A stretch of 64,000 nt of DNA from positions 806,001 through 870,000 of the forward strand of contig NZ_CP049332.1 in NCBI RefSeq assembly GCF_011064285.1, in the 5' to 3' direction. Below the pieces are notes generated by a model that saw only the letters and a program-made list of their open reading frames with translations, searched no databases and was not told the origin of the DNA. A program made the translations under genes and the position numbers. Source of the DNA: Vibrio ziniensis. GTDB lineage: Bacteria; Pseudomonadota; Gammaproteobacteria; Enterobacterales; Vibrionaceae. Positions 1-64,000 of this stretch are shown one piece after another (position 1 is the stretch's first letter; each line of letters starts with the position of its first letter).

Positions 1-358
1 AGTATTTAATTGGCGTGAGTTATAAGTATCCAGGCTTTTACTCTGATGACGAATAGTGAAATATTAAATTAAGCGTAATTGTTACATTTTGAAATACTTT
101 ATTTGAAAATATTTTTGGTTAATTATATGTTAATTATTGAGCGATTGTTCATCCTATTTCTCGCAATTTCTTGTCCTTATCCTCGCTATATAGAATGTGC
201 ATTTAACGACTAATTAACAATTCAACCAATTGTTTAATAAGTATAAGTTTTGTTGATTTTCTGACCTTGAAATAAATATATGTTGAGCGAAAATAATTAA
301 AAATAAATTACCAAAATTGAAAGGATTCATTGCTGTCACTTAATGAGGTAGGCATGTT
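1..358. other. Intergenic, left edge of window
   Basis: No gene is seen here. The stretch is strongly AT-rich. It ends in a possible ribosome binding site (GAGG near 345) about 10 bases before the next start. Anything further left is outside the window. Confidence 0.5.
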
Positions 359-727
359 ATGAAACTATTGTTGATACTAATGACGTCACTTTCTGCTGGC
401 GTTGCTTCTGCAGCTCATATTCATTCATTTCTATTAGGCATGTCTGTTGCTTCACTTGCTGTAGGCAGTTGCTATTGGTTTGCATTTAGAAGTACTCGAG
501 TACCTGAACTGGCAGTTTTCTTGCTGGTATGTGGTTTGCTTTCTAAGCTGGCTGTTACCGTAATTGGTGTTATGTGGGGCTTATCTGCTGAGTTGATCAC
601 TTCACCACTTGTTTTCGCACTCTCTTACTTGTTTTTCTCGATTACTGTTACCTATTTGTGGTTCAGCTACAGAGAGAGTATTACAGAGTTGCCGAAGATC
701 GTACGTAACCGTATGGCTCATTTGTAA
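359..727 (+). CDS. Small multi-pass membrane protein, unknown function
   Basis: The 122-residue product begins with a hydrophobic segment that could be a signal peptide or first membrane helix (residues 1-18). Three more hydrophobic stretches follow near 22-44, 50-72 and 82-102, and the tail is positively charged. This predicts an inner-membrane protein with about four helices. No known domain or catalytic motif was recognised. It is followed by a strong terminator, so it is probably a single-gene transcript. The start is supported by GAGG about 10 bases upstream. Confidence 0.7.
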   Translation: MKLLLILMTSLSAGVASAAHIHSFLLGMSVASLAVGSCYWFAFRSTRVPELAVFLLVCGLLSKLAVTVIGVMWGLSAELITSPLVFALSYLFFSITVTYLWFSYRESITELPKIVRNRMAHL

Positions 728-751
728 CACACAAACAATAAGACATATAGA

Positions 752-776
752 AAGGGGCCCTAAGGCCCCTTTTTGC
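752..776 (+). terminator. Intrinsic terminator after the 359-727 gene
   Basis: A GC-rich stem (AGGGGCC pairing with GGCCCCT around a short loop) is followed directly by a run of T, 25 bases after the stop codon. Confidence 0.85.
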
Positions 777-860
777 TGCCTGACGTACGACTATAGTCCT
801 AAAGTAGCGGGCATCATTTACTTATATACTTAATTGTAAATGACGTACAAAGGGACTGTT

Positions 861-1094
861 ATGGACATTGCATTGTTTTGGATAGAAAAAAGCATCTTAG
901 TGGCTGGAATCATCTTTGTTTTGACCAGTGTTACGCAATATGGTCGCCGTAGCCATGATTGGAAGGGCGTCATCACTATGTTTTATAAGCGTGTTCCTAT
1001 GTCCATTTCCGAATACAAGTGGTATAGATTGGGCATAGCCCTACTAGTCTGTGCGGTTCTATTACGTATTATAGTGCTTACTCTTTGGCCGTAA
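861..1094 (+). CDS. Small membrane protein, unknown function
   Basis: The 77-residue product has two predicted membrane helices (about 5-25 and 55-75 from the chosen start) joined by a basic loop. An in-frame ATG lies at 840, but AAAGGG at about 850-855 is correctly spaced for the ATG at 861, which is therefore preferred. No domain was recognised. It lies between the preceding terminator and the response-regulator operon, with about 100 bases before the latter. Confidence 0.6.
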   Translation: MDIALFWIEKSILVAGIIFVLTSVTQYGRRSHDWKGVITMFYKRVPMSISEYKWYRLGIALLVCAVLLRIIVLTLWP

Positions 1095-1195
1095 TCTCTA
1101 AAGTAATCAATAACTAGTTATCTACTTTTATCCCAAATTAGATATTTGGGTATACACTTTAGAGAGTCCTAACAAATTAAAGGGAAGGTGATGAT

Positions 1196-2200
1196 ATGTC
1201 GTTTCCTGTACTCATCTGTGATGACTCAGCGCTTGCACGAAAACAGATGGCGCGTTCCCTCCCTGCGACTCTAAATGCAAACATAACATTTGCAGAGCAT
1301 GGACTAGAAGCACTGCAAATTTTGCAACAGCAAACATTTAAGCTCATGTTTTTAGATCTAACTATGCCGGAGCTAGATGGTTTCGGAACGTTAGAAGAAA
1401 TAAAGAGCAGAGGTATCTCAACACCTGTTGTTGTTGTATCTGGTGATATTCAGCCTAAAGCGAAAGAACGTGTAATGGCTTTGGGTGCTAAGGCATTCAT
1501 TCAAAAACCTATTGATGTCAATGTACTCAAAGAAGTGTTGAGAACGCTTATTGAGCCTGCTTCGTTACCCAAAATCGTCACACCTGTTTCGTTTGAACTA
1601 CCAGCACTTCGCCGACGCGATATATATATGGAAGTTGCGAACGTGGCTATTGGTCGAGCCGCGGATGCCCTCGCAAGACACTTTGATGTTTTTGTTCATC
1701 TTCCATTACCAAATGTGAACATTTTTGAAGTTACCGAGCTTCATATGGCACTTCGTGACCTTGCTGATAACGTACACGTTTCCGGGGTATGTCAAGGATT
1801 CAGTGGTGAGGGTATTGCTGGTGAAGCTTTAGTACTGCTTAGTGATACCAGTGTTTCCGATCTAAAAAAACTAATGAAAGTACCTGCGGAAAGTGAGGAC
1901 CTTGAGGAGTTGGAGCTACTGATGGATGTCTCCAATATTTTGGTGGGTTCATTTCTCAATGGTTTAGGTGCACAAGCTGAAGTTCGCTTTTTCCAAAGTT
2001 CTCCAGTACTTCTAGGCCAACATATCACCATCGATTCCGTGATTGACTCAACAGCTGGTTCGTTTAGTAAAACGATGACCTTTGAAGTTAGCTATACAAT
2101 TGAAGACACTTCGATTCGCTGTGACCTATTATTTATGTTTGTGGACGAGTCATTACCATTACTCGATAGCAAACTAGCATACTTGATGGAGGATTTTTAA
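1196..2200 (+). CDS. Response regulator fused to a CheC/CheX-like phosphatase domain
   Basis: The N-terminal receiver domain (about residues 4-120) has the acidic pair D9/D10, the phospho-acceptor D54 and the conserved K104. The second half (about 138-330) fits the CheC/CheX/FliY phosphatase family. The family signature D-x3-E-x2-N-x22-P is present exactly as D142, E146, N149 and P172. A second copy reads E240, D244, N247, P270, so the acidic residue in the E position is shortened to D. Such fusions would receive a phosphoryl group and probably dephosphorylate a CheY-like partner. The stop codon overlaps the start of the PAS gene (TAATG), implying translational coupling. The start is supported by AAGG upstream. 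Confidence 0.85.
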   Translation: MSFPVLICDDSALARKQMARSLPATLNANITFAEHGLEALQILQQQTFKLMFLDLTMPELDGFGTLEEIKSRGISTPVVVVSGDIQPKAKERVMALGAKAFIQKPIDVNVLKEVLRTLIEPASLPKIVTPVSFELPALRRRDIYMEVANVAIGRAADALARHFDVFVHLPLPNVNIFEVTELHMALRDLADNVHVSGVCQGFSGEGIAGEALVLLSDTSVSDLKKLMKVPAESEDLEELELLMDVSNILVGSFLNGLGAQAEVRFFQSSPVLLGQHITIDSVIDSTAGSFSKTMTFEVSYTIEDTSIRCDLLFMFVDESLPLLDSKLAYLMEDF

Positions 2201-2646
2201 TGTTGTCTCTTCCTGCAGAATTTGAACAGTTTCATTGGATGGTCGACATGGTACAAAATGTCGATATGGGATTGATCGTGATCGATCGTGATTTCAATGT
2301 CCAAGTCTGGAACGGTTTCATGACCCACCACAGCGGAAAAATGGCTCAGGAAGTGATTGGAAAATCTTTGTTTGACGTTTTTCCAGAAATACCACAAGAG
2401 TGGTTTCGTCTTAAAACCAAACCAGTGTACGACTTAGGCTGCCGAAGTTTTATTACTTGGCAGCAACGTCCATACTTGTTTAAATGTCGCAACGTTCGTC
2501 CTGTGACACAGCAAGCTGATTTTATGTATCAAAACATAACATTAAACCCGATGCGTACGCCAACAGGTGCTGTTAATTCATTGTTTCTTTCTATCCAAGA
2601 TTCAACTGCAGAAGCCCTAGTGGTTTTGAAAGCAAATAAAGCTTAG
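2200..2646 (+). CDS. PAS-domain protein, coupled to the response regulator
   Basis: A 148-residue single-domain PAS protein. A PAS-like core spans about residues 12-135, with the hallmark start (NVDMGLIVIDRDFNVQVWN, about 20-38) and the turn VIGKSLFDVFPE. There is no kinase, GGDEF or HTH module, so it is a stand-alone sensor or adaptor. The ATG overlaps the preceding stop codon by one base (TAATG), so the two proteins are made together. It may present a redox or ligand signal to the receiver-phosphatase partner; this is inference from gene order only. Confidence 0.75.
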   Translation: MLSLPAEFEQFHWMVDMVQNVDMGLIVIDRDFNVQVWNGFMTHHSGKMAQEVIGKSLFDVFPEIPQEWFRLKTKPVYDLGCRSFITWQQRPYLFKCRNVRPVTQQADFMYQNITLNPMRTPTGAVNSLFLSIQDSTAEALVVLKANKA

Positions 2647-2707
2647 AACAAGTTTAAATTGTCTAGATTGAGATATTTCAGATTTGGGTTAGCAAAGAGG
2701 AATTACT

Positions 2708-4180
2708 ATGCCTTTACCCAGCGTTTTTTATACAGCACAACAAGTAAAACAAGGTGAGCTTTTAGCTGCAAAATCAACTGGGCTAGAAATGTTCAGTTTG
2801 ATGGAAAGAGCTGGCCAAGCGGCTTTCACCATAGCCTTCGCTCAGTACCCAGGTACACATCATTGGCTAGTTTGTTGCGGTGGCGGTAATAACGGTGGGG
2901 ACGGTTATATTGTCGCTTGTTTAGCGAAATCTATGGGGGTTCAGGTTACAGTTTGGCAACATGGTGATCCTGAAAACCTAAAGGGCGATGCACTGTCAGC
3001 TTATTATCATTGGTTGGATCATGGAGGTGAGGTTTATCCTTTCGATGATGCTATTCCAGACGATATAGACCTCATAATCGATGGCTTGCTTGGTACAGGG
3101 CTAACGGGAACTGTTCGTGAACGTATTCAGGACATGATCCAATTGATTAACACTAGTAATGTACCAGTTGTAGCTATCGATGTCCCTTCTGGGTTATGTG
3201 CTAATACAGGTGCAGTGCTTGGTGTAGCCGTTAAAGCAAATCATACAATAAGCTTTATTGGACTAAAGCAAGGACTAGTGACAGGACAAGCTCGAAATTA
3301 TGTCGGTCAACTGCATTTTGCAGGATTAGGTATTGAAGAAAGTTTCGAGCAGCAAAATGAGCCGACTCTAAGGTCTATCTCTCCTAAAACCATAAAGTCG
3401 ATGCTCTCCCAGAGAGAAGCCTGTGCTCATAAAGGTATGTACGGTAAAGCACTCTTAGTAGGTGGTAATGAAGGCATGGGGGGGGCCGTAATACTTGCCG
3501 CCCAAGCGTGTGCTCGAGTTGGATGTGGTTTAACTGCTTCACTGCTACACCCATCTAATGTTTCATCCATCTTGGTATCGATACCTGAAGTGATGAGTGC
3601 CAGTTGGGATGATGAACAGCGAATTAAGCAAAGACTAGATTGGAGCAGCGTAGTCGCTATTGGGCCTGGGCTTGGTAGAGATTCAAAAGCAGAACGGATT
3701 TTCTGTCACATTCAAGATCTTCCAGTAAAGAAAGTTGTTGATGCTGATGCCTTATATTTTCTCGCACGAAACCCAAATACAGATGATTATCGAATTATCA
3801 CACCGCATCCAGCAGAGGCGGCAAGGCTACTCGGTGTGGATGTTAGCGCTATTGAATCAGACCGATTCAAAGCTATAAAAGAGCTTCAGAATAAGTACGG
3901 TGGTATTGTGGTATTAAAAGGTGCAGGAACGTTAGTCAGTGATGGCAAAGAAACTTATGTATGCTTGGCTGGTAATCCAGGCATGGCAACTGGTGGAATG
4001 GGAGATGTGTTGACAGGTGTCATTACCTCAATTCTTGCGCAAGGTTTAAGCTGCTTTGACGCTGCTAAATTGGGAGTCATCATTCACAGTAAAGCAGCTG
4101 ATTTGAATGCAAAAGAAAAGGGTGAACGGGGAATGTTAGCCAGCGATTTGCTTTGTCACTTGCGCAGTTTGGTTAATTAG
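2708..4180 (+). CDS. nnr: Bifunctional NAD(P)H-hydrate repair enzyme
   Basis: A 490-residue fusion of the two metabolite-repair activities that restore hydrated NAD(P)H. The N-terminal YjeF_N epimerase domain (about 1-215) contains GGGNNGGDGY (58-67), DGLLGTGL and VPSGL. The C-terminal ADP/ATP-dependent dehydratase domain (about 225-490) contains GHKG-like AHKGMYGKALLVGG, IGPGLGRD, VDADAL, TPHPAEAARLLG, VLKGAGT and GNPGMATGGMGD. Length and domain order match the usual bacterial Nnr (YjeF). AGAGG is well placed before the ATG. In many proteobacteria this gene precedes tsaE; here it does not, so the position is atypical but the gene is intact. Confidence 0.95.
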   Translation: MPLPSVFYTAQQVKQGELLAAKSTGLEMFSLMERAGQAAFTIAFAQYPGTHHWLVCCGGGNNGGDGYIVACLAKSMGVQVTVWQHGDPENLKGDALSAYYHWLDHGGEVYPFDDAIPDDIDLIIDGLLGTGLTGTVRERIQDMIQLINTSNVPVVAIDVPSGLCANTGAVLGVAVKANHTISFIGLKQGLVTGQARNYVGQLHFAGLGIEESFEQQNEPTLRSISPKTIKSMLSQREACAHKGMYGKALLVGGNEGMGGAVILAAQACARVGCGLTASLLHPSNVSSILVSIPEVMSASWDDEQRIKQRLDWSSVVAIGPGLGRDSKAERIFCHIQDLPVKKVVDADALYFLARNPNTDDYRIITPHPAEAARLLGVDVSAIESDRFKAIKELQNKYGGIVVLKGAGTLVSDGKETYVCLAGNPGMATGGMGDVLTGVITSILAQGLSCFDAAKLGVIIHSKAADLNAKEKGERGMLASDLLCHLRSLVN

Positions 4181-4198
4181 CTTGTTTGGTTACTTAGT

Positions 4199-4753
4199 TC
4201 ACAAGCTAAATCGAGCTCCTAAAGTAAAAGAAGTCGCCGAATATTCGTTCTGCAAATCCTGAAATTTGAGCTCAACACTTAATTCTAGTTTTTCAACGTA
4301 CATAGGTTGCATTGTTGCACCAATACCGATGTATGGATTGATACCTGAGTAATCTTGGCTTAGCTCGGGGCTAAAACTGGTATTGCTTTCCTCTAAATTG
4401 GTCTGTCCAAGACCGCCTTTAGCATACACGCTAGTATAACTATTGATTGGCTGTTCAATTCGAGCTCCTGCAAAGAAACTGCGATATTTGACCAGCAGTG
4501 GTTCGCCATCATTATCAAAAAATGTAGCGCCGTTAGAAATAGTGTCGGTATAACCGAAGTCAACGCCCACATAAGGAGATAAATAATAACTGTAACCGAG
4601 AGTAGTAGTCCATGCGCTCTCAGTCGAGTTGCTATTTTCTATATTGTTATAACCACTATTGGCATAAAATTGATGTCGAGATATTGCTGCTAGAGTAGGT
4701 AAAGCTAAAAATAAAAGGAATAAACCAACACTAGTCTGCCCTAAATATTTCAT
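4199..4753 (-). CDS. Small outer-membrane beta-barrel protein
   Basis: The open frame extends to 4855, but the internal ATG at 4753 has TGGAG at the right distance and opens a typical signal peptide (GLFLLFLALPTLAA), so 4753 is chosen, giving 184 residues. The mature part is a series of alternating amphipathic strands rich in Tyr, Gly and Asn (for example LGYSYYLSPYVGVDFGYTD), ending in ARFSL. This fits an eight-stranded OmpA/OmpW-like porin-type barrel (OMP_b-brl). It converges on nnr, with 18 bases between the stops. The specific function cannot be named. Confidence 0.75.
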   Translation of the reverse strand: MKYLGQTSVGLFLLFLALPTLAAISRHQFYANSGYNNIENSNSTESAWTTTLGYSYYLSPYVGVDFGYTDTISNGATFFDNDGEPLLVKYRSFFAGARIEQPINSYTSVYAKGGLGQTNLEESNTSFSPELSQDYSGINPYIGIGATMQPMYVEKLELSVELKFQDLQNEYSATSFTLGARFSL

Positions 4754-5348
4754 CTTTTTCTCCACTGCACTCAGTAACAAAAGCTCTTGTGTCTCTATGG
4801 GGTCAGATACTCTATTATGATTTTGATTGAATATTGTTGTCTGTTTGTTTCCCAAAAGTTCAAATACAAAACTTTATAAAATATTAGCAATTTGTTTTTA
4901 TCTTTACTCGCAGCAAAAAGCTGTGATCTAAATTTGATCGGGTGAAAAATGAACGAAAGTTAAGATTGAAGTGTCCTGGTTTTAAGTGAACTAATTCACA
5001 TAGTTTCAATTCAATGTTGTAGTTCAACGATGGCACAAACGTTTGCCAAAAGAAGAAGATTTGTTGATGGTTAAGCTAATTTATTGATATGTAAGATTTT
5101 GAAGAGGTTTAACTTGATAAGGAAGGAAATGTCTATCCGAAGGATATGAAATCTTCGCTAGGATAACATAAAAAAAATACAAATATCAGACTTGTAGGAA
5201 AGAAATCACAACCTATAATGCTGAAAACCGGAGCGTCTGCCAACGCTCCGGTTTTTTTGTGTCCGAAAAGTGATTACGTCTGCCAACGTGCTCACTACAC
5301 ACTCTGTAAAAAGAGACACAAACTGTGAATTAATCAAGGAATTACACA
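4754..5348. other. Long guaC upstream region
   Basis: About 595 bases without a convincing gene. It holds an intrinsic-terminator hairpin (5227-5258) ending 90 bases before guaC, and two copies of CGTCTGCCAACG (5234-5245, inside the hairpin, and 5277-5288). The hairpin could end an unannotated small RNA or be a leader attenuator. The region does not match the purine riboswitch core as I know it. Confidence 0.5.
5227..5258 (+). terminator. Rho-independent terminator upstream of guaC
   Basis: The stem ACCGGAGCG pairs with CGCTCCGGT around the loop TCTGCCA and is followed by seven T. No open reading frame precedes it on this strand, so it terminates either a small RNA or a guaC leader transcript. 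Confidence 0.75.
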
Positions 5349-6392
5349 ATGCGTATCGAACAAGAACTTAAGTTAGGTTTCAAAGATGTACTGTTTCGCC
5401 CGAAACGTTCAACTCTTAAAAGTCGATCTCAAGTAAATTTAACCCGCGAGTTTACCTTCAAGCACAGTGGTCGTCAATGGTCTGGAGTACCTGTCATCGC
5501 TGCAAACATGGACTCTGTAGGCAGCTTTAAAATGGCCGAGGCTTTAGCAAAACACAATGTCATGACTGCTATTCATAAACACTATAGTGTCGAGCAGTGG
5601 GCTGAGTTTGTGCAAAGCGCGGCCGCTGATACGTTGAAAAACGTTATGGTATCTACAGGGACCTCTGATAATGACTTTCAAAAGACTAAAGACATTATGG
5701 CGATGAGCGAAGAGATAATTTTCATCTGTATAGATATTGCTAACGGTTATTCAGAGCACCTAGTCGATTACGTACAAAAAGTACGAGTTGCTTTCCCAAA
5801 TAAAGTGATTGTTGCTGGTAATGTTGTAACTGGTGATATGGTGGAAGAGCTGATTCTCGCGGGTGCAGATATCGTGAAAGTCGGTATTGGTCCGGGTTCT
5901 GTTTGTACAACACGAGTGAAAACAGGTGTTGGCTACCCACAGCTTTCTGCCATTATTGAGTGTGCAGATGCTGCCCACGGCCTTGGTGGTCGTATTATCG
6001 GCGACGGTGGATGTACTTGTCCGGGTGATGTAGCTAAAGCTTTCGGTGGCGGTGCTGATTTCGTTATGCTTGGCGGCATGTTAGCTGGTCACGAAGAAGC
6101 TGGTGGTGAGCTAGTCGAGAAGAACGGAGAGACCTTCATGAAATTCTATGGCATGTCATCTAAGAGCGCCATGGACAAGCACTCTGGTGGTGTTGCTGGT
6201 TACCGCGCAGCTGAAGGAAAAACCGTATTAATTCCATTCCGTGGTCCTGTTGAAAATACCATTCAAGATGTTCTTGGTGGCGTGCGTTCAACGTGTACAT
6301 ATGTAGGTGCAGCCTCGCTTAAAGAGCTAACGAAGCGCACTACGTTCATCCGCGTACAAGAGCAAGAGAACAACGTTTACGGTAAAGAGTAA
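5349..6392 (+). CDS. guaC: GMP reductase
   Basis: Cytoplasmic enzyme that converts GMP to IMP with NADPH in purine salvage. The 347-residue protein has the IMPDH/GMPR barrel with the active-site loop [11 protein letters not shown] (catalytic C186, the same number as in E. coli GuaC), [20 protein letters not shown] and the flap [13 protein letters not shown]. Length is exactly that of the family. RBS AAGGA lies before the ATG. The stop codon is 20 bases upstream of the terminus of a Tn7-like element. The coding sequence is intact, but its own terminator now seems to lie 53 kb away. guaC is a known attachment gene for I-F3 Tn7-like transposons. Confidence 0.97.
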
Positions 6393-6407
6393 AATTCCAA
6401 CTCTTCG

Positions 6408-6412
6408 GGAAA
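6408..6412. repeat. Target-site duplication, guaC side (GGAAA)
   Basis: GGAAA directly precedes the terminal TGTTG at 6413 and is repeated at 59586-59590 directly after the terminal CAACA at the other end. A 5-bp duplication is characteristic of Tn7 family insertion. Confidence 0.85.
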
Positions 6413-6479
6413 TGTTGTTGAAACAACCAGATATTTACAACCATATATTGATATTTGGTACAACCATAATTTGATATTG
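6413..6479 (+). repeat. Transposon right end with three TnsB-type sites
   Basis: Terminal TGTTG is followed by a shortened site AAACAACCAGATATT (from 6421), a full site TACAACCATATATTGATATT (6436-6455) and a full site TACAACCATAATTTGATATT (6459-6478). The last two are 23 bp apart and differ at two positions. The first site looks like a normal one that lost six bases (TAAAAT) after CAACCA. Confidence 0.85.
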
Positions 6480-6535
6480 CCTCTTCATAGTCTAGACTTA
6501 TGTAAGTTTACGACAAAATCGTGAAGAGGCAATAT
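6474..6535 (+). promoter_or_regulatory. 14-bp inverted repeat that can hide a ribosome binding site
   Basis: ATATTGCCTCTTCA (6474-6487) is perfectly repeated in inverse at 6522-6535 with a 34-base loop. The right arm contains GAAGAGG, the ribosome binding site of the ATG at 6538. The left arm overlaps the last TnsB-type site. A promoter-like pair (TTGATA at 6471, TAGACT at 6493) would start transcription inside the loop, so only read-through RNA would form the hairpin (inference). Confidence 0.6.
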
Positions 6536-6537
6536 TA

Positions 6538-6618
6538 TGTCTGCTCTGCCTTCCCCTTCTATTTCCACTCTAATTGCACTTGAAAGTGCATTTGTTACTC
6601 CTGCTCGAAACTGACTAC
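6538..6618 (+). pseudogene. Short reading frame just inside the right end, possible tnsA remnant
   Basis: A 26-codon frame beginning MSALPSPSISTLIALESAF has a good ribosome binding site (GAAGAGG, 8 bases upstream) and stops at TGA. It sits where tnsA starts in Tn7-type elements, immediately inside the right end. Its sequence resembles my memory of TnsA N-termini in this family, but this could not be verified. The downstream frames are broken, so if it is tnsA only the first residues remain. It could also be a leader peptide. Confidence 0.35.
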
Positions 6619-6685
6619 TACGACAATATGCTGTGGTGATATTTCTAAGTGTATTGAGCGTTTAACTATCGCCTAGAAGCTATAA

Positions 6686-6847
6686 CTGTGCTTTAGGTCA
6701 CTTACAAATCCAACTGAAAACCTCTTCCATTATTGTGATCAACCTATCTATTACGACCTATGTTCTAGGGCATTTAAACTGTTAGCCCACAGTTTGCAAG
6801 GTTGGTCATTTAGAGATGCAACATCCGTTATTACGGTATTTAGTTGA
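6686..6847 (+). other. Open stretch without start codon, possible gene fragment
   Basis: A 53-codon open stretch in another frame than 6538 reads like coding sequence (for example CDQPIYYDLCSRAFKLLAHS near its middle) and ends at TGA 6845. There is no start codon and a stop lies just upstream. It may be the end of a decayed gene lost between the transposon end and the PTS gene. No family was recognised. The rest of 6393-6939 holds the transposon end and the PTS promoter region. Confidence 0.3.
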
Positions 6848-6906
6848 TGTTTTTATGATTTGGCAGACGAGATTACTACCGAGTCTTTCGATTCGGTAAC
6901 AATAAA

Positions 6907-6918
6907 CAGTTATAACAA
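6907..6918 (+). promoter_or_regulatory. CAGTTATAACAA box, PTS IIC operon
   Basis: First of three copies of CAGTTATAACAA in this sugar region (others at 12112-12123 and 15190-15201). The core GTTATAAC is a palindrome. Here it lies 21 bases before the PTS IIC start, so binding could block or assist transcription initiation. Confidence 0.5.
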
Positions 6919-6939
6919 CTTAGTGAAACGGTCGAAATT

Positions 6940-8286
6940 ATGAACATTGATACAACTAAAATGCAGGATAGCTTAATGGCTATTATGCAGAAAATTGGGC
7001 AAAACAGATATTTGCAATCCATTATGAGAGGCATGATGATGGTGTTGCCTGCAACCATCATGAGTTCTTTCGCAACCCTGCTAAAAGTACTACCAATACA
7101 GGCTTACCAAGATTTTATCTTGAAACATAATCTGGCTCAGTTCTTTGATATCCCGATTAACTTCACCAACAACTTCCTAGCGGTTCTTGTCGCCTTTTCT
7201 GTTGCTTACACTCTTGCAAAAAGCTTCGATGTTGATGGATTCACCGCAGGTCTGATATCTATGATATCGTTCTTCATTCTTACACCTTACGAACTGGGTG
7301 AGATGGGACCACTGGGGCAAGCGTACTCCATTCCGAACACATGGCTGGGTGCTATGGGCTTGTTTACCGGTATCATGGTGGCGTTTATTTCCGCGCGGAC
7401 GTTCGTTTGGATCACCAAGAAAGGGTTGATTATTCGTATGCCAGACGGTGTACCTGAATTTATCTCTAAATCGTTCTCAGCTCTTGTTCCTGGTTTAGTT
7501 ATCTTAACTTCTTTCACAGTACTGTCTGCGACTATCACCATCAATGAGCTGGGGAGTGTACACCAAATTATATACGGTATTATTCAGGCTCCACTAACGG
7601 ATCTTGGTGCTGGTATCGGCTCGGTAATTATCGTTTCACTTGTTGCACAAACGCTGTGGTTCTTCGGTTTACACGGTCATGCAATCACTCTGGGTATTGT
7701 TGCTCCAATTTGGTTTGCAATGGATGCAGCTCAGCTAGCAGCATTTTCAGCGGGTGCACCAACACCAAACATTACTGGTTTTGCGTTCTTTATGACTTAT
7801 ACCGCGGGTGACTTGCTACCTCTTGCATTCATGCTTGCGTTTATGGCTAGAAGCCAGCGTTACAAAACATTGGGTCGCATCTCACTACCGCCAGCAGTGT
7901 TTACCATTGGTGAACCAATGGCATACGGTGTGCCACTAGTAATGAACTTTGCGCTTGCTATACCGTACATTCTGCTTAACTCAGTTCTTCTTGCTGCCGC
8001 TTACTACTTAACGTTGGCCGGTGTTCTTCCTGCTGTTGCGGGTGTGATGACCCCTGCTGGTATGCCAGTTATTGTATCGGGCTTTATGCAGGGTAGTTGG
8101 AAGATTGCAGCATTCCAGTTCGTTGCTCTGTTTATCCGCTTTGCTGGCTGGTACTTCTTCTTCAAGATTGCAGATCGCATTGCTTTTGCTGAAGAGACAG
8201 AAGAGGAGCGACAAGCTCTGATTGCAGAACAGAAACGTGCTCGTGAGCAATTAGAATCAGAACCATCATCAGAAGTGAGCGCATAA
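6940..8286 (+). CDS. PTS lactose/cellobiose-type permease, EIIC subunit
   Basis: Inner-membrane channel of a beta-glucoside-type phosphotransferase system; it imports and presents a disaccharide for phosphorylation. The 448 residues contain about ten hydrophobic segments and the family motifs FFGLHGHA (about 245) and GEPMAYGVPLVMN (about 325). A charged tail (EETEEERQALIAEQKRARE) follows. The matching IIB and IIA genes are 7-9 kb away (15377 and 15774) rather than adjacent. It forms an apparent operon with the rhamnosidase (5-base gap) and an AraC regulator. The RBS is weak. Substrate unknown; the neighbour suggests a rhamnosyl-glucoside. Confidence 0.9.
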   Translation: MNIDTTKMQDSLMAIMQKIGQNRYLQSIMRGMMMVLPATIMSSFATLLKVLPIQAYQDFILKHNLAQFFDIPINFTNNFLAVLVAFSVAYTLAKSFDVDGFTAGLISMISFFILTPYELGEMGPLGQAYSIPNTWLGAMGLFTGIMVAFISARTFVWITKKGLIIRMPDGVPEFISKSFSALVPGLVILTSFTVLSATITINELGSVHQIIYGIIQAPLTDLGAGIGSVIIVSLVAQTLWFFGLHGHAITLGIVAPIWFAMDAAQLAAFSAGAPTPNITGFAFFMTYTAGDLLPLAFMLAFMARSQRYKTLGRISLPPAVFTIGEPMAYGVPLVMNFALAIPYILLNSVLLAAAYYLTLAGVLPAVAGVMTPAGMPVIVSGFMQGSWKIAAFQFVALFIRFAGWYFFFKIADRIAFAEETEEERQALIAEQKRAREQLESEPSSEVSA

Positions 8287-8291
8287 GCTTT

Positions 8292-10949
8292 ATGATGATG
8301 AACAGCCTAACAGTTAACGGGAAGCTTGGAACTGTAACTATCGACACACTGCCAATTCAGTGTCGCTGGTTGGTGGATTTCAAACAGTCACACTTTACCT
8401 TCAAGCTTTCCAGTAATGGTCAAACGGCTCACATCACGGAAGAGTATAGCAACGAGAGTTGCTATACCTTGTCTGATATAGAGCTAACCGCAAGTCGCTA
8501 CTACGATATTGAAGTCACCGTGTATGGTACAAATAGTGAGGTTGAAGTTCTTAACGCTTCTTTAATCAGTGGTAATAAAGGGGAGTTCCAAGGTCGCTGG
8601 ATTACGAGTCATTCAGAGCCAGTCTCGGATGAACACTACTATCAGGATTGCCCTAACTCTATATTTAGAAAGCAGTTCACAGCAGGTAAACCAACTTATG
8701 AAGCGCTTATTCATATCGTGGGCTTGGGGTATTACACTCTTTTTGTTAATGGTCAGAAGGTTTCAAACTATGAGTTGAATAATGACTGGACCAATTACTC
8801 GGAGCTTGTGTATTACGATACCTTTGATATTTCAAGCTATCTTCAACAAGGCGAGAATGAGATTGTTGTAGAACTTGCAAATGGTTGGTACAACCCTGCA
8901 CCTTTAACTCTGTTTGGCAAATATAACTTACGACGTAATCTCACGACGGGTCAGCCGACGTTGCTTGCTGATGTTGTGCTTAAAGATCACGATAATCAAC
9001 GTGTAATATCAACAGACGTGAGTTGGGAACGTACTGCAGGCCCATATCTTTTCAATAACCTATACCTAGGTGAAGTGATTGATTTTCGATTGCTTGAACA
9101 AATTGAAAATCGCTTAGTTAATCCAGAATGGAAACCTGCCCTTGTTAGTGAAGGGCCAACCGGTACACTGAAGCCTAGCTATCTTGACAAGATATGTCGC
9201 GGAGAGGAAGTGGCTCCTAAGCATATTCACTCGCTTTCTGCTACTGATCATATAGTTGATTTCGGTACTATGATCAGTGGTTTTATCTATGCAGAGTTCA
9301 CAGCACAAGAAGGTGATGAAGTCGAGTTTCTGTATAGCGAGCAGCTTGCACAAAACGGTACTCTGGATACGGACTCAACGTTGGCAGGTTTTGTTGGTAA
9401 AGACGTGGAACCTGATGTGATCGTGCCAGGAGGTGCGGGAGCACCAAAGCGTGGAGAGCAAAGAGATCGCTGTATCTGTCGCACAGGTAAAATGCACTTT
9501 ATTAACCGTTACACCTACCACTCATTTCGCTTCGTTCAGGTGACAGGTATAACGCTTGAGCAATTGCATCAAATTAAGGCTGTGTACGCGAATACGCTGT
9601 TGTCTCCAACAGGTCGTTTTACCAGTTCAGATGAACATATTAATCGCCTATACCATGCTGCCGAAATCACGAAGCAAAATAACATTCACTCTGTTATTGA
9701 AGATTGTGCTCGTGAAAGGCTTGCCTACGGCGGCGATATGGTCGCACTCGCCCATTCGCAAGCAATGATGTTTAACTCAGCACAGCTTTATGAAAAAACC
9801 ATTAAAGACTTTATTGCTGAACAGAGAGTTAATGGCGGTTTCCCTGAAACGGCTCCTTTTATGGGGATTCAAACAAAAGGGACCGGAGAGGGTGCAGGTC
9901 CGCTTGGCTGGCAATTAGCTGTTCCTTATTTGCTTAAAACTCATTATCAATATTATGGTCAGCAAGCTCTGGTGATTGAATTGCTACCAGCTTTAGAGCG
10001 CCAAATGAAGCATTTGGATTCGCTTGACCAAGACCAGCTTGAGCAATTCTGCTTAGGCGATTGGGGCAGTAAAGTCGCGGATAAGAACAATATCAAGAAC
10101 GGTTCGCCAGCACTCTCTTTTACCGCTGCGTGTTTTTACTATTACCACCTCACGCTACTGGTTGAACTTTGTAAGGTTGCGGGTTGGGATGATAAGTATG
10201 GCAAATACAATCAACAGGCTTTGGACTATAAGCAAAAGTTGATTAACCGGTATCGTAATAATGATGGTAGCTATGCAGATAGAAGCCAAACCAGCTATGT
10301 ATTCGCGCTCTATTTTGACTTAGAGGCAGATCCTCGCCATCTGATTTTGGATCTCAAAGGCTTAATTCAAAACGCTGGGTTTGATATCGAATGTGGCATA
10401 TTTGGTCAAAGTTTCTTGTACCAAATTGCAAACCGTTGCGACCTGAATCAACTTATTTACCCTTGGTTGAGTAACTCAATTGGCATTCCAAGTATGTTGC
10501 AGGATGGTAGTGGCTCATTGAATGAATTTTTTGGAGAGAACTACAATGGTTCGTGTAACCATGCCATGTTTAGTTCGTATGTCTCATGGTTATATAGTGG
10601 GCTAGGTGGTATCTCAGTAGATAGTAATGCCTGTGCGGCAGACCGAATCACTATTCAGCCATTTTTTGAACCCAATATTGATGGTGTCAATTGTGCTTTC
10701 CAATCTGTCCGTGGGGAAATCAGTTGCGCTTGGCAGCGTGAGAAAAGCGGTAATATCACCTTGACCGTTCGTGTTCCGAAAGGGCTTAAATCAGCGCGTT
10801 TGATACTCCCTAAAGAGTGGCAAGAAACCATTCACCAATTACCAGTGAAAATAGTGAATGAAAACCTTGTGCAGTTCAACATATCTGAAACGCCAAAGTT
10901 GCAACTTACAATGAAGACTGGTTTATTAGCCGTCAACGAAAACTGCTAA
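8292..10949 (+). CDS. Alpha-L-rhamnosidase (GH78-type)
   Basis: The 885-residue product has N-terminal beta-domains typical of bacterial rhamnosidases (for example FRKQFTAGKPTYEALIHIVGLGYYTLFVNGQKV, about 117-149). An (alpha/alpha)6 barrel follows with the catalytic-region motif EDCARERLAYGGD at about 470-485, equivalent to the family DCPQRDERLGW(T)GD. A C-terminal beta-sandwich ends the protein. No signal peptide is seen, so it acts in the cytoplasm on an imported rhamnoside. It starts at the first of three consecutive ATG codons, five bases after PTS IIC. No rhamnose catabolism genes are in the window. Confidence 0.85.
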   Translation: MMMNSLTVNGKLGTVTIDTLPIQCRWLVDFKQSHFTFKLSSNGQTAHITEEYSNESCYTLSDIELTASRYYDIEVTVYGTNSEVEVLNASLISGNKGEFQGRWITSHSEPVSDEHYYQDCPNSIFRKQFTAGKPTYEALIHIVGLGYYTLFVNGQKVSNYELNNDWTNYSELVYYDTFDISSYLQQGENEIVVELANGWYNPAPLTLFGKYNLRRNLTTGQPTLLADVVLKDHDNQRVISTDVSWERTAGPYLFNNLYLGEVIDFRLLEQIENRLVNPEWKPALVSEGPTGTLKPSYLDKICRGEEVAPKHIHSLSATDHIVDFGTMISGFIYAEFTAQEGDEVEFLYSEQLAQNGTLDTDSTLAGFVGKDVEPDVIVPGGAGAPKRGEQRDRCICRTGKMHFINRYTYHSFRFVQVTGITLEQLHQIKAVYANTLLSPTGRFTSSDEHINRLYHAAEITKQNNIHSVIEDCARERLAYGGDMVALAHSQAMMFNSAQLYEKTIKDFIAEQRVNGGFPETAPFMGIQTKGTGEGAGPLGWQLAVPYLLKTHYQYYGQQALVIELLPALERQMKHLDSLDQDQLEQFCLGDWGSKVADKNNIKNGSPALSFTAACFYYYHLTLLVELCKVAGWDDKYGKYNQQALDYKQKLINRYRNNDGSYADRSQTSYVFALYFDLEADPRHLILDLKGLIQNAGFDIECGIFGQSFLYQIANRCDLNQLIYPWLSNSIGIPSMLQDGSGSLNEFFGENYNGSCNHAMFSSYVSWLYSGLGGISVDSNACAADRITIQPFFEPNIDGVNCAFQSVRGEISCAWQREKSGNITLTVRVPKGLKSARLILPKEWQETIHQLPVKIVNENLVQFNISETPKLQLTMKTGLLAVNENC

Positions 10950-10962
10950 TAAAAGGCTCATT

Positions 10963-11934
10963 ATGCTTGATGCAAAAGTACATGAACAATTGCTTGTACA
11001 TACTGACAAAGAGTTAGAGGTCCTTGAGAACAAGCCTGACTTTAGTCCGGTGTTTTTTAAACGTTTAGAGGGTGACTTCTATCGTGACCGGCATATGTTT
11101 ATTGAGAAGCATACTCGTTTTATAGCAGTTCCCATGCACTCTCATGACTTTATAGAGTTAGTCTATGTTTATAGCGGTAAAATGCGTCAAGTTGTTAACG
11201 GCAAGAGTGTTGAATTAAAAGCGGGCGAATTATTGCTGCTTAATCAATACGCTCAGCACGAAATAGAAGTTACAGGTGAAGACGATATAATAATCAACTT
11301 CATTATTGAAGCTGATTATATTGCCAGATTAATATCACTTTTTGATGATGAAAACTTGATTACTAAATTTATTTTATCTTCTATTAACGGGAGAAATAAA
11401 TCTGGTGAGCATGTTCACTTTAAAGTGAGTCATGATAATGATATTCAAAAAGCAGCCTGCAAAATTATCAATGAGATATACAGTGATAAAGTTTTAAAGC
11501 AAATGAGGGTACATTTTCTCGTTGGTTTACTTATTACTAATTTATTATCAAATGTCGATAATAGTGACTATTACATTAGCTCTAACTATATTGATTCTTT
11601 AGCTTTATCCGTGTTGAAGTATATTGATGAAAATTATCAAGACGCTAGCTTGAAAGTGATAGCAGATAAAATTAATCAGCCGAATTACAAGGTAAGCCGT
11701 CTTCTCAAGAGCTATACAGGTAAAACATTCAGTGAGTTAGTGATAGAAAAGCGTATCGAAAGAGCTATCTACCTATTGACGTATACTGATTACTCTATTA
11801 TTGATGTGATAAATATGACAGGGTATGAAAACGCATCACATTTTTATCGTGTATTTAAAGATAAATATAATGTGAGTGTAAAAGAATATCGTGATTCTAT
11901 AAAAGCTAAAGACGATGTATCATTTGATTGTTAA
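10963..11934 (+). CDS. AraC-family regulator with cupin sensor
   Basis: The 323-residue protein has an N-terminal cupin sugar-sensing domain (about 35-115, including PMHSHDFIELVYVYSGKMRQ) and a C-terminal double helix-turn-helix (about 215-315, including ASLKVIADKINQPNYKVSRL and DVINMTGYENASHFYRVFKD). It is the last gene of the IIC-rhamnosidase operon (13-base gap, AAGG before ATG) and is followed by a strong terminator. Likely activator of the sugar operons that share the CAGTTATAACAA box; the AraC gene at 17706 is the alternative. Confidence 0.9.
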   Translation: MLDAKVHEQLLVHTDKELEVLENKPDFSPVFFKRLEGDFYRDRHMFIEKHTRFIAVPMHSHDFIELVYVYSGKMRQVVNGKSVELKAGELLLLNQYAQHEIEVTGEDDIIINFIIEADYIARLISLFDDENLITKFILSSINGRNKSGEHVHFKVSHDNDIQKAACKIINEIYSDKVLKQMRVHFLVGLLITNLLSNVDNSDYYISSNYIDSLALSVLKYIDENYQDASLKVIADKINQPNYKVSRLLKSYTGKTFSELVIEKRIERAIYLLTYTDYSIIDVINMTGYENASHFYRVFKDKYNVSVKEYRDSIKAKDDVSFDC

Positions 11935-11950
11935 TTTGTCATGTTAGTTA

Positions 11951-11988
11951 AAAATAAAAGCCAGCTTAATGCTGGCTTTTATTTTTTT
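11951..11988 (+). terminator. Intrinsic terminator of the IIC-rhamnosidase-araC operon
   Basis: AAAAGCCAGC and GCTGGCTTTT flank TTAAT and are followed by ATTTTTTT; the stem is also A/T-extended so it could act in both directions. Confidence 0.9.
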
Positions 11989-12111
11989 AGATTGAAAACA
12001 ACCTATTCATGTTAATAAATGTGAGCTTACTCAACACTTATCACTTCTTACTCTATACGATTTGCTTACTAAATCACACTGTGCACCAACCGACAAACAC
12101 AAGTGCAACAT

Positions 12112-12123
12112 CAGTTATAACAA
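12112..12123 (+). promoter_or_regulatory. CAGTTATAACAA box, porin operon
   Basis: Second copy, 145 bases before the porin start. The flanking TGCACCAA and TGCAACA elements are shared with the copy upstream of PTS IIB, which supports a common regulator. Confidence 0.55.
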
Positions 12124-12268
12124 TACTACCTCCTATTAATTCATAATGAATTTATTGATTAATGACTAACTGTAAAGGCTACAGATTAGGTCTGTTCAAT
12201 AAATATGAGATGAGCAAATAAATAAGTAAAAGTACATCTCAGATTATAAAAATAACGGAGTGAAATTA

Positions 12269-13543
12269 ATGAAAAAGTTGAATTTAGTAGTGGCTATTTC
12301 AGCGGCACTTACTGCAACTGCATCCCTACCAACAATTGCTGATGATTCTGTACAGTTCCATGGTTTTGCTATGGCTGCTGGTGATTTTCAAAGCGAACTA
12401 GATAGACCAAAAAACCTTGCTTTACATACAGATATTACCGGTCCAAACCAAGATCCACGCGGTAAGATGGGTGACCTTGGCAACACATACTGGCATGACT
12501 ACTTTACTGCACTCTCACTAAACAAACGCTTTGATGGTGTTGAGGAAGGTGAGTGGGCTGATTTTACTTTTGAATTGCTAGGCTATGGTGATAAATCTGT
12601 TGAAGCTTCACAAATGTACGTTCAATACGGTGGTTTGGATTTCCTACCGGAGAATGCTCGTGTTTGGGCGGGTCGTAAGTATGCTGGTGAGCGTATCCGC
12701 AATCTGGCTTACAATATTCGTGAAATCAATGTGGATTCCGGTATTGGCTATAACAGTGACAATTTGGATGTAACTATTGGCTACAACCAAATTGACTGGG
12801 CAGACCTAAACGATAATCAGATGGGATTGATTCAAGCTGTAGAAGGTTCACGAGTAGTATTTGATTTTGCTTATCGCTTTGGTAACGCCGAAGTGGGTGC
12901 AAACTACATGCAAGAGAAAGACGATCCGATTTTCCAACAAGAGCGTGAAGCATACAGTGCGTTTGCTAAATACAAATTCGGTTCATTCTTGGGGCTTGCT
13001 GGTAATTCAAGTGCGATGATTCAAGGTGGTAAAGGTCTGATTGCTCAGTATCTAAGTACTGCTCGCATTAGTGGTTTAAGTGAAGAAGACGACAAATCTA
13101 TGCGTTTTTCTTACTACGGTATGATTCACCAGTTTGAAGGTTTCACTATTGAACCATCATTTGTTTATGAATATACCGATCGTGCAGAACAGCGCCGAGC
13201 GACTAGTGTTCCAAATACTCAAGCTGGTGGTACTTATGAGTTTGGCAATGCTGAGGAGCAAGGGTTATTCGCTGCACTGAGTGTACATCAAGCACTAACC
13301 AACAATATTTCTATGCAGTACGAAGCTGTTTACGCAAACAAAACTAACCGTGATGGTGTCGAAGGCGTAGATGGCAGCATGTACAAATTGGCAATGGGTC
13401 CATCACTTCAGTTGAAGAGTGTTCCATGGGCAGTGCCTGTAACTAATATCAGCGTTGCATACGTTGGTGGTGATGAAGAAATAACGGATCTTCCTGTTGA
13501 GTCTGAGTGGCGCTTCGGTTACCGCTTTGAAGTCTTTTTCTAA
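12269..13543 (+). CDS. Maltoporin-like carbohydrate porin
   Basis: Outer-membrane sugar channel of the LamB type. The 424 residues start with a signal peptide (about 1-24, ending SLPTIADD). Beta-strand repeats follow with LamB-like signatures: VQFHGFAMAAGD near the N-terminus and LPENARVWAGRKYAGER near 130. The final residue is Phe (EVFF), the usual outer-membrane barrel end. The frame is open from a GTG at 12260, but CGGAG is correctly spaced for the ATG at 12269. The exported esterase follows 71 bases downstream. It probably admits oligosaccharides for the PTS. Confidence 0.85.
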   Translation: MKKLNLVVAISAALTATASLPTIADDSVQFHGFAMAAGDFQSELDRPKNLALHTDITGPNQDPRGKMGDLGNTYWHDYFTALSLNKRFDGVEEGEWADFTFELLGYGDKSVEASQMYVQYGGLDFLPENARVWAGRKYAGERIRNLAYNIREINVDSGIGYNSDNLDVTIGYNQIDWADLNDNQMGLIQAVEGSRVVFDFAYRFGNAEVGANYMQEKDDPIFQQEREAYSAFAKYKFGSFLGLAGNSSAMIQGGKGLIAQYLSTARISGLSEEDDKSMRFSYYGMIHQFEGFTIEPSFVYEYTDRAEQRRATSVPNTQAGGTYEFGNAEEQGLFAALSVHQALTNNISMQYEAVYANKTNRDGVEGVDGSMYKLAMGPSLQLKSVPWAVPVTNISVAYVGGDEEITDLPVESEWRFGYRFEVFF

Positions 13544-13614
13544 TAATTCGTTGTTAATCTATGTGTAGTAAGTTCGATCCCATTTGGGAGTGAACATATT
13601 CAAGGGATAAGTAT

Positions 13615-14571
13615 ATGAAAGCGATAAAAAAAGTATTGTTTGTTGCAACATTAGTAGCTACATCAACCATAGTAGGTGCTGCTACTAAAGAGAGCCAAGA
13701 ACTATCAGTTGAAATGACCGTTCCACCGATTCGTTTGAACTCTGATTTTGTCTATTCAGAAACATTTAACAACATGGGGCGTCCAATCAAATTATCAATG
13801 GACGTGATTCAACCATTTTCTCCTGAGCCTTTACCAGCAGTACTATTTGTGACTGGTGGTGGCTTTATGGATGCGCCAAAGACTAAGTTTATTGGTCAAC
13901 GTGTAGACATGGCTCGAGCGGGTTATGTCGTTGCAAGCATCGACTACCGTGTTGTTCCAATGGTTAAATTTAACGGTATGGTTGAAGATATTAAATCAGC
14001 TGTTCGTTACATGCGTGCTAATGCTCAAAAATTTGGTATCGATCCTACTCGTATTGCGGTAATGGGCGAGTCTGCGGGGGGGTACTTGGCAGCAATTACT
14101 GCAACAACTAATGGTATGAAGGAGTTTGATAAAGGTGCCAACCTAGATCAAAGTAGTGATGTTCAAGCGGCGATTGATTTGTACGGTTTATCAGATTTAA
14201 CTCGCGTTGCTATGGATTATGACAAAGAGAGACAAAAGAAACACGAGTCTCCAGCAGTGCCAGAAGCAATGTTGGTTAATGGTGTTCCATTTATGGAAGG
14301 CGGCTCAATCCAAAGTGATCTAGAGAAAGCGGCTTATGCTAACCCTATTACTCATATCTCTAAAAAGACACCGCCATTTTTGTTGATGCACGGTGACAAA
14401 GACCCAGTTGTTTCTCCAGGTCAAACCAAGATTTTGCATGAAGCTTTAGTAGAAAAAGGTATCGATTCTACTCGCTACGTTGTGAAAGGCGCAGACCATG
14501 CTGGTTTCCTTTGGTATCAACCAGAGATCATGGAAACGATCATTGCGTTTTTAGACAAGAATCTAAAGTAA
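13615..14571 (+). CDS. Exported alpha/beta-hydrolase (esterase, BD-FAE/HSL-like)
   Basis: The 318-residue protein has a signal peptide (about 1-22), an oxyanion region GGGF at 81-84, a nucleophile motif GESAGG with S153, a late aspartate in GDKDPVV and a histidine in ADHAG. These are the features of hormone-sensitive-lipase and BD-FAE-type carbohydrate esterases. It would act in the periplasm, perhaps removing acetyl or feruloyl groups from incoming saccharides (inference from the porin, PTS and glycosidase neighbours). RBS AAGGGATAAGT precedes the ATG. A terminator follows at 14639. Confidence 0.85.
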   Translation: MKAIKKVLFVATLVATSTIVGAATKESQELSVEMTVPPIRLNSDFVYSETFNNMGRPIKLSMDVIQPFSPEPLPAVLFVTGGGFMDAPKTKFIGQRVDMARAGYVVASIDYRVVPMVKFNGMVEDIKSAVRYMRANAQKFGIDPTRIAVMGESAGGYLAAITATTNGMKEFDKGANLDQSSDVQAAIDLYGLSDLTRVAMDYDKERQKKHESPAVPEAMLVNGVPFMEGGSIQSDLEKAAYANPITHISKKTPPFLLMHGDKDPVVSPGQTKILHEALVEKGIDSTRYVVKGADHAGFLWYQPEIMETIIAFLDKNLK

Positions 14572-14638
14572 TTTAATGAGTTATAAAGCTGTCTTATTTG
14601 GGTTCATGTAAAGTCCCAATCAACTTCATTCTTGTATT

Positions 14639-14680
14639 GCCGATGTGCTGATAACACCCACACATCGGCCTTTTTGTTTT
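14639..14680 (+). terminator. Intrinsic terminator of the porin-esterase unit
   Basis: GCCGATGTG and CACATCGGC form a 9-bp stem followed by CTTTTTGTTTTT, 68 bases after the esterase stop. Confidence 0.85.
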
Positions 14681-14735
14681 TAACGCCTAGATAAGCAAGC
14701 TGATTTTGATTACGCCAATGAAAGTACAAATCGCT

Positions 14736-15029
14736 TTAGCGTAAGCCTAGTTCATGAGCCATTTCATTATAATTGGCTTCAATAGCATTCCGAGCTAGTT
14801 TTTTTCGAGCACCTGCGGGGGCGATATCATTTTGGAACTGGATCATGGGTGTTGAATCAATTTTTGCTAACTCTTTGGCCTTCCATTGTTCAAGAGACAG
14901 TTGTATTTGCTCTGGGGTGAGTGTTTCCTTTATAACTTGAGCACTCATATCTTCAATTGCATTACAAGCCAGCACATTCGCTGATAAAAACAATCCCACG
15001 AAGGATATCAATTTGGTTGTATTCTTCAT
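14736..15029 (-). CDS. Small exported protein, unknown function
   Basis: The 97-residue product starts with a clear signal peptide (TKLISFVGLFLSANVLA, about 5-21) followed by Cys22, so it is either a simple secreted protein or a lipoprotein with a weak lipobox (VLAC). The rest is charged and helical (LSLEQWKAKELAKI). GGAG lies at the right distance before the ATG. It is transcribed opposite to the sugar operons on both sides. No family was recognised. Confidence 0.6.
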   Translation of the reverse strand: MKNTTKLISFVGLFLSANVLACNAIEDMSAQVIKETLTPEQIQLSLEQWKAKELAKIDSTPMIQFQNDIAPAGARKKLARNAIEANYNEMAHELGLR

Positions 15030-15376
15030 GTCGAACTCCTTTCTGTTGATGCCAAGTAAACTTTAGCTTAAAAAATAATCGATCGTTAACTTTCTCTTGG
15101 GTTAAATACACGAGTTTCGTTATGAATATTTTGTTCATACTGTGACGACCTCTTCTCTTTGCACCAAACGACATATCCGATTGCAACAGCAGTTATAACA
15201 ATCTTTAGGCTCGCAACAGATAATGATTTCATCGAAGAGCGAACAGCTTAGTCCGATAGCAAGAGGGTAATCTTTGGGAGATAACCAGAGTAAAAGATAT
15301 CCAATTCAAAGCGGTGTTGTTTGTTCTGCTGTTAGAAATTTAATTCCGCAATGACGAAAATTTAAGGTAGAAACTT
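15030..15376. other. PTS IIB promoter region
   Basis: No gene seen. It contains the third CAGTTATAACAA box (15190-15201) with TGCACCAA about 28 bases upstream of it, as before the porin. Promoters for the divergent small exported protein must also lie here. Confidence 0.5.
15190..15201 (+). promoter_or_regulatory. CAGTTATAACAA box, PTS IIB-IIA-glucosidase operon
   Basis: Third copy, 175 bases before the IIB start, within a longer stretch similar to that upstream of the porin (TGCACCAAACGACA, then TGCAACAGCAGTTATAACAA). Confidence 0.55.
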
Positions 15377-15682
15377 ATGGCTAAAATTCTTCTATGTTGT
15401 GCTGCTGGCATGTCTACAAGCATGGTTGTAAAGAAAATGCTTCAAGCTGCTGAACAAAAAAATATTGCAGTTGAAATCAACGCAGTTGGGCTGGATGAGT
15501 TTGATGCAAACCTAGCGAATTACGACTGCTTCCTGCTTGGTCCACAAATCAAATACAAGCTGAACGACTTTAAAGTTAAGGCTGATGCTGTTAATAAGCC
15601 TATTGCTGTTATCAACCAAATGGATTACGGCATGATGAAAGGCGGCAAGATCCTTGATGAAGCTCTAGCGATGATTGGCTAA
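15377..15682 (+). CDS. PTS lactose/cellobiose-type EIIB subunit
   Basis: Cytoplasmic phosphocarrier that passes phosphate from IIA to the sugar bound by IIC. The 101 residues are the normal family length. The phosphocysteine loop CCAAGMSTS is at 7-15, with C8 in the place of the active cysteine. The LLGPQIKYKL and NQMDYGMMKGGKIL segments match the family. AAGGT lies before the ATG. An intercistronic hairpin separates it from IIA, which could give different expression levels. Confidence 0.95.
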   Translation: MAKILLCCAAGMSTSMVVKKMLQAAEQKNIAVEINAVGLDEFDANLANYDCFLLGPQIKYKLNDFKVKADAVNKPIAVINQMDYGMMKGGKILDEALAMIG

Positions 15683-15703
15683 TTTAAATTCAATATATTT
15701 ATA

Positions 15704-15730
15704 ACGAGGGTTCGTTTCCAAAACCCTCGT
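15704..15730 (+). promoter_or_regulatory. Intercistronic hairpin between PTS IIB and IIA
   Basis: ACGAGGGTT pairs with AACCCTCGT around a 9-base loop and has no T-run, so it is more likely an RNA stability or processing element than a terminator. Confidence 0.55.
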
Positions 15731-15773
15731 CATACCAAATTATAAAACTTAGAAATATTTAGTGGGAGTTGTT

Positions 15774-16082
15774 ATGGATCTCGAAGCTACCGTAATGGAA
15801 CTGATCATCAACGCTGGTGAGTCAAAAAGTTTAGCAATGCAGGCACTAGCGAGTGCTAAAAAGGGTGAGTGGGAAGACGTTGATGGACTTTTAGAAGAGT
15901 CTACGGCGGCTGCTAAACGTGCTCATGGTGTTCAAACTGAACTTATTGGCTTAGATGAAGGCGAAGGTAAAGTACCAGTGAATCTAGTGATGGTGCATGC
16001 GCAAGACCATATCATGACTTCAATGCTTGCTCGTGAATTGGTTGAAGAGCTAATCAACATACACCGCAAACTTCAATCTTAA
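15774..16082 (+). CDS. PTS lactose/cellobiose-type EIIA subunit
   Basis: All-helical phosphocarrier that accepts phosphate from HPr. The 102 residues contain the conserved VMVHAQDHIMTSML block with the active histidine at H75 (and a second His four residues on). The frame opens at a GTG at 15762, but GGGAG directly precedes the ATG at 15774, which is chosen. It lies between IIB and the phospho-glucosidase in the same operon. Confidence 0.95.
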   Translation: MDLEATVMELIINAGESKSLAMQALASAKKGEWEDVDGLLEESTAAAKRAHGVQTELIGLDEGEGKVPVNLVMVHAQDHIMTSMLARELVEELINIHRKLQS

Positions 16083-16108
16083 TCCTTAGGTCTCACGATC
16101 CTAGCTAA

Positions 16109-17590
<1,482 letters not shown>

Positions 17591-17635
17591 TTAGAGTCAC
17601 TTAATTAAAATGAATTAATTAAGAACTCACTGCTA

Positions 17636-17673
17636 AAGCTGCATCCAATTACGGTTGCAGCTTATTTTATTTT
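17636..17673 (+). terminator. Terminator after the phospho-glucosidase
   Basis: AAGCTGCA and TGCAGCTT form an 8-bp stem followed by ATTTTATTTT. Some read-through to the next AraC gene is likely because no other promoter is obvious. Confidence 0.6.
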
Positions 17674-17705
17674 GAGCTATTTCATCTTTGTTTTTAAGGC
17701 TGCTT

Positions 17706-18533
17706 ATGATTTATTTAAAATCGAATGAATTCTTTGTTAGCTCTGAGATTCCGTTCGCAACCGAGTTAAGAGCGCCCCAAGAACCCTATCCAGAACACTC
17801 GCATGCTTTTGAAGAGCTGATGCTTGTGTCTGGAGGCTCAGGTACCCACGTAATTAACGATATCCCGATGAACCTGAGTAAAAATTACGTCTGTTTTATC
17901 AAAAGGGAAGACCGCCATCTGTTCGAGAACGTGGAGGGGCTGCATTTAAGTAATGTGTTGTTCGACCAAAGTAAAATGGCAGTAGATTCGTCCATCGCAA
18001 AGTATATCCCAGACACCGCCGATCATAGTCGAGGTTGGTTCATTAATGAGCAAAGTAGCGAAATGGCCAATAGCCTTATTATGCGTTTGGACAGTGAAAT
18101 TGGCGTCGATACGCTTGAATCCAAGATTGTTTGCCAGTCGCTGTTTAACTTATTGTTGGTTGAGTTATCGCGCGGTCGTATTCACTCCCTCGACGCTGAA
18201 TCTGAGGAAGAGAAAGTGTTGTCTGTGATGCAATATCTACATCAAAGCTATGCAGAGCCAGTAACCTTGCAAGACTTTACCGAAAAGGTGAGCATTTCGT
18301 CTAAGCAGTTATCTAAGATTTTATTTCGCATGACAGGAATGAATTTCAATAAATACCTGAATCACATTCGTATGAGTAAGGCACTTGAAGCTTTGAAATA
18401 CAGTGACCGCTCCATCACTGATATTGCTTTTGAAGTTGGTTACCAAGATTCAAATTATTTCTCAAGCAAGTTTAAGAGGGTGTTTAATGTTACGCCAAGA
18501 GAGGTGCGCTTGGGGGCAAATATAAGGAATTAA
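17706..18533 (+). CDS. AraC-family regulator with cupin sensor
   Basis: The 275-residue protein has an N-terminal cupin half (PEPYPEHSHAFEELMLVSGG, about 24-43) and a C-terminal AraC DNA-binding domain (LQDFTEKVSISSKQLSKIL and DIAFEVGYQDSNYFSSKFKR). The frame opens at a TTG at 17688, but TAAGG is spaced for the ATG at 17706. It is one base upstream of the acetylesterase gene (TAAGATG), so the two are co-translated. Probable regulator of the second sugar operon. Confidence 0.9.
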   Translation: MIYLKSNEFFVSSEIPFATELRAPQEPYPEHSHAFEELMLVSGGSGTHVINDIPMNLSKNYVCFIKREDRHLFENVEGLHLSNVLFDQSKMAVDSSIAKYIPDTADHSRGWFINEQSSEMANSLIMRLDSEIGVDTLESKIVCQSLFNLLLVELSRGRIHSLDAESEEEKVLSVMQYLHQSYAEPVTLQDFTEKVSISSKQLSKILFRMTGMNFNKYLNHIRMSKALEALKYSDRSITDIAFEVGYQDSNYFSSKFKRVFNVTPREVRLGANIRN

Positions 18534-18534
18534 G

Positions 18535-20085
18535 ATGTTTAGTGTAAATCAGATATTTGGCGACCATATGATCCTCCAGCGTCATAAACCTATCGTCATT
18601 TGGGGGATGGGCACTTCGGGTGACACAGTAACGATTACGTTAGAAAAAGTCGCTTCTTTGGAATATGACATGCTTGTTACGCTGGATGTGATTGTCGAGG
18701 AAAGTGGAGAATGGATAGCAGAGCTGCCTGCGCAAGAAGCAGCTGTTGAGCTTGTTTTGTCAATCTCTGATAGCACCAATAAACTCAGCTTTAATGATAT
18801 TGGTATTGGAGAGGTGTGGGTCGCAGGCGGGCAGTCTAATATGGAATACCACGTTCACTTTGATGCCAATAAAGCAGACATAATACAAAATCAAAAAAGT
18901 CGTGATATTCGATTTTTCAATGTTGCACAAATTTCAATTCCTGAAATGGAAACTCAGTTCGACTATAAGGAGTTTTATGTTTGGCGTTGCTGTACACCAG
19001 AAGACTTACCCCATTTTTCTTCCGTTGCTTACTACTTTGCCCATGATTTAAACCTAGCACTGGATATTCCCGTAGGCATTGTCGGGTGTAACTGGGGAGG
19101 AACACCAGCTTGTGCTTGGGTAGAAGAGTCATATCTAAGAGATACAAAAGCTGAGATTTGGCTCGATGAGTATGAGGCTAAGCTAGAAGGGATCGACTTA
19201 GCACAAGATAAAGAGCTTTACTTAAATCAGCCAAGCAGTGATACCAGTCAACCTTTGAAATCGATTGAAGGTTTAGCTGGCAAAATTATGTATCCCGGTT
19301 TAAGTGAAGCAGAACAAGCTCAAATGGTAGATGAAGCCGCTAGTATCCCGAATCAACAAGCAGCAATAAGTGGAGGTCCCCACCATCAATACCGACCGGG
19401 CGGACTATACGAGAATATGCTGACTCGAATTACCGCCTTCACAGTGCGTGGAGTAATTTGGTATCAAGGTGAGAGTGATTCGCCGCATGCGGATGTGTAT
19501 TTCTCAACATTTAGTCAATTAATTCGTTGCTGGCGTGATGCGTGGGGAGAGTGTTTACCTTTTCTTTTTGTTCAGTTAGCCCCGTTTTCTCGTTGGCTTT
19601 CTCTTGATGGCGGTGCATTTCCTGAATTGCGCAGGCAACAACAAAAAGTGGCCGATAAAATCGAAAATACTTGGATGGTGAGTTCGGGTGACGCCGGAAT
19701 GGAAATCGATATTCATCCAAAGATTAAAAAGCCTATTGGTCAACGTTTAGCTTTGCTTGCGCAAAATCATATCTACAAGCAAGAGGTTATGTCGCAAGCG
19801 CCAAGATTTAAAAGTGCTACCAGAACGAATGAATCTATTTGTATTGAGTTTGAATATGCTGATGGTTTGCACCTAGTAGGAACCAGCGTTAATGCTCTTT
19901 CTTTAGAAGATAAAAGTGGTAACAGTATTTGTTATGAGAGCTTTAAGATTGAAGGTCGTTGTTTAGTGTTATTTGGTCACTTTGAAGATGCGGTTTTGAT
20001 TAAATTTGCTTCAACACCGTACTATCAAGTCAATCTATACAACAAATCTAAGATCCCCGCGCTGCCATTTGAAGTGGGCTGTTAG
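18535..20085 (+). CDS. SGNH sialate O-acetylesterase-family esterase
   Basis: The 516-residue protein contains VAGGQSNMEYHV near residue 96 (nucleophile Ser in GQSNME) and IWYQGESDS near 305 (the family GE(S/A)D block), with FVQLAPF further on. No signal peptide is seen, so it works in the cytoplasm on imported acetylated sugars. Family members deacetylate sialic acids, xylan or pectin fragments; with no sialic acid genes nearby, a plant-polysaccharide-type substrate is more likely (inference). It is coupled to the AraC gene by a one-base gap. Confidence 0.85.
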   Translation: MFSVNQIFGDHMILQRHKPIVIWGMGTSGDTVTITLEKVASLEYDMLVTLDVIVEESGEWIAELPAQEAAVELVLSISDSTNKLSFNDIGIGEVWVAGGQSNMEYHVHFDANKADIIQNQKSRDIRFFNVAQISIPEMETQFDYKEFYVWRCCTPEDLPHFSSVAYYFAHDLNLALDIPVGIVGCNWGGTPACAWVEESYLRDTKAEIWLDEYEAKLEGIDLAQDKELYLNQPSSDTSQPLKSIEGLAGKIMYPGLSEAEQAQMVDEAASIPNQQAAISGGPHHQYRPGGLYENMLTRITAFTVRGVIWYQGESDSPHADVYFSTFSQLIRCWRDAWGECLPFLFVQLAPFSRWLSLDGGAFPELRRQQQKVADKIENTWMVSSGDAGMEIDIHPKIKKPIGQRLALLAQNHIYKQEVMSQAPRFKSATRTNESICIEFEYADGLHLVGTSVNALSLEDKSGNSICYESFKIEGRCLVLFGHFEDAVLIKFASTPYYQVNLYNKSKIPALPFEVGC

Positions 20086-20384
20086 TGTTTATCAGAGTTC
20101 GTTTGCCTATACGTTGTAGCAAAATTATTAAAGTGTGAGCTATGCATTTCTACCCTAGACAAAAATGCTCGATGAAAAATCTCGGGGTAGAAAATTAAAG
20201 TTATTTGCCACGTTACTTCGCTTTAATACTTCTACTGATTATGAGGGGCCTGTGAAATTAGGTGTATCAGTTGCTGTAGACGAGTAATGCGTTTAGCAAC
20301 CCTCACTGATGTATTTCCCCCAAATACAAACCTCCTGAAACCAGAGGTTACTTAGTAGCCTCTACTTCACCAAAGGTGATCTTT
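20086..20384. other. Intergenic with a 21-bp palindrome
   Basis: No gene seen. TTTCTACCC (20147) and GGGTAGAAA (20185) form a long-loop inverted repeat. AGAGGTTACT and AGTAGCCTCT (20343-20363, one mismatch, one central base) form a tight palindrome 22 bases before the next start, a good operator candidate. Confidence 0.45.
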
Positions 20385-20654
20385 ATGTATTTAAAAAAAA
20401 CATCTGTCTATCAAAATGAAGTTTTGTTGCTGCTGCATGAACTGATGTATACATCAAAAGGCTGTTTGAGTTTTAAACAATTGCAAGCCAAGCTAGGTTC
20501 GAAGGTTGAGAGTGATATGCGTCATTTGTGCTTACACGGAATGCTTTCTAACTACATCGAATTTAAGAGTTCTTGTATACAGCTTACGGAGCGCGGTATG
20601 CAGCATTACCTTGAGAAGCAAACGCCACCGCCAATATTCGATTTGTGTTCTTAA
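20385..20654 (+). CDS. Small winged-helix-like protein, unknown function
   Basis: The 89-residue product reads as a compact helical domain (LLLLHELMYTSKGCLSFKQL, then DMRHLCLHGMLSNYI, then a strand pair ending in LTERGMQHYL), a pattern like winged-helix DNA-binding proteins. The frame opens at a GTG at 20376, but AAAGGTG is spaced for the ATG at 20385. A near-perfect palindrome just upstream could be an autoregulatory operator. The assignment as a regulator is structural inference only. Confidence 0.5.
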   Translation: MYLKKTSVYQNEVLLLLHELMYTSKGCLSFKQLQAKLGSKVESDMRHLCLHGMLSNYIEFKSSCIQLTERGMQHYLEKQTPPPIFDLCS

Positions 20655-20748
20655 CACCGACCGAAAAGGCAGATAGGGTCGTAGAATTCATATCGTAATC
20701 GTAATTTCTCTATTAATTCAATTCACATTGACGAATTGTAGAAAAGAG

Positions 20749-21330
20749 CTATTCATCATTCGCTGAGTCTATGTGTTTTATAAGCTTTGCTGGTACTCCT
20801 CCTACAACAGTATTGGGAATCACATCTCTGTTTACTACCGAACCGGCAGCAACTACAGCTCCATCACCAATGATGACTCCTTGTAATATGGTTGCATTAG
20901 AACCTATCCATACGTTATTACCAATAACAATCGGTTTAGGAATTGTAGTGCCTCGTTTATGAGGAGCCATTTCATGATTGAGGGTTGCTAACACCACATT
21001 GTGGCCGATGAGGACGCCATCACCAACAGTAATCCCTCCCTGATCCTGAAAACAGCAACCGGAATTGATGAAGACGTTCTTACCAAAGCTAATGTTTTTA
21101 CCGCAATCGGTATTGAATGGTGGAAACACCATAAAAGAGTCGTCGATAGGTTTTCCGATTAGTTGAGACATAATCTCTCGGATTTCCTCTGGTGGATGGT
21201 AGCTCCCATTAAGTTTCGCGGTTATTTTTAGAGCTTCCATTGCGAGTTCATAGCATTGCTGGTGTATTTCTGAATTTCCTTCTATCACACCACCTTCACG
21301 CATGTATTGTAAACATTCTTCCAGAGTCAC
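20749..21330 (-). CDS. Maltose/galactoside O-acetyltransferase-like hexapeptide enzyme
   Basis: The 193-residue acyltransferase has an N-terminal helical Mac domain (about 1-55) followed by left-handed beta-helix hexapeptide repeats ([58 protein letters not shown]). The catalytic histidine is in TLNHEM (about residue 118). Length and order match Maa/LacA/NodL-type acetyltransferases that use acetyl-CoA. It stands alone between convergent genes, so its acceptor sugar is unknown. Confidence 0.9.
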
Positions 21331-21434
21331 TATGTTTCCTTAACTTTGTGAATAGAGTGATTCCAAATCATGGAGGTGTAGAGCGTTTAGGTCAAGTTTT
21401 AGCTTTATGGACTGTTTCTTTTGTTTATCAATAC

Positions 21435-22390
21435 TTAATCTTCACCTAGAACGGGAAGTACGTATTGTCCCATTTCGTCGATAATTTCATCTGCGGGTCT
21501 GCGAGAAGGTTTTAGATTAAGAGCAATATGATTAACCCCTAACTTTTTATGTTTGATTAGGCGATCTATAAGCGCGTTGCGTCCGATCCTGACGACGTTA
21601 TAAAAACGTTGATAAGGGGAATCGGGGTTTGCATCGAGGTCGAAAAACGTTGCATAGCCGTACTTAGGTGCTGGATTATCTCCAGCAGCAGTTTTTAGTT
21701 GTGAAATAAGCTGTTTAATTGCATGTTCATCATCAACAGACCATATCCAGGCGTCTACATTGTTTGCTAACCATTCAATTGGTTGGCGAGAGCGACCGAC
21801 AGCTATCATGGGGATCCGCCCATTTACGGGTTTGGGATGGAGATCGAGATTGCCTTTTACGTGCCATAATGTTGGGTCGCCATTTGTGGGAAATGATCAC
21901 TGTGTAAACGGTTAATGACATCAATAGACTCACGATACAGTTCTGCACGTTTATCAAAATCAATTCCGAAAGCCGGATACTCGACAGGACGGTCACCCGT
22001 TGATAGACCTAGTACAAAACGTCCGCCAGTGAGCAAATCTATTGACGCGGATTGTTTAGCTACTGAAATCGGGTCACGTAATGGTAATACGATACCTGCT
22101 GTCCCAAGGGTTATCTCATTTGTTACCGCTGAGAGGTATCCAGCATAGACAAATGGGTCTATGATTTGGGCCGCGTCACCAAAGTTAGGGTCGTAAAATG
22201 GGACATCACGTGCCCAAATACTGGCAAAGCCGGCTCTTTCTGCTTGTTGAGCAATTCTTAGATGGTCCTTTAGAGTCGGGAATGGTTTACTTGGGTAAGC
22301 TTCCAGCGGAGTTAGTAATCCAACAGATACCTTATTGTCGGAAAACACGCGCTGAAAACTGGTTGGAAATGATAGTTTGCTTTTATTCAT
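21435..22390 (-). pseudogene. Luciferase-like (LLM, BA3436-type) oxidoreductase, frameshifted
   Basis: Two frames together make one flavin-dependent luciferase-family oxidoreductase of about 318 residues. The N-terminal part has FPTSFQRVF, GLLTPLEAY, ARDVPFYDPNFGD and GRFVLGLSTGDRP. The C-terminal part has IPMIAVGRSRQPIEW and INH-like VNHIALNLKPSRRP. The join is in GGGAAA at 21888-21893, where one base is missing; adding it restores HF-PTNGDPTLWHVKG without stops. Start 22390 (MNKSKLSF) avoids overlap with the upstream gene; an in-frame ATG also exists at 22441. It lies downstream of the SnoaL-like gene in the same operon. Real decay or sequencing error cannot be separated here. Confidence 0.8.
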
Positions 22391-22419
22391 CGCTTTTGAA
22401 CTCTTATTTTTCTGGGATA

Positions 22420-22872
22420 TTAATGAGACTCTTCTGGCCATAAAACATCTAATTCACTGCGTGAAATTCTCCATTCTCCGTTTACACGAACATATTGATC
22501 TACGTAATGTCCTAAGAGCAAAAATGGATGTTGAGATTGTTCACGGTCAGTAACGAAATCTAGTAGGTAGCAGCTACCTGATGCATTGTTTTCGTCGATT
22601 AAAGTAATATCGTGATTAGTAACCGCGTGTACGAAAGGAAAATGTGCACGGTTTTTTGTATCAAATGTGTGGTACGCCTCTTTTAGGCTTTGTTTGATTT
22701 CAGTTAAACCTTTCATTGAGCCAACGGTAACTTTAACTTCGGCATCTTCAGTAAAGACTTCTCCCATTTTTTCAGCTTCGCCACCATCAAGTAGCTGGCT
22801 GTAGCGTAGTCTTAATGCTCGAATTTCTTCACGATCAAGAAGGGCGTTAATACGTGTGTTGTTGTTGGACAT
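22420..22872 (-). CDS. SnoaL-like (NTF2-fold) protein
   Basis: The 150-residue product fits the SnoaL_4 / nuclear transport factor 2-like family: an N-terminal helix (LLDREEIRALRLRYSQLLDG), FTEDAEVKV, and the curved sheet with HFPFVHAVTNHDITL and GHYVDQYVRVNGEWRISR. Members are small isomerases, hydratases or dehydratases, or binding proteins, so the reaction is not predictable. It is the first gene of an operon with the luciferase-like gene, and is divergent from a LysR regulator 120 bases away that probably controls it. Confidence 0.8.
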   Translation of the reverse strand: MSNNNTRINALLDREEIRALRLRYSQLLDGGEAEKMGEVFTEDAEVKVTVGSMKGLTEIKQSLKEAYHTFDTKNRAHFPFVHAVTNHDITLIDENNASGSCYLLDFVTDREQSQHPFLLLGHYVDQYVRVNGEWRISRSELDVLWPEESH

Positions 22873-22992
22873 GGTGTTTCTCCGGTTAATGATTTAGGTC
22901 AGGTTGTTTCATCTAACAGGAGATATTGTATTGACTTGTTTTAAAATGATAATACAGTTTAAATTCCATTAATTGCATCTCATGGTTCCATA

Positions 22993-23916
22993 ATGAAGGT
23001 TGTCCAGACTCAATTCTCAGGTGTGATTGAATACGTTGAAACGCTACGAACTGGTTCATTTACTGCTGCTGGCGAACGCTTAGGGCTTACTGGTTCAGCG
23101 GTTGGTAAAAGTGTCACTCGGTTAGAAAAAAAATTAGGTACGAAGTTACTGCATCGAACGACACGCAGTTTAACTCCAACCCCAGAGGGCCAGCGCTATT
23201 TTGAAGGTTGGATTGGTATACTGGATGAAATCGACAGTTTGGAGCAAGGTGTTGTCGCTGGAAGTGTTCAGGTTTCCGGAAGCATGAATGTCCATCTCCC
23301 AGCAGCATTTGGAAGAAGGCACGTGATGCCAGTTTTGCTGGAATTAACTAAGAAATACCCGAATCTCGATTTGTCGGTTGCATTTAGTGAAAGGCGTATC
23401 AATTTGATTGATGAAGGTGTTGACCTCGTTGTGCGCATAGGGACATTGGCTGATGATGCGGATTTAATTGCAAGACGATTAGGGCGCCAACGATTAGTTT
23501 TGTGTGCCAGTCCCAAATATCTTGAAAAGAAGGGGACTCCTAAGCTAGTGACTGAATTGACAGAACATGACTGTATTGTCGGCGGTCAAAGAAGTTCTCA
23601 ACCCGCATGGTTGTTTAGGCGTGAAAACGGTGAAAGTTTCGCACAGATAGTTCATGGTCGGTATTGTTTTAGCGATGGTGACGCAATGCTCTCTGCGGTC
23701 TTAGAAGGTGTGGGGATATCTCAGTTACCAACTTGGTTGATCAATGAACATCTTGCGACAGGTGCGTTAGTGACTATTTTAGATGAATATGCCGGTGCCG
23801 AAATGCCAATACATGCGGTATGGCCGCGTTCACGATATTTAAAGCCGAGACAACGAGTAGTGATTGATGCATTGGTAGAAGACGCTGAAAAAACAGGTTC
23901 GATTTATCAATTATGA
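22993..23916 (+). CDS. LysR-family transcriptional regulator
   Basis: The 307-residue protein has an N-terminal winged HTH (YVETLRTGSFTAAGERLGLT and SAVGKSVTRLEKKLG, about 12-50) and a LysR substrate-binding domain (about 93-300). The sequence HRTTRSLTPTPEG marks the CrgA-like subgroup that often controls oxidoreductases. It is divergent from the SnoaL-luciferase operon with a 120-base shared promoter region, the usual layout for a LysR and its target. Confidence 0.9.
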   Translation: MKVVQTQFSGVIEYVETLRTGSFTAAGERLGLTGSAVGKSVTRLEKKLGTKLLHRTTRSLTPTPEGQRYFEGWIGILDEIDSLEQGVVAGSVQVSGSMNVHLPAAFGRRHVMPVLLELTKKYPNLDLSVAFSERRINLIDEGVDLVVRIGTLADDADLIARRLGRQRLVLCASPKYLEKKGTPKLVTELTEHDCIVGGQRSSQPAWLFRRENGESFAQIVHGRYCFSDGDAMLSAVLEGVGISQLPTWLINEHLATGALVTILDEYAGAEMPIHAVWPRSRYLKPRQRVVIDALVEDAEKTGSIYQL

Positions 23917-24237
23917 CTTAGTATTCTCCCCTAAATGTATTGCTTTAGCTGTAACTCATTGTGTTTCATTTTAAGATACTGGCAAAGTTATTGTGAGTAA
24001 GTTTGCCAGACTCAAACTAATCCGGATTCTGCTAATTTAGAAAAGTCGCAGACAAGGTTTTGTCCAAAAACCTGTTACAAACTTGCAATGACATTTGGTA
24101 TGTGATGGGGAAATAGTGTGAGTAACTATTTTCATCGTATTTTTCTTGATTGATTCAGCACCCTAAACACAAGCATATTTATGGTGTAGAAAGAGGGCAG
24201 GTGTTAGTTGCCCTCTATTACTTAGTTAGATAGAGAT
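23917..24237. other. Intergenic between convergent genes
   Basis: No gene seen. It contains the terminator of the reductase operon on the minus strand near 24187-24216; nothing else stands out. Confidence 0.5.
24187..24216 (-). terminator. Terminator of the cinnamate-reductase-like operon
   Basis: On the minus strand AGAGGGCA and TGCCCTCT form an 8-bp stem followed by TTCT, about 20 bases after the stop of the flavoprotein gene. Confidence 0.55.
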
Positions 24238-26658
24238 TTAGTTCATTTCTTCAATCGCAGTTTGTCCTGCAATTCGACCAAACGTAAAGATGTCAGCAAG
24301 TGCGTTACCGCCAAGTCGGTTACCCGCGTGGATACCACCAGCAACTTCACCAGCAGCGTACAGATGCTTGATAGGTTGATTATTCTCATCAAGAACGCGA
24401 GTCGCTGTATCTATCTTCAAACCACCCATTGTATGGTGTACTGCTGGTTGGCGTGGTGTTGCATAGAAAGGCGCTTTTTCCACTTTCAGGCTAAATGTAT
24501 CCTTATGGAACTCAGGATCATTTTCCGCTTCAACGTAGCTGTTGTACTTGTTAACGGTATCAATGAGTACTGATGGTTCCATACACACTTTGGCTGCCAG
24601 CTCTTCTAGCGTGTCAGCTCTGTATAACGTACCTGCTTCAACTTGACGGTCTATTTTCTCCTGACTAGTGTTCGCGGCAGTTTTCTTGATTTCATCATCA
24701 GCAATCAGATAGAACAGCCCACCTTCCGCTAAGGCAGCTTTAGTCAGTACGTCACGTCCCGCGAACTCGTTGACAAAACGTTTACCGTTTTTGTTCACAA
24801 TGACAAAGTTTTCTGGAGGAACCTGCAGTCCGCTAAACAGTTCACCGGTATTCGGATCAGCTACAGGCATCATTTGAGTGAAGCCCATGCCTGTTAATCC
24901 AGCACCTACTGATTGACCAAGAAGAATACCATCCCCTGTCATAGCATATGAGTTGGTTGTCTTGATATCGTCAGCAATGTTGCTCCAATAAGTGTTGTAT
25001 TGTTTGAGCATCTTTGTATTAGCACCAAAACCGCCACTAGCCAGAACAACAGCTTTTGCATGAACGGTAATCTTCTGACCGTTTACACCGGTAGCGATAA
25101 TCCCTTTTATTTCGCCATCTTCAATAAGGAACTCTTTAGCAGGGCTATCGGTAATAATGGTGCCTTTCATTTTCTCTATGTACTGGCTCAATGCGAGAAT
25201 GAATGCTGTGCCGTATTTTTTCACTGGCTTATGACCACGACGCCACAAAGCACCAACCGGAGCAAATACGATATTTTTATCGTATTCGACACCGATCTCT
25301 TCGATCCATTGAACGCTCTCTAAAGCACGGTCGGTCAAAATCTTAACCAGATCATATTGTCCATAGATGCTGTTGCCCAGCAGGTCAGTACGCTTACCAC
25401 CGAAATAAGTCTGCATTCTGTGAAGCAATGGTGAATCAAACAAGTGACCTTTAGCATCACCAAATTTTTCTTGGTATACGGCAAACTCTTGTTTCAGATC
25501 GCAGAAGTCTTCACGATATTCTTCATGAATATCACTTTCAGCAGTACTCAGCAGAGCTTCAATTGTTTGTCTTTCACCTGGGTTTTCGTCGAAAGTACGT
25601 TGCCATTCAGGATCCGCCGCATTTATTGGACCACCAGTACGTATCGTGTTACCCCCTACAGCAGGGTATTTTTCCAGTACAATAGCGCTCTTACCTTGTT
25701 GTAAAACTGTTGCTGCGGCACTTAATCCAGCGCCGCCTCCGCCAATGACAACCACATCGCAAGTGTACTCTTCGTCACCTTTATTTAAGCTACTGGCTGG
25801 TTTAGGACGACGTTTCAAGATGTCAGGGTTAACACCTGCAAGCTTCACAGCTTTTGCAACGCCATCAAGAACTGCGTTACTGGTTTCAGAAGCACCAGAC
25901 AAGGCGTCCACATTCAGTGTCTGGCCTTCGATGATTTTATCTGGGATACGTACGAATACGACGTCCGCTAAACCTTCTGTCTCACTACCTGTGTCAATAT
26001 CAATGCTTTCGATTCTCTTGTCGCTAAACGACACTTTCATTGGCAGTGCGCCACCATGCCCCAGAGCGTGGACATCATATGTACCAGGAGTAAATGAAAA
26101 CTCTTCTTCTTCGTTCAACTGATTTGAAATTTTGGCAAATCGCATAAATCTTAAGAAACAAATTTCTAAAAAGTCGATTGTGCCATCACTAATTAGTTGA
26201 CCATTTTCATCAAACGCTTTGTGTGCATTTCCGAGTAAGAATTCGTACCCAGGCATAACGTTCGCGTTAACGCCAGGTGCATCTAGGATCTGACGTAGGT
26301 GCAGCTGAGCACGAGAAGAACCTTGAGAATCGATAGATGCACCAAGGATCATAACTGGCTTACCATCAAGTGGATGAAGCTCGTAACTCAACCATTCAAG
26401 CACGCTCTTGAGACTAGATGGGATTGAGTGGTTATACTCAGGCGTCGCAATGATTACGCCGTCACTAGCAATAATTTTTTCATTGATTGCCAATAACTGC
26501 GGGTTGTTAGACGGATTGTCCTGATTAAACATTGGAACTTCGTTAATTTCCAACAACTCGATTTCTGCTTTATCTTTAAAATGCGCCTGCATAAATTCAA
26601 GCAGAGTTCGGTTATGAGACTTTGGAGAAGTAGTTCCGATGATTGCTGTAAATTTCAT
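24238..26658 (-). CDS. crdB: Three-domain flavoprotein reductase, (hydroxy)cinnamate reductase-like large subunit
   Basis: The 806-residue protein joins an NAD(P)H-dependent FMN-reductase domain (about 1-185: [28 protein letters not shown]), an FMN_bind domain (about 195-275) and a fumarate-reductase-type FAD_binding_2 domain (about 298-806: [32 protein letters not shown]). The FMN_bind domain carries the flavinylation motif DALSGASET, with T259 as the covalent FMN site for ApbE. This order matches the NADH:(hydroxy)cinnamate reductase of Vibrio as I know it. Related enzymes reduce acrylate or urocanate, so the substrate is probable, not proven. Start 26658 is preferred over 26685 because it follows the upstream stop. 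No signal peptide: cytoplasmic. Confidence 0.85.
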
Positions 26659-26663
26659 TTCTC

Positions 26664-27272
26664 TTATGCCTCTTGAGTTTGCCAAACGTATTTTTTGTCT
26701 TTTTTGATTGCTGCTTTCTCTGATAATAATTTTGTTATCAATTGTGTAAACAGCACAAACTCTCTAAAAATCTCATCAAGTTCAGCTAACTTTTCTTCCA
26801 CGATTAAAGTACCACTTGAGTTAAATGCGGCTTGTGATTTTCCTAGTAGAAACTCGCTGCTTGGCATAAGGCGTGCCGCTAATTCTGGAGAGTCCAGAAT
26901 TTGACGAAGATGAGCTTGAGCTCTTGAAGAACCCAATGAACCATGGGATGCACCTACGATCAGTACTGGCTTATCGGTAAGTGCCTGACTGGTATAACTG
27001 ATCCATTCTAATGCACTTTTCAGTACTGCAGGGATCGCGTGGTCGTACTCCGGCGTCGCAATAATTACCCCATCAGCTTGAAGAATCTTTGAAGATAGAG
27101 CCTGTACCTCTTCAGGTACTTGGTCATCTTTAGCTTCATAAAAAGCAGGCAAGTTTTTTACTTCATAGAGTTCAAGCCCAGCTTCCTGCTTGAAATGCTC
27201 TTTCATGAATTGCAGTAACATTCGGTTTGTTGACACATTAGAATTGGTGCCAACAATTGCTAAGTAGTTCAT
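26664..27272 (-). CDS. crdA: NAD(P)H-dependent FMN reductase-like small subunit
   Basis: The 202-residue flavodoxin-like protein has the same fold as the first domain of the next gene: [17 protein letters not shown] near the N-terminus and [21 protein letters not shown] near 71. It ends five bases before the large-subunit start, so the two are co-translated. In Vibrio cinnamate reductases a small FMN_red subunit accompanies the large one; the arrangement here is the same. It could also act alone as a flavin or quinone reductase. Confidence 0.8.
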
Positions 27273-27433
27273 ATTAAAAGTTTTCCTGTATTTCTTAAAT
27301 AACCATAATTAAATTCTGGTTACTGTTTTAACACAGTATGAAAATGCTATCTAATAGCAATACATTCGCCTTTAATAAGTAATTTGTTATAGTTTGGTTT
27401 TCGTGAGAAGTTGGACACTGGAAGGGAAAGAAA

Positions 27434-28363
27434 ATGTCGAAGTATCACAATCAAAACACCTTGTATTACATTGATGCTTTGCTGCGTTTTAGCAATTACA
27501 GCAAAGCAGCTGATTCCCTCTATATTTCTCAACCGTATTTGACTCAGGTAATAAAACGCATTGAAGGAGAGCTTAACTGCCAGATCATCAATCGTAGTGA
27601 GCTACCATATCGATTAACTGAACAGGGCAAAATTTATTACGATTATCTCAGCTCTCTTGAAACGGTTTATTCCAACATGCGAAGACAGATCACTGCTTTG
27701 ACAGATGTGGACAAGACAACCATTAAAATCGGTATTTTAGGCAGTATTGGTAGCTACCTTATTCCATTGTTTTTACCAAAGTTTTTATTGCTATACCCTA
27801 ACTGCCACATAGAGTTGGTAGAAGATATACCGGAAAATAATGAGAAACGACTTTTGAAGGGAGAAGTCGACTTTTTTATAGGGCAAAACTCGAACAATAT
27901 TGCGCCAAACTTATTTGCAGTGACATGGGGAAAACATGGCTATTTCGCGGTCATACCGAAATCATGTGAACTTTATCAAGATAACGTTTCAACCTTAGCC
28001 CCCAATAGTATTGCTATCGAAGATCTATTGCGTCAGAAGCTGGTTTTGACTGCAAGAGGGTCTGCTATTAGAGCGCAAATCGACCATTTATTAAGTATTT
28101 ATAAAGTTAAGCCCGATATCATTTTGGAAAGTACAGAAATAAGAACAGTGAAACACCTAGCAATGTCTGGCTTAGGCGTCACGGTTGTACCCGAAAGTTT
28201 GGCAATTTCACCTCGTCCTTCTGAGTACAACATCTATGATTTGCCTGTAGAACAGTTGAACCTCGATTATTTCATTGCCTATCACAGCGAGAGAAAACTG
28301 TCAGAGATAGACAAAGGTCTTCTTGATTCATTTATATATAACAAAGATGCAGTTGCACGTTAA
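27434..28363 (+). CDS. LysR-family regulator of the reductase locus
   Basis: The 309-residue protein has an N-terminal HTH (DALLRFSNYSKAADSLYISQ, YLTQVIKRIEGEL) and a LysR effector domain from about residue 92 (IKIGILGSIGSYLIP). It is divergent from the two reductase subunits (161-base gap) and 38 bases upstream of apbE, so it lies between target and maturation genes. It probably senses the aromatic acid substrate (inference). AAGGGAAAG precedes the ATG. Confidence 0.9.
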   Translation: MSKYHNQNTLYYIDALLRFSNYSKAADSLYISQPYLTQVIKRIEGELNCQIINRSELPYRLTEQGKIYYDYLSSLETVYSNMRRQITALTDVDKTTIKIGILGSIGSYLIPLFLPKFLLLYPNCHIELVEDIPENNEKRLLKGEVDFFIGQNSNNIAPNLFAVTWGKHGYFAVIPKSCELYQDNVSTLAPNSIAIEDLLRQKLVLTARGSAIRAQIDHLLSIYKVKPDIILESTEIRTVKHLAMSGLGVTVVPESLAISPRPSEYNIYDLPVEQLNLDYFIAYHSERKLSEIDKGLLDSFIYNKDAVAR

Positions 28364-28401
28364 CTGGGGCGCGAGCAAGCAAATAGATGGAAAGGAAAAA
28401 T

Positions 28402-29334
28402 ATGAGTGAGGTCAGCCAATTGATTGAGTTAATGGGGACGAAAATCCGCCTTTATTTTAAAGGAGAACAGGCTGAGAAATGGATAGATGAAGCTTGTGTA
28501 ATGTTAAGACATTACGAGCAGGTTTTTAGTGCCAACAATAAAGACTCACAACTTTTTTCTTTAAAAACTAAAGCGGTCAATCAGCCTATAGTTGTTGACC
28601 GAGAATTATATGAGCTCATAAAGATTGGAAAAGAACACAGTCTTACTACTGACAGTTTCTTGAACATAGCAATTGGTCCCCTGATTAAGCTATGGCGCAT
28701 CGGATTTAAAGAAGCAAAGGTGCCTAACCAAGAGGAAATCAACAACGTCTTGGGTTGTTTAGATCCTGCCAATATCATATTGGATGATGAACGTAACTCA
28801 GTCTTCTTTGCTAAGAAAGGTTTAGAGATAGATCTGGGGGCAATCGCTAAAGGGTATTTTAGTGACAAGGTCATGGATTTCTTCAAAGAAAAGCAGCCTG
28901 TTTCAGCCATGATTGATATTGGCGGCAATCTTCTTGTTTACGGCGAATCTCCTAGAAATAGTCTTGACTGGGATGTTGGTATTCAAAACCCCTTTCTACC
29001 GAGAGGACACAGTGTTGCTAAGGTAAAGATAAGAAATCAGTCGGTAGTAACTTCTGGTATCTATGAAAGAACTTTTGAGTACAACGGCAATAAATATCAC
29101 CATATTTTTGATAGTCATACTGGTTATCCTGTGAGTAATGATATCGTCTCACTAACTATCATTGCCGACAAATCTTTAGATTGCGACATCTACACCACCA
29201 AGCTTTTCGGGTTAGCCCCTAAAAATATCTTAGAAACAGTGAACAAAATCGACGGTTTGGAAGCCATTGTAATAACGGTTGATGGGCAGTTTGCGGTAAC
29301 TGGCAACCTCAGGGGTAGGGTAACCATGGCGTAG
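28402..29334 (+). CDS. apbE: FAD:protein FMN transferase (flavin transferase)
   Basis: ApbE attaches FMN to the Thr of a D-x-x-S/T-G-A-S/T-x-S/T motif. The 310-residue protein contains LGAIAKGYFSDKV (about 147-159), IDIGGNLLVYGES, HHIFDSHTGYP and DCDIYTTKLFGL, all family hallmarks. The frame opens at 28387, but AAAGGA is spaced for ATG 28402. No lipobox or signal peptide, so it is a cytoplasmic form matching the cytoplasmic target with motif DALSGASET. It lies directly after the LysR gene. Confidence 0.93.
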   Translation: MSEVSQLIELMGTKIRLYFKGEQAEKWIDEACVMLRHYEQVFSANNKDSQLFSLKTKAVNQPIVVDRELYELIKIGKEHSLTTDSFLNIAIGPLIKLWRIGFKEAKVPNQEEINNVLGCLDPANIILDDERNSVFFAKKGLEIDLGAIAKGYFSDKVMDFFKEKQPVSAMIDIGGNLLVYGESPRNSLDWDVGIQNPFLPRGHSVAKVKIRNQSVVTSGIYERTFEYNGNKYHHIFDSHTGYPVSNDIVSLTIIADKSLDCDIYTTKLFGLAPKNILETVNKIDGLEAIVITVDGQFAVTGNLRGRVTMA

Positions 29335-29691
29335 GTTGTTTTTTTGGTTCATAAGTAGTTTAAGTTCATTGGCTCACGCCCTTTGCTGTACTCACTCAAC
29401 TCAGTGTCCAAACTGCTGTGACGTCTAAATACAACCTAGGCGTCAAGCGCACCCATACAATGACAATACCTATTGGGAAAGTTGACGGAACTCATTGGTG
29501 TAAAAAAATAGTTTTATATTTGGAAAAATAGGCAACCAATAGAAATAAATAGGCTAATGATTTTTAATCAGTATGGTTAGACTAAACCTATTGAATGACT
29601 CAAGCTCTAAGCTGAATAAATTGGCAAGATTGCTGAGCTAGATGACGTCGATATCCATTTAAACAATGATTTTTAACTCTGACAAATAGGT
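29335..29691. other. Aldo/keto reductase promoter region
   Basis: No gene seen. It contains a TAGGCAA/TAGGCTAA direct-repeat site at 29529-29557, about 135 bases before the next start, in a context very similar to the promoter at 51.2 kb. Confidence 0.55.
29529..29557 (+). promoter_or_regulatory. AraC-type operator, TAGGCAA direct repeat (21 bp)
   Basis: TAGGCAA at 29529 and TAGGCTAA at 29550 are 21 bp apart, two helical turns, the usual layout for an AraC-family site. The same pattern recurs at 34613, 51217 and 56417 and in weaker form elsewhere. Confidence 0.6.
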
Positions 29692-30567
29692 ATGGAAATG
29701 GAATATACAGTATTAAGTAATAACATTAAGATGCCGATGGAAGGCTTTGGTGTCTTTCAAGTAACAGATAAAAAAGAATGTAAACAGTCGGTACTTAGTG
29801 CTATCCGTACGGGCTACCGCCTTATTGATACAGCAGCCGTTTATGGCAACGAAGATGCTGTTGGTGAAGCAGTCCGTGAAGCCATCGCTGAAGGCTTGTG
29901 TACTCGTGAAGAGTTATTCATCACTTCAAAGTTGTGGGTTCAGGATATGGCTAACTATGAGATGGCTCAAACTGCGATTGATGCTTCACTCGAAAAGTCG
30001 GGCTTGGAATATTTTGATCTTTATCTGCTACATCAAGCAATGAGAGATTACTTTAGCGCTTGGCGTGCGTTGGAGGATGCGTATGAAGCTGGAAAACTTA
30101 AAGCCATTGGTGTTTCTAACTTCTATGCTCATGTTCTAGCAAACTTCTGTGAAACAGTAAGAATCAAACCTATGGTGAACCAGGTTGAGTTGCATCCATA
30201 TTTTGCTCAGCCAGAAGCATTGGAAACAATGAAACACTATAATGTTCAGCCAGAAGCATGGGCTCCACTTGGTGGTGGTCGCTATAAGCCTTTTGAAGAC
30301 GAAATGCTGCAAGGTATTGCTAATACTCACGGTAAATCGGTAGCACAAGTTATTCTACGTTGGAACGTGCAACGCGGTGTTACTGTAATTCCAAAATCAA
30401 CGCGTTTAAATCGTATCGAGGAAAACTTCGCTATCTGGGACTTCGCTCTGACTGACGAAGAAATGCAAAAAATTAATAGTCTAGATATGGGTTATGTAGC
30501 CGAGGCTGTTAAGCACTTTAACCCTCAATTTGTTCGTGGCTGCCTTGGTGTGAAAATCCACGAATAA
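29692..30567 (+). CDS. Aldo/keto reductase
   Basis: NADPH-dependent reductase of aldehydes and ketones. The 291-residue barrel has the full catalytic tetrad D46, Y51, K80 and H114, in the motifs YRLIDTAAVYGNE, TSKLW and LYLLHQ, plus GVSNF and the cofactor signature VIPKSTRLNRIEENF. A second ATG at 29698 is an equally possible start. It is similar to DkgA/YeaE-type enzymes. The AraC-type repeat upstream suggests control by a YqhC-like regulator, as for dkgA in E. coli (inference). Confidence 0.93.
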   Translation: MEMEYTVLSNNIKMPMEGFGVFQVTDKKECKQSVLSAIRTGYRLIDTAAVYGNEDAVGEAVREAIAEGLCTREELFITSKLWVQDMANYEMAQTAIDASLEKSGLEYFDLYLLHQAMRDYFSAWRALEDAYEAGKLKAIGVSNFYAHVLANFCETVRIKPMVNQVELHPYFAQPEALETMKHYNVQPEAWAPLGGGRYKPFEDEMLQGIANTHGKSVAQVILRWNVQRGVTVIPKSTRLNRIEENFAIWDFALTDEEMQKINSLDMGYVAEAVKHFNPQFVRGCLGVKIHE

Positions 30568-30636
30568 AATATTTTGCTAATTCATACCTAACACAATGTT
30601 CAGCCTGTAACACGAGTGTGTAGATGTTAGGTATAT

Positions 30637-30670
30637 AAAAAGACCTCTTTTAGACAAGAGGTCTTTTTTT
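30637..30670 (+). terminator. Intrinsic terminator after the aldo/keto reductase
   Basis: AAAGACCTCTT and AAGAGGTCTTT pair around TTAGAC and are followed by T residues. Confidence 0.9.
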
Positions 30671-30743
30671 ATCTTCGATAAGTATATTAAGTGCATTATT
30701 TGATTCAACACATCTCATTTGCTTGCTCAAAACCTTGGACGAG

Positions 30744-30771
30744 TGAGCAAGAATTCGAAATAAATAGGCAA
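30744..30771 (+). promoter_or_regulatory. AraC-type operator upstream of alcohol dehydrogenase
   Basis: TGAGCAA (30744) and TAGGCAA (30765) are 21 bp apart, about 130 bases before the start; one half deviates from consensus. Confidence 0.45.
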
Positions 30772-30900
30772 CAGTAATTGATTCAAGCTCCCATAAGATA
30801 GCTAAGTGAACTTTGTTCGTCGCCTTGTCATGTAAACAATGGCAAGGCTGGTAGTAATGTAAATAGGGTTAATAAAGGCTTTACAAAAGGAGTTTTGCAA

Positions 30901-32081
30901 ATGGAAGAAAACAAAACTAACGGTCGTCGTGACTTCCTGAAAAAACTGTTTTAGCAACGGCTGGTGTTGCGTTGGCGGGCAGAGCTGCGTTGCAGTCTTC
31001 GAGCGTGAGTGCTGAAGAGCTAAGCAAAAGTATTAAAAGCAGAGGTCTTGCTGCTTTTGATGAATCAGGTGAGCTACGTCAGTGGGAGTTTGAACGACGT
31101 GCTCTCGGCGACAACGATGTTCTTATCGAAGTGAAGTACAGTGGTATTTGCCACTCTGACATTCACCAAGAGATGGGACACTGGGGACCTCAGAAATACC
31201 CGCAAGTCCCGGGCCATGAAATCGCTGGAATCGTCACTGCTGTAGGCAAAAACGTTACCAAGTTTAAGGTTGGTGATAAAGCTGGCGTTGGTTGTATGGT
31301 CGACAGTTGTATGGAGTGTGATAGCTGCACTAGCGGAGAGGAACACTTATGCGATCGCGGTCAGACTGTGTGGACCTACGGTTATCCAGACGCAACGTCA
31401 CCATCTGGTATTACCCAAGGTGGCTATACCAACAATCTAGTTGTTCGCGATCACTTCGCAATTCATATTCCCGATAGCATTGATTTACAACATGCAGCGC
31501 CACTGCTATGTGCCGGTGTTACGACATATTCACCTCTTATCAAGGCGGACTTCAAAGCTGGTGATAAAGTAGCTGTCGCTGGTATTGGTGGGCTAGGGCA
31601 CATTGCGGTGAAACTTGCTGCTTCAAAAGGTGCGGAAGTTTACGCATTTACCACTTCGCCTTCGAAAGTCGATGACATCAAGGCATTTGGTGCCAAAGAA
31701 GTCATTGTCGTTGATAATCTAAGTAAATTAACGCCATATAAAGGAATGATGGATTACGTGATTTCTACTATTCCATATGATTTCGAAGTGGCATCTTACA
31801 CTAGCCTTGCGAAGCCATACCATCAGTTCACTCAGGTTGGGATGCCAATAGGTGGCAAGTTAACCGTCAATAACTTTGTTATCATACGAAATCGAGTCAA
31901 TATCAATGGCTCATTGATTGGTAGTATTGCTGAAACTCAAGATGTGATGAACTACTGTGCAGAAAACAAAATTTATCCACAGATTCAACTGATTGATGCT
32001 TCAAAAGTGAATGATGCTTGGAAGAGCGTAGTGAATAAAGAAGCGCGTTATCGCTATGTCATAGACTCATCAACAATGTAG
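30901..32081 (+). CDS. Zinc alcohol dehydrogenase (CAD/YahK-like), leader frameshifted
   Basis: The enzyme body has YSGICHSDIHQ, GHEIAGIVTAVG, four-Cys zinc motif CMVDSCMECDSC and nucleotide motif VAGIGGLGHIAVKLA, as in cinnamyl-alcohol/YahK-type NADP dehydrogenases. The ATG at 30901 has AGGAG and opens a twin-arginine leader NGRRDFLKK, but a run of six A at 30940-30945 is one short, so this frame stops at TAG. Adding one A gives a continuous Tat leader (VLATAGVALAGRAA) into the enzyme. As sequenced, translation must start inside, at 30972 or later, producing a cytoplasmic form. A Tat-exported NADP enzyme would be odd. Confidence 0.8.
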
Positions 32082-32315
32082 TTAAAGCCATAAGCCTCAA
32101 CCGTTGTGTCTGTTGGGGCTTTGTTGGAGTTGAGAGTGGATGATATTAAGCACCACTGTAACACTAGGTATTTGGTGGATTAGAGGAGCAAAGGTATAAG
32201 CGATAGTTCTACCAAAAGCTCCACATCTACAAACCAATATGAATGGTATGCTTGCAAGTAGGTTTAAACCGTATGCCTTGTCGGTTCTGAGCATTAATAA
32301 ACCACACGTATCAAT

Positions 32316-32352
32316 AAAAAAACAAGGCTATGACACGCGTTCAATAGCCTTG
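32316..32352 (-). terminator. Terminator of the lipoprotein hydrolase at 32369-33421
   Basis: On the minus strand CAAGGCTAT and ATAGCCTTG form a stem followed by seven T. It lies 17 bases after the stop. The rest of 32082-32315 shows nothing notable. Confidence 0.85.
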
Positions 32353-32368
32353 CTGCAGTGGAAACTGA

Positions 32369-33421
32369 TTATCTGTAGCTGTAAAGGTACTCAGCTACCA
32401 TTTCAGCGTTTGCAGGGACGGCAGTTTCAAAACCATAATACTTGCCGTATTTAGGACGTAATTCGTCGGTAGCTCTTTTTGCAATTTCACCGTACCACGC
32501 TGGTAGCATCACTGTGTGTGCGTTGATTTTGTCAACTTCAACGCCGAAGCCGAATGGAACTTCACCCATTGCTTTGCCTACTGCTGATTTTAATTCTTCA
32601 ATGAATTTTAAGTGGAATGCAAAGTCCGCGTGGGAGCCGATATTGCCATGACCACCGTTGAAGTAATCCCAGTTTAGTGCGTTCGCTGTTTCAAGGTTTT
32701 GTTCTAGAAAAGTGAAACGCTCAGAACCAGCGAAGTTCCAAAATGGTGGTTGGTCTGAGTTAAGCAAATCTGGTGCGTGTAACACTTTTTCCTGTACCAA
32801 CAACCATGCAGAATGGTCATCCGTGTGGGCTGCATGTTGGAAACCATGCAGCTCTACATCCAGATTTTCAAACTTGAATGAGTCATTTGGCCATGAGATA
32901 ACTTTGGTTGGTTTTACCAAGCCACTCTTTAACAATTCCATTTTGGTCGCAGTTGCTTGAGAAGCAATGATCTCAGGGTCCTCGCTTTGTGTTGCTTTTA
33001 ACATATCCAACAGTTGACCTGTCGCTGCAATATGGTCCGCGTGGTCATGAGAATAAACAATCGTTGTAACTGGTTTGTCCGTCACTGTGCGAATAGATTT
33101 AAGGATTGGTTCAGCTCGCATTTCTAGCGGATCAAACAGCATTACGCCTTTGTCACCAACATAAAAAATGGTGGCGTAAAATCCAGACTCATACCAATAA
33201 GTATGTTCAGTGATTTTTTGTAGCACGTAGGGTGTATTCATGTTCAATTGAAAAAGATCAGCGACTTTTTCACCCGGCGCAAGTGCTTTGGTATGCGATT
33301 GAGTGACATACGTTGCATTCACTGTCGATGGTGCGTCTTCTACAGCGTTTGATGTTGTTGAACATGCGGATAGTAAGCCAACTAATAATGCTGAATACGC
33401 AAAGCGATGAGTTTTTGCCAT
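32369..33421 (-). CDS. Metallo-beta-lactamase-fold lipoprotein hydrolase
   Basis: The 350-residue protein has a lipoprotein signal (ALLVGLLSAC, Cys20). The MBL metal motif HDHADH is in VYSHDHADHIAATG (about 124-137), with further His residues in FQHAAHTDDHSAW and a zinc aspartate candidate in HAPDLL. It would act at the periplasmic face of a membrane. The substrate cannot be told; related proteins are alkylsulfatase- or lactonase-like. It is divergent from a LysR gene (107-base gap) that probably controls it, and has a strong terminator. Confidence 0.85.
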   Translation of the reverse strand: MAKTHRFAYSALLVGLLSACSTTSNAVEDAPSTVNATYVTQSHTKALAPGEKVADLFQLNMNTPYVLQKITEHTYWYESGFYATIFYVGDKGVMLFDPLEMRAEPILKSIRTVTDKPVTTIVYSHDHADHIAATGQLLDMLKATQSEDPEIIASQATATKMELLKSGLVKPTKVISWPNDSFKFENLDVELHGFQHAAHTDDHSAWLLVQEKVLHAPDLLNSDQPPFWNFAGSERFTFLEQNLETANALNWDYFNGGHGNIGSHADFAFHLKFIEELKSAVGKAMGEVPFGFGVEVDKINAHTVMLPAWYGEIAKRATDELRPKYGKYYGFETAVPANAEMVAEYLYSYR

Positions 33422-33528
33422 TAATTTTTACCTTTAAATCTATGGAGTTAGTTTGGCGTCACTGTATAAGCGCTTTGTAGTTTGATAAATTCCAAATTAG
33501 TTAACTAATTATTGCGTGGATTGAAATA

Positions 33529-34446
33529 ATGGATCGATTAACCGCCGCGAGGGTCTTTATTGAAATTGCGGAGCAAGGCAGCATGACTAAAGCAGCAGAG
33601 CATTTAAATATGTCTACCGCTATGGTAAGCCGTTACCTGCAAGAAATAGAAAGTTGGTTTGGTGCGAGGTTGTTGCACAGAACGACACGTAAAGTCAGTC
33701 TAACGGATGTGGGTATTGCAACATTGCCAGCATGCAAGAAGATGCTTCTTGAAGTCGATAATGCAAGGAATATTGCACTAGAGCGAAGCAGTAAACCGAA
33801 AGGCGTTATTCGGGTTGCATCCTCAGGTTCATTTGCAGACTCTCAGCTCACTCCAGCACTAGTTGAGTTTCAAAAATTACATCCCGAAGTGGAAATCATC
33901 CTTTCTGTAGGGCATACCGCAGCTAATTTGGTTGAAGAGAGGGTCGACCTTGCGATTCGAATTACCAATACGTTGGATCCCATGATGATTGCTAGACCAC
34001 TCGCTGTTTGTCACTCTGTTTTGTGCGCCTCTCCAGAATATTTAAATAAACATGGGGAGCCTCAATGTCTCGAAGATTTAGATAAACATTACTGTATTAC
34101 TCATGTTTCCGGAACTCACAGACACTACAGGTTTATTAAACAACGCGGCGTTATAGAAGTTCCGGTGAAAGGATACTTTCAAAGCAATGAGACGGATGCG
34201 GTATGTCGTGCTGTATTGTGTGGTGCAGGTGTAGGGATGTTACCGACGTTTTATATTGGTGAGCACATCAAGCAAGGTAGACTTGTTCCGATTTTAACCG
34301 CTGAGAAACCAGAAGCATTAGGAATTCACGCCATCTATTTATCGAGGAAGCATCAACCGTTGACGTTGAGACTGTTGGTCGACTTCTTAGTTGAAAGGTT
34401 CGGTGGAGAGACTGCACCATGGGATCTAATGTTTGAGCGTCAATAG
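33529..34446 (+). CDS. LysR-family regulator
   Basis: The 305-residue protein has an N-terminal HTH (FIEIAEQGSMTKAAEHLNMS, MVSRYLQEIESWFG) and an effector domain from about residue 90. HRTTRKVSLTDVG marks the same CrgA-like subgroup as the LysR at 22993. Divergent from the metallo-beta-lactamase-fold lipoprotein, its likely target. Confidence 0.9.
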   Translation: MDRLTAARVFIEIAEQGSMTKAAEHLNMSTAMVSRYLQEIESWFGARLLHRTTRKVSLTDVGIATLPACKKMLLEVDNARNIALERSSKPKGVIRVASSGSFADSQLTPALVEFQKLHPEVEIILSVGHTAANLVEERVDLAIRITNTLDPMMIARPLAVCHSVLCASPEYLNKHGEPQCLEDLDKHYCITHVSGTHRHYRFIKQRGVIEVPVKGYFQSNETDAVCRAVLCGAGVGMLPTFYIGEHIKQGRLVPILTAEKPEALGIHAIYLSRKHQPLTLRLLVDFLVERFGGETAPWDLMFERQ

Positions 34447-34786
34447 TGAATTGTCGGGTAGCCATTTGCTAAGATGGATTATTTAACATTTTAAAAAGCC
34501 AAGGCAAATACGCAGAAATGTTAATAACTAATTGAAAAATATGCTAATTGTATGAGTTGGCCAGATTCATTCTCCGATTGAAAAATTTAAATAAATGTCG
34601 ATTTAAGATTATTAGGCAATAATTACGTAGAATCTGGCTAACGTATAGATTCAGTTTATTGCAAGAATAGCATCCATAGAGGAGGGCAATTGAAGCGTCA
34701 ATTGCTACTCACGTTGGTTTGTTAGCAAGCTTTGTATGTCGTGCTAATGAATTGAACATAGTAAAACTCAATCAGGAGAAGCTACG
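34447..34786. other. Hydrolase promoter region
   Basis: No gene seen. It contains an AraC-type repeat site at 34613-34641, about 145 bases upstream of the Tat hydrolase. Confidence 0.5.
34613..34641 (+). promoter_or_regulatory. AraC-type operator upstream of the Tat hydrolase
   Basis: TAGGCAATAATTA and TGGCTAA are in phase at 21 bp (GGCAA at 34615, GGCTA at 34636), the same pattern as at 29529 and 51217. Confidence 0.55.
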
Positions 34787-35896
34787 ATGAACAAGCTCAA
34801 TGATATTAATCCAAACAACTCTAATTTAGACATTCCAGATGTTGGTCGCCGTAATATGATGAAAATGACTGGTGCAACCGTTGTTGCAGTAGGTGTTGGT
34901 GCTCTAACTTCCGGTTCTGCTTCAGCACATTCACAAGTCGCGTTAAGCAATGAATGGGACAAAACCTTTGCTAAGAGTGACAACGTTGATCACAAAAAGG
35001 TGACGTTTAAAAACCGCTACGGCATTACTTTAGCCGCTGATTTATATCAGCCAAAAAATGCAAATGGCAAGTTATCCGGTTTGGTATTGAGTGGTCCATT
35101 TGGCGCGGTAAAAGAGCAGTCTTCTGGTCTATATGCACAGACTATGGCGGAACGTGGATTTGTTACTCTGGCATTTGACCCTTCCTTTACGGGTGAAAGT
35201 AGTGGTGAACCTCGTAACGTGGCTTCTCCAGATATTAATACTGAAGATTTCAGTGCAGCGGTTGATTTTCTAGGTTTACAAGCGAATGTGGATCGTGAAC
35301 GTATCGGTGCAATCGGTATTTGTGGTTGGGGTGGTATGGTGCTTAACGCAACAGCTATCGATAAGCGCATTAAAGCTGTAGCAGCAAGCACTATGTACGA
35401 TATGACTCGTTTATATTCTAAAGGTTATAACGATAGCGTGACGCTAGAGCAGCGTACTCAAGGTCTAGAGCAATTAGGGCAACAACGTTGGAAAGATGCG
35501 GAAAATGGCGCGCCAGCATATGGTCCGGTTTCTCTAGAGCTACAAGGTGGCGAACCTCAGTTTGTCGTTGAATACGCGGCTTACTATAAATCACCAGAAC
35601 GTGGTTTCCACCCACGTGCTATTAACTCAAATGCATCGTGGACACTGACTACACCGCTGTCATTCATGAACATGCCAATTTTGACATACATAGCAGAAAT
35701 TTCGCCACGCCCAATGCTTCTAGTACATGGTGAAAAAGCGCACTCTCGTTATTTCAGCGAAACCGCTTATGCGGCGGCGGCAGAACCAAAAGAGCTGATG
35801 ATTATTCCAGGTGCAACCCATACTGACCTATATGATCAAGTAGACATCATTCCATTTGATAAGCTTGAAGAATTCTTCAAAGCGAATCTAGCGTAA
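34787..35896 (+). CDS. Tat-exported alpha/beta-hydrolase (dienelactone-hydrolase-like)
   Basis: The 369-residue protein has a twin-arginine leader (GRRNMMKMTGATVVAVGVGAL, RR at 21-22). The nucleophile elbow is GICGWGG, with Cys179 in place of Ser, as in dienelactone hydrolases, and the late His is in PGATHTDLYD. Tat export suggests folding in the cytoplasm before transport. Related YcjY-type proteins are annotated as hydrolases of unknown substrate. AGGAG precedes the ATG. The AraC-type site upstream places it in the oxidoreductase regulon. Confidence 0.85.
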   Translation: MNKLNDINPNNSNLDIPDVGRRNMMKMTGATVVAVGVGALTSGSASAHSQVALSNEWDKTFAKSDNVDHKKVTFKNRYGITLAADLYQPKNANGKLSGLVLSGPFGAVKEQSSGLYAQTMAERGFVTLAFDPSFTGESSGEPRNVASPDINTEDFSAAVDFLGLQANVDRERIGAIGICGWGGMVLNATAIDKRIKAVAASTMYDMTRLYSKGYNDSVTLEQRTQGLEQLGQQRWKDAENGAPAYGPVSLELQGGEPQFVVEYAAYYKSPERGFHPRAINSNASWTLTTPLSFMNMPILTYIAEISPRPMLLVHGEKAHSRYFSETAYAAAAEPKELMIIPGATHTDLYDQVDIIPFDKLEEFFKANLA

Positions 35897-35913
35897 GCGT
35901 TATTGAAATTTCG

Positions 35914-35944
35914 AAGCCGTTGCTCAATGAGTAGCGGCTTTTTG
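35914..35944 (+). terminator. Intrinsic terminator after the Tat hydrolase
   Basis: AAGCCG/TTGCT pairs with AGTAG/CGGCTT around CAATG, followed by TTTT. Confidence 0.85.
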
Positions 35945-36204
35945 TATTTGACGAATTTATTCGTCGTTCAATTACTAATCACTCGATAACCGCGTGCAAA
36001 AAAGGTCAATTAAAACTGCAACAGACGATATTACCCATGTTGGGGGGATCTCTTAACATGACAAATATTGGGGTTCTCGTGAATTTGCTTAAAACGCGGT
36101 TGGCCCTTTGAAATGCAGGAACATAATAGCTGTTTAATCTAGCGTTATATGAATGTGGCATGGAGGTACACGAGTACCTCCATGACTATAGATGGATTAT
36201 ACGA
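35945..36204. other. Intergenic between convergent genes
   Basis: GAGGTACACGAGTACCTC at about 36162-36179 forms a hairpin near the end of the Gfo/Idh gene on the other strand and may help terminate it. Nothing else is seen. Confidence 0.45.
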
Positions 36205-37290
36205 TTATTTGTTTGCCGCCGATTTTTCAATTGCATCTATGATTTCATGCAGTCTTACGGCATCCGCGAATGTAGGTGCTGTAGCCGTTCCATTTTGAAT
36301 ATCGTTGTACAAGCGGTCATAAATAACAGCGATATTGCGAGCTGCGGCGAATTTAGGTAATCCTTCATACAGGGATTGTTCAGGTATTAAAGGTTCTAGT
36401 TGTTTAGCATCTCCGTTTGCACCTTTAACGGTTAGTTGAACCATTTGAGCATGACCCAAATCCGCAGTGACCTGAATATCACCTTCGGTACCGTTGATTT
36501 CCCAAAGCAGGTTAGTACCTCGTGACACGCCGCCACGGTAGTGAATAGAGATTGCAGCACCGCTCTCAAGTTGACCTTGCACCATAATTTGGTCTGGTAC
36601 GGATTTTTCACGAGTTTCGTTAGCATCTGAAACTTTTACTGTCGAAAAGTTGCTGACGAATTGAGCATTAAGCTGTGCAAAACCACCCAATACATCTTTA
36701 ACTGCCGCTAATGTATGAGCAAGAGGAATCGTCTGCATGTTTGCACCGTTTTTCTCTTCAAACAGATAGTAGTATTCTTCGATGGTTTCACCAGACCAGT
36801 TACCGCCAGAGCCGATAAGCGTAGATGAAAGCACTTTGCCTACGTAACCATCAGCAATCAGTTTGCTCAAGTGCTCAATTTCTAATGCCGTTCTTGCCTG
36901 AGTACCAGACACAGCAACAACGCCTTTTGATTCAGCAAGAGCTGTCAAAAGACGAGCTTCTTGTAAGCCGTTACCTAAAGGCCATTCGCAGTAAACGTGC
37001 TTGCCAGCATTAAGCGCTGCAGAAACAAGTTCAAAGTGGTAAGGAACTTTAACTGTCACAACAACTAAATCAACTTCGTCACTTTTTACTAATTCTTCTG
37101 CAGAGGCAAACGCATAAGGTAGGTTTAACGCTTTTGCTGTTCGTTCAGAACTTTCGAGGCTGCTGTTAGCAACCGCAACCACTGAATATTTATTACCTAG
37201 AGATTGTAGAGCAGGTAGGTGAGCGGTTGCAGCCCAATGGCTGTCTGGATTGAGACCAATAAAGCCTACGCGAATAGTTTGATTTGCCAT
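36205..37290 (-). CDS. Gfo/Idh/MocA-family oxidoreductase (Gal80/galactose dehydrogenase-like)
   Basis: The 361-residue NAD(P)-dependent sugar oxidoreductase has an N-terminal Rossmann domain (VGFIGLNPDSHWAATAHL, about 7-24), the motif HVYCEWPLGN in place of the usual EKP, and a C-terminal substrate domain. The tryptophan in CEWPLG is typical of the Gal80-like subgroup found in fungi and some bacteria. The substrate is unknown. Divergent from a YqhC-like AraC gene, with an AraC-type half-site (37406-37412) in the shared region. Confidence 0.85.
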   Translation of the reverse strand: MANQTIRVGFIGLNPDSHWAATAHLPALQSLGNKYSVVAVANSSLESSERTAKALNLPYAFASAEELVKSDEVDLVVVTVKVPYHFELVSAALNAGKHVYCEWPLGNGLQEARLLTALAESKGVVAVSGTQARTALEIEHLSKLIADGYVGKVLSSTLIGSGGNWSGETIEEYYYLFEEKNGANMQTIPLAHTLAAVKDVLGGFAQLNAQFVSNFSTVKVSDANETREKSVPDQIMVQGQLESGAAISIHYRGGVSRGTNLLWEINGTEGDIQVTADLGHAQMVQLTVKGANGDAKQLEPLIPEQSLYEGLPKFAAARNIAVIYDRLYNDIQNGTATAPTFADAVRLHEIIDAIEKSAANK

Positions 37291-37384
37291 AGTTGAGTCC
37301 TTCTAAAGTATGCTGAAGTAATACGTGATGCCACGTTAGCTTATTTGTTAAGACTCAATTTACTTTATCTGTTCATCCACTTTC

Positions 37385-37412
37385 TCTCCTGATACTCTCA
37401 AATACTTGCCTA
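37385..37412 (-). promoter_or_regulatory. AraC-type half-site in the Gfo/Idh-AraC divergent region
   Basis: TAGGCAA on the minus strand at 37406-37412, with a weaker CAGGAGA 21 bp further along. It could serve either divergent gene. Confidence 0.4.
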
Positions 37413-37461
37413 ATCCTATCAATGTGTGAGTAGGTAATTTGAACAATGGAATAGGTTAACA

Positions 37462-38376
37462 ATGATGAACGAAATAATCAGCCGATTGATAGATAAGGTT
37501 CAACAACACGCTTATTTAGGTAAAAGTGTCGAGTTTTATCCTGGTTATAGTGTGTTTACTGCCTCAACTACAAATTGCCCAGTTACCGTGCTGTATCAAC
37601 CGATGTTGTGCTTGGTTTTACAAGGCTCTAAGGAAGTGATTGTTGGCGAACACCAGTTTCAATATAAGCCGGGAGACTATTTCATTAATTCTGTGGAGCT
37701 GCCTATTGCCACAAGAATAATCGAATCGGACGCTAATCACCCCTATATGTCTATTAGTATCCAGCTCGATCCTGACAAATTAGCTCAGATCATGACAGAG
37801 ACGGTTATTAGTCATCGGAAGGTGATGAACGATGAATGTTTCTTATTGAGTAGAGCCGATGAAAACTTGTTAGAGCCTCTTTCACGCATGCTTGATTTAT
37901 TCAAAAGTGAGCAAGATGTAGCCTTCCTCGCTCCCATGGTGGATAGAGAGATTTTGTATCGTTTACTCAAAGGAGAGCAAAGCTCAGTTCTGCGCCAAAT
38001 TTCCGGAAATGATTTTAGAGTCAATAAAGTAAGAGAAGTGATTAACTGGGTAAAAGATAACTTTAGCAAAGCGATTTCGATTCAAGATCTCATTGAACAA
38101 GCAGGCATGAGTCAGGCTTCGTTACATCGTCATTTTCGTACAGCAACGGGAATGACTCCGTTGCAATACCAAAAAACCTTAAGGTTGCAAGAAGCACGCA
38201 AACTACTGTTGGAAGGTAAGGAAGTGAGTGAAACTGCGTATGATGTTGGGTATGAGAGCCCATCACAGTTTAGTCGTGAGTATGCTCGAATGTATGGTCG
38301 TTCACCTTCGCAAGATGCCAAACGTCTAAATGACTTAGGTGCCAGTATTCAGGATATCAGTAATGCTCCATGGTAG
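37462..38376 (+). CDS. AraC-family regulator, YqhC-like (AraC_N type)
   Basis: The 304-residue protein has the AraC_N domain (about 20-160: PMLCLVLQGSKEVIVGE, GDYFINSVELPI) and a C-terminal double HTH (ISIQDLIEQAGMSQASLHRH, TGMTPLQYQKTLRLQEAR, SPSQFSREYARMYGRSP). E. coli YqhC of the same type controls the aldehyde reductases yqhD and dkgA. A paralogue is at 50042-50953. I infer that one or both read the TAGGCAA repeats found upstream of many oxidoreductase and hydrolase genes here. Confidence 0.9.
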   Translation: MMNEIISRLIDKVQQHAYLGKSVEFYPGYSVFTASTTNCPVTVLYQPMLCLVLQGSKEVIVGEHQFQYKPGDYFINSVELPIATRIIESDANHPYMSISIQLDPDKLAQIMTETVISHRKVMNDECFLLSRADENLLEPLSRMLDLFKSEQDVAFLAPMVDREILYRLLKGEQSSVLRQISGNDFRVNKVREVINWVKDNFSKAISIQDLIEQAGMSQASLHRHFRTATGMTPLQYQKTLRLQEARKLLLEGKEVSETAYDVGYESPSQFSREYARMYGRSPSQDAKRLNDLGASIQDISNAPW

Positions 38377-38531
38377 GTTTTTAAAGGGTATTTAGAACAA
38401 TTGAGCAAGGATTAGCGACGATTGTGCAATGTATAAATCGCAGATTGTCAGCAAAATATAAGAACTTTAAACAACATGCAGATTTTGGGTTTACTGACAA
38501 AAACAGAAACGCATTTGTATATTGAACCCCC

Positions 38532-38573
38532 AAAAAAGCCCGACCATAAAGTTATCTTTAGGTTGGGCTTTTC
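38532..38573. terminator. Bidirectional terminator between AraC and MBL genes
   Basis: AAAAAGCCCGACC and GGTTGGGCTTTT pair around a loop containing ATAAAGTTATCTTTA. It lies between two convergent genes, with A-run and T-run on both sides. Confidence 0.8.
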
Positions 38574-38592
38574 CTTATAAAGGAAGGAATTA

Positions 38593-39705
38593 TTACTCCC
38601 ACCAATGTGAGTTAGGTTTAACCTCGTCATCTAACATCAACGGTTGCCCAATGATGGGTGTATAGAGTTGATAGGGCATGCCTTGAGTCTGAGCAACGAT
38701 CTGATTGAATGGTTCTCTCCAATCGTGCTGAGCCAGAGTAAAACGCCCAACGTGAGCGGGTAACAATGCTTTCGTGTTGAGGTCTAGTGCAGCTTGTGAT
38801 GCTTCTTGCGGAGTCATATGAATATATGGCCAACGTGGATCGTATTGACCCATGTCTAATGCCACTAAATCAAACGGACCAAATTTCTGACCGAGTTCTT
38901 TGAAGTGAGGACCATAACCAGAGTCTCCACCAAAATAGAGTTTCTTGTTTTGAGATATCAAAACAAAGCTTCCCCAAAGCGTTTTGTTCTTACTTAAACC
39001 ACGGCCAGAGTAGTGACGTGAAGGCGCGAGATAAACGGTTAAATTAGTATCAACGAACTGTTCACTATACCAGTCAGATTCATTAATTTGTTTGTCGCTA
39101 AATCCCCATTTTTCAAAGTGTGCACCAATGCCAAGAGGCACAAACACTCTGTCTGTTTTAGGCTGCAACTTAGTGACGGTGTCGTAGTCTAGGTGATCCC
39201 AATGGTCATGAGAAATAAGCAGTAAGTCGATGTGTGGAACTTCATCAACAGAATATAGAGATGTGCCACTGAACGCTTTAATTGCAAAAGAAACGGGGGA
39301 TGCATAGTCACTCAAAATAGGGTCAAGCAACATCCGTTTTCCGCTAAGTTGAATATAGAAAGAAGAGTGGCCTAACCACACGATGATATCTTTTTCAATT
39401 GGTAGGCTTTTTAGATCAACTTTTTCGGTCGGCAATGGATGATCAGGCTGTAAATTTTTGGCAGAGCTAAACATATTGCTGACAATTATCGACAATGTAT
39501 TTTCACCCTCTTTTAATACGGGCGTTGGTATCTGGTTTTGAAATTGACCTTCAACATAGTTTGAAGATAACTCAACCTTTTCTAGGCGTTCTCCCGTTGG
39601 CTCTGCACCAAAACGCTCCTGTTGCATAAAGGTACAGCCGCCAAGTAGCAGTATTAAAATCGTTATTACAATAACACTTACATAAATCATTATTTTTATC
39701 TTCAT
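38593..39705 (-). CDS. Metallo-beta-lactamase-fold lipoprotein (UlaG/RomA-like)
   Basis: The frame extends to 39777, but the N-terminus MKIKIMIYVSVIVI from 39705 makes a proper lipoprotein signal (ILILLLGGC, Cys24), giving about 370 residues. The MBL motif LLISHDHWDHLDYDT and the later GGDSGYGPHF, DMGQYDP and PAHVGRF match the UlaG/NAPE-PLD-like Lactamase_B_2 group. These hydrolyse varied phosphodiesters, lactones or lipids, so the substrate is open. It lies next to the feruloyl esterase on the same strand, with an AraC-type half-site upstream. Confidence 0.8.
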   Translation of the reverse strand: MKIKIMIYVSVIVITILILLLGGCTFMQQERFGAEPTGERLEKVELSSNYVEGQFQNQIPTPVLKEGENTLSIIVSNMFSSAKNLQPDHPLPTEKVDLKSLPIEKDIIVWLGHSSFYIQLSGKRMLLDPILSDYASPVSFAIKAFSGTSLYSVDEVPHIDLLLISHDHWDHLDYDTVTKLQPKTDRVFVPLGIGAHFEKWGFSDKQINESDWYSEQFVDTNLTVYLAPSRHYSGRGLSKNKTLWGSFVLISQNKKLYFGGDSGYGPHFKELGQKFGPFDLVALDMGQYDPRWPYIHMTPQEASQAALDLNTKALLPAHVGRFTLAQHDWREPFNQIVAQTQGMPYQLYTPIIGQPLMLDDEVKPNSHWWE

Positions 39706-39809
39706 AACTATCGGTAGAAATATCCCAGTAGATTGCTTTACAACGTAATTCCGGCAACAGGTAGCTTTGTTGCACATTACTTACTCTAATGATTTTGTTT
39801 GGGCAACGG

Positions 39810-39837
39810 TATCTAGATTCTACAAATTCTTTGCCTA
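39810..39837 (-). promoter_or_regulatory. AraC-type half-site upstream of the MBL lipoprotein
   Basis: TAGGCAA on the minus strand at 39831-39837; the second half (CTAGATA) is weak. Confidence 0.35.
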
Positions 39838-39884
39838 ATACTCCTTGACATAGCTCTGCGGGGACAAATAGATGTTACAAAATA

Positions 39885-39913
39885 TTAAGCCCCGACAATC
39901 TGTCGAGGCTTAA
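39885..39913 (-). terminator. Terminator of the feruloyl esterase gene
   Basis: TTAAGCCCCGACA and TGTCGAGGCTTAA form a 13-bp stem with one mismatch, followed on the minus strand by TATTTTGT. Confidence 0.75.
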
Positions 39914-39934
39914 AGTGTGAGTGATGTTTGACTA

Positions 39935-41587
39935 TTACATGCACTGATAAGAATCTAGCGCGTTCACATCACCATTGCCTTTATATTTGGCAACAAGTGG
40001 GTAAGAGCAAATAGGCATGTTTTTATCTGGAAATGCCTCACCTTTAGCCGGTAAATAATCAGGTGCCTTTTGGTTTTCTACCCAATTCTGCATCGCTGTG
40101 AGTGGATCAATGTTATCCAATGCAGGACCGCCACCACAGTGTGTCATACCAGGAACCATAAATAGGCGGTTCCATTCTTTCATAGCGGTAAGATCACCTT
40201 TTGATGTGGTTTGTTGTGTTTTCAAATACCAGTTTTCAATGTCATCTGCCGAAAATACTGGGTCAGATACACCTTGAATAATCATTAGCTTACTGCCGTT
40301 TTGTGCAAAGGTATTAAGCATGGTTGAAGTTGCGTCGTTTAATGCGCCCGTTTCGCCGACTAAGAATTCTGCTTGGTCAAAATCAAATGCCGCTAAATCA
40401 GCTTGAGGGTTTGGTGGCGTCATGAAGTAGAACATTAAAGAGCCTGCACCCAATACTGCATTTAAAGCATCAGCCTTTTCTGCATCTTGAGAAAAACCAA
40501 GTTTCCAAGCACGCCAGCCCGGTGCACTGATCCCTGCATCATAAGGCCAAGTGCTATATAGCGGTTTACCATTACTGTCTTTGGCACCATCGAACACAGT
40601 CTTCACTGCTGCGACTTTATCTCCACTCAGACAAGCTGCATCTGAGGTATTTTTGCAAATAAGACTATCGGGATTAAAGTTGCAGCTTTTGTAGTCGTTG
40701 ATGATGCCGTCTTTTATACCGTCGTTTGCATCGCACTTCTTGAGTACTGCATCAGAAAGTGTTTGTAACTCTTTGCTGGTTAGAGCGTTCGCTAAGACTT
40801 TTTTCCCTTTATCATTTTTGGGAGCAATAGACATCAATGTCCGGGTATCCCAAACTTCGCTAATTGCTGCTCGGCTCAAATGAAACCCTGGGTTTGCTGC
40901 AATGACGCCGTTGTACTCATTTGGATAACGTTGCGCAGCAATCATTGCTTCGCGACCACCATTCGAACAGCCCATGAAGTACGAGTAAAAAGGTTCTTTA
41001 TTGTAGTAGTGATTTACTAGGGTTTTGGCTGCTTGGGTCACTTTACCTAATGCTGCGTAAGCGTAATCCAGTCTCGCTTGTTGATCCAAACCAAAAGTTG
41101 GGTCAACACCGTCGTGTCCACCATTCATAGAGGTAACTGCATAGCCTCGGTTTAGAGCCGGAATTGCAGTTGAACCTGAAATCGGGGTTGTGCCGATAGC
41201 ATTGGCAAGAAAACCGTCAGTGCCGCCACCACCTTGAAATATAAACCGGTTTTGCCAATCTGTTGGTAATCGAACTTCAAACCTCAACACGTTAGGTTTA
41301 CCTGTAGCGTTAGTTCGAGATTCAATCTCTCCTCGTACTAAGCAATGTTCTGGTAAATCGAATTCAAGGTCTGGAGCGCCAGTGAACATACGGAATGGAT
41401 CTTTTTCTGACTTTCCTGCTGTGATGTATTTCGTTTCAGTGACTTTACCGTTGTAAATAGGTACTGATTTAAGATTCTCACAATCTTGTGCGGGGGTAGC
41501 ATGAGCCATGCTGATACTTGCGAAAACACATACTAGCGATGCTAGTGTTTTGCATACACTCTTCGTTATACGATTAAAGTCTTCCAT
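39935..41587 (-). CDS. Tannase/feruloyl esterase-family secreted hydrolase
   Basis: The 550-residue protein has a signal peptide ending at about AHA-30. The esterase core includes GCSNGG (206-211, nucleophile S208), an aspartate in GVSDPVFSADD (about 440) and a histidine in PGMTHCGGGPA (about 481), with paired Cys around the active site as in the family. Members cleave feruloyl, p-coumaroyl or galloyl esters of plant cell-wall sugars and polyphenols. The released cinnamic acids would suit the reductase at 24238-27272. A TAGGCAA half-site lies about 130 bases upstream. Confidence 0.9.
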   Translation of the reverse strand: MEDFNRITKSVCKTLASLVCVFASISMAHATPAQDCENLKSVPIYNGKVTETKYITAGKSEKDPFRMFTGAPDLEFDLPEHCLVRGEIESRTNATGKPNVLRFEVRLPTDWQNRFIFQGGGGTDGFLANAIGTTPISGSTAIPALNRGYAVTSMNGGHDGVDPTFGLDQQARLDYAYAALGKVTQAAKTLVNHYYNKEPFYSYFMGCSNGGREAMIAAQRYPNEYNGVIAANPGFHLSRAAISEVWDTRTLMSIAPKNDKGKKVLANALTSKELQTLSDAVLKKCDANDGIKDGIINDYKSCNFNPDSLICKNTSDAACLSGDKVAAVKTVFDGAKDSNGKPLYSTWPYDAGISAPGWRAWKLGFSQDAEKADALNAVLGAGSLMFYFMTPPNPQADLAAFDFDQAEFLVGETGALNDATSTMLNTFAQNGSKLMIIQGVSDPVFSADDIENWYLKTQQTTSKGDLTAMKEWNRLFMVPGMTHCGGGPALDNIDPLTAMQNWVENQKAPDYLPAKGEAFPDKNMPICSYPLVAKYKGNGDVNALDSYQCM

Positions 41588-41712
41588 CTACATTTCCTAG
41601 TGGTTTTATCTCTTTTATTTATAGCTGAATTTCAAATTAATTCGGCACCAGTAAACCTTGATAATTTACTGAAAGAGTGGGGAATACTAGAAGGTAGATT
41701 CGTGTTCATTTC

Positions 41713-41719
41713 TTGCCTA
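41713..41719 (-). promoter_or_regulatory. AraC-type half-site upstream of feruloyl esterase
   Basis: TAGGCAA on the minus strand, 126-132 bases upstream of the start; the partner half at 21 bp is poor (TCTACCT). Confidence 0.3.
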
Positions 41720-41743
41720 TTCGTGCGAAATAAGCGAATAAAA

Positions 41744-41775
41744 AAGCCGCCGAACTGTTTAAACAGTGCGACGGC
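41744..41775 (-). terminator. Terminator of the TIM-barrel isomerase gene
   Basis: On the minus strand an ACTGTTTAAACAGT palindrome is extended by GCCG/CGGC and followed by a T-run. Confidence 0.85.
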
Positions 41776-41794
41776 GAACCCTTGGGTTTATAGA

Positions 41795-42847
41795 TCAAAG
41801 ACCTAGCAGGTGTTTATTGAGATCTGCTTGCTGACTACCTGAAGCAAAGTCATCAAAAGCTTTAGCTGTTCTATTGATGAGATGCTTGCCGATAAATGGC
41901 GCTCCTTCAGTCGCTCCCTGTTCGGAATCTTTTAAGCAACATTCCCATTCAAGAACTGCCCAGCCATCGAAACCGTATTGCGTCAATTTGCTAAATATTT
42001 GCACGAAGTCGATTTGACCATCGCCAAGAGAACGGAAGCGGCCTGCTCGTTCTGTCCAACCGGAGTAGCCACCATAAACGCCTTGAGAGGCACTTGGTCT
42101 AAACTCAGCATCTTTAACGTGGAATGCTTTGATTCGGTCGTGATAACGATCAATGAAGCCTAGATAGTCCATACCTTGTAAAAGCATATGACTTGGGTCG
42201 TATAAAACATTTGCTCTAGGGTGGTGGTTCACACTATCTAAGAAATGTTCAAAGCTGGTTCCGTCAAAAAGATCTTCACCTGGGTGTAGCTCGAAACAGA
42301 CATCGACGCCGAACTTATCGAACTCATCCAATATCGGTAACCAACGTTTAGCTAGCTCTTCAAATCCTTGTTCTACCAACCCTTGAGGGCGTTGTGGCCA
42401 AGGATAAACATATGGCCACATTAGTGAACCTGAAAATGTTGCATGCGCGTCTAATCCAAGATTTGCAGAAGCGCGAGCAGCCAGCTTCAACTGTTCAGTT
42501 GCCCATAGAGTTCTTGCTTTTGAATCGCCTTTTACCTCATCAGGTGCAAACTGATCCATTAGCTGATCGTAAGCGGGATGAACCGCGACTAATTGTCCTT
42601 GAATGTGGGTTGATAGCTCACTAATTTCCAAATCGAATTGGTTTAAGGTTGCTTTAATTTTCTCGCAGTATTCTGAACTTTCTGCTGCTAATTCTAGATT
42701 GAAAATCTCAGGATTTAGCGTAGGCATTTGTAGCGCTTTATAACCTTTATGAGAGGCCCATTTTGCTAGACCTTCCAGAGTATTAAAAGGCGCTACATCA
42801 GAAATAAACTGAGCCAAAAATATAGCGGGACCTTTAATTTGTTTCAT
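41795..42847 (-). CDS. Sugar phosphate isomerase/epimerase (TIM barrel)
   Basis: The 350-residue AP_endonuc_2/xylose-isomerase-like barrel has metal-ligand patterns: VCFELHPGEDLFDG (Glu/His, about 183-196), VLYDPSHMLLQGMD (Asp/His, about 217-230), IKAFHVKDAEFRP and VLEWECC near the end. Similar enzymes epimerise or cleave 3-keto-glycosides and inositol intermediates. The frame opens at a TTG at 42853; the ATG at 42847 is the plausible start. It lies with an NHS-type MFS and a Gfo/Idh enzyme, so the three probably form one glycoside pathway. Confidence 0.88.
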   Translation of the reverse strand: MKQIKGPAIFLAQFISDVAPFNTLEGLAKWASHKGYKALQMPTLNPEIFNLELAAESSEYCEKIKATLNQFDLEISELSTHIQGQLVAVHPAYDQLMDQFAPDEVKGDSKARTLWATEQLKLAARASANLGLDAHATFSGSLMWPYVYPWPQRPQGLVEQGFEELAKRWLPILDEFDKFGVDVCFELHPGEDLFDGTSFEHFLDSVNHHPRANVLYDPSHMLLQGMDYLGFIDRYHDRIKAFHVKDAEFRPSASQGVYGGYSGWTERAGRFRSLGDGQIDFVQIFSKLTQYGFDGWAVLEWECCLKDSEQGATEGAPFIGKHLINRTAKAFDDFASGSQQADLNKHLLGL

Positions 42848-42874
42848 AATCAATAACCTAATAATTACAGAGTG

Positions 42875-44119
42875 TTAAGCGCGAGCTTGTTGAGCAATAG
42901 CTTGTGGTTTTTCTTTAAAGAACAAGACAAACAGTAGAGCAACACCAGCAGCAAACATTGCAGGTAGCCACCAGAAACTTGCCCAGTTTTCAGGTGTTAG
43001 TTGAGTTGCACCTTGTAGGAACTCGTTGTAAACCATACCTGCGATTTGAGCGCCAACAAGCATACCGATACCGTAAGTCACAAGAACAAGTAGACCTTGA
43101 GCCTGACCTCGGTTGGTATCGTTACATTGTTTGTCGATGTAGATTTGACCGGTAACGAAGAAGAAGTCGTAACAAACACCGTGTAAAGCAATACCAGCCA
43201 TGATCATCCACACGACTGAATCAGGAGCACTCATTGCAAATAATGCGTAACGTAGAACCCAAGCTCCCATACCAACAACAAGCATCCATTTAACGCCCAA
43301 GCGACGGAAAAATAGTGGCATCAGCAACATAAAACCAAGCTCTGAAACTTGCCCAAGAGTTTGAATACCAGCAATGTTCGCCATGTCCATTGAACTTAGG
43401 AAAAGCTGAGTAAAGTTGTAGTAAGCAGCTAGAGGAATACAGATTAGGAAAGACGCCAACATGAATACGAAGAATGCCGGGCTAGCCAGTTCTTTAAATA
43501 CGTTGATGCCAGCAATTTCGCTAAATGATGTTTTTGTACCAGCGGCTGCAGGCTTAGTATCTGGAAGCATGAAGCTGAACACACCTAAGATCGCACTTGC
43601 CGTAGCAGCAGTATAAAGTGGCATTGCAGTTTGCTCCGCAGCGACACCGAACATACCGCTTAAACCAAAGCTGATAAACAGACCGGCTACAATCCAACCA
43701 ATAGTTCCGAATACACGAATGGTAGGGAACTGTTTCTCTTGGTCTTCAATGTTACGAAACGCAAGTGAGTTAGAAAGCCCAAGGGTTGGCATGTAAGCAA
43801 GGTTGTATGCCAACAAAATAACGATAAACAACGTTGGATTTTCAACAGTCTGTGGGGCCGCGAATAGGAATGCAGCTCCGAGTAAGTGAAGAGTTCCCAA
43901 TACTTTTTGTGTTGCAAAGTATTTATCTGCAATTAAACCAATGAAAAAAGGTGCAATAACCGCAGCGAGAGGGTTAACAGTGTATGGCCAGTGAGTAAGG
44001 TCACTCATGCCTACATGGGACATATATACGGCAATAGACGTATACCATGCGCCCCAGACAAAGAACTGTAAGAACATCATTACGCGTAAGCGTGGCAGAA
44101 TAAAGTTATTAGTTTTCAT
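42875..44119 (-). CDS. MFS transporter, nucleoside:H+ symporter-like
   Basis: About 414 residues with twelve predicted membrane helices. The N-terminus MFLQFFVWGAWYTSIAVYMS and the LADKYF-like GLIADKYFATQKVLG match the NHS (NupG/XapB-like) family. In other bacteria NHS-type members near Gfo/Idh dehydrogenases import glycosides or polyols rather than nucleosides. In-frame ATGs at 44131 and 44125 are possible, but only 44119 has a GGA at suitable distance. It lies between the isomerase (27-base gap) and the Gfo/Idh gene, on the same strand. Confidence 0.88.
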   Translation of the reverse strand: MKTNNFILPRLRVMMFLQFFVWGAWYTSIAVYMSHVGMSDLTHWPYTVNPLAAVIAPFFIGLIADKYFATQKVLGTLHLLGAAFLFAAPQTVENPTLFIVILLAYNLAYMPTLGLSNSLAFRNIEDQEKQFPTIRVFGTIGWIVAGLFISFGLSGMFGVAAEQTAMPLYTAATASAILGVFSFMLPDTKPAAAGTKTSFSEIAGINVFKELASPAFFVFMLASFLICIPLAAYYNFTQLFLSSMDMANIAGIQTLGQVSELGFMLLMPLFFRRLGVKWMLVVGMGAWVLRYALFAMSAPDSVVWMIMAGIALHGVCYDFFFVTGQIYIDKQCNDTNRGQAQGLLVLVTYGIGMLVGAQIAGMVYNEFLQGATQLTPENWASFWWLPAMFAAGVALLFVLFFKEKPQAIAQQARA

Positions 44120-44186
44120 AATCATATCCATATTAGTGTGTAGGGATTCATCACGAAGTTGAGTCGTCGATTAATTAAGTTATTGA

Positions 44187-45323
44187 TTAATCAATAGAGA
44201 CCCACTGTTTTTGTTTTGAAGAATTCAGAGCAGCATCAATGATTTTAGCTGCACGAGCACCGTCATCGAAGGTAGGCAGACCTTCAGGCGTAGCGCCCAA
44301 AATGGTGTCGTAGAAATCAATAATAAAAGCATCAAAGCAATGGCTGTAGCCTTGAGCATGACCCGCAGGTGTAAGTGACAAGCGCTTTTGTTCATCACTG
44401 CCTTGGGTTGGATCGCGAACGATTAAAGATTTCGCTTCACGGGTGTTAACCCATAGTTGTTCCGGTTTTTCTTGGTCAAATTCTAAGCTGCTGTTGCTAC
44501 CATCAATTTCAAACCAAAGGCGGTTTTTTCGACCGGCAGAAACTTGGCTAATTGTTAAGGTTGCAGGAGTGTTGTTCTCCGTGACAAGCAGTAGGTTGGC
44601 AATATCCTCTGTTGTAACAGATGCTTTTTGACTGTTATCAATGGCTTGGTTATTACGATCACTGAAGGTTTCAGTTGCCGCCGTTGAACGTTCTTTTTGT
44701 GCGGTATGGAAGTGACTGGTGAGCTGTGTGAATCGTTCACCTGTTACCCATTCCATCAAATCACACCAGTGACTGCCGATATCGGCGAAAGCACGTGACG
44801 CACCACCTTTCGTTGGGTCTACTCGCCAGTTGTTGTCACTTTGCTCTAATAGCCAATCTTGAAGATAACTACCGTGGATTAAATGTAGCGAACCAAGCTC
44901 ACCACTTGCGATTCGAGCTCTAGCTTCACGAACCATAGGGTGGTAGCGATAAACGAAAGGAACGCCAGTAACCACATTTTTTTCTGCAGCAAGCTGTTGT
45001 AGTTCGATAGCATCAGAAAGGTTGGTTGCTAATGGTTTTTCACAAATGACATGCTTACCCGCAAGTAATGCTTGTTTTGCCATTTCATAATGGAAGATAT
45101 TTGGAGTACAAATATGAACAACATCGACAGCATCGTGCTTTAAAGCTTGCTCAAGCTCTTCAAATACTTCCACGCCCCATGCCTTCGCCACTTTTTTTGC
45201 TTGCTCTGGATTTGCATCGACTAAGCCAAGTACGTTAACACCAGCAGTTTTTAGCGATCGGAAATGAACGTGTGCAATCATCCCTGTGCCAATTATTACT
45301 GCATTGATACTTGATTTGTTCAT
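44187..45323 (-). CDS. Gfo/Idh/MocA-family sugar dehydrogenase
   Basis: The 378-residue protein has a Rossmann domain (VIIGTGMIAHVHFRSLK, about 9-25), the conserved HVICEKPLATN (Lys in EKP) and a substrate domain with ADIGSHWCDLMEW (catalytic His candidate). Related enzymes oxidise C3 of glucosides, inositol or other polyols (for example E. coli YcjS). It is first in the operon with the MFS and the isomerase. Divergent from a LacI repressor, with a TGTAACA/TGTTACA operator candidate at 45348-45370 in front. Confidence 0.9.
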   Translation of the reverse strand: MNKSSINAVIIGTGMIAHVHFRSLKTAGVNVLGLVDANPEQAKKVAKAWGVEVFEELEQALKHDAVDVVHICTPNIFHYEMAKQALLAGKHVICEKPLATNLSDAIELQQLAAEKNVVTGVPFVYRYHPMVREARARIASGELGSLHLIHGSYLQDWLLEQSDNNWRVDPTKGGASRAFADIGSHWCDLMEWVTGERFTQLTSHFHTAQKERSTAATETFSDRNNQAIDNSQKASVTTEDIANLLLVTENNTPATLTISQVSAGRKNRLWFEIDGSNSSLEFDQEKPEQLWVNTREAKSLIVRDPTQGSDEQKRLSLTPAGHAQGYSHCFDAFIIDFYDTILGATPEGLPTFDDGARAAKIIDAALNSSKQKQWVSID

Positions 45324-45347
45324 CTTAGGCTCCGTTATTTACATTTC

Positions 45348-45370
45348 ATGTAACATTACATTTGTTACAT
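45348..45370. promoter_or_regulatory. Operator candidate for the LacI-type repressor
   Basis: ATGTAACA (45348-45355) and TGTTACAT (45363-45370) form a 23-bp palindrome with a 7-base centre, 25 bases from the Gfo/Idh start. A further partial copy (TTACATTCGTTTCAT) lies at about 45538 near the LacI gene. Confidence 0.6.
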
Positions 45371-45582
45371 AAAATATAATTGCATTCGTTACATTGATAG
45401 AAGTAAAACGAGATTTGGAGCTTGAGATTTATGTAGTTAATCACAGTCTGACTACTGTTTGAGATTAAGATCACAGCAGTTTTGAAAATGAAATCATTGC
45501 TATGAATATGAAAACATAGTGAGGTAATACATTTCGTGTTACATTCGTTTCATAAGTTAAAGAGATGAGGTTGTAAGGGTTT

Positions 45583-46569
45583 ATGCGTCCATCTGTTGCA
45601 GATGTTGCTAAGTATGCTGGTGTGTCAACAGCGACAGTGTCACGAGTTCTAAATGAGAACCCGTCCATTCGTCCTCAGACGAGAGATAAAGTTAAAAAAG
45701 CTGTTGAAGCCCTGGGATATCAGCTCCCAGAAAATAATCCGGTACCCAAGATGAACAGCTCTAAGCTGATAATGGTTTTAGTACCTAACATAGAGAACCC
45801 ATTTTATAGCGGTATTGTGAAAGGTATTGAGGCAGCGGCACGTGAACACAACTATTCGGTTTTATTGACTAACACGCAAGGAGATAGTTGGGTTGAGCTA
45901 AAGTACTTAGATATGCTTGAGCAAAAACAAGTGGCGGGTGTTATTAGTCTTGACCCGATGACTGCACAGCTAAATCTTCCAAGTCGAATTGTTGAACTGC
46001 CATGGGTTGCATGTTCTGAATATGTTCCCAACTCCGAAGTCGCTTATGTGAGTATTGATCACAAGCAGGCAGCGAAAGATGCCGTCTTATACCTAGTTTC
46101 CAAAGGACATAAGCGAATTGCATTGGTCAATTCAGATGAACGATACATCTATGCTCAACAAAGATTAGAAGGTTATATCAGTGCGATGGAAAGTGCAGGT
46201 TTAAGCATTGAAGATGGCTATGTTCAGTCGATGGGCGGAATTGATTATCCTTTAGGTGAACTTGCTGCAAGGCGTTTAATGACGCTACCGACTCCGCCAA
46301 CTGCTATTTTTTCTGTGTCAGATACTTTAGCAATTGGGGTGATGAAAGCCGCGTTCAGGATGGGCAAGAAAATTCCTGAAGATGTCGCAGTAATAGGCTT
46401 TGATGACATTCCATTATCAGACATGTTTGAACCATCGTTAACAACCATACAGCAACCCACTTTTGAAATGGGGCAAGCAGCGATGAAGATGTTGAGCCAA
46501 CGTATTGATGGCAATGCGGTTTCGTCCAAACTTATTCATCATTCCTTGATTGTTCGCCAATCTGCCTAA
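45583..46569 (+). CDS. LacI-family transcriptional repressor
   Basis: The 328-residue protein starts with a classic LacI HTH (SVADVAKYAGVSTATVSRVLN, about 4-24) and a hinge region, followed by a periplasmic-binding-like sugar domain (VPNIENPFYSGIVKGIE, SVSDTLAIGVMKA, VIGFDDIPLSDMF, LTTIQQP). It is divergent from the Gfo/Idh-MFS-isomerase operon and most likely represses it until the sugar binds. It converges on a DeoR gene. Confidence 0.93.
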   Translation: MRPSVADVAKYAGVSTATVSRVLNENPSIRPQTRDKVKKAVEALGYQLPENNPVPKMNSSKLIMVLVPNIENPFYSGIVKGIEAAAREHNYSVLLTNTQGDSWVELKYLDMLEQKQVAGVISLDPMTAQLNLPSRIVELPWVACSEYVPNSEVAYVSIDHKQAAKDAVLYLVSKGHKRIALVNSDERYIYAQQRLEGYISAMESAGLSIEDGYVQSMGGIDYPLGELAARRLMTLPTPPTAIFSVSDTLAIGVMKAAFRMGKKIPEDVAVIGFDDIPLSDMFEPSLTTIQQPTFEMGQAAMKMLSQRIDGNAVSSKLIHHSLIVRQSA

Positions 46570-46595
46570 ATGAACACCTGATTTGAAAACGGTTG

Positions 46596-46629
46596 CCTCA
46601 ATGTAACAAATTGAAATGTTACATTGAGG
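46596..46629. terminator. Inverted repeat between convergent LacI and DeoR genes
   Basis: CCTCAATGTAACA and TGTTACATTGAGG form a perfect 13-bp stem with an 8-base loop, then GGTTGTTTTTC on the plus strand. It probably terminates both genes. Its inner half-sites (ATGTAACA, TGTTACAT) are the same as in the LacI operator candidate. Confidence 0.65.
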
Positions 46630-46645
46630 GCGGTTGTTTTTCACT

Positions 46646-47398
46646 TTAGGAATCTAAAACGACGAATTCCACGTCAAATTTCTGCAGTTGTTCGAGGATG
46701 TTCTGCGGCGGTTGTTGGTCTGTAATCAGAAAATCAATCTCTTCCCAACTGCACGATTGATATAAAAGTTGAGTGTTAAATTTGTCGCTGGTTGCGACGC
46801 AGATTACTTGTTTTGATTGATGGCTCATTGCTAGCTTGAGTTCCGCGTCCAGCTCGGTATCCGTAGTAATTCCACATGAGGATAGGGCACTAACACCAAT
46901 GAAAGCTCTATCTGCTTGGTACTTTTTTATGTGCTCAATCGTCATGCTACCCAAGACAGCGTGAGAAAACTGATCAAACATACCACCTAATACACACTTC
47001 TTAATTTGTGCCTTGTGAGATAAAAAATTCAAACTTTCTAATGAGTTGGTGATAACACTAGATTCAGTTTCCAAGCATTTTGCGATTAAAGCATTGGTCG
47101 TACCGGCATCCAAAAACACAATGTCATTACTTTTGACTAAAGTAGCGGCATAAGAAGCAAGCTTTCCTTTAGTCGGGTCTGTGTTATCTCTTTGAATATA
47201 TGAAAGACTTGCTTTGTTTTCGTTAGCGATTGCGCCGCCACGTATCCTCAAAATTCCCGGGACTTCTCCTAATTTCACTAAGTCTCGTCGCGCAGAATCA
47301 TACGAAATAGCAAATCGCTCACATATAAACTCCAGAGTCACTTTACCGTGTGTTTTTATATGGCGTTCGAGTTCTATTAGTCGTTCGTCTTGTGTCAT
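46646..47398 (-). CDS. DeoR-family transcriptional regulator
   Basis: The 250-residue protein has an N-terminal HTH (RLIELERHIKTHGKVTLEFI, then FAISYDSARRDLVKLGE) and a C-terminal sugar-phosphate-sensing domain (VFLDAGTTNALIAKCLE, ALGGM-like CVLGGMFDQ, AFIGVSALSSCGITTDTELDAE). It is divergent from the Gfo/Idh gene at 47579 and likely represses it in response to a sugar phosphate. Confidence 0.9.
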   Translation of the reverse strand: MTQDERLIELERHIKTHGKVTLEFICERFAISYDSARRDLVKLGEVPGILRIRGGAIANENKASLSYIQRDNTDPTKGKLASYAATLVKSNDIVFLDAGTTNALIAKCLETESSVITNSLESLNFLSHKAQIKKCVLGGMFDQFSHAVLGSMTIEHIKKYQADRAFIGVSALSSCGITTDTELDAELKLAMSHQSKQVICVATSDKFNTQLLYQSCSWEEIDFLITDQQPPQNILEQLQKFDVEFVVLDS

Positions 47399-47578
47399 AC
47401 CGTGCTGATTCAGGTTATTTTGGGGTTGATATTGTAAGTGTTTTTAAGTGTTTGTGCATCAGATTATTTATTTTTAATGCACAAATAGAATTGAATCCAC
47501 GTGATTATCTTGACTCAAGCTTTCATGGTGATAGTCTTTGTGCAGGTATGTAATTGATGTTAAGTGAAGGTGCTTGAA

Positions 47579-48553
47579 ATGCAAGTTGGTATTGTTGGGG
47601 CTGGCAATATAGTAAGAATGTGTCTGGATGCGATTAATCAGATAGAAGATATTCATCCGGTAGCTATTTGTGTTCGGGAAGGGAGCCGTGAAAAAGGTCA
47701 AAGCCTTTGTGATGAATTCAATGTGGCAAAGCTTTATACCGACTATAACGATATGTTGGCGGATGAAGAGATAGAGTTTATCTACATTGGTATTCCAAAT
47801 AACCTGCATTTTGATTATGCGCGATTGGCTCTAGAAGCAGGCAAACATGTTATTTGTGAAAAACCTTTCACCACGACCGCACAGCAGTTAGTGGAACTAA
47901 GTGAACTGGCACATGCACGTCAACTTTTCTTGTTTGAAGCGATTACCAATATTCACTCTCCAAACGTACAAAAAATGAAGCAGGCAATGGCTGATCTTGG
48001 GGCGATTAAATTGGTTCAAGGAAACTATTCCCAGTTATCGAGCCGCTATGCCAAATACCTCGAAGGCGAAGTTCATCCTGCTTTCGATCCAAGTGCATCT
48101 GGTGGCGCCTTGTATGATATTAATATTTACAACATCCATTTGTGTTGTTACTTGTTTGGGGCGCCTTCAGATATCCGTTACGCGTATAATGCGGGGCACA
48201 ATGGTATCGATACTTCTGGTGTAATGACACTGCAGTATCCTGATTTTGTATCAATTTGTACTGGAGCTAAAGATTCGCAAAGTCCGGGACATTTTACAGT
48301 GCAGGGTGTTAATGGTTATGTTTCCATCGTTGGAACGCCAAATGTTGTTCCATCTGTAGAAGTCAACATCGCTGGAAAGCGAGAAATTTTTAACGCTCAC
48401 GATGTTGATAATCACATGGTCTATGAGTTTAAAGACTTCAATCGTTTATTTATGCAGAACAATTTAAGTGAGTGTTATCAGTTATTGCAACATTCTATAA
48501 CAGTCATGAAGGTACTAGAGGCTGGTAGACAACAAATGCAAGTGTTTAAGTAA
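47579..48553 (+). CDS. Gfo/Idh/MocA-family oxidoreductase
   Basis: The 324-residue NAD(P)-dependent enzyme has VGIVGAGNIVRMCLDAINQI at the N-terminus, HVICEKPFTTTAQ, and the catalytic region FDPSASGGALYDINIYNI, similar to the trans-1,2-dihydrobenzene diol dehydrogenase/glucose-fructose oxidoreductase subgroup. The frame opens at a GTG at 47564, but GAAGGTG is spaced for ATG 47579. Third member of the family in the element. Single-gene unit ending in a terminator at 48573; divergent DeoR upstream. Confidence 0.88.
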   Translation: MQVGIVGAGNIVRMCLDAINQIEDIHPVAICVREGSREKGQSLCDEFNVAKLYTDYNDMLADEEIEFIYIGIPNNLHFDYARLALEAGKHVICEKPFTTTAQQLVELSELAHARQLFLFEAITNIHSPNVQKMKQAMADLGAIKLVQGNYSQLSSRYAKYLEGEVHPAFDPSASGGALYDINIYNIHLCCYLFGAPSDIRYAYNAGHNGIDTSGVMTLQYPDFVSICTGAKDSQSPGHFTVQGVNGYVSIVGTPNVVPSVEVNIAGKREIFNAHDVDNHMVYEFKDFNRLFMQNNLSECYQLLQHSITVMKVLEAGRQQMQVFK

Positions 48554-48572
48554 TTAACTCTCTGAAATTTTT

Positions 48573-48609
48573 AATAAAATACTCACTAGCTAGCGGTGGG
48601 TATTTTATT
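48573..48609 (+). terminator. Terminator after the Gfo/Idh gene at 47579-48553
   Basis: AATAAAATAC and GTATTTTATT pair around a loop containing CTAGCTAG; the tail is T-rich. Confidence 0.7.
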
Positions 48610-48657
48610 GCTGGAAGTCTGATAAAAATTAATTTGTAAAGAATATAGTTGACTTAT

Positions 48658-48689
48658 GACAATATAGTTGTGTATACAACTATATTGTC
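48658..48689. promoter_or_regulatory. MarR operator candidate overlapping its promoter
   Basis: GACAATATAGTTGT (48658-48671) is perfectly repeated in inverse at 48676-48689. A TTGACT (48649) and a TATACA (48673) 18 bases apart suggest a promoter within the palindrome, 28 bases before the MarR gene. Confidence 0.65.
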
Positions 48690-48716
48690 AGTTTATGTTA
48701 TTTGTTGGAATGTTGA

Positions 48717-49169
48717 ATGCCTCTTTACACTCATCATCAATCTCTGGGACACCTTACTGGTCTCGCAAGTCGTTTGTTCAACCGTTTACTCACTACTCGC
48801 TTTAAAGAAGCAGGCATTGATTTGACGGCGGAGCAATGGGGCGTGATTCTGCTTTTACAAAACAGCGGAGCACTGTCTCAAAGCCATATTTGTGATCTCC
48901 TGTATTTGGAAAAATCGAGTGTCAGTAGGTCAATTGATGGTCTTGAAAAGCGAGGCTGGATAGAAAGAAAACGTTCGCCAACAGATAGCCGTAGTAAGTT
49001 GGTTGTGTTAACCGATAAATCTTTAGATGTTGTCGAGAGCTGTTCGAAAATAGCCTCATTAGTGCTTAATGATGCGCAGCAAAATCTTGCAGAGGAAGAT
49101 TTGGAAAACAGCAGGCTACACCTTTCAAGTGTTATCACCAACCTACGTAAGCTTAACGGACAAAATTAA
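48717..49169 (+). CDS. MarR-family regulator
   Basis: The 150-residue winged-helix protein has LTAEQWGVILLLQNSGALSQ, DLLYLEKSSVSRSIDGLEKR and WIERKRSPTDSRSKLVVLT, matching MarR. MarR members sense phenolic compounds or oxidants. The palindrome overlapping its promoter suggests autorepression and control of the SDR gene 62 bases downstream on the same strand. Confidence 0.9.
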   Translation: MPLYTHHQSLGHLTGLASRLFNRLLTTRFKEAGIDLTAEQWGVILLLQNSGALSQSHICDLLYLEKSSVSRSIDGLEKRGWIERKRSPTDSRSKLVVLTDKSLDVVESCSKIASLVLNDAQQNLAEEDLENSRLHLSSVITNLRKLNGQN

Positions 49170-49231
49170 TTAAACAGGGTCTTCTTGACCATAGCGGATT
49201 TTAAAGTCTGGCTCATATTTGGAGAAATACT

Positions 49232-49975
49232 ATGACAAAACGTAATGCTTTAATTACTGGCGGCGCGCGCGGTATTGGCGCAGCTACTGCGAAGGCACTT
49301 GCTGCTGATGGTTACCGTGTTTTTATTAACTATGTAAATAGTACGGCAGTCGCTGAAGAGTTAGCGCAGGAAATTCAAAAAGCGGGTGGTGAGGCTTATA
49401 CGCTTAAAGCGGATGTTCGTGATGATGCTCAAATCCAAGCTATGTTTGACACTATCACTAATGAACATGGTGGTGTCGATGTGCTTGTTTCAAACGCAAA
49501 CATGAACTTTACTGCAAAACCTTTTATGGATCAGTTATGGGAAGAGTTTGCACAAAAACTTAACGATGAACTGCACGCAGCATATCAAACAGCTAAGTTA
49601 GCGGCTGAAAGCATGAAAGAGAAACAGTTTGGACGTTTGGTCTTTATTTCAAGTACCTTGTCAGAAGCTCCTGCACCAAGCTTTATTGCACACGGCAGTG
49701 CTAAAGGCGCACTAGACAGCTTCAGTAAGTACCTAGCACAAGAGCTTGGTCCATTCGGCATTACTTCTAACATCGTTGCACCAGGTCTTGTTGAAACTGA
49801 CGCAACGAAAGGTGCTCCAGAAGAGTTTAAAGAAACAATTCGAATGTTCACGCCAACGCAAAAAATTGCAACACCGGAAGACGTAGCAAATACGGTAAGC
49901 TATTTGGCAAGCGAAAAAAGTGGTCATATTACTGGTACGTACAATCCAGTCTGTGGTGGTGCTTACTTACCATAA
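49232..49975 (+). CDS. Short-chain dehydrogenase/reductase with altered active site
   Basis: The 247-residue SDR has the cofactor motif TGGARGIG (9-16) and an overall 3-oxoacyl-ACP-reductase-like pattern (RLVFISSTLS, NIVAPGLVETD, YLASEKSGHITG). The catalytic Tyr of YxxxK is replaced by His (H154-G-S-A-K158) and the usual NNAG reads SNAN. The Ser at about 140 is kept. It may have changed chemistry or act as a regulator-like pseudoenzyme. GGAG precedes the ATG. Probably co-regulated with MarR. Confidence 0.88.
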   Translation: MTKRNALITGGARGIGAATAKALAADGYRVFINYVNSTAVAEELAQEIQKAGGEAYTLKADVRDDAQIQAMFDTITNEHGGVDVLVSNANMNFTAKPFMDQLWEEFAQKLNDELHAAYQTAKLAAESMKEKQFGRLVFISSTLSEAPAPSFIAHGSAKGALDSFSKYLAQELGPFGITSNIVAPGLVETDATKGAPEEFKETIRMFTPTQKIATPEDVANTVSYLASEKSGHITGTYNPVCGGAYLP

Positions 49976-49994
49976 GCTTGAAATGAAGAGATTC

Positions 49995-50021
49995 GAAAAG
50001 GCATGTTATACATGCCTTTTC
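49995..50021. terminator. Terminator after SDR, also downstream of the convergent AraC
   Basis: GAAAAGGCATG and CATGCCTTTTC pair around TTATA, 20 bases after the stop. Confidence 0.8.
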
Positions 50022-50041
50022 TTGTCTTTAACATATTGGAT

Positions 50042-50953
50042 TTAAGCCATATTCGCTTCGCGTAGGGCTTTGATGTCTTTCGACGGTGGAGCTCCGAAGA
50101 GTCTGCTGTATTCACGGCTAAACTGAGAAGGGCTTTCATAACCGACTTTGAACGTAGTCGCCATGGCGTCCAAATTCTCAGTAAGCATGAGTCGTCTAGC
50201 TTCGCTTAATCTTAGTTTCTTTTGAAACTGCAAAGGTGTCATCGAGGTCATCGATCGGAAGTGTGTGTAAAACGCTGACTTACTCATACCGCTGTAAGAT
50301 GCGAGATCACCAACGCTCAAAGGCTTAACGAAATTGTTCTTTAACCAATCAATGGCTTTAGATATTTGATGGCTATGGCTGCCGTTGGTCACTGTTTGGT
50401 TTAAACGCTGACCTTGTTCACTCATGAGTAAGCGGTAAAAGATCTCTCGTTTAATCACAGGGGCAAGAATCTTTATGGATTCAGGCTCGTCCAATAGCTG
50501 CATCAAACGATAGAATGCATCGAGTAATGATTCGGATAACGTTCCAACAGCAATACCTTTTTGCGCTTCTTTTACCGGATGGAACGAAAATTCACTTTCA
50601 ACAATCAGTTGAGAAATTTCTTGTAGATCCAACTCCATAATCAAACCCAAGTAAGGGTGTTCATCGCTTGCTTCCATGATATTGGCGGTAATTGGCAAGT
50701 TTACTGATGAAATCAAGAAGTGGTTTGAATCGTAGATATAGCTATCTTCCCCCAACAAAACTTGCTTTTTACCTTGAGCAATCAAACAAATACTTGGTTT
50801 ATGAGTATAACTGGTCGGTGGGGTGGGATGTGTCCAACGGCTGATTTTGACCCCTGGAATTGCCGTTTCATACTCAAGCGCACCGTTAACCCATTTTTCT
50901 AATACGTTAACCAGTTTATTGGAGAAATTAGCGTCATTTTCTGTATCGTTCAT
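50042..50953 (-). CDS. AraC-family regulator, YqhC-like (AraC_N type)
   Basis: The 303-residue paralogue of the protein at 37462 has AraC_N (KPSICLIAQGKKQVLLGE, HFLISSVNLPITANIME) and a double HTH (VGDLASYSGMSKSAFYTHF, MTSMTPLQFQKKLRLSEARR, SPSQFSREYSRLFGAPP). It is divergent from the carboxymuconolactone decarboxylase-like gene with a 427-base gap that holds a full TAGGCAA repeat. Candidate master regulator of the oxidoreductase genes in the element. Confidence 0.9.
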   Translation of the reverse strand: MNDTENDANFSNKLVNVLEKWVNGALEYETAIPGVKISRWTHPTPPTSYTHKPSICLIAQGKKQVLLGEDSYIYDSNHFLISSVNLPITANIMEASDEHPYLGLIMELDLQEISQLIVESEFSFHPVKEAQKGIAVGTLSESLLDAFYRLMQLLDEPESIKILAPVIKREIFYRLLMSEQGQRLNQTVTNGSHSHQISKAIDWLKNNFVKPLSVGDLASYSGMSKSAFYTHFRSMTSMTPLQFQKKLRLSEARRLMLTENLDAMATTFKVGYESPSQFSREYSRLFGAPPSKDIKALREANMA

Positions 50954-51380
50954 AGCAACTCCAAGAAAAATGTGAAGAGTGTTTAAGGCATTTAATACTT
51001 TTATTTATAACAGCAATTTTCATTATGTAAAGAGTATTAGGCAAATTGCTATTGACAGGATTGTCACCTTTATTTGAAGCGGATCAACCAATGTTTTAAT
51101 GCGAAATGTAGATACTAATTCTATATATAACAGGTGGTTATATTATGTTTTTGAGATGTTTTTTCAGTTGCTGTTTTTACATGCATGTGAGGTTAGATAT
51201 ATTAGGTTTGGAAAAATAGGCAAGTAATAGAAATGAATAGGCTAACGCTTTTTATCAGTGATCGTTAAATTATCAGTATATAAATACTTCAACGCTATGC
51301 TTAACAAAACGATCCGTCCAATCAAACACAAATCGGGTCGAACAATGGCGTGATTTTACTATCTGAATGCGGAGGCGCTT
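50954..51380. other. AraC/CMD divergent promoter region
   Basis: No gene seen. It holds a TAGGCAA half-site at 51038-51044 and a full repeat at 51217-51245. The latter region resembles 29521-29580 almost base by base for about 40 bp, so these two promoters share ancestry. Confidence 0.55.
51217..51245 (+). promoter_or_regulatory. AraC-type operator, TAGGCAA direct repeat (21 bp)
   Basis: TAGGCAA (51217) and TAGGCTAA (51238), 21 bp apart, about 136 bases before the start of the next gene. Confidence 0.6.
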
Positions 51381-52025
51381 ATGCAAGACCAATTAGTCAC
51401 TACCGAGAAAGCTATCATTCCTATTGCGGCGTTTGCTGCAAATGGTGACATGAAAAATCTACAGGTCAGTTTGGTTAAGGGATTGGATGCAGGGCTTACT
51501 ATTAATGAAATAAAAGAAATTCTCGTTCAGATGTATGCCTATGCAGGTTTTCCTCGCAGCCTAAATGCGTTGGGTGTTTTTATGGGTGTTGTAAAAGAAC
51601 GTCAAGAGAAAGGTATCTTAGATGCAGAGGGAAAAGTATCAACTCCTGTATCCCAAGATACAGACAGTCTGACATATGGTGCAGAGAACCAAACAAAACT
51701 CGTAGGGCAAGTTGTTTCTGGTCCTCTGTTTGAGTTTGCTCCAGAGATAGACCGCTACTTAAAAGCTCACTTATTCGGTGACATTTTTGAACGTGATGTT
51801 TTGACATGGAAACAGCGTGAGTTAGCCACAATTGCTGGATTGGTAAATATAAGTGGTGTAAATAGCCAGCTTCAATCGCACTATTTCATCAGTTTAAACA
51901 ATGGCTTAACGCCAGCGATGTTGAATGAGTTCGTAAGCATATTAAGCCAGCATTGTGGCGAAGAAATCTCGTCAAATGCCCAACAAGTGCTTAGTAACGT
52001 ATTTGCGATAATCAAAGAATTATAA
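51381..52025 (+). CDS. Carboxymuconolactone decarboxylase-like protein (two CMD domains)
   Basis: The 214-residue all-helical protein has two CMD repeats (AGLTINEIKEILVQMYAYAGFPRSLNAL, about 37-64; TWKQRELATIAGLVNISGV, about 138-157). The AhpD CxxC pair is absent, so it is not a peroxidase partner of the AhpD type. No signal peptide: cytoplasmic. CGGAGG precedes the ATG. It is a clear paralogue of the exported protein at 56528. The reaction (decarboxylation, or a redox stress role) cannot be fixed. Confidence 0.88.
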   Translation: MQDQLVTTEKAIIPIAAFAANGDMKNLQVSLVKGLDAGLTINEIKEILVQMYAYAGFPRSLNALGVFMGVVKERQEKGILDAEGKVSTPVSQDTDSLTYGAENQTKLVGQVVSGPLFEFAPEIDRYLKAHLFGDIFERDVLTWKQRELATIAGLVNISGVNSQLQSHYFISLNNGLTPAMLNEFVSILSQHCGEEISSNAQQVLSNVFAIIKEL

Positions 52026-52160
52026 GTTTTGTGTAAGGTCTATTTTTTATCCACTGCCAATGAATATCAGTATTCCTTACCTTTTTATTACAGATGAGTG
52101 GCAATAGAACCACAAGTCAATGAAGCAATATTGAGATGTCAAATAAGGTGTTATGCGTAG

Positions 52161-52210
52161 CACCTAGGCTTTGTAATTCCCCAATATTTATATTTGCGTA
52201 AACCTAGGTG
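52161..52210 (+). promoter_or_regulatory. Inverted repeat that covers a ribosome binding site
   Basis: CACCTAGG (52161-52168) and CCTAGGTG (52203-52210) are 34 bases apart. The right arm contains AGGTG, the ribosome binding site of the DUF3737 gene (ATG 52216), so folding of the leader could block translation. Confidence 0.4.
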
Positions 52211-52215
52211 TAATT

Positions 52216-53109
52216 ATGTCTGCATTAACAATCAATCTAGATAAATTTAGTAATTATCAAAAAATCTCTGACCGATTTTATGAAGGTGAAAGACCTTTGT
52301 ATGCTGAAGAAAACAAATATCTTCACCGTGTACGCTTTTATCCGGGCGAATCTGCGCTAAAACACACCGACAATATTATGGTTAAGCATTGTGAATTTAT
52401 GGGCAAGTATCCATTTTGGCACAGTAACCAAATCGTCATTGAGCAAAGTATTTTTACTGTTTATGCACGAGCGGCAATTTGGTACACCAATAATTTAATA
52501 ATGAATAACTGCGTTATAGAAGCGCCTAAGATGTTCCGTCGTGTGAACAACTTACAAATTGAGAACACTCGATTTCCTAATGCTGGTGAAACTTTGTGGA
52601 ACTGTGACAATGTCACTATGAAAAACGTTGAGATGCGAGGCGCAGATTACGTATTCATGAATTGTGAAAATGTAGAGATCGATGGTTTCAAACTACAAGG
52701 AAATTACTCATTCCAAGATGCCAAAAATGTCACGATTAGAAATGCATATCTAGATTCTAAAGATGCATTTTGGGGTACAGAAAATGTGACTGTTTATGAT
52801 AGTGTTTTGGATGGTGAATATTTAGGCTGGCACTCTAAAAACTTACGTTTGGTTAACTGTACCATCCGTGGTGAACAGCCGTTGTGTTACGCAACAGACC
52901 TAATTATGGAAAATTGTGTGATGGAAGAAACCGATCTTTGCTTTGAGTATTCTTCGTTAGAAGCTGAGATAGTTTCTGACATCATTAGCGTTAAAAATCC
53001 ATTGTCTGGTTCAATTAAGGCGTATTCAATTGGTGAAATTATCCTTGATAAAAACAACAAAAATCCGGGTGGCTGCACCATTCAAACAGGAGTTGAGGCT
53101 GGCGTTTAA
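52216..53109 (+). CDS. DUF3737 right-handed beta-helix protein
   Basis: The 297-residue protein is built of short repeating strands (NIMVKHCEFMG, NQIVIEQSIFT, NVTMKNVEMRG, NVEIDGFKLQG, NVTIRNAYLDS, NVTVYDSVLDG, LRLVNCTIRG), as in the DUF3737 family of pectate-lyase-like folds. No signal peptide and no catalytic motif recognised. It overlaps the MalY/PatB gene by one base (TTTAATGA), an arrangement that implies co-translation. Confidence 0.85.
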   Translation: MSALTINLDKFSNYQKISDRFYEGERPLYAEENKYLHRVRFYPGESALKHTDNIMVKHCEFMGKYPFWHSNQIVIEQSIFTVYARAAIWYTNNLIMNNCVIEAPKMFRRVNNLQIENTRFPNAGETLWNCDNVTMKNVEMRGADYVFMNCENVEIDGFKLQGNYSFQDAKNVTIRNAYLDSKDAFWGTENVTVYDSVLDGEYLGWHSKNLRLVNCTIRGEQPLCYATDLIMENCVMEETDLCFEYSSLEAEIVSDIISVKNPLSGSIKAYSIGEIILDKNNKNPGGCTIQTGVEAGV

Positions 53110-54275
53110 TGAAACAATTTGATTTTGATGAAGTTGTAGATAGGCAAGGTACTGGCAGCGTTAAATGGGATAGTGTAGAGAATGCTTCTATTCTACCTAT
53201 GTGGGTGGCGGATATGGATTTTCGCACCGCACCAGCCATTGTCAACGCTTTGCAAAAGCGTGTTGAACACGGCATCTTTGGTTATGCAAAGGTGCCAGAT
53301 GCGTATTACGAAGCCACTATTAACTGGTTTTCAAGAAAGCACAGCTTTCATATTGAGAGAGACTGGATACTCTATACATCAGGTGTTGTCCCTGCTATTT
53401 CTGCCATTCTTAAAGCTCTTACCAATCCCGGCGATGGAGTCATCGTTCAAACGCCAGTCTACAACTGTTTCTTCAGTTCCATTCGAAATATGGGATGCCA
53501 GTTGGTTGAGAACCCTTTGGTGAACTGTGATGGGCACTATCAAGTAGATTTTGAAGATTTAGAGAACAAGGCTTCAAGATCGGATGTGACAGTAATGATA
53601 CTGTGTAATCCACATAACCCAGTTGGTCGAGCTTGGACAAAGCAAGAATTGTTTAGAATAGGCGAAATTTGCTTTAAACACGGGGTCAAAGTTATCAGTG
53701 ATGAAATCCATTGTGACCTAATGTTTCCGGGCAATCATCATCAACCCTTTGCCGCTTTAGGTGATGAGTTTTTGATGAATACAGTATCGACACATTCACC
53801 AAGTAAGTCTTTTAATATTGCCGGACTGCAGATTGCTAATATTGTTACCGCAAACAAAGGGTTAAAGCAAAAAGTTGATCGTGCTCTTAACATCCACGAA
53901 GTCTGTGACGTCAACCCGTTTGGTGTAGCTGCATTAGTCGCAGCTTATAACCAAGGAGAAGAGTGGCTAAACGAATTAAACCACTATTTATATGAAAACT
54001 ATCTCGCCGTGGTTGAGTTTGTTCAACATCAATTACCAAAACTTAGCGTAGTCCAGCAAGAAGCGACGTACTTAGCTTGGATTGATTGCAGAAAACTGGA
54101 TATTCCATCAGACAAAATTGGTGAAATGCTGCTGAAAGAAGGCGCGTTGATGATTAACCAAGGTACCGTTTACGGTGAATCGGGTGATGGATACATTCGA
54201 CTCAATATGGCTTGCCCGAGATCGCTCCTTATTGAAGGGCTGAAACGCATGGCAAGTGTATTAGGTGACAAATAA
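53109..54275 (+). CDS. MalY/PatB-type PLP-dependent C-S beta-lyase
   Basis: The 388-residue fold-type-I aminotransferase-like enzyme has VADMDFRTAPAIVNAL near the N-terminus, LCNPHNPVGRAWTK (about 162-175), SDEIHCDLMFPG (about 198-209) and the PLP lysine in SPSKSFNIAGLQ (about 230-241). Family members cleave cystathionine or related thioethers, or act on substrates with sulfur side chains. It starts inside the stop codon of the DUF3737 gene and precedes a cyclophilin-like gene by 23 bases. Confidence 0.9.
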   Translation: MKQFDFDEVVDRQGTGSVKWDSVENASILPMWVADMDFRTAPAIVNALQKRVEHGIFGYAKVPDAYYEATINWFSRKHSFHIERDWILYTSGVVPAISAILKALTNPGDGVIVQTPVYNCFFSSIRNMGCQLVENPLVNCDGHYQVDFEDLENKASRSDVTVMILCNPHNPVGRAWTKQELFRIGEICFKHGVKVISDEIHCDLMFPGNHHQPFAALGDEFLMNTVSTHSPSKSFNIAGLQIANIVTANKGLKQKVDRALNIHEVCDVNPFGVAALVAAYNQGEEWLNELNHYLYENYLAVVEFVQHQLPKLSVVQQEATYLAWIDCRKLDIPSDKIGEMLLKEGALMINQGTVYGESGDGYIRLNMACPRSLLIEGLKRMASVLGDK

Positions 54276-54298
54276 TACTAAATGGAGTGTGTGACATC

Positions 54299-54775
54299 AT
54301 GAAGAGAACAATCTGGGCAAAGCCTATAACTGCTTTATCAATGGTGTTGTCAGTCATGTCGAGTTCACATAGCTTTGCCAATACCATACCCGCTAATGGC
54401 GGAGAAAATATCGGAGAAAGAACGATGAAGATTCGTTTTGTGTTTGACGATCGAACTGTTACGGCGACACTGAATGACAGCCCAAGTACAAGAGATTTTA
54501 TTGCGCAATTGCCTTTAACTTTTGACCTTGAAGACTACGCAAGTACTGAAAAGATTGCTTACTTACCAAGCAAGCTTACTCGTGAAGGTGCGCCTACTGG
54601 TGTGAGTTCTAAAGCGGGTGATATTTCCTATTACGCGCCTTGGGGCAACTTGGTCATTTTCTACAAGAATTTTGGCTATGCTTCGGGTCTTATTAACTTA
54701 GGTAAGTTAGATGGTGGCTTGGATAGGTTTACATCTAACGGTTCTATGAAAGTGACCATTGAATCTGCCGAGTAA
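54299..54775 (+). CDS. Exported cyclophilin-like fold protein
   Basis: The 158-residue product has a signal peptide (about 1-26, ending SSHSFAN) and a Cyclophil_like-type domain (MKIRFVFDDRTVTATLNDS, FIAQLPLTFDLEDYASTEKI, ISYYAPWGNLVIFYKNFGY). Family function is poorly known. The frame opens at a GTG at 54287; the ATG at 54299 follows TGGAG at suitable spacing. Third gene of the DUF3737-MalY unit, closed by a strong terminator. Confidence 0.8.
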   Translation: MKRTIWAKPITALSMVLSVMSSSHSFANTIPANGGENIGERTMKIRFVFDDRTVTATLNDSPSTRDFIAQLPLTFDLEDYASTEKIAYLPSKLTREGAPTGVSSKAGDISYYAPWGNLVIFYKNFGYASGLINLGKLDGGLDRFTSNGSMKVTIESAE

Positions 54776-54785
54776 AGCAAACGAA

Positions 54786-54817
54786 TAAAAAACCACCATT
54801 GGCACGGTGGTTTTTTT
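54786..54817. terminator. Bidirectional terminator
   Basis: AAAAAACCACC and GGTGGTTTTTTT pair around ATTGGCAC. It serves the plus-strand operon and the convergent MFS gene. Confidence 0.9.
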
Positions 54818-54861
54818 ATGGGAGTTATTCAATCGTGCAATAGCATAAAAAGATGCGACTC

Positions 54862-56038
54862 TTATTCGACAGCACGTTTCGGGGTTGAGCGTAAGTACTT
54901 AACTAAAACTACAACAGAACCACATAAAGCCAACGCACCGTACCCATAGGCAATTTGTAGAAGGTCTAAATGATTGGATAATCTTCCCGCGATTAGTGTT
55001 GGAATTGCTGCGCCAACGTATGATGACGCATAGATAACGGAAAAGACATTAGCTCTTTCCTCAGCCTTCAAACCAGTAACCATAGTTCCAATACTTCCTG
55101 TTAAAACAAGCCCCTGAGCAATTCCTGCAAAAACACTTGCCAAAAGAAATGCACTTAAAAGACCTAACTGCAATGAAAGCAATATACAGCCAACAAACAG
55201 CGTGAATGACAGCATCCCAGTACGTTGAGCTTGTGTGCTTGACATTCGCCCAGCAATTGAAGCACCGATCGAGCTTGGTGCCATTATGGATGCAAATACA
55301 AATGCGGCCGCTACCGCGCTTTGAGAATGAAGTTGTTCACGCGCCATGGCTGGGCCAAAAGCTTGGAAGAATCCGCCGAGTGCCCAAGTACAAACAAAGG
55401 TACATGCTGCAACAGGAAATGCCTTTCGAGCGGAAAGCGGTATCTCGAAATTAGGCTTAATAGAAGCAATAGCACATCGTTTCTTTACTTCTAAAAATGA
55501 GAAATAGACAGATTAGATTTAGCAGCAACGCAATCACGAATCCGATTTGACGTGGGTAAGGGGCGTGCTCGAATAGAATTCCCGAACCGACACCACCAAA
55601 AGTTAACCCGGTCATAGGTCCACAGCTAATAATCGCGGGAGCAATCCAAGAACGAACGGAATGCGAATGATCAACTAACCAAGAAGTCAACGCGGTAGAG
55701 GCTAGTCCACAAGCTAGTCCCTGTGATAATCGCCCCAAAAGCAATGGCGCTGCGCTATGAAGATTGAGAAAGAACAGCGTGGAAAGTCCTGCTAGCAACA
55801 ATGACAAAACTGCAACTGGTTTTCGCCCCATGTAGTTGGATAGGCGACCAAATAAAACTAGCGCAGCTACCGCGCCAATAAAATAAACAACTGAGCTGAG
55901 TGAAAGTTGGAAATAGGTAATGGCATCTTGTGCCTGGTAAACACCATACAATGGAATAGGAACTGCTGATGTTACGTATGTCACCATCAAAGACAGCGCG
56001 GTGCTTACGAATGAAAATCGATGAGATGTATATTGCAA
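54862..56038 (-). pseudogene. MFS transporter, frameshifted
   Basis: Two frames make one MFS protein of about 390 residues with twelve helices. The N-terminal half has FGRLSNYMGRKPVAVLSL (the family A-loop) and RLSQGLACGLASTALTSWL; the C-terminal half starts near CTWALGGFFQAFGPAMA. The shift is at about 55479-55490 (TTTCTTTACTT), where one extra base moves the frame to a stop in SKETMCYCFY. Removing it restores a continuous reading (IFRSKKRCAIASIKPNFEIP). Likely a drug or metabolite exporter. It converges with the MalY operon. Decay or sequencing error not distinguishable. Confidence 0.8.
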
Positions 56039-56527
56039 CGAGGTACCCCCACAAATTCGAATTAAAGAAGACTCGTGAATGGGACTGAAGACTCTAACTG
56101 CAAGCGTTAAAGTATAGCGATTGGTGTCGAGTACAAAGCTTATGACGAGTATGAATATTTTAAATCTCTCGATGACAGCCAGTAATGCCTAATCTTCCTT
56201 AATCGTTGTCCAATCTTGTCTTTGTTTTAAGGGGTGGTGTACCTTAAAATCTAAGGAAATAATAATTTAAATATAAAAGACAATCTAAATATCTGGATTG
56301 TTAAAATAAAAAATTTTTATTTAGTCAATGATTATTGGTTGTGTTATTTGTATCATTTTGTAAATTACTGTTTTTATATAATTCTGAAATATATTTGTCA
56401 TTTAAGATGGGAAGATTAGGCAATAATTAGATTTTTCTAGGCAATAGAGTATCTGCTTTTCATTGTAGATTAATTAAATCACGCAAGTATGTCGTGATTT
56501 GATAGTTATTGGTATAGGGAGAATCAT
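56039..56527. other. Divergent promoter region of MFS and exported CMD operon
   Basis: About 490 bases, very AT-rich in 56240-56400, without a gene. It holds a full AraC-type site at 56417-56444 and a half-site (TAGGCA, minus strand) at 56186-56191. Confidence 0.5.
56417..56444 (+). promoter_or_regulatory. AraC-type operator, TAGGCAA direct repeat (21 bp)
   Basis: TAGGCAA occurs at 56417-56423 and again at 56438-56444, both exact, 84 bases before the start of the exported CMD gene. Confidence 0.6.
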
Positions 56528-57244
56528 ATGCTCAGTTTGAACATTGTTATTAAGAAATTATCTGTATTTGTTTTGGGAACATCACTACTACTTGCAAGCC
56601 ATCTAACTGTCGCAGCCGACAGTTTCACACAGAAAGAAAAAGCTATTATTCCAATCGCTGCCTTTGCCGCTAGTGGCGAGATAGACAAGCTAAAAGTGAG
56701 TTTAGCCGATGGTCTGGAAGCTGGTCTAACTATCAATGAAACGAAAGAGATTTTAGGTCAGTTATATGCCTATGCAGGCTTTCCTCGTAGTTTGAATGCG
56801 TTATCAGCATTTATGCAAGTGGTTCAAGAACGTGAAAGTAAAGGCATAAAAGATGTTGTAGGCGCAGAACCATCACCCCTACCAACAGACAGAACCAGTT
56901 TAGAATTTGGTAAAGATAATCAAACAAAATTGATTGGTGTTGAAGTTAAAGGTGCTTTATTTGATTTCTCTCCTCAAATTGATGAATACCTAAAGTCACA
57001 CTTGTTTGGCGATATTTTTCAACGTGATGTTCTTTCGTGGAAACAACGTGAAATTGCAACAATAGCAACGTTGGCAAATATAAAAGGTGTCAACAGCCAA
57101 TTAGCTTCTCATTACAATATCAGCATGAATAATAATGTCTCTGTAAGTGAGCTAAATGAATTTATTTCGATTCTCTCAACGCAAGTTGGTCAGGAAGTGG
57201 CTGATAATGCTCAGCAAGTATTAAATACCGTATTAAATAAATAA
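56528..57244 (+). CDS. Exported carboxymuconolactone decarboxylase-like protein
   Basis: The 238-residue paralogue of 51381 has an added signal peptide (about 1-30, ending LTVAADS) and the same two CMD repeats (AGLTINETKEILGQLYAYAG; SWKQREIATIATLANIKGV). No CxxC. It would act in the periplasm. It is first of a unit with a periplasmic cupin (12-base gap). Such cupin-CMD pairs are common in Gram-negative bacteria and are thought to handle reactive or aromatic compounds. Confidence 0.88.
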   Translation: MLSLNIVIKKLSVFVLGTSLLLASHLTVAADSFTQKEKAIIPIAAFAASGEIDKLKVSLADGLEAGLTINETKEILGQLYAYAGFPRSLNALSAFMQVVQERESKGIKDVVGAEPSPLPTDRTSLEFGKDNQTKLIGVEVKGALFDFSPQIDEYLKSHLFGDIFQRDVLSWKQREIATIATLANIKGVNSQLASHYNISMNNNVSVSELNEFISILSTQVGQEVADNAQQVLNTVLNK

Positions 57245-57256
57245 TAAGGAGATATT

Positions 57257-57754
57257 ATGAAAAATAACTTGGCTTTAATAATGCTATCTGGCGTTATTTC
57301 TTTATCTTCATTTGTTTCTAGCGCAGTTGCTTCTGACAGCAAGTCAAATGAGCAACAGGTCTACCGAGCAAAAGATCTTAATTCATTTGTTGGTCCGGAA
57401 AATCTGTTTACTGGGCATGTCAAAGTGGACATGTTGTTTCCAGAAAATGATGTGGCTAACTACAGCGCTGCCTACGTCACATTTGATAAAGGCGCGAGAA
57501 CAGCTTGGCACACGCATCCGGCGGGTCAGCATATGATCGTAACATCTGGCGTAGCTTTAACGGGAACAAGAGATGGCAAAGTTATCCGTTTTGCAGAGAA
57601 TGAAAGCGTTTGGTGCCCACCAGGTATCGACCATTGGCATGGTGCTACACCTGAAGCTCCAATGACACATCTTGTTGTTACTGCGTCAAAAGATGGCAAA
57701 AACGTAATTTGGAAAGAGAAAGTTACTGACGAGCAATATACATCAGGTCAATAA
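57257..57754 (+). CDS. Exported cupin-domain protein
   Basis: The 165-residue protein has a signal peptide (about 1-26) and one cupin barrel. Metal ligands are seen in AWHTHPAGQHMIV (His, His, His) and DHWHGATPEAPMTHL. Similar proteins lie next to CMD-like genes and are annotated as (R)-mandelonitrile lyase-like or oxidase-like cupins. AAGGAG is correctly spaced. It shares an operon with the exported CMD protein and ends in a terminator. Confidence 0.88.
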   Translation: MKNNLALIMLSGVISLSSFVSSAVASDSKSNEQQVYRAKDLNSFVGPENLFTGHVKVDMLFPENDVANYSAAYVTFDKGARTAWHTHPAGQHMIVTSGVALTGTRDGKVIRFAENESVWCPPGIDHWHGATPEAPMTHLVVTASKDGKNVIWKEKVTDEQYTSGQ

Positions 57755-57773
57755 CTTATCATTTAATTAAACA

Positions 57774-57811
57774 ACAACTCATCACTGACTAGAGCGGTGA
57801 TGAGTTGTTTT
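57774..57811 (+). terminator. Intrinsic terminator after the cupin gene
   Basis: ACAACTCATCAC and GTGATGAGTTGT form a 12-bp stem followed by TTTAACTT. Confidence 0.85.
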
Positions 57812-57838
57812 AACTTGCTAAATAATAGGTGTATCCAT

Positions 57839-58450
57839 ATGGGTATAAAATTAAGTTTTGCAAAATTATCTACTCTACTTTTCACAATACAGATACTGTT
57901 TATTGCTTTGACAAATATGGCTAATGCCACCGAAGCACCCAAGACTAACATTAAAACTCTAGTGATAGTTTCTCACCCATATCCAGAACGCTCAGTAATG
58001 ACAAAAGGTTTGCAACAAGCTGCCGAAAGTGTTGAAGGGGTAACCGTAAGAAACTTGGAAACGCTTTATGGCTTTGATACAAGAGCGATTGATGCACAGA
58101 AAGAAAAGGAACTCACTAGAGCGCATGACCGTATTGTTTTTATGTTTCCTACACACTGGTTCAATATTACGCCGATGATGAAAGCTTATATGAATGATGT
58201 CTGGGGTAGCGTGGGACCTGGATTGTGGCAAGGCAAAGAAATGCTCCTTGTTACTACTGCTGCTGGCGGCAGTTCAACATATGGTGAATCAGGAAGAATC
58301 GGTGTGGCTCTAGAAGATGTCTTTACACCAATGAAGGCAAGTGCATTGCACGCAGGGATGACTTTTTTGAAACCATTAGCTTTTCAATCGGTTTCTAGTT
58401 CTAAACTTTCTGATTACCAACAGCAGTTGATTGAGCGTTTGCAGCGTTAA
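57839..58450 (+). CDS. Exported flavodoxin-fold NAD(P)H:quinone oxidoreductase-like protein
   Basis: The 203-residue product has a signal peptide (about 1-30, ending NMANATEAP) and a flavodoxin-like domain of the KefF/MdaB type (LVIVSHPYPERSVMTKGLQ, FMFPTHWFNITPMMKAYMNDV, LLVTTAAGGSSTYGESG). An open frame starts at 57797, but that region is inside the terminator hairpin; AATAGGTG precedes the ATG at 57839. Exported members of this usually cytoplasmic family are unusual; a Sec route would need FMN to be bound outside. Confidence 0.8.
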   Translation: MGIKLSFAKLSTLLFTIQILFIALTNMANATEAPKTNIKTLVIVSHPYPERSVMTKGLQQAAESVEGVTVRNLETLYGFDTRAIDAQKEKELTRAHDRIVFMFPTHWFNITPMMKAYMNDVWGSVGPGLWQGKEMLLVTTAAGGSSTYGESGRIGVALEDVFTPMKASALHAGMTFLKPLAFQSVSSSKLSDYQQQLIERLQR

Positions 58451-58510
58451 TGTCGAATAACTTTTGAACCTTCTCACATTGGCTCTTGGAATATATAAAG
58501 ACATAGTTAA

Positions 58511-59275
58511 ATGAAAAAGTTATTGAAAAATATGGCTGTTTTGTTCGTTGGATATACGGCATTTCAACCGGTAGCCTTTGCAGCAAAGTCACCCTGGTCA
58601 ATTGGTGTCGGTGCTAGCTATTCTCCCGCTGTATATCGGGGGACGCCAACAAATAGAATGGTAATACCGATTCTAGGTTACGAAGGTGAACATTTTTTTA
58701 TGCGAGGGTTCGGAATGGGCTATCGGATTAATCCTCAAGGTTCGACTCATAATCTGGTGATAAGGGCGATTTATGACCCGAGAACATTTAAGCCTGGTGA
58801 TTCTGACATAGAAGAAATGAAGTTGTTAGACGAACGGGACGACACTGTTTTGGCTGGTTTGAGTTATCAATATTCAACATTGTTCGGTATGTTAGAAACG
58901 TCGGTAGGTGCGGATGTACTAGGCGTTCATAATGGGGTATACGGAGAGGTTGCCTGGCGTTTACCATTGCGATTTAAAAATGCGGGAATTACGCCTGCTT
59001 TTGGCTATTCATATAATGACAATAAGCTGAATCAGCACCTTTATGGCGTATCTCAGGCAGAATCGAATAGAACTAACGGCAGAATAAATGCTTTTGATAT
59101 AAACGGAAGCGGTCAGTTTTTTGTGGGCTTATCAGCTTATTACGTGATTGCTGATCAGCTGACAGTAAATGGAGGAGTACGTTACACAAATTTAGAGGGT
59201 GGTATTGAAAACAGCCCAGTTCTGGATTCCACCGAAGCTACTACTGCAACTATAGGGATTACTTACTCTTTTTAA
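58511..59275 (+). CDS. MipA/OmpV-family outer-membrane protein
   Basis: The 254-residue protein has a signal peptide (about 1-25, ending AFAAKSP) and alternating beta strands with family features (WSIGVGASYSPAVYRGTPTN, IPILGYEGEHFFMRGFGMGY) and a C-terminal Phe (TIGITYSF). MipA/OmpV proteins are outer-membrane barrels linked to murein synthesis scaffolds or envelope stress. Last gene inside the transposon, 196 bases from the innermost left-end site. Confidence 0.9.
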   Translation: MKKLLKNMAVLFVGYTAFQPVAFAAKSPWSIGVGASYSPAVYRGTPTNRMVIPILGYEGEHFFMRGFGMGYRINPQGSTHNLVIRAIYDPRTFKPGDSDIEEMKLLDERDDTVLAGLSYQYSTLFGMLETSVGADVLGVHNGVYGEVAWRLPLRFKNAGITPAFGYSYNDNKLNQHLYGVSQAESNRTNGRINAFDINGSGQFFVGLSAYYVIADQLTVNGGVRYTNLEGGIENSPVLDSTEATTATIGITYSF

Positions 59276-59470
59276 TCTTAAATATATGAATGTAGATTTA
59301 TCGGCTGAGTTATAAAGAGATAGCGGTGAAGTGTACCTTAATTACCAAGCGACTTTGTCATGTGTTAATTCGCTACTGAATTTTTCGGTGAGGTGAGGGG
59401 AGTTCAGAGTCATTTTTCTGTAAGAAACTTTCTTACAGAAAATTTAACTCCCAAATCCAATTATCACAAA

Positions 59471-59585
59471 AATATCAACATATGGTTGTATTTTTTATAA
59501 CTATCTGAATTAAAGTAAATCACAAATATCATTTTATGGTTGTATCAACAAAAATGATGAAACAACCATTACGGTTGTATCAACA
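59471..59585 (-). repeat. Transposon left end with TnsB-type sites
   Basis: On the minus strand TACAACCATATGTTGATATT (59490-59471) and TACAACCATAAAATGATATT (59544-59525) are 54 bp apart; the second is preceded by TGTTGA, making a complete canonical terminus at 59550. A further terminal copy (TGTTGATACAACCGTAATGG, from 59585) lies 35 bp outside it and abuts the target duplication. Confidence 0.85.
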
Positions 59586-59590
59586 GGAAA
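59586..59590. repeat. Target-site duplication, far side (GGAAA)
   Basis: Copy of the sequence at 6408-6412, directly after the terminal CAACA. Joining the flanks rebuilds TTCGGGAAAATTCGAG, the inferred empty site downstream of guaC. Confidence 0.85.
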
Positions 59591-59604
59591 ATTCGAGTCA
59601 TTGA

Positions 59605-59630
59605 GAGCCGCTTTTAGCGGTTCTTTTTTT
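59605..59630 (+). terminator. Intrinsic terminator, probably the original guaC terminator
   Basis: GAGCCGCT and AGCGGTTC form the stem, followed by seven T. In the empty site it would lie about 35-40 bases after the guaC stop, where a terminator is expected. Confidence 0.8.
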
Positions 59631-59657
59631 GCTACAAAATCAGCAAATGGCGACAAT

Positions 59658-59915
59658 GTGGCGACACTCAAAAAATTTTGTGGAGATAGTTATAAACCCG
59701 CTATAGGGTTTTTGACAATTGCTGCAGAAAGATGGTCTGGTGCAACTAAGATGGTCACTACTCAGAAATTCTATTCTTCAGATGATGCAATTGCATTTTG
59801 TGAAGACAAAGATTTAACACTTGGAAAGCTAAATCTATATAAACCTACAGAGCAGATAACTGTCTGCTATATCAATCGCAAATGGGGGTTGACCTATATT
59901 CTATGCAAACGGTAG
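59658..59915 (+). CDS. Hypothetical protein
   Basis: An open frame from 59601 to 59915; its first part runs through the terminator, so translation must start later. The first in-frame candidate is GTG 59658 (85 residues); no good ribosome binding site is seen. The composition looks coding (ERWSGATKMVTTQKFYSSDD, EQITVCYINRKWGLTYILCK), but no family is recognised and it could be the fragment of a larger gene. Confidence 0.35.
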   Translation: MATLKKFCGDSYKPAIGFLTIAAERWSGATKMVTTQKFYSSDDAIAFCEDKDLTLGKLNLYKPTEQITVCYINRKWGLTYILCKR

Positions 59916-60076
59916 CGATTGATGTTAACAGTAGTTTTGGATTTAAGTATGTTAATTATTCGGAGAAAGGTGCTCTGATTGTTTGCGAGTAGATTAAGGT
60001 ATAGACATTTAAAGATATGCTACTAATTAAACCTCTGTGACATTGTCACATATTATTGGCGTGTATAAGTGGTGTA

Positions 60077-60113
60077 AAGAATCCCAGAGCATAAAGATAC
60101 TACCGGGATTCTT
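60077..60113 (-). terminator. Hairpin after the YjiH-type gene
   Basis: AAGAATCCC and GGGATTCTT pair around a 19-base loop, eight bases after the stop on the minus strand; the T-run is short. Confidence 0.5.
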
Positions 60114-60120
60114 ATCGGTT

Positions 60121-61432
60121 TTAGCTCATCGCGAAATGCTGAATTGCGTACGCTACCGGTGAACTTAACAGCAGTGTTAATACTGTACGTTGGAACCAAA
60201 CTACAACGATCTGTTTCACTGAGATAGGAATCTCAGTCGACAAAATACAAGGGATCGACGCAGAGAAGAACAAGATGGAAGAGATAGAAATCTGACCAAT
60301 CACGAAGCGAGTTATGAAGTCACTTTTCGCAGCAATCAGTGCAGGTAAGAACATCTCTGCAAGGCCCGTCGCTGAAGCTTTTGCTACCAACATAGGATCT
60401 GGCATTTGCGCTATCCAAGCAAATGGATAGAACAGGATGCCCAACCATTCGAAAACAGGTGTGTATTTAGCAAGTAGCAAGCCGATCAAACCCACAGACA
60501 TGATTGATGGCAAAATGCTCATCGCCATTAACAGACCTTCTTTCAGGTTGTTAATAATGCTGCTCAGAACTGGCTCAGATTTGTCTGCGATTTGTAGACC
60601 TTCATTCACGGCTTGCTTGATGCGTGGTAGATCACTTGGAATTTCATCAGCAACCGTCTTTGAATCATCTAAACGAGCAAGTGGACGTAGACGTACCGTA
60701 ATAGCGGTAACGACAAAAGTTAGAACCAATGTACTCCAGAAGAACAGGTTCCAAATCTCCATCAAGCCCAACGTCTTAGCCACGATAACCATGAAGGTTG
60801 CAAAAGCCTGTACCGATAATGGCTGCTTCTTTTGCTGAGTACTGACCGGATTTGTATACCCGGTTGGTAATAAGAAGACCAATTGAGTAGCTGCCAACAA
60901 AAGAGGCTACCGCATCAATTGCTGACTTTCCTGGTGTTTTGAAAATTGGTCGCATTACCGGTTGCAACAGCACGCCTACCAGTTCAAGCAATCCAAAGCC
61001 GATGAGAAATGCTAGGAAGATTGCGCCGACAGGAACAATCAAACCTACTGGCACAACAAGCTTGCCAAATAGAAACGGCAGCATGTCTTTTTCAAACAAG
61101 ACTGCAGGGCCGATAGAGAAAAATGCCATCAGAGCAGTAATCACACCGACAACTTTAAGTACAGAGAGCACTTTTTGCGTTGTGTTTGCGTTCCAACTAC
61201 CTGTAATAAAAGGGTAGACGCTACCAGCGATGATCATCAGCAGTGCATAAATCTCAACACCTTTAGGTGATACTGCACGTAGCCAAGAAACCATGTGGTC
61301 GAGTGGTATAGTGGATTTTGCGTTAATTTCGATGGGTACAAAGAAAAAAATGATGCCGATAAGGCTAAACAGCATCAGTTTTAGTGCTGAAGACCAAACA
61401 GGCTTCGTGAGCATGGATTCGGTTGCTTCCAT
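60121..61432 (-). pseudogene. YjiH-family membrane transporter (nucleoside-recognition domain), frameshifted
   Basis: Two frames make one membrane protein of about 437 residues. The N-terminal half (SALKLMLFSLIGIIFFFVPI, VSWLRAVSPKGVEIYALLMI) ends with EAAIIGTGF; the other continues with ATFMVIVAKTLGLMEIWNL. The join is a TTTT run (AAAA at 60802-60805 on plus) with one base too many. The GATE (nucleoside recognition) domain is near the end (LLAKYTPVFEWLGILFYPFA). Its place before hutG and hutF suggests transport of histidine, urocanate or a related compound. It lies outside the transposon, which argues that such frameshifts here may be sequencing errors. Confidence 0.8.
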
Positions 61433-61584
61433 AGTTACCTTCCTTAGTGGGTTGATCTTTGCACATAGGCAGACAATCTGGCCTACATGCAGTGATTTTT
61501 TCCTGACTGAACTTTTAAGCTCGGCGTTTAAACGCTCTTGCTTGCCGCTCTTCTAAACGGCAAGTTGCAAATTATGTTGTGTAA

Positions 61585-62397
61585 TTAAATCTCTGCTTTT
61601 AGAACGGCAGTTAATATCGCGTTGAGTTGCGATTTGATTGCGATGGCTTTATCCGTATCTAACTCGTATCTCCCTTGAGCGATTGCGTCATTGCTTAGGT
61701 AAGTATCTTGTGACATTTCAAGCTGAATGGCGTGAATGTTTTCACTTGGTTTTCCAAATCCTCGAGTAATGAAACCGCCTTTGAAGCGTCCGTTGAGTAC
61801 TTGGCTATAGCGATCAGAAACCGCGCCCATCACAGCTTCGACAATCGCGCTGCTGCATGATTCGCCTTGGTTGGTTCCCCAGTTGAATTCAGGCAACGTT
61901 CCTTCGAACAACATAGGTACTTGCGCAGCGATACTGTGGGCATCAAATAAGATAGCGTAGCCGTGAATAGATTTAAGGCGCGCAAGTTCCTGTTCGATGG
62001 TGGAGTGGTATGGGTGCCAAATCTGCTCTTTATAGCGTTCGTGGTCACTTTCGCTTGGTGCTTTACCATCAACGAAAACGGGGGTGGAGTCGAAAAGGAT
62101 CTCCGGGAATAAGCCAGTAGTCTTTGTTGTGTAGAGTGGTTTGTCGTCACTTGGTCGGTTTAGGTCAACCACGTAGCGAGAATAGTTGGCTGATATGACA
62201 CTCGCACCCAGTTCTTTCACACATTCATAAAGCTCTGGAATAAACCAGTCAGTATCTGGAAGTTTCTTGGCGGCTTGCGTTAAACCTTGTTCAACTTCTG
62301 GAGTCAGACCTAGACCAGAGTGAGGCATACTCACTAATAGTGGGACGCTTCCTTGATGAAATTCGAATGGTGAACGCACACAATTTGGCTGACTCAT
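61585..62397 (-). CDS. hutG: N-formylglutamate deformylase
   Basis: The 270-residue N-formylglutamate amidohydrolase produces glutamate and formate in the last step of the five-step histidine degradation route. It has PLLVSMPHSGLGLTPEV near the N-terminus, YSRYVVDLNRPSDD (about 77-90), LFDAHSIAAQVPMLFEG and an ENIHAIQLEMSQDTYLSN block near the C-terminus, all family features. It is divergent from hutF with a 242-base region carrying two TGTATATACA boxes, and followed by the YjiH-type transporter gene on the same strand. Confidence 0.93.
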   Translation of the reverse strand: MSQPNCVRSPFEFHQGSVPLLVSMPHSGLGLTPEVEQGLTQAAKKLPDTDWFIPELYECVKELGASVISANYSRYVVDLNRPSDDKPLYTTKTTGLFPEILFDSTPVFVDGKAPSESDHERYKEQIWHPYHSTIEQELARLKSIHGYAILFDAHSIAAQVPMLFEGTLPEFNWGTNQGESCSSAIVEAVMGAVSDRYSQVLNGRFKGGFITRGFGKPSENIHAIQLEMSQDTYLSNDAIAQGRYELDTDKAIAIKSQLNAILTAVLKAEI

Positions 62398-62421
62398 TTG
62401 ACAGATACTCCGTTATCTTTA

Positions 62422-62443
62422 TTAAATGTATATACATTTAATA
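62422..62443. promoter_or_regulatory. HutC-type operator, hutG side
   Basis: A perfect 22-bp palindrome made of ATTAAATGTAT and its inverse, centred on TGTATATACA (62428-62437). HutC repressors bind TGTA-N2-TACA; the inducer is urocanate. 25 bases before the hutG start. Confidence 0.7.
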
Positions 62444-62563
62444 ATCTAGCTGTCATAAAACATTGTTGCAAGTGAGAAGTTAATTATTTATTGCGTTTAT
62501 CCCATTTTTTCTCGTATTAAATTCCCTTGTTTTTGTAGGTGAACTGAGTGGAAAAATATAACT

Positions 62564-62573
62564 TGTATATACA
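62564..62573. promoter_or_regulatory. HutC-type operator, hutF side
   Basis: A second TGTATATACA, flanked by CT and TAAAG, 66 bases before the hutF start. Confidence 0.65.
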
Positions 62574-62639
62574 TATAAAGCTAAATTACACTTATTTTAA
62601 ACAGTGCAAGTGATTACTTTTTTGAACTAGGAATTCACC

Positions 62640-64000
62640 ATGACAGGGACTCAAACACGTCATTATTTCTTTGCTGAGCGAGCTTGGCTTGCTGATGGTT
62701 GGCATAACAATGTCTCTTTCGAAGTTACCGACGGAGTGTTTACTCATGTCGAATCGGATACTTCAGCGGTTGAGGGAGCAACAAAGCTTATTGGCCCAGT
62801 ATTGCCGACTTTAGCAAACGTGCATTCGCATGCATTCCAACGTGTAATGGCGGGAATGGCAGAAGTGTGTTTGAACCCAAATGATAGCTTTTGGAGTTGG
62901 CGTGATCTGATGTACAAAATTGTACAAAAACTTTCGCCAGAACAAGCCAACGTTATCGCGACTCAGCTTTATATCGACATGCTTAAAGCGGGTTATACCC
63001 AAGTTGGTGAATTCCACTACTTACATCATGATGTTGCGGGTAAACACTATGCCAACCGTGCTGAGATGTCTCACCAGCTAATCAATGCCGCGGATCGCTC
63101 TGGTATTGGTCTGACGCTGCTACCTGTGCTGTATTCTCATTCTGGTTTTGGTGCGCTTGCTCCGAACGAAGGTCAAGCTCGCTTTATCAATTCGTCACAC
63201 TCTTATTTGGAACTGCAAAGTCAGTGTGAACAATCCTTAGCAGGTTCTGAGCTGCACAACCTTGGTATCTGTTTCCATTCACTACGTGCGGTAACAGAGC
63301 AGCAAATCAAAGAAGTATTGAGCTCATTAGACAGCAACAAAGTTGTACACATTCATATTTCTGAACAGCAGAAAGAAGTGAATGACTGTTTGGCATGGAG
63401 CGGTCAACGTCCTGTTGAGTGGTTGCATGAACATGTGGGTTTGAATGAGCGTTGGAACTTAATCCACGCGACACATCTGAATGAATACGAACTCAATGCA
63501 ATTGCCAGCAGCAAAGCGGTAGTGGGTTTGTGTCCGACGACAGAAGCAAACTTGGGTGACGGTATTTTCCCTGGTGTTGAATTTGAACGTTTGAATGGTC
63601 GTTGGGGTATCGGCTCCGATAGCCATGTGAGCCTGTCGATTGTTGAAGAATTACGTATTCTCGAATACGGACAACGCCTTCGCGATCAACAACGCAATCG
63701 TCTATATCGAGGCGAACAAACTAGCATTGGTGACAACCTGTTTACGCAAGCGTTATTGGGCGGCAATCAGTCATGTGGTGTAGATCTAGGTTTAGCGGTT
63801 GGTCAACGCGCAGACTTTATGGTGCTTGATGATACCCATCCGTTTATTGGCGCAAGCGAAACCAAAGATGTACTGAATCGTTGGTTGTTCGCATGCAGCG
63901 AAAACGTGGTGAAAGATGTGTTTGTTGCAGGCAAGCAAGTCATTAGCGAAGGACGACATGAGCTAGATGTTATAAGCCGTTCAGAGTTCTCTAAAGTGAT
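62640..64000 (+). CDS. hutF: Formimidoylglutamate deiminase, runs off the window
   Basis: Amidohydrolase that converts N-formimidoyl-glutamate to N-formylglutamate, feeding hutG. The ATG at 62640 follows AGGA at good spacing. 453 codons are present and no stop is reached, so the C-terminus is missing. Visible features include LPTLANVHSHAFQRVMAG (metal motif HxH), VHIHISEQQKEVNDCL, LIHATHLNEYE, GLCPTTEANLGDGIFP and GIGSDSHVSLSIVEELR, all expected of HutF. The five-step pathway (hutG plus hutF) rather than direct formamide release is therefore used. Confidence 0.95.
   Translation, partial: MTGTQTRHYFFAERAWLADGWHNNVSFEVTDGVFTHVESDTSAVEGATKLIGPVLPTLANVHSHAFQRVMAGMAEVCLNPNDSFWSWRDLMYKIVQKLSPEQANVIATQLYIDMLKAGYTQVGEFHYLHHDVAGKHYANRAEMSHQLINAADRSGIGLTLLPVLYSHSGFGALAPNEGQARFINSSHSYLELQSQCEQSLAGSELHNLGICFHSLRAVTEQQIKEVLSSLDSNKVVHIHISEQQKEVNDCLAWSGQRPVEWLHEHVGLNERWNLIHATHLNEYELNAIASSKAVVGLCPTTEANLGDGIFPGVEFERLNGRWGIGSDSHVSLSIVEELRILEYGQRLRDQQRNRLYRGEQTSIGDNLFTQALLGGNQSCGVDLGLAVGQRADFMVLDDTHPFIGASETKDVLNRWLFACSENVVKDVFVAGKQVISEGRHELDVISRSEFSKV

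What the first reader, a model, noticed from the sequence alone, without database searches (positions are those of the whole stretch)
6413..59585. A 53-kb Tn7-like element at guaC with complete ends but no transposition or CRISPR machinery
Seen: two termini starting TGTTG, matching iterated sites in inverted orientation, a 5-bp GGAAA duplication exactly abutting both termini, and about 45 cargo genes with no tns, tniQ or cas gene. Known: guaC is an attachment gene of I-F3 CRISPR-associated Tn7-like transposons, and Tn7 duplicates 5 bp. Inference: this is a metabolic island that moved by guide-directed transposition and lost its machinery, or is moved in trans by a relative elsewhere in the cell. 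A non-autonomous element of this size carrying a coherent catabolic pathway would widen what these transposons are known to spread.
Basis: partly seen in the sequence, partly recalled or inferred. Interest (0 to 1): 0.95.

Follow-up and report, generated by a model that had tools for sequence, protein, structure and literature searches.

The report
Engine-less CRISPR-transposon island beside guaC
A 53-kb island of genes predicted to break down sugars and plant phenolics in a Vibrio chromosome lies between the damaged ends of a Tn7-like transposon, keeps only the first 25 codons of its transposase gene tnsA, and was likely delivered beside the guaC gene by RNA-guided transposition before its engine was lost, as has happened in many relatives.

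Summary
Both termini, inverted repeat sites and the flanking GGAAA copies are in the sequence, and no working transposition or CRISPR gene was found between them. The 'complete ends' are not complete: the first right-end TnsB site lacks 6 bp, and the second and third left-end sites are fused by a 26-bp deletion. The outer 35 bp on the right include a 31-bp palindromic footprint, inferred to be an older element, so the GGAAA pair may belong to that one. Decisive find: window 6537-6614 encodes MSALPSPSISTLIALESAFVTPARN*, the first 25 codons of the tnsA that follows the right end in intact I-F3a (Tn6677-type) relatives. The island is a derivative of a CRISPR-associated transposon. Searches of the complete genome found no TnsA, TnsB, TniQ, Cas7 or guaC guide, while relatives have them. 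Ten of 11 relatives carry a guide matching guaC 47-50 nt upstream of the insertion. Of 25 genus guaC sites with this right end, 7 keep the engine, 3 a damaged one and 15 have lost it. Right ends are full in 10 of 10 with engine genes but in 5 of 17 without. This favours a relic with fixed cargo over an element still moved in trans.

The parts
5349..6392 (+). guaC (GMP reductase), the attachment gene
   Evidence: tblastn and locus search
6333..6365 (+). sequence matched by the guaC guides of relatives (protospacer); 47 nt to 6413, 50 nt to 6416
   Evidence: 10 of 11 relatives carry a match with 6-12 mismatches of 33; 79 of 87 mismatches at codon position 3
6408..6412 (.). left copy of the GGAAA target-site duplication
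6413..6415 (+). extra TGT; inferred to be the first 3 bp of the older footprint element's right terminus (alternative: tandem TGT duplication)
   Evidence: relatives' right terminus aligns to 6416
6416..6485 (+). right end (guaC-proximal): TnsB sites RE1 (6-bp deletion), RE2, RE3
   Evidence: alignment with 13 relatives
6537..6614 (+). tnsA stub: first 25 codons, then a stop; homology ends at about 6612
6940..20085 (+). cargo module 1: PTS IIC, alpha-L-rhamnosidase relative, AraC-type regulators, LamB-type porin, esterase, PTS IIB and IIA, 6-phospho-beta-glucosidase, SASA-type esterase
   Evidence: related DNA in G183 and G220
20749..32081 (.). cargo module 2: acetyltransferase, split LLM oxidoreductase, FMN_red/FMN_bind/FAD_binding_2 reductase (24238-26685), FMN_red protein, ApbE-like, LysR regulators, aldo-keto reductase, alcohol dehydrogenase
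32369..49975 (.). cargo module 3: metallo-hydrolases, tannase/feruloyl esterase family (39935-41587), Gfo/Idh dehydrogenases, IolE-like protein, nucleoside-permease-type MFS, LacI, DeoR, MarR, SDR
50042..59275 (.). cargo module 4: AraC, carboxymuconolactone decarboxylase family x2, DUF3737, PatB C-S lyase, split MFS, cupin, KefF-type oxidoreductase, OmpV-like
59464..59550 (-). left end: LE1 and one fused LE2/LE3 site (26-bp deletion against 14 of 16 relative ends aligned)
59555..59585 (+). 31-bp palindromic footprint: a right-terminal and a left-terminal TnsB site head to head
59586..59590 (.). right copy of the GGAAA target-site duplication
59591..59640 (+). DNA that normally follows guaC, with a terminator-like hairpin, displaced 53 kb from guaC
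   Evidence: matches the DNA just after guaC in unoccupied relatives

Best explanation
The island is the remains of a type I-F3a (Tn6677-family) CRISPR-associated transposon that was likely inserted beside guaC by guide-RNA-directed transposition; its engine is gone from codon 26 of tnsA onward, probably by deletion after insertion, which would leave the cargo fixed. Shown: tnsA stub, end sites, relatives' guides matching this guaC, insertion at the expected distance, no engine found in the complete genome, damage in both ends, a 31-bp footprint next to the left end. Inferred: that an RNA guide placed it; that an older element (now the footprint) arrived first and the large element then landed at or 3 bp inside its right terminus; that the damaged ends no longer work; that the cargo is kept for its metabolic use.
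For: tnsA stub at 6537-6614, 72% identical over 25 aa to tnsA at the same place in intact relatives; right end 85-93% identical in the twelve best relatives; relatives' TnsB best matches the PDB chain named IF3A Tn6677 TnsB (1130.7 bits) and their TniQ and Cas8/5 the chains of 6lnb (734.3 and 798 bits; that 6lnb is the Tn6677 complex is recalled); 10 of 11 relatives have a guaC guide matching window 6333-6365, 47-50 nt from the insertion; mismatches fall on wobble positions (79 of 87); own genome without TniQ, TnsA (7, 64), TnsB (35), Cas7 (63) or guide (62), with relatives positive; RE1 and LE2/LE3 damage; 15 of 25 guaC sites in the genus with this right end have likewise lost the engine.
Against: The stub is short (25 aa), though its DNA match runs on from the terminus to 6612. 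The deletion's inner border is not identified: nothing fetched matches 6618-6732. The cargo may partly have been added after insertion. The deletion could predate insertion. The 5-bp duplication of the large element itself is imperfect if its termini are 6416 and 59550 (AATGT against AAAAT), while it is exact in 8 of 9 relatives. Two engine-less elements with another type of end (L023, L051) and five with this type keep three right-end sites, so erosion is not universal.
Confidence: 0.86

Rival explanations
1. The deletion came first and the engine-less 53-kb element was inserted by the proteins and guide of another I-F3a transposon in the same cell, which has since been lost (movement in trans).
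For: Another engine-less guaC element has a clean duplication: the 4.7-kb one in Vibrio harveyi NBRC 15634, GAAAT on both sides. Two elements met at this site (footprint and island), so a helper was probably once present.
Against: No helper gene or guide found in the genome now; both ends damaged; right ends of engine-less elements are eroded in 12 of 17 against 0 of 10 with engine genes, not expected for elements under selection to move; no match spanning the stub junction is listed outside the own genome among 227 genus genomes, with two candidate places scored per genome.
Confidence: 0.1
2. A genomic island of another origin whose borders only look like transposon ends.
For: The cargo has relatives (65-81% DNA identity in the first module) in G183 and G220 whose matches do not include the transposon ends; GC content of island and flanks is alike (0.411 against 0.409 and 0.433).
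Against: Shared right end plus tnsA start at 85-93% identity with the best relatives, at the same spot after guaC (right end +22 to +27 after the last codon in 24 of 25 genus places, +42 in G020); duplication; empty sites.
Confidence: 0.02
3. The element kept only its ends and stub, and most of the 53 kb was added later by other mobile elements or recombination between modules.
For: Modules lie in another order in G183 (window 41837-46569 beside 6733-20042); several regulators suggest separate operons.
Against: No transposase or integrase among the 47 ORFs annotated; a motif scan of the window finds terminal motifs only at the known ends and footprint plus two single weak look-alikes at 29424 and 55099, and no internal array.
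Confidence: 0.25

Closest known systems
Tn6677 (VchCAST), type I-F3a; the element of Vibrio cholerae HE-45 at guaC/IMPDH (that the two are the same is recalled)
   Same: same att gene, three TnsB sites per end in relatives, 5-bp duplication, guide to guaC in relatives; Tn6677 TnsB is the best PDB match of a relative's TnsB; HE-45 element at this locus described in PMC6360697 (passages read); three sites per end stated in PMC13370975 (passages read)
   Different: no tnsBC, tniQ, cas or CRISPR; tnsA reduced to 25 codons; damaged RE1 and LE2/LE3; 53 kb of catabolic cargo
Engine-less guaC elements found here: V. harveyi NBRC 15634 (4.7 kb), V. rotiferianus CAIM 577, P. profundum ATCC BAA-1252, unnamed G041, G196, G173
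   Same: right end directly after guaC, followed by a tnsA stub or a trace of its start, and no further engine hit in the DNA held
   Different: different breakpoints and different interiors, which suggests independent losses
Metabolic gene cluster with a mini I-F system at the same locus in V. cholerae 490-93 (PMC6360697, passage read)
   Same: metabolic cargo at guaC
   Different: that region keeps the I-F genes; its Tn7-like genes and ends could not be located there (short contig)

Membership tests
Type I-F3a CRISPR-associated transposon | inverted arrays of TnsB sites with TGTTGA termini at both ends | tested here: met
   but RE1 and LE2/LE3 are damaged
Type I-F3a CRISPR-associated transposon | 5-bp target-site duplication | tested here: inconclusive
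   GGAAA pair is exact but may belong to the adjacent footprint; for termini 6416 and 59550 the pair is AATGT/AAAAT
Type I-F3a CRISPR-associated transposon | insertion about 50 bp downstream of a guide-matched att gene (guaC) | tested here: met
   47-50 nt, with guides taken from relatives
Type I-F3a CRISPR-associated transposon | tnsA, tnsB, tnsC | tested here: not met
   only tnsA codons 1-25 in the window; TnsA and TnsB not found elsewhere in the genome; TnsC searched in the window only
Type I-F3a CRISPR-associated transposon | tniQ-cas8/5-cas7-cas6 and CRISPR with att guide | tested here: not met
   no hit to any of these proteins in the window; TniQ, Cas7 and guide not found in the genome
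Non-autonomous element moved in trans | intact ends | tested here: not met
   6-bp and 26-bp deletions; function not assayed
Non-autonomous element moved in trans | helper in the same genome, or several copies | tested here: not met

The most novel reading that the evidence does not exclude
RNA-guided transposons act as one-way delivery vehicles at guaC: after delivery the engine is repeatedly shed by deletions that begin inside tnsA, the TnsB-site arrays then collapse by recombination between their own repeats, the cargo stays as a permanent chromosomal island, and some elements shrink to a 31-34-bp palindrome of the two terminal sites between intact duplications, by a specific but unknown process. 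Most visible I-F3a history at guaC would then be in such relics, which surveys that start from tnsB cannot see.
Probability: 0.3. Interest if true: 0.75.

Novelty: new variant of a known kind. Interest (0 to 1): 0.55.

Why it matters
Through a tnsA stub it shows directly that a large metabolic island is what remains of a CRISPR-associated transposon, and that such engine loss is common at this site (15 of 25 genus sites with this right end). A survey that looks for ends around tnsB (Benler et al., PMC8649781, one section read) would miss these, so the lasting contribution of guide-directed transposition to Vibrio gene content is probably underestimated. The 31-34-bp footprints give a sequence tag for past occupation and raise a testable question about how donor sites are repaired.

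Tried and rejected
Rejected: coincidental repeats (tnsA stub and end homology exclude it); a working element in this genome (no engine found); 'complete ends' (alignment shows deletions); 6413 and 59585 as the ends of one element (the relatives' right terminus aligns to 6416, and most left-end matches stop at 59550-59555). An insertion with one extra base at each end and duplication AAATG (6410-6414 and 59552-59556) also fits the letters but implies other termini than the relatives have; left open. Led nowhere: source of the cargo-side breakpoint (6618-6732 matches nothing fetched); records with this right end in the plasmid collection (no match); a first guide scan with a flanking-repeat pattern (one search stopped with an error, replaced). 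The first strict footprint search found only the own genome in 227; the relaxed one found 7 of 329.

Rows left out of counts. Right-end matches lie in 32 genomes including the own; 25 enter the guaC tally. Left out: G130 (guaC lay on two fetched pieces; it has tnsABC relatives but no TniQ hit), and G219, G112, G115, G078, G201, G184 plus second places in G196, G020, G133 and G045 (no complete guaC 3' end beside the right end in the fetched DNA). Of the named guaC loci, two Photobacterium were added to the right-end count. Left out there and looked at afterwards: L045 (tnsA complete, tnsB to the contig end, full 76-bp end) and L040 (TnsABC, TGTAAA-type end with three sites), which fit; L008, L031 and L054 (no engine hit, degenerate ends), which fit; L023 and L051 (tnsA stubs, TGTAAA-type ends with three sites), which do not fit; L033 (contig ends after 383 bp); L034 and L039 (footprints). 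Relatedness is not removed from the tallies: five of the ten engine-bearing right ends are identical; with identical sequences merged by hand the contrast is 6 of 6 against 5 of 15 (p 0.012; 0.0004 unmerged).
Full report
WHAT WAS CHECKED. The window lies in a two-contig genome of 4.65 Mb rated 100% complete (C2:806001-870000); the genus is Vibrio by its guaC relatives and the genus set, the species unnamed. guaC ends at 6392. GGAAA stands at 6408-6412 and 59586-59590, and repeat sites of the ACAACCATA-TTGATA kind lie on both inner sides in inverted orientation. The joined host flanks resemble empty sites of other species (Vibrio neptunius, Vibrio sp. J1-1 and others). So the element call is right.

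THE PARENT. Using 6413-12000 as a DNA query, 32 of 227 genus genomes, the own included, gave matches within the right end (counted by me from the listing; 82 genomes matched the query somewhere, the rest by short or unrelated stretches or by cargo). The twelve best other than the own are 85-93% identical, and most of them end at window 6612. In intact relatives such as G120 (L127) and G020 (L130) the order after guaC is right end, tnsA, tnsB, tnsC, two further genes, a guide in degenerate repeats, CRISPR, cas6, cas7, cas8/5, tniQ. TniQ, TnsB and Cas8/5 are identified by PDB matches (734.3, 1130.7 and 798 bits); TnsB's best match is named IF3A Tn6677 TnsB. TnsA matches only a TnsAB fusion of another system. 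TnsC, Cas7 and Cas6 are named by position and size. This puts the parent in type I-F3a. guaC and yciA are the I-F3a attachment genes (review PMC11406308, passages read).

THE STUB. Window 6537-6614 reads MSALPSPSISTLIALESAFVTPARN and a stop. This is the start of tnsA, 25 codons, where G120 reads MSALPFLSIATLLELETAFDTPARNLTKSRGKN. A search of the window with relatives' TnsA, TnsB, TnsC, TniQ, Cas8/5, Cas7 and Cas6 finds only this stub. The island is therefore a derivative that lost its engine, not an element that never had one.

NO ENGINE FOUND IN THE CELL. TniQ: none in the own genome, present in 89 of 227 genus genomes. TnsB: none, present in 96 of 227 at any similarity. TnsA: none, present in 5 of the 9 genomes searched. 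Cas7: none, present in 5 of 9, one of them only 29% identical. A degenerate pattern fitting both guaC and its guides finds guaC alone in the own genome and at least guaC plus a guide in each of the four relatives searched. TnsC, Cas6 and Cas8/5 were not searched genome-wide.

GUIDE AND DISTANCE. Ten of 11 relatives searched carry a stretch between degenerate repeats that matches window guaC 6333-6365 with 6 to 12 mismatches of 33; G133, whose fetched piece shows no guaC, has none. In 20 shuffles of the protospacer against two loci, one reached 11 mismatches, two reached 12 and the rest none within 12, so the 12-mismatch case (G051) is not significant by itself; its place and repeats support it. 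Of 87 mismatches, 79 fall on the third codon position. The stretch ends 47 nt before 6413 and 50 nt before 6416; published spacings are 49 bp (PMC12774636, passages read) and typically about 50 bp (PMC8649781, section read, which also gives 50-60 bp for its predictions).

DAMAGED ENDS. Aligned with 13 relatives, the window lacks 6 bp inside RE1; twelve of the 13 keep the array at full length and the other, G173, has a fused array. At the left end, 14 of 16 relative ends aligned have separate LE2 and LE3 sites; the window, G041 and one end in G172 have one fused site. In Tn6677 all sites except RE3 are needed for activity (preprint PMC13370975, passage read), so loss of function is likely, but was not tested here.

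HOW COMMON. Of 25 genus places where this right end follows guaC in the fetched DNA, 7 have hits to all seven engine proteins (G120, G152, G020, G046, G063, G065, G051; in G152 the Cas8/5 match is in two pieces and in G051 the TnsA match starts at residue 10), 3 have damaged sets (G043 and G028 with broken tnsA, G028 also without tniQ and with part of cas8/5, G045 with frame breaks), and 15 have tnsA fragments or none and no full set (G140 keeps most of tnsA in pieces, G090 tnsA in two pieces and the first 150 aa of TnsB). DNA held downstream of guaC in the 15 ranges from 0.6 kb (G190) and 2.4 kb (G127) to 57 kb, so short pieces could hide distant genes; but the genome-wide TnsB search lists no full-length TnsB of 60% or more identity in any of these 15 genomes except G133, where it lies on another contig. 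The right end is the full 76 bp with three sites in 10 of 10 places with engine genes and in 5 of 17 without (15 genus places plus Photobacterium profundum and P. kishitanii). Seven of the 12 eroded ones have a 33-bp array of one site, the same or nearly the same sequence in five of them. Rows left out, including two engine-less elements of another end type that keep three sites, are told in Tried and rejected. This erosion is what one expects of relics rather than of elements that are still moved.

THE OUTER 35 BASES. Most left ends of relatives match the window up to 59550-59555. Beyond 59550 lies AAAA and then TGATGAAACAACCATTACGGTTGTATCAACA (59555-59585). Such head-to-head pairs occur in 7 of 329 family genomes, the own included, all 31 to 34 bp long although the pattern allowed 26 to 42, with no hit to the reversed pattern in the rows listed. 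Four of the other six directly follow guaC, and three of the seven have identical 5-bp flanks (TGAAA, AAAAT and the uninformative TTTTT); four do not. By identical sequence two of them are Enterovibrio coralii CAIM 912 (L039) and Grimontia marina CECT 8713 (L034). Tandem elements are real at this site: in G045 a left end, ACAAG and another right end follow each other, and ACAAG also precedes the first right end. I therefore read the window as an older element, now a footprint with the GGAAA pair, into whose right terminus the large element (6416-59550) landed. Its own duplication would be AATGT against AATGA with two extra A; this is inference and alternatives are open. In nine relatives with both ends read, the 5-bp pair is exact in eight and off by one base in G041.

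CARGO. 47 ORFs were annotated with NCBIfam and 10, eight of them inside the element, with Pfam. Module 1 (6940-20085) has a lactose/cellobiose-type PTS, an alpha-L-rhamnosidase relative, a 6-phospho-beta-glucosidase above its cut-off, a LamB-type porin and esterases: use of rhamnosylated beta-glucosides is a fair guess. Others: tannase/feruloyl esterase family, a three-domain FMN_red-FMN_bind-FAD_binding_2 reductase (best PDB match urocanate reductase) with an ApbE-like protein nearby, Gfo/Idh dehydrogenases, an IolE-like protein, carboxymuconolactone decarboxylase family. Many matches are below curated cut-offs, so substrates are guesses. The split LLM oxidoreductase and MFS genes suggest decay. 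Relatives of module 1 and of 41837-46569 lie in G183 in another order and with no transposon end in the match.

LITERATURE. Searches (PMC open papers only) listed no paper whose title or abstract start is about engine-less I-F3 islands or 31-34-bp footprints; I read passages, and one section, of seven papers, no whole text. This does not show that none exists.

VERDICT. A decayed, probably immobile I-F3a transposon that left its cargo at guaC. It is a delivered island, not a working CRISPR-associated transposon, and fails the membership test for the latter.

Noticed in passing
59555-59585; L219 (G246), L220 (G252), L221 (G269), L222 (G273), L223 (G285), L224 (G302): 31-34-bp palindromes made of two terminal TnsB sites (about 13-14-bp arms, 4-6-bp middle), mostly at guaC, some with identical 5-bp flanks; L223 seems to hold a second one of the TGTAAA type beside it. 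Origin unknown; aborted gap repair is a guess.
   Followed up: partly
L183 (G045), L182 (G065), L187 (G020), L159 (G200): Left end of one element followed within a few bases by the right end of another, in three cases of another end type: stacked insertions despite reported target immunity.
   Followed up: partly
L005 11065-15751 (Vibrio harveyi NBRC 15634): 4.7-kb guaC element with both ends, exact GAAAT duplication and no engine hit.
   Followed up: partly
L129 (G043) and L133 (G028): tnsA matches split by about 1.5-1.6 kb; in G043 residues 50-91 appear on both sides of the gap.
   Followed up: no
G020:C1:36300; L198; L043 11041 and 17771: Second copies or lone 3' parts of guaC, or of its downstream terminator region, near elements.
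   Followed up: no
L191 (G130): Element just after guaC with TnsABC relatives (55-69% identity) but no TniQ hit in that genome and a left end about 10.6 kb away.
   Followed up: no
60121-61432: Two overlapping minus-strand ORFs in different frames outside the island, possibly a frameshifted gene; no family match for the first.
   Followed up: no
32369-33421: Metallo-beta-lactamase-fold protein, VarG-type match far below its curated cut-off (181.7 of 750 bits).
   Followed up: no
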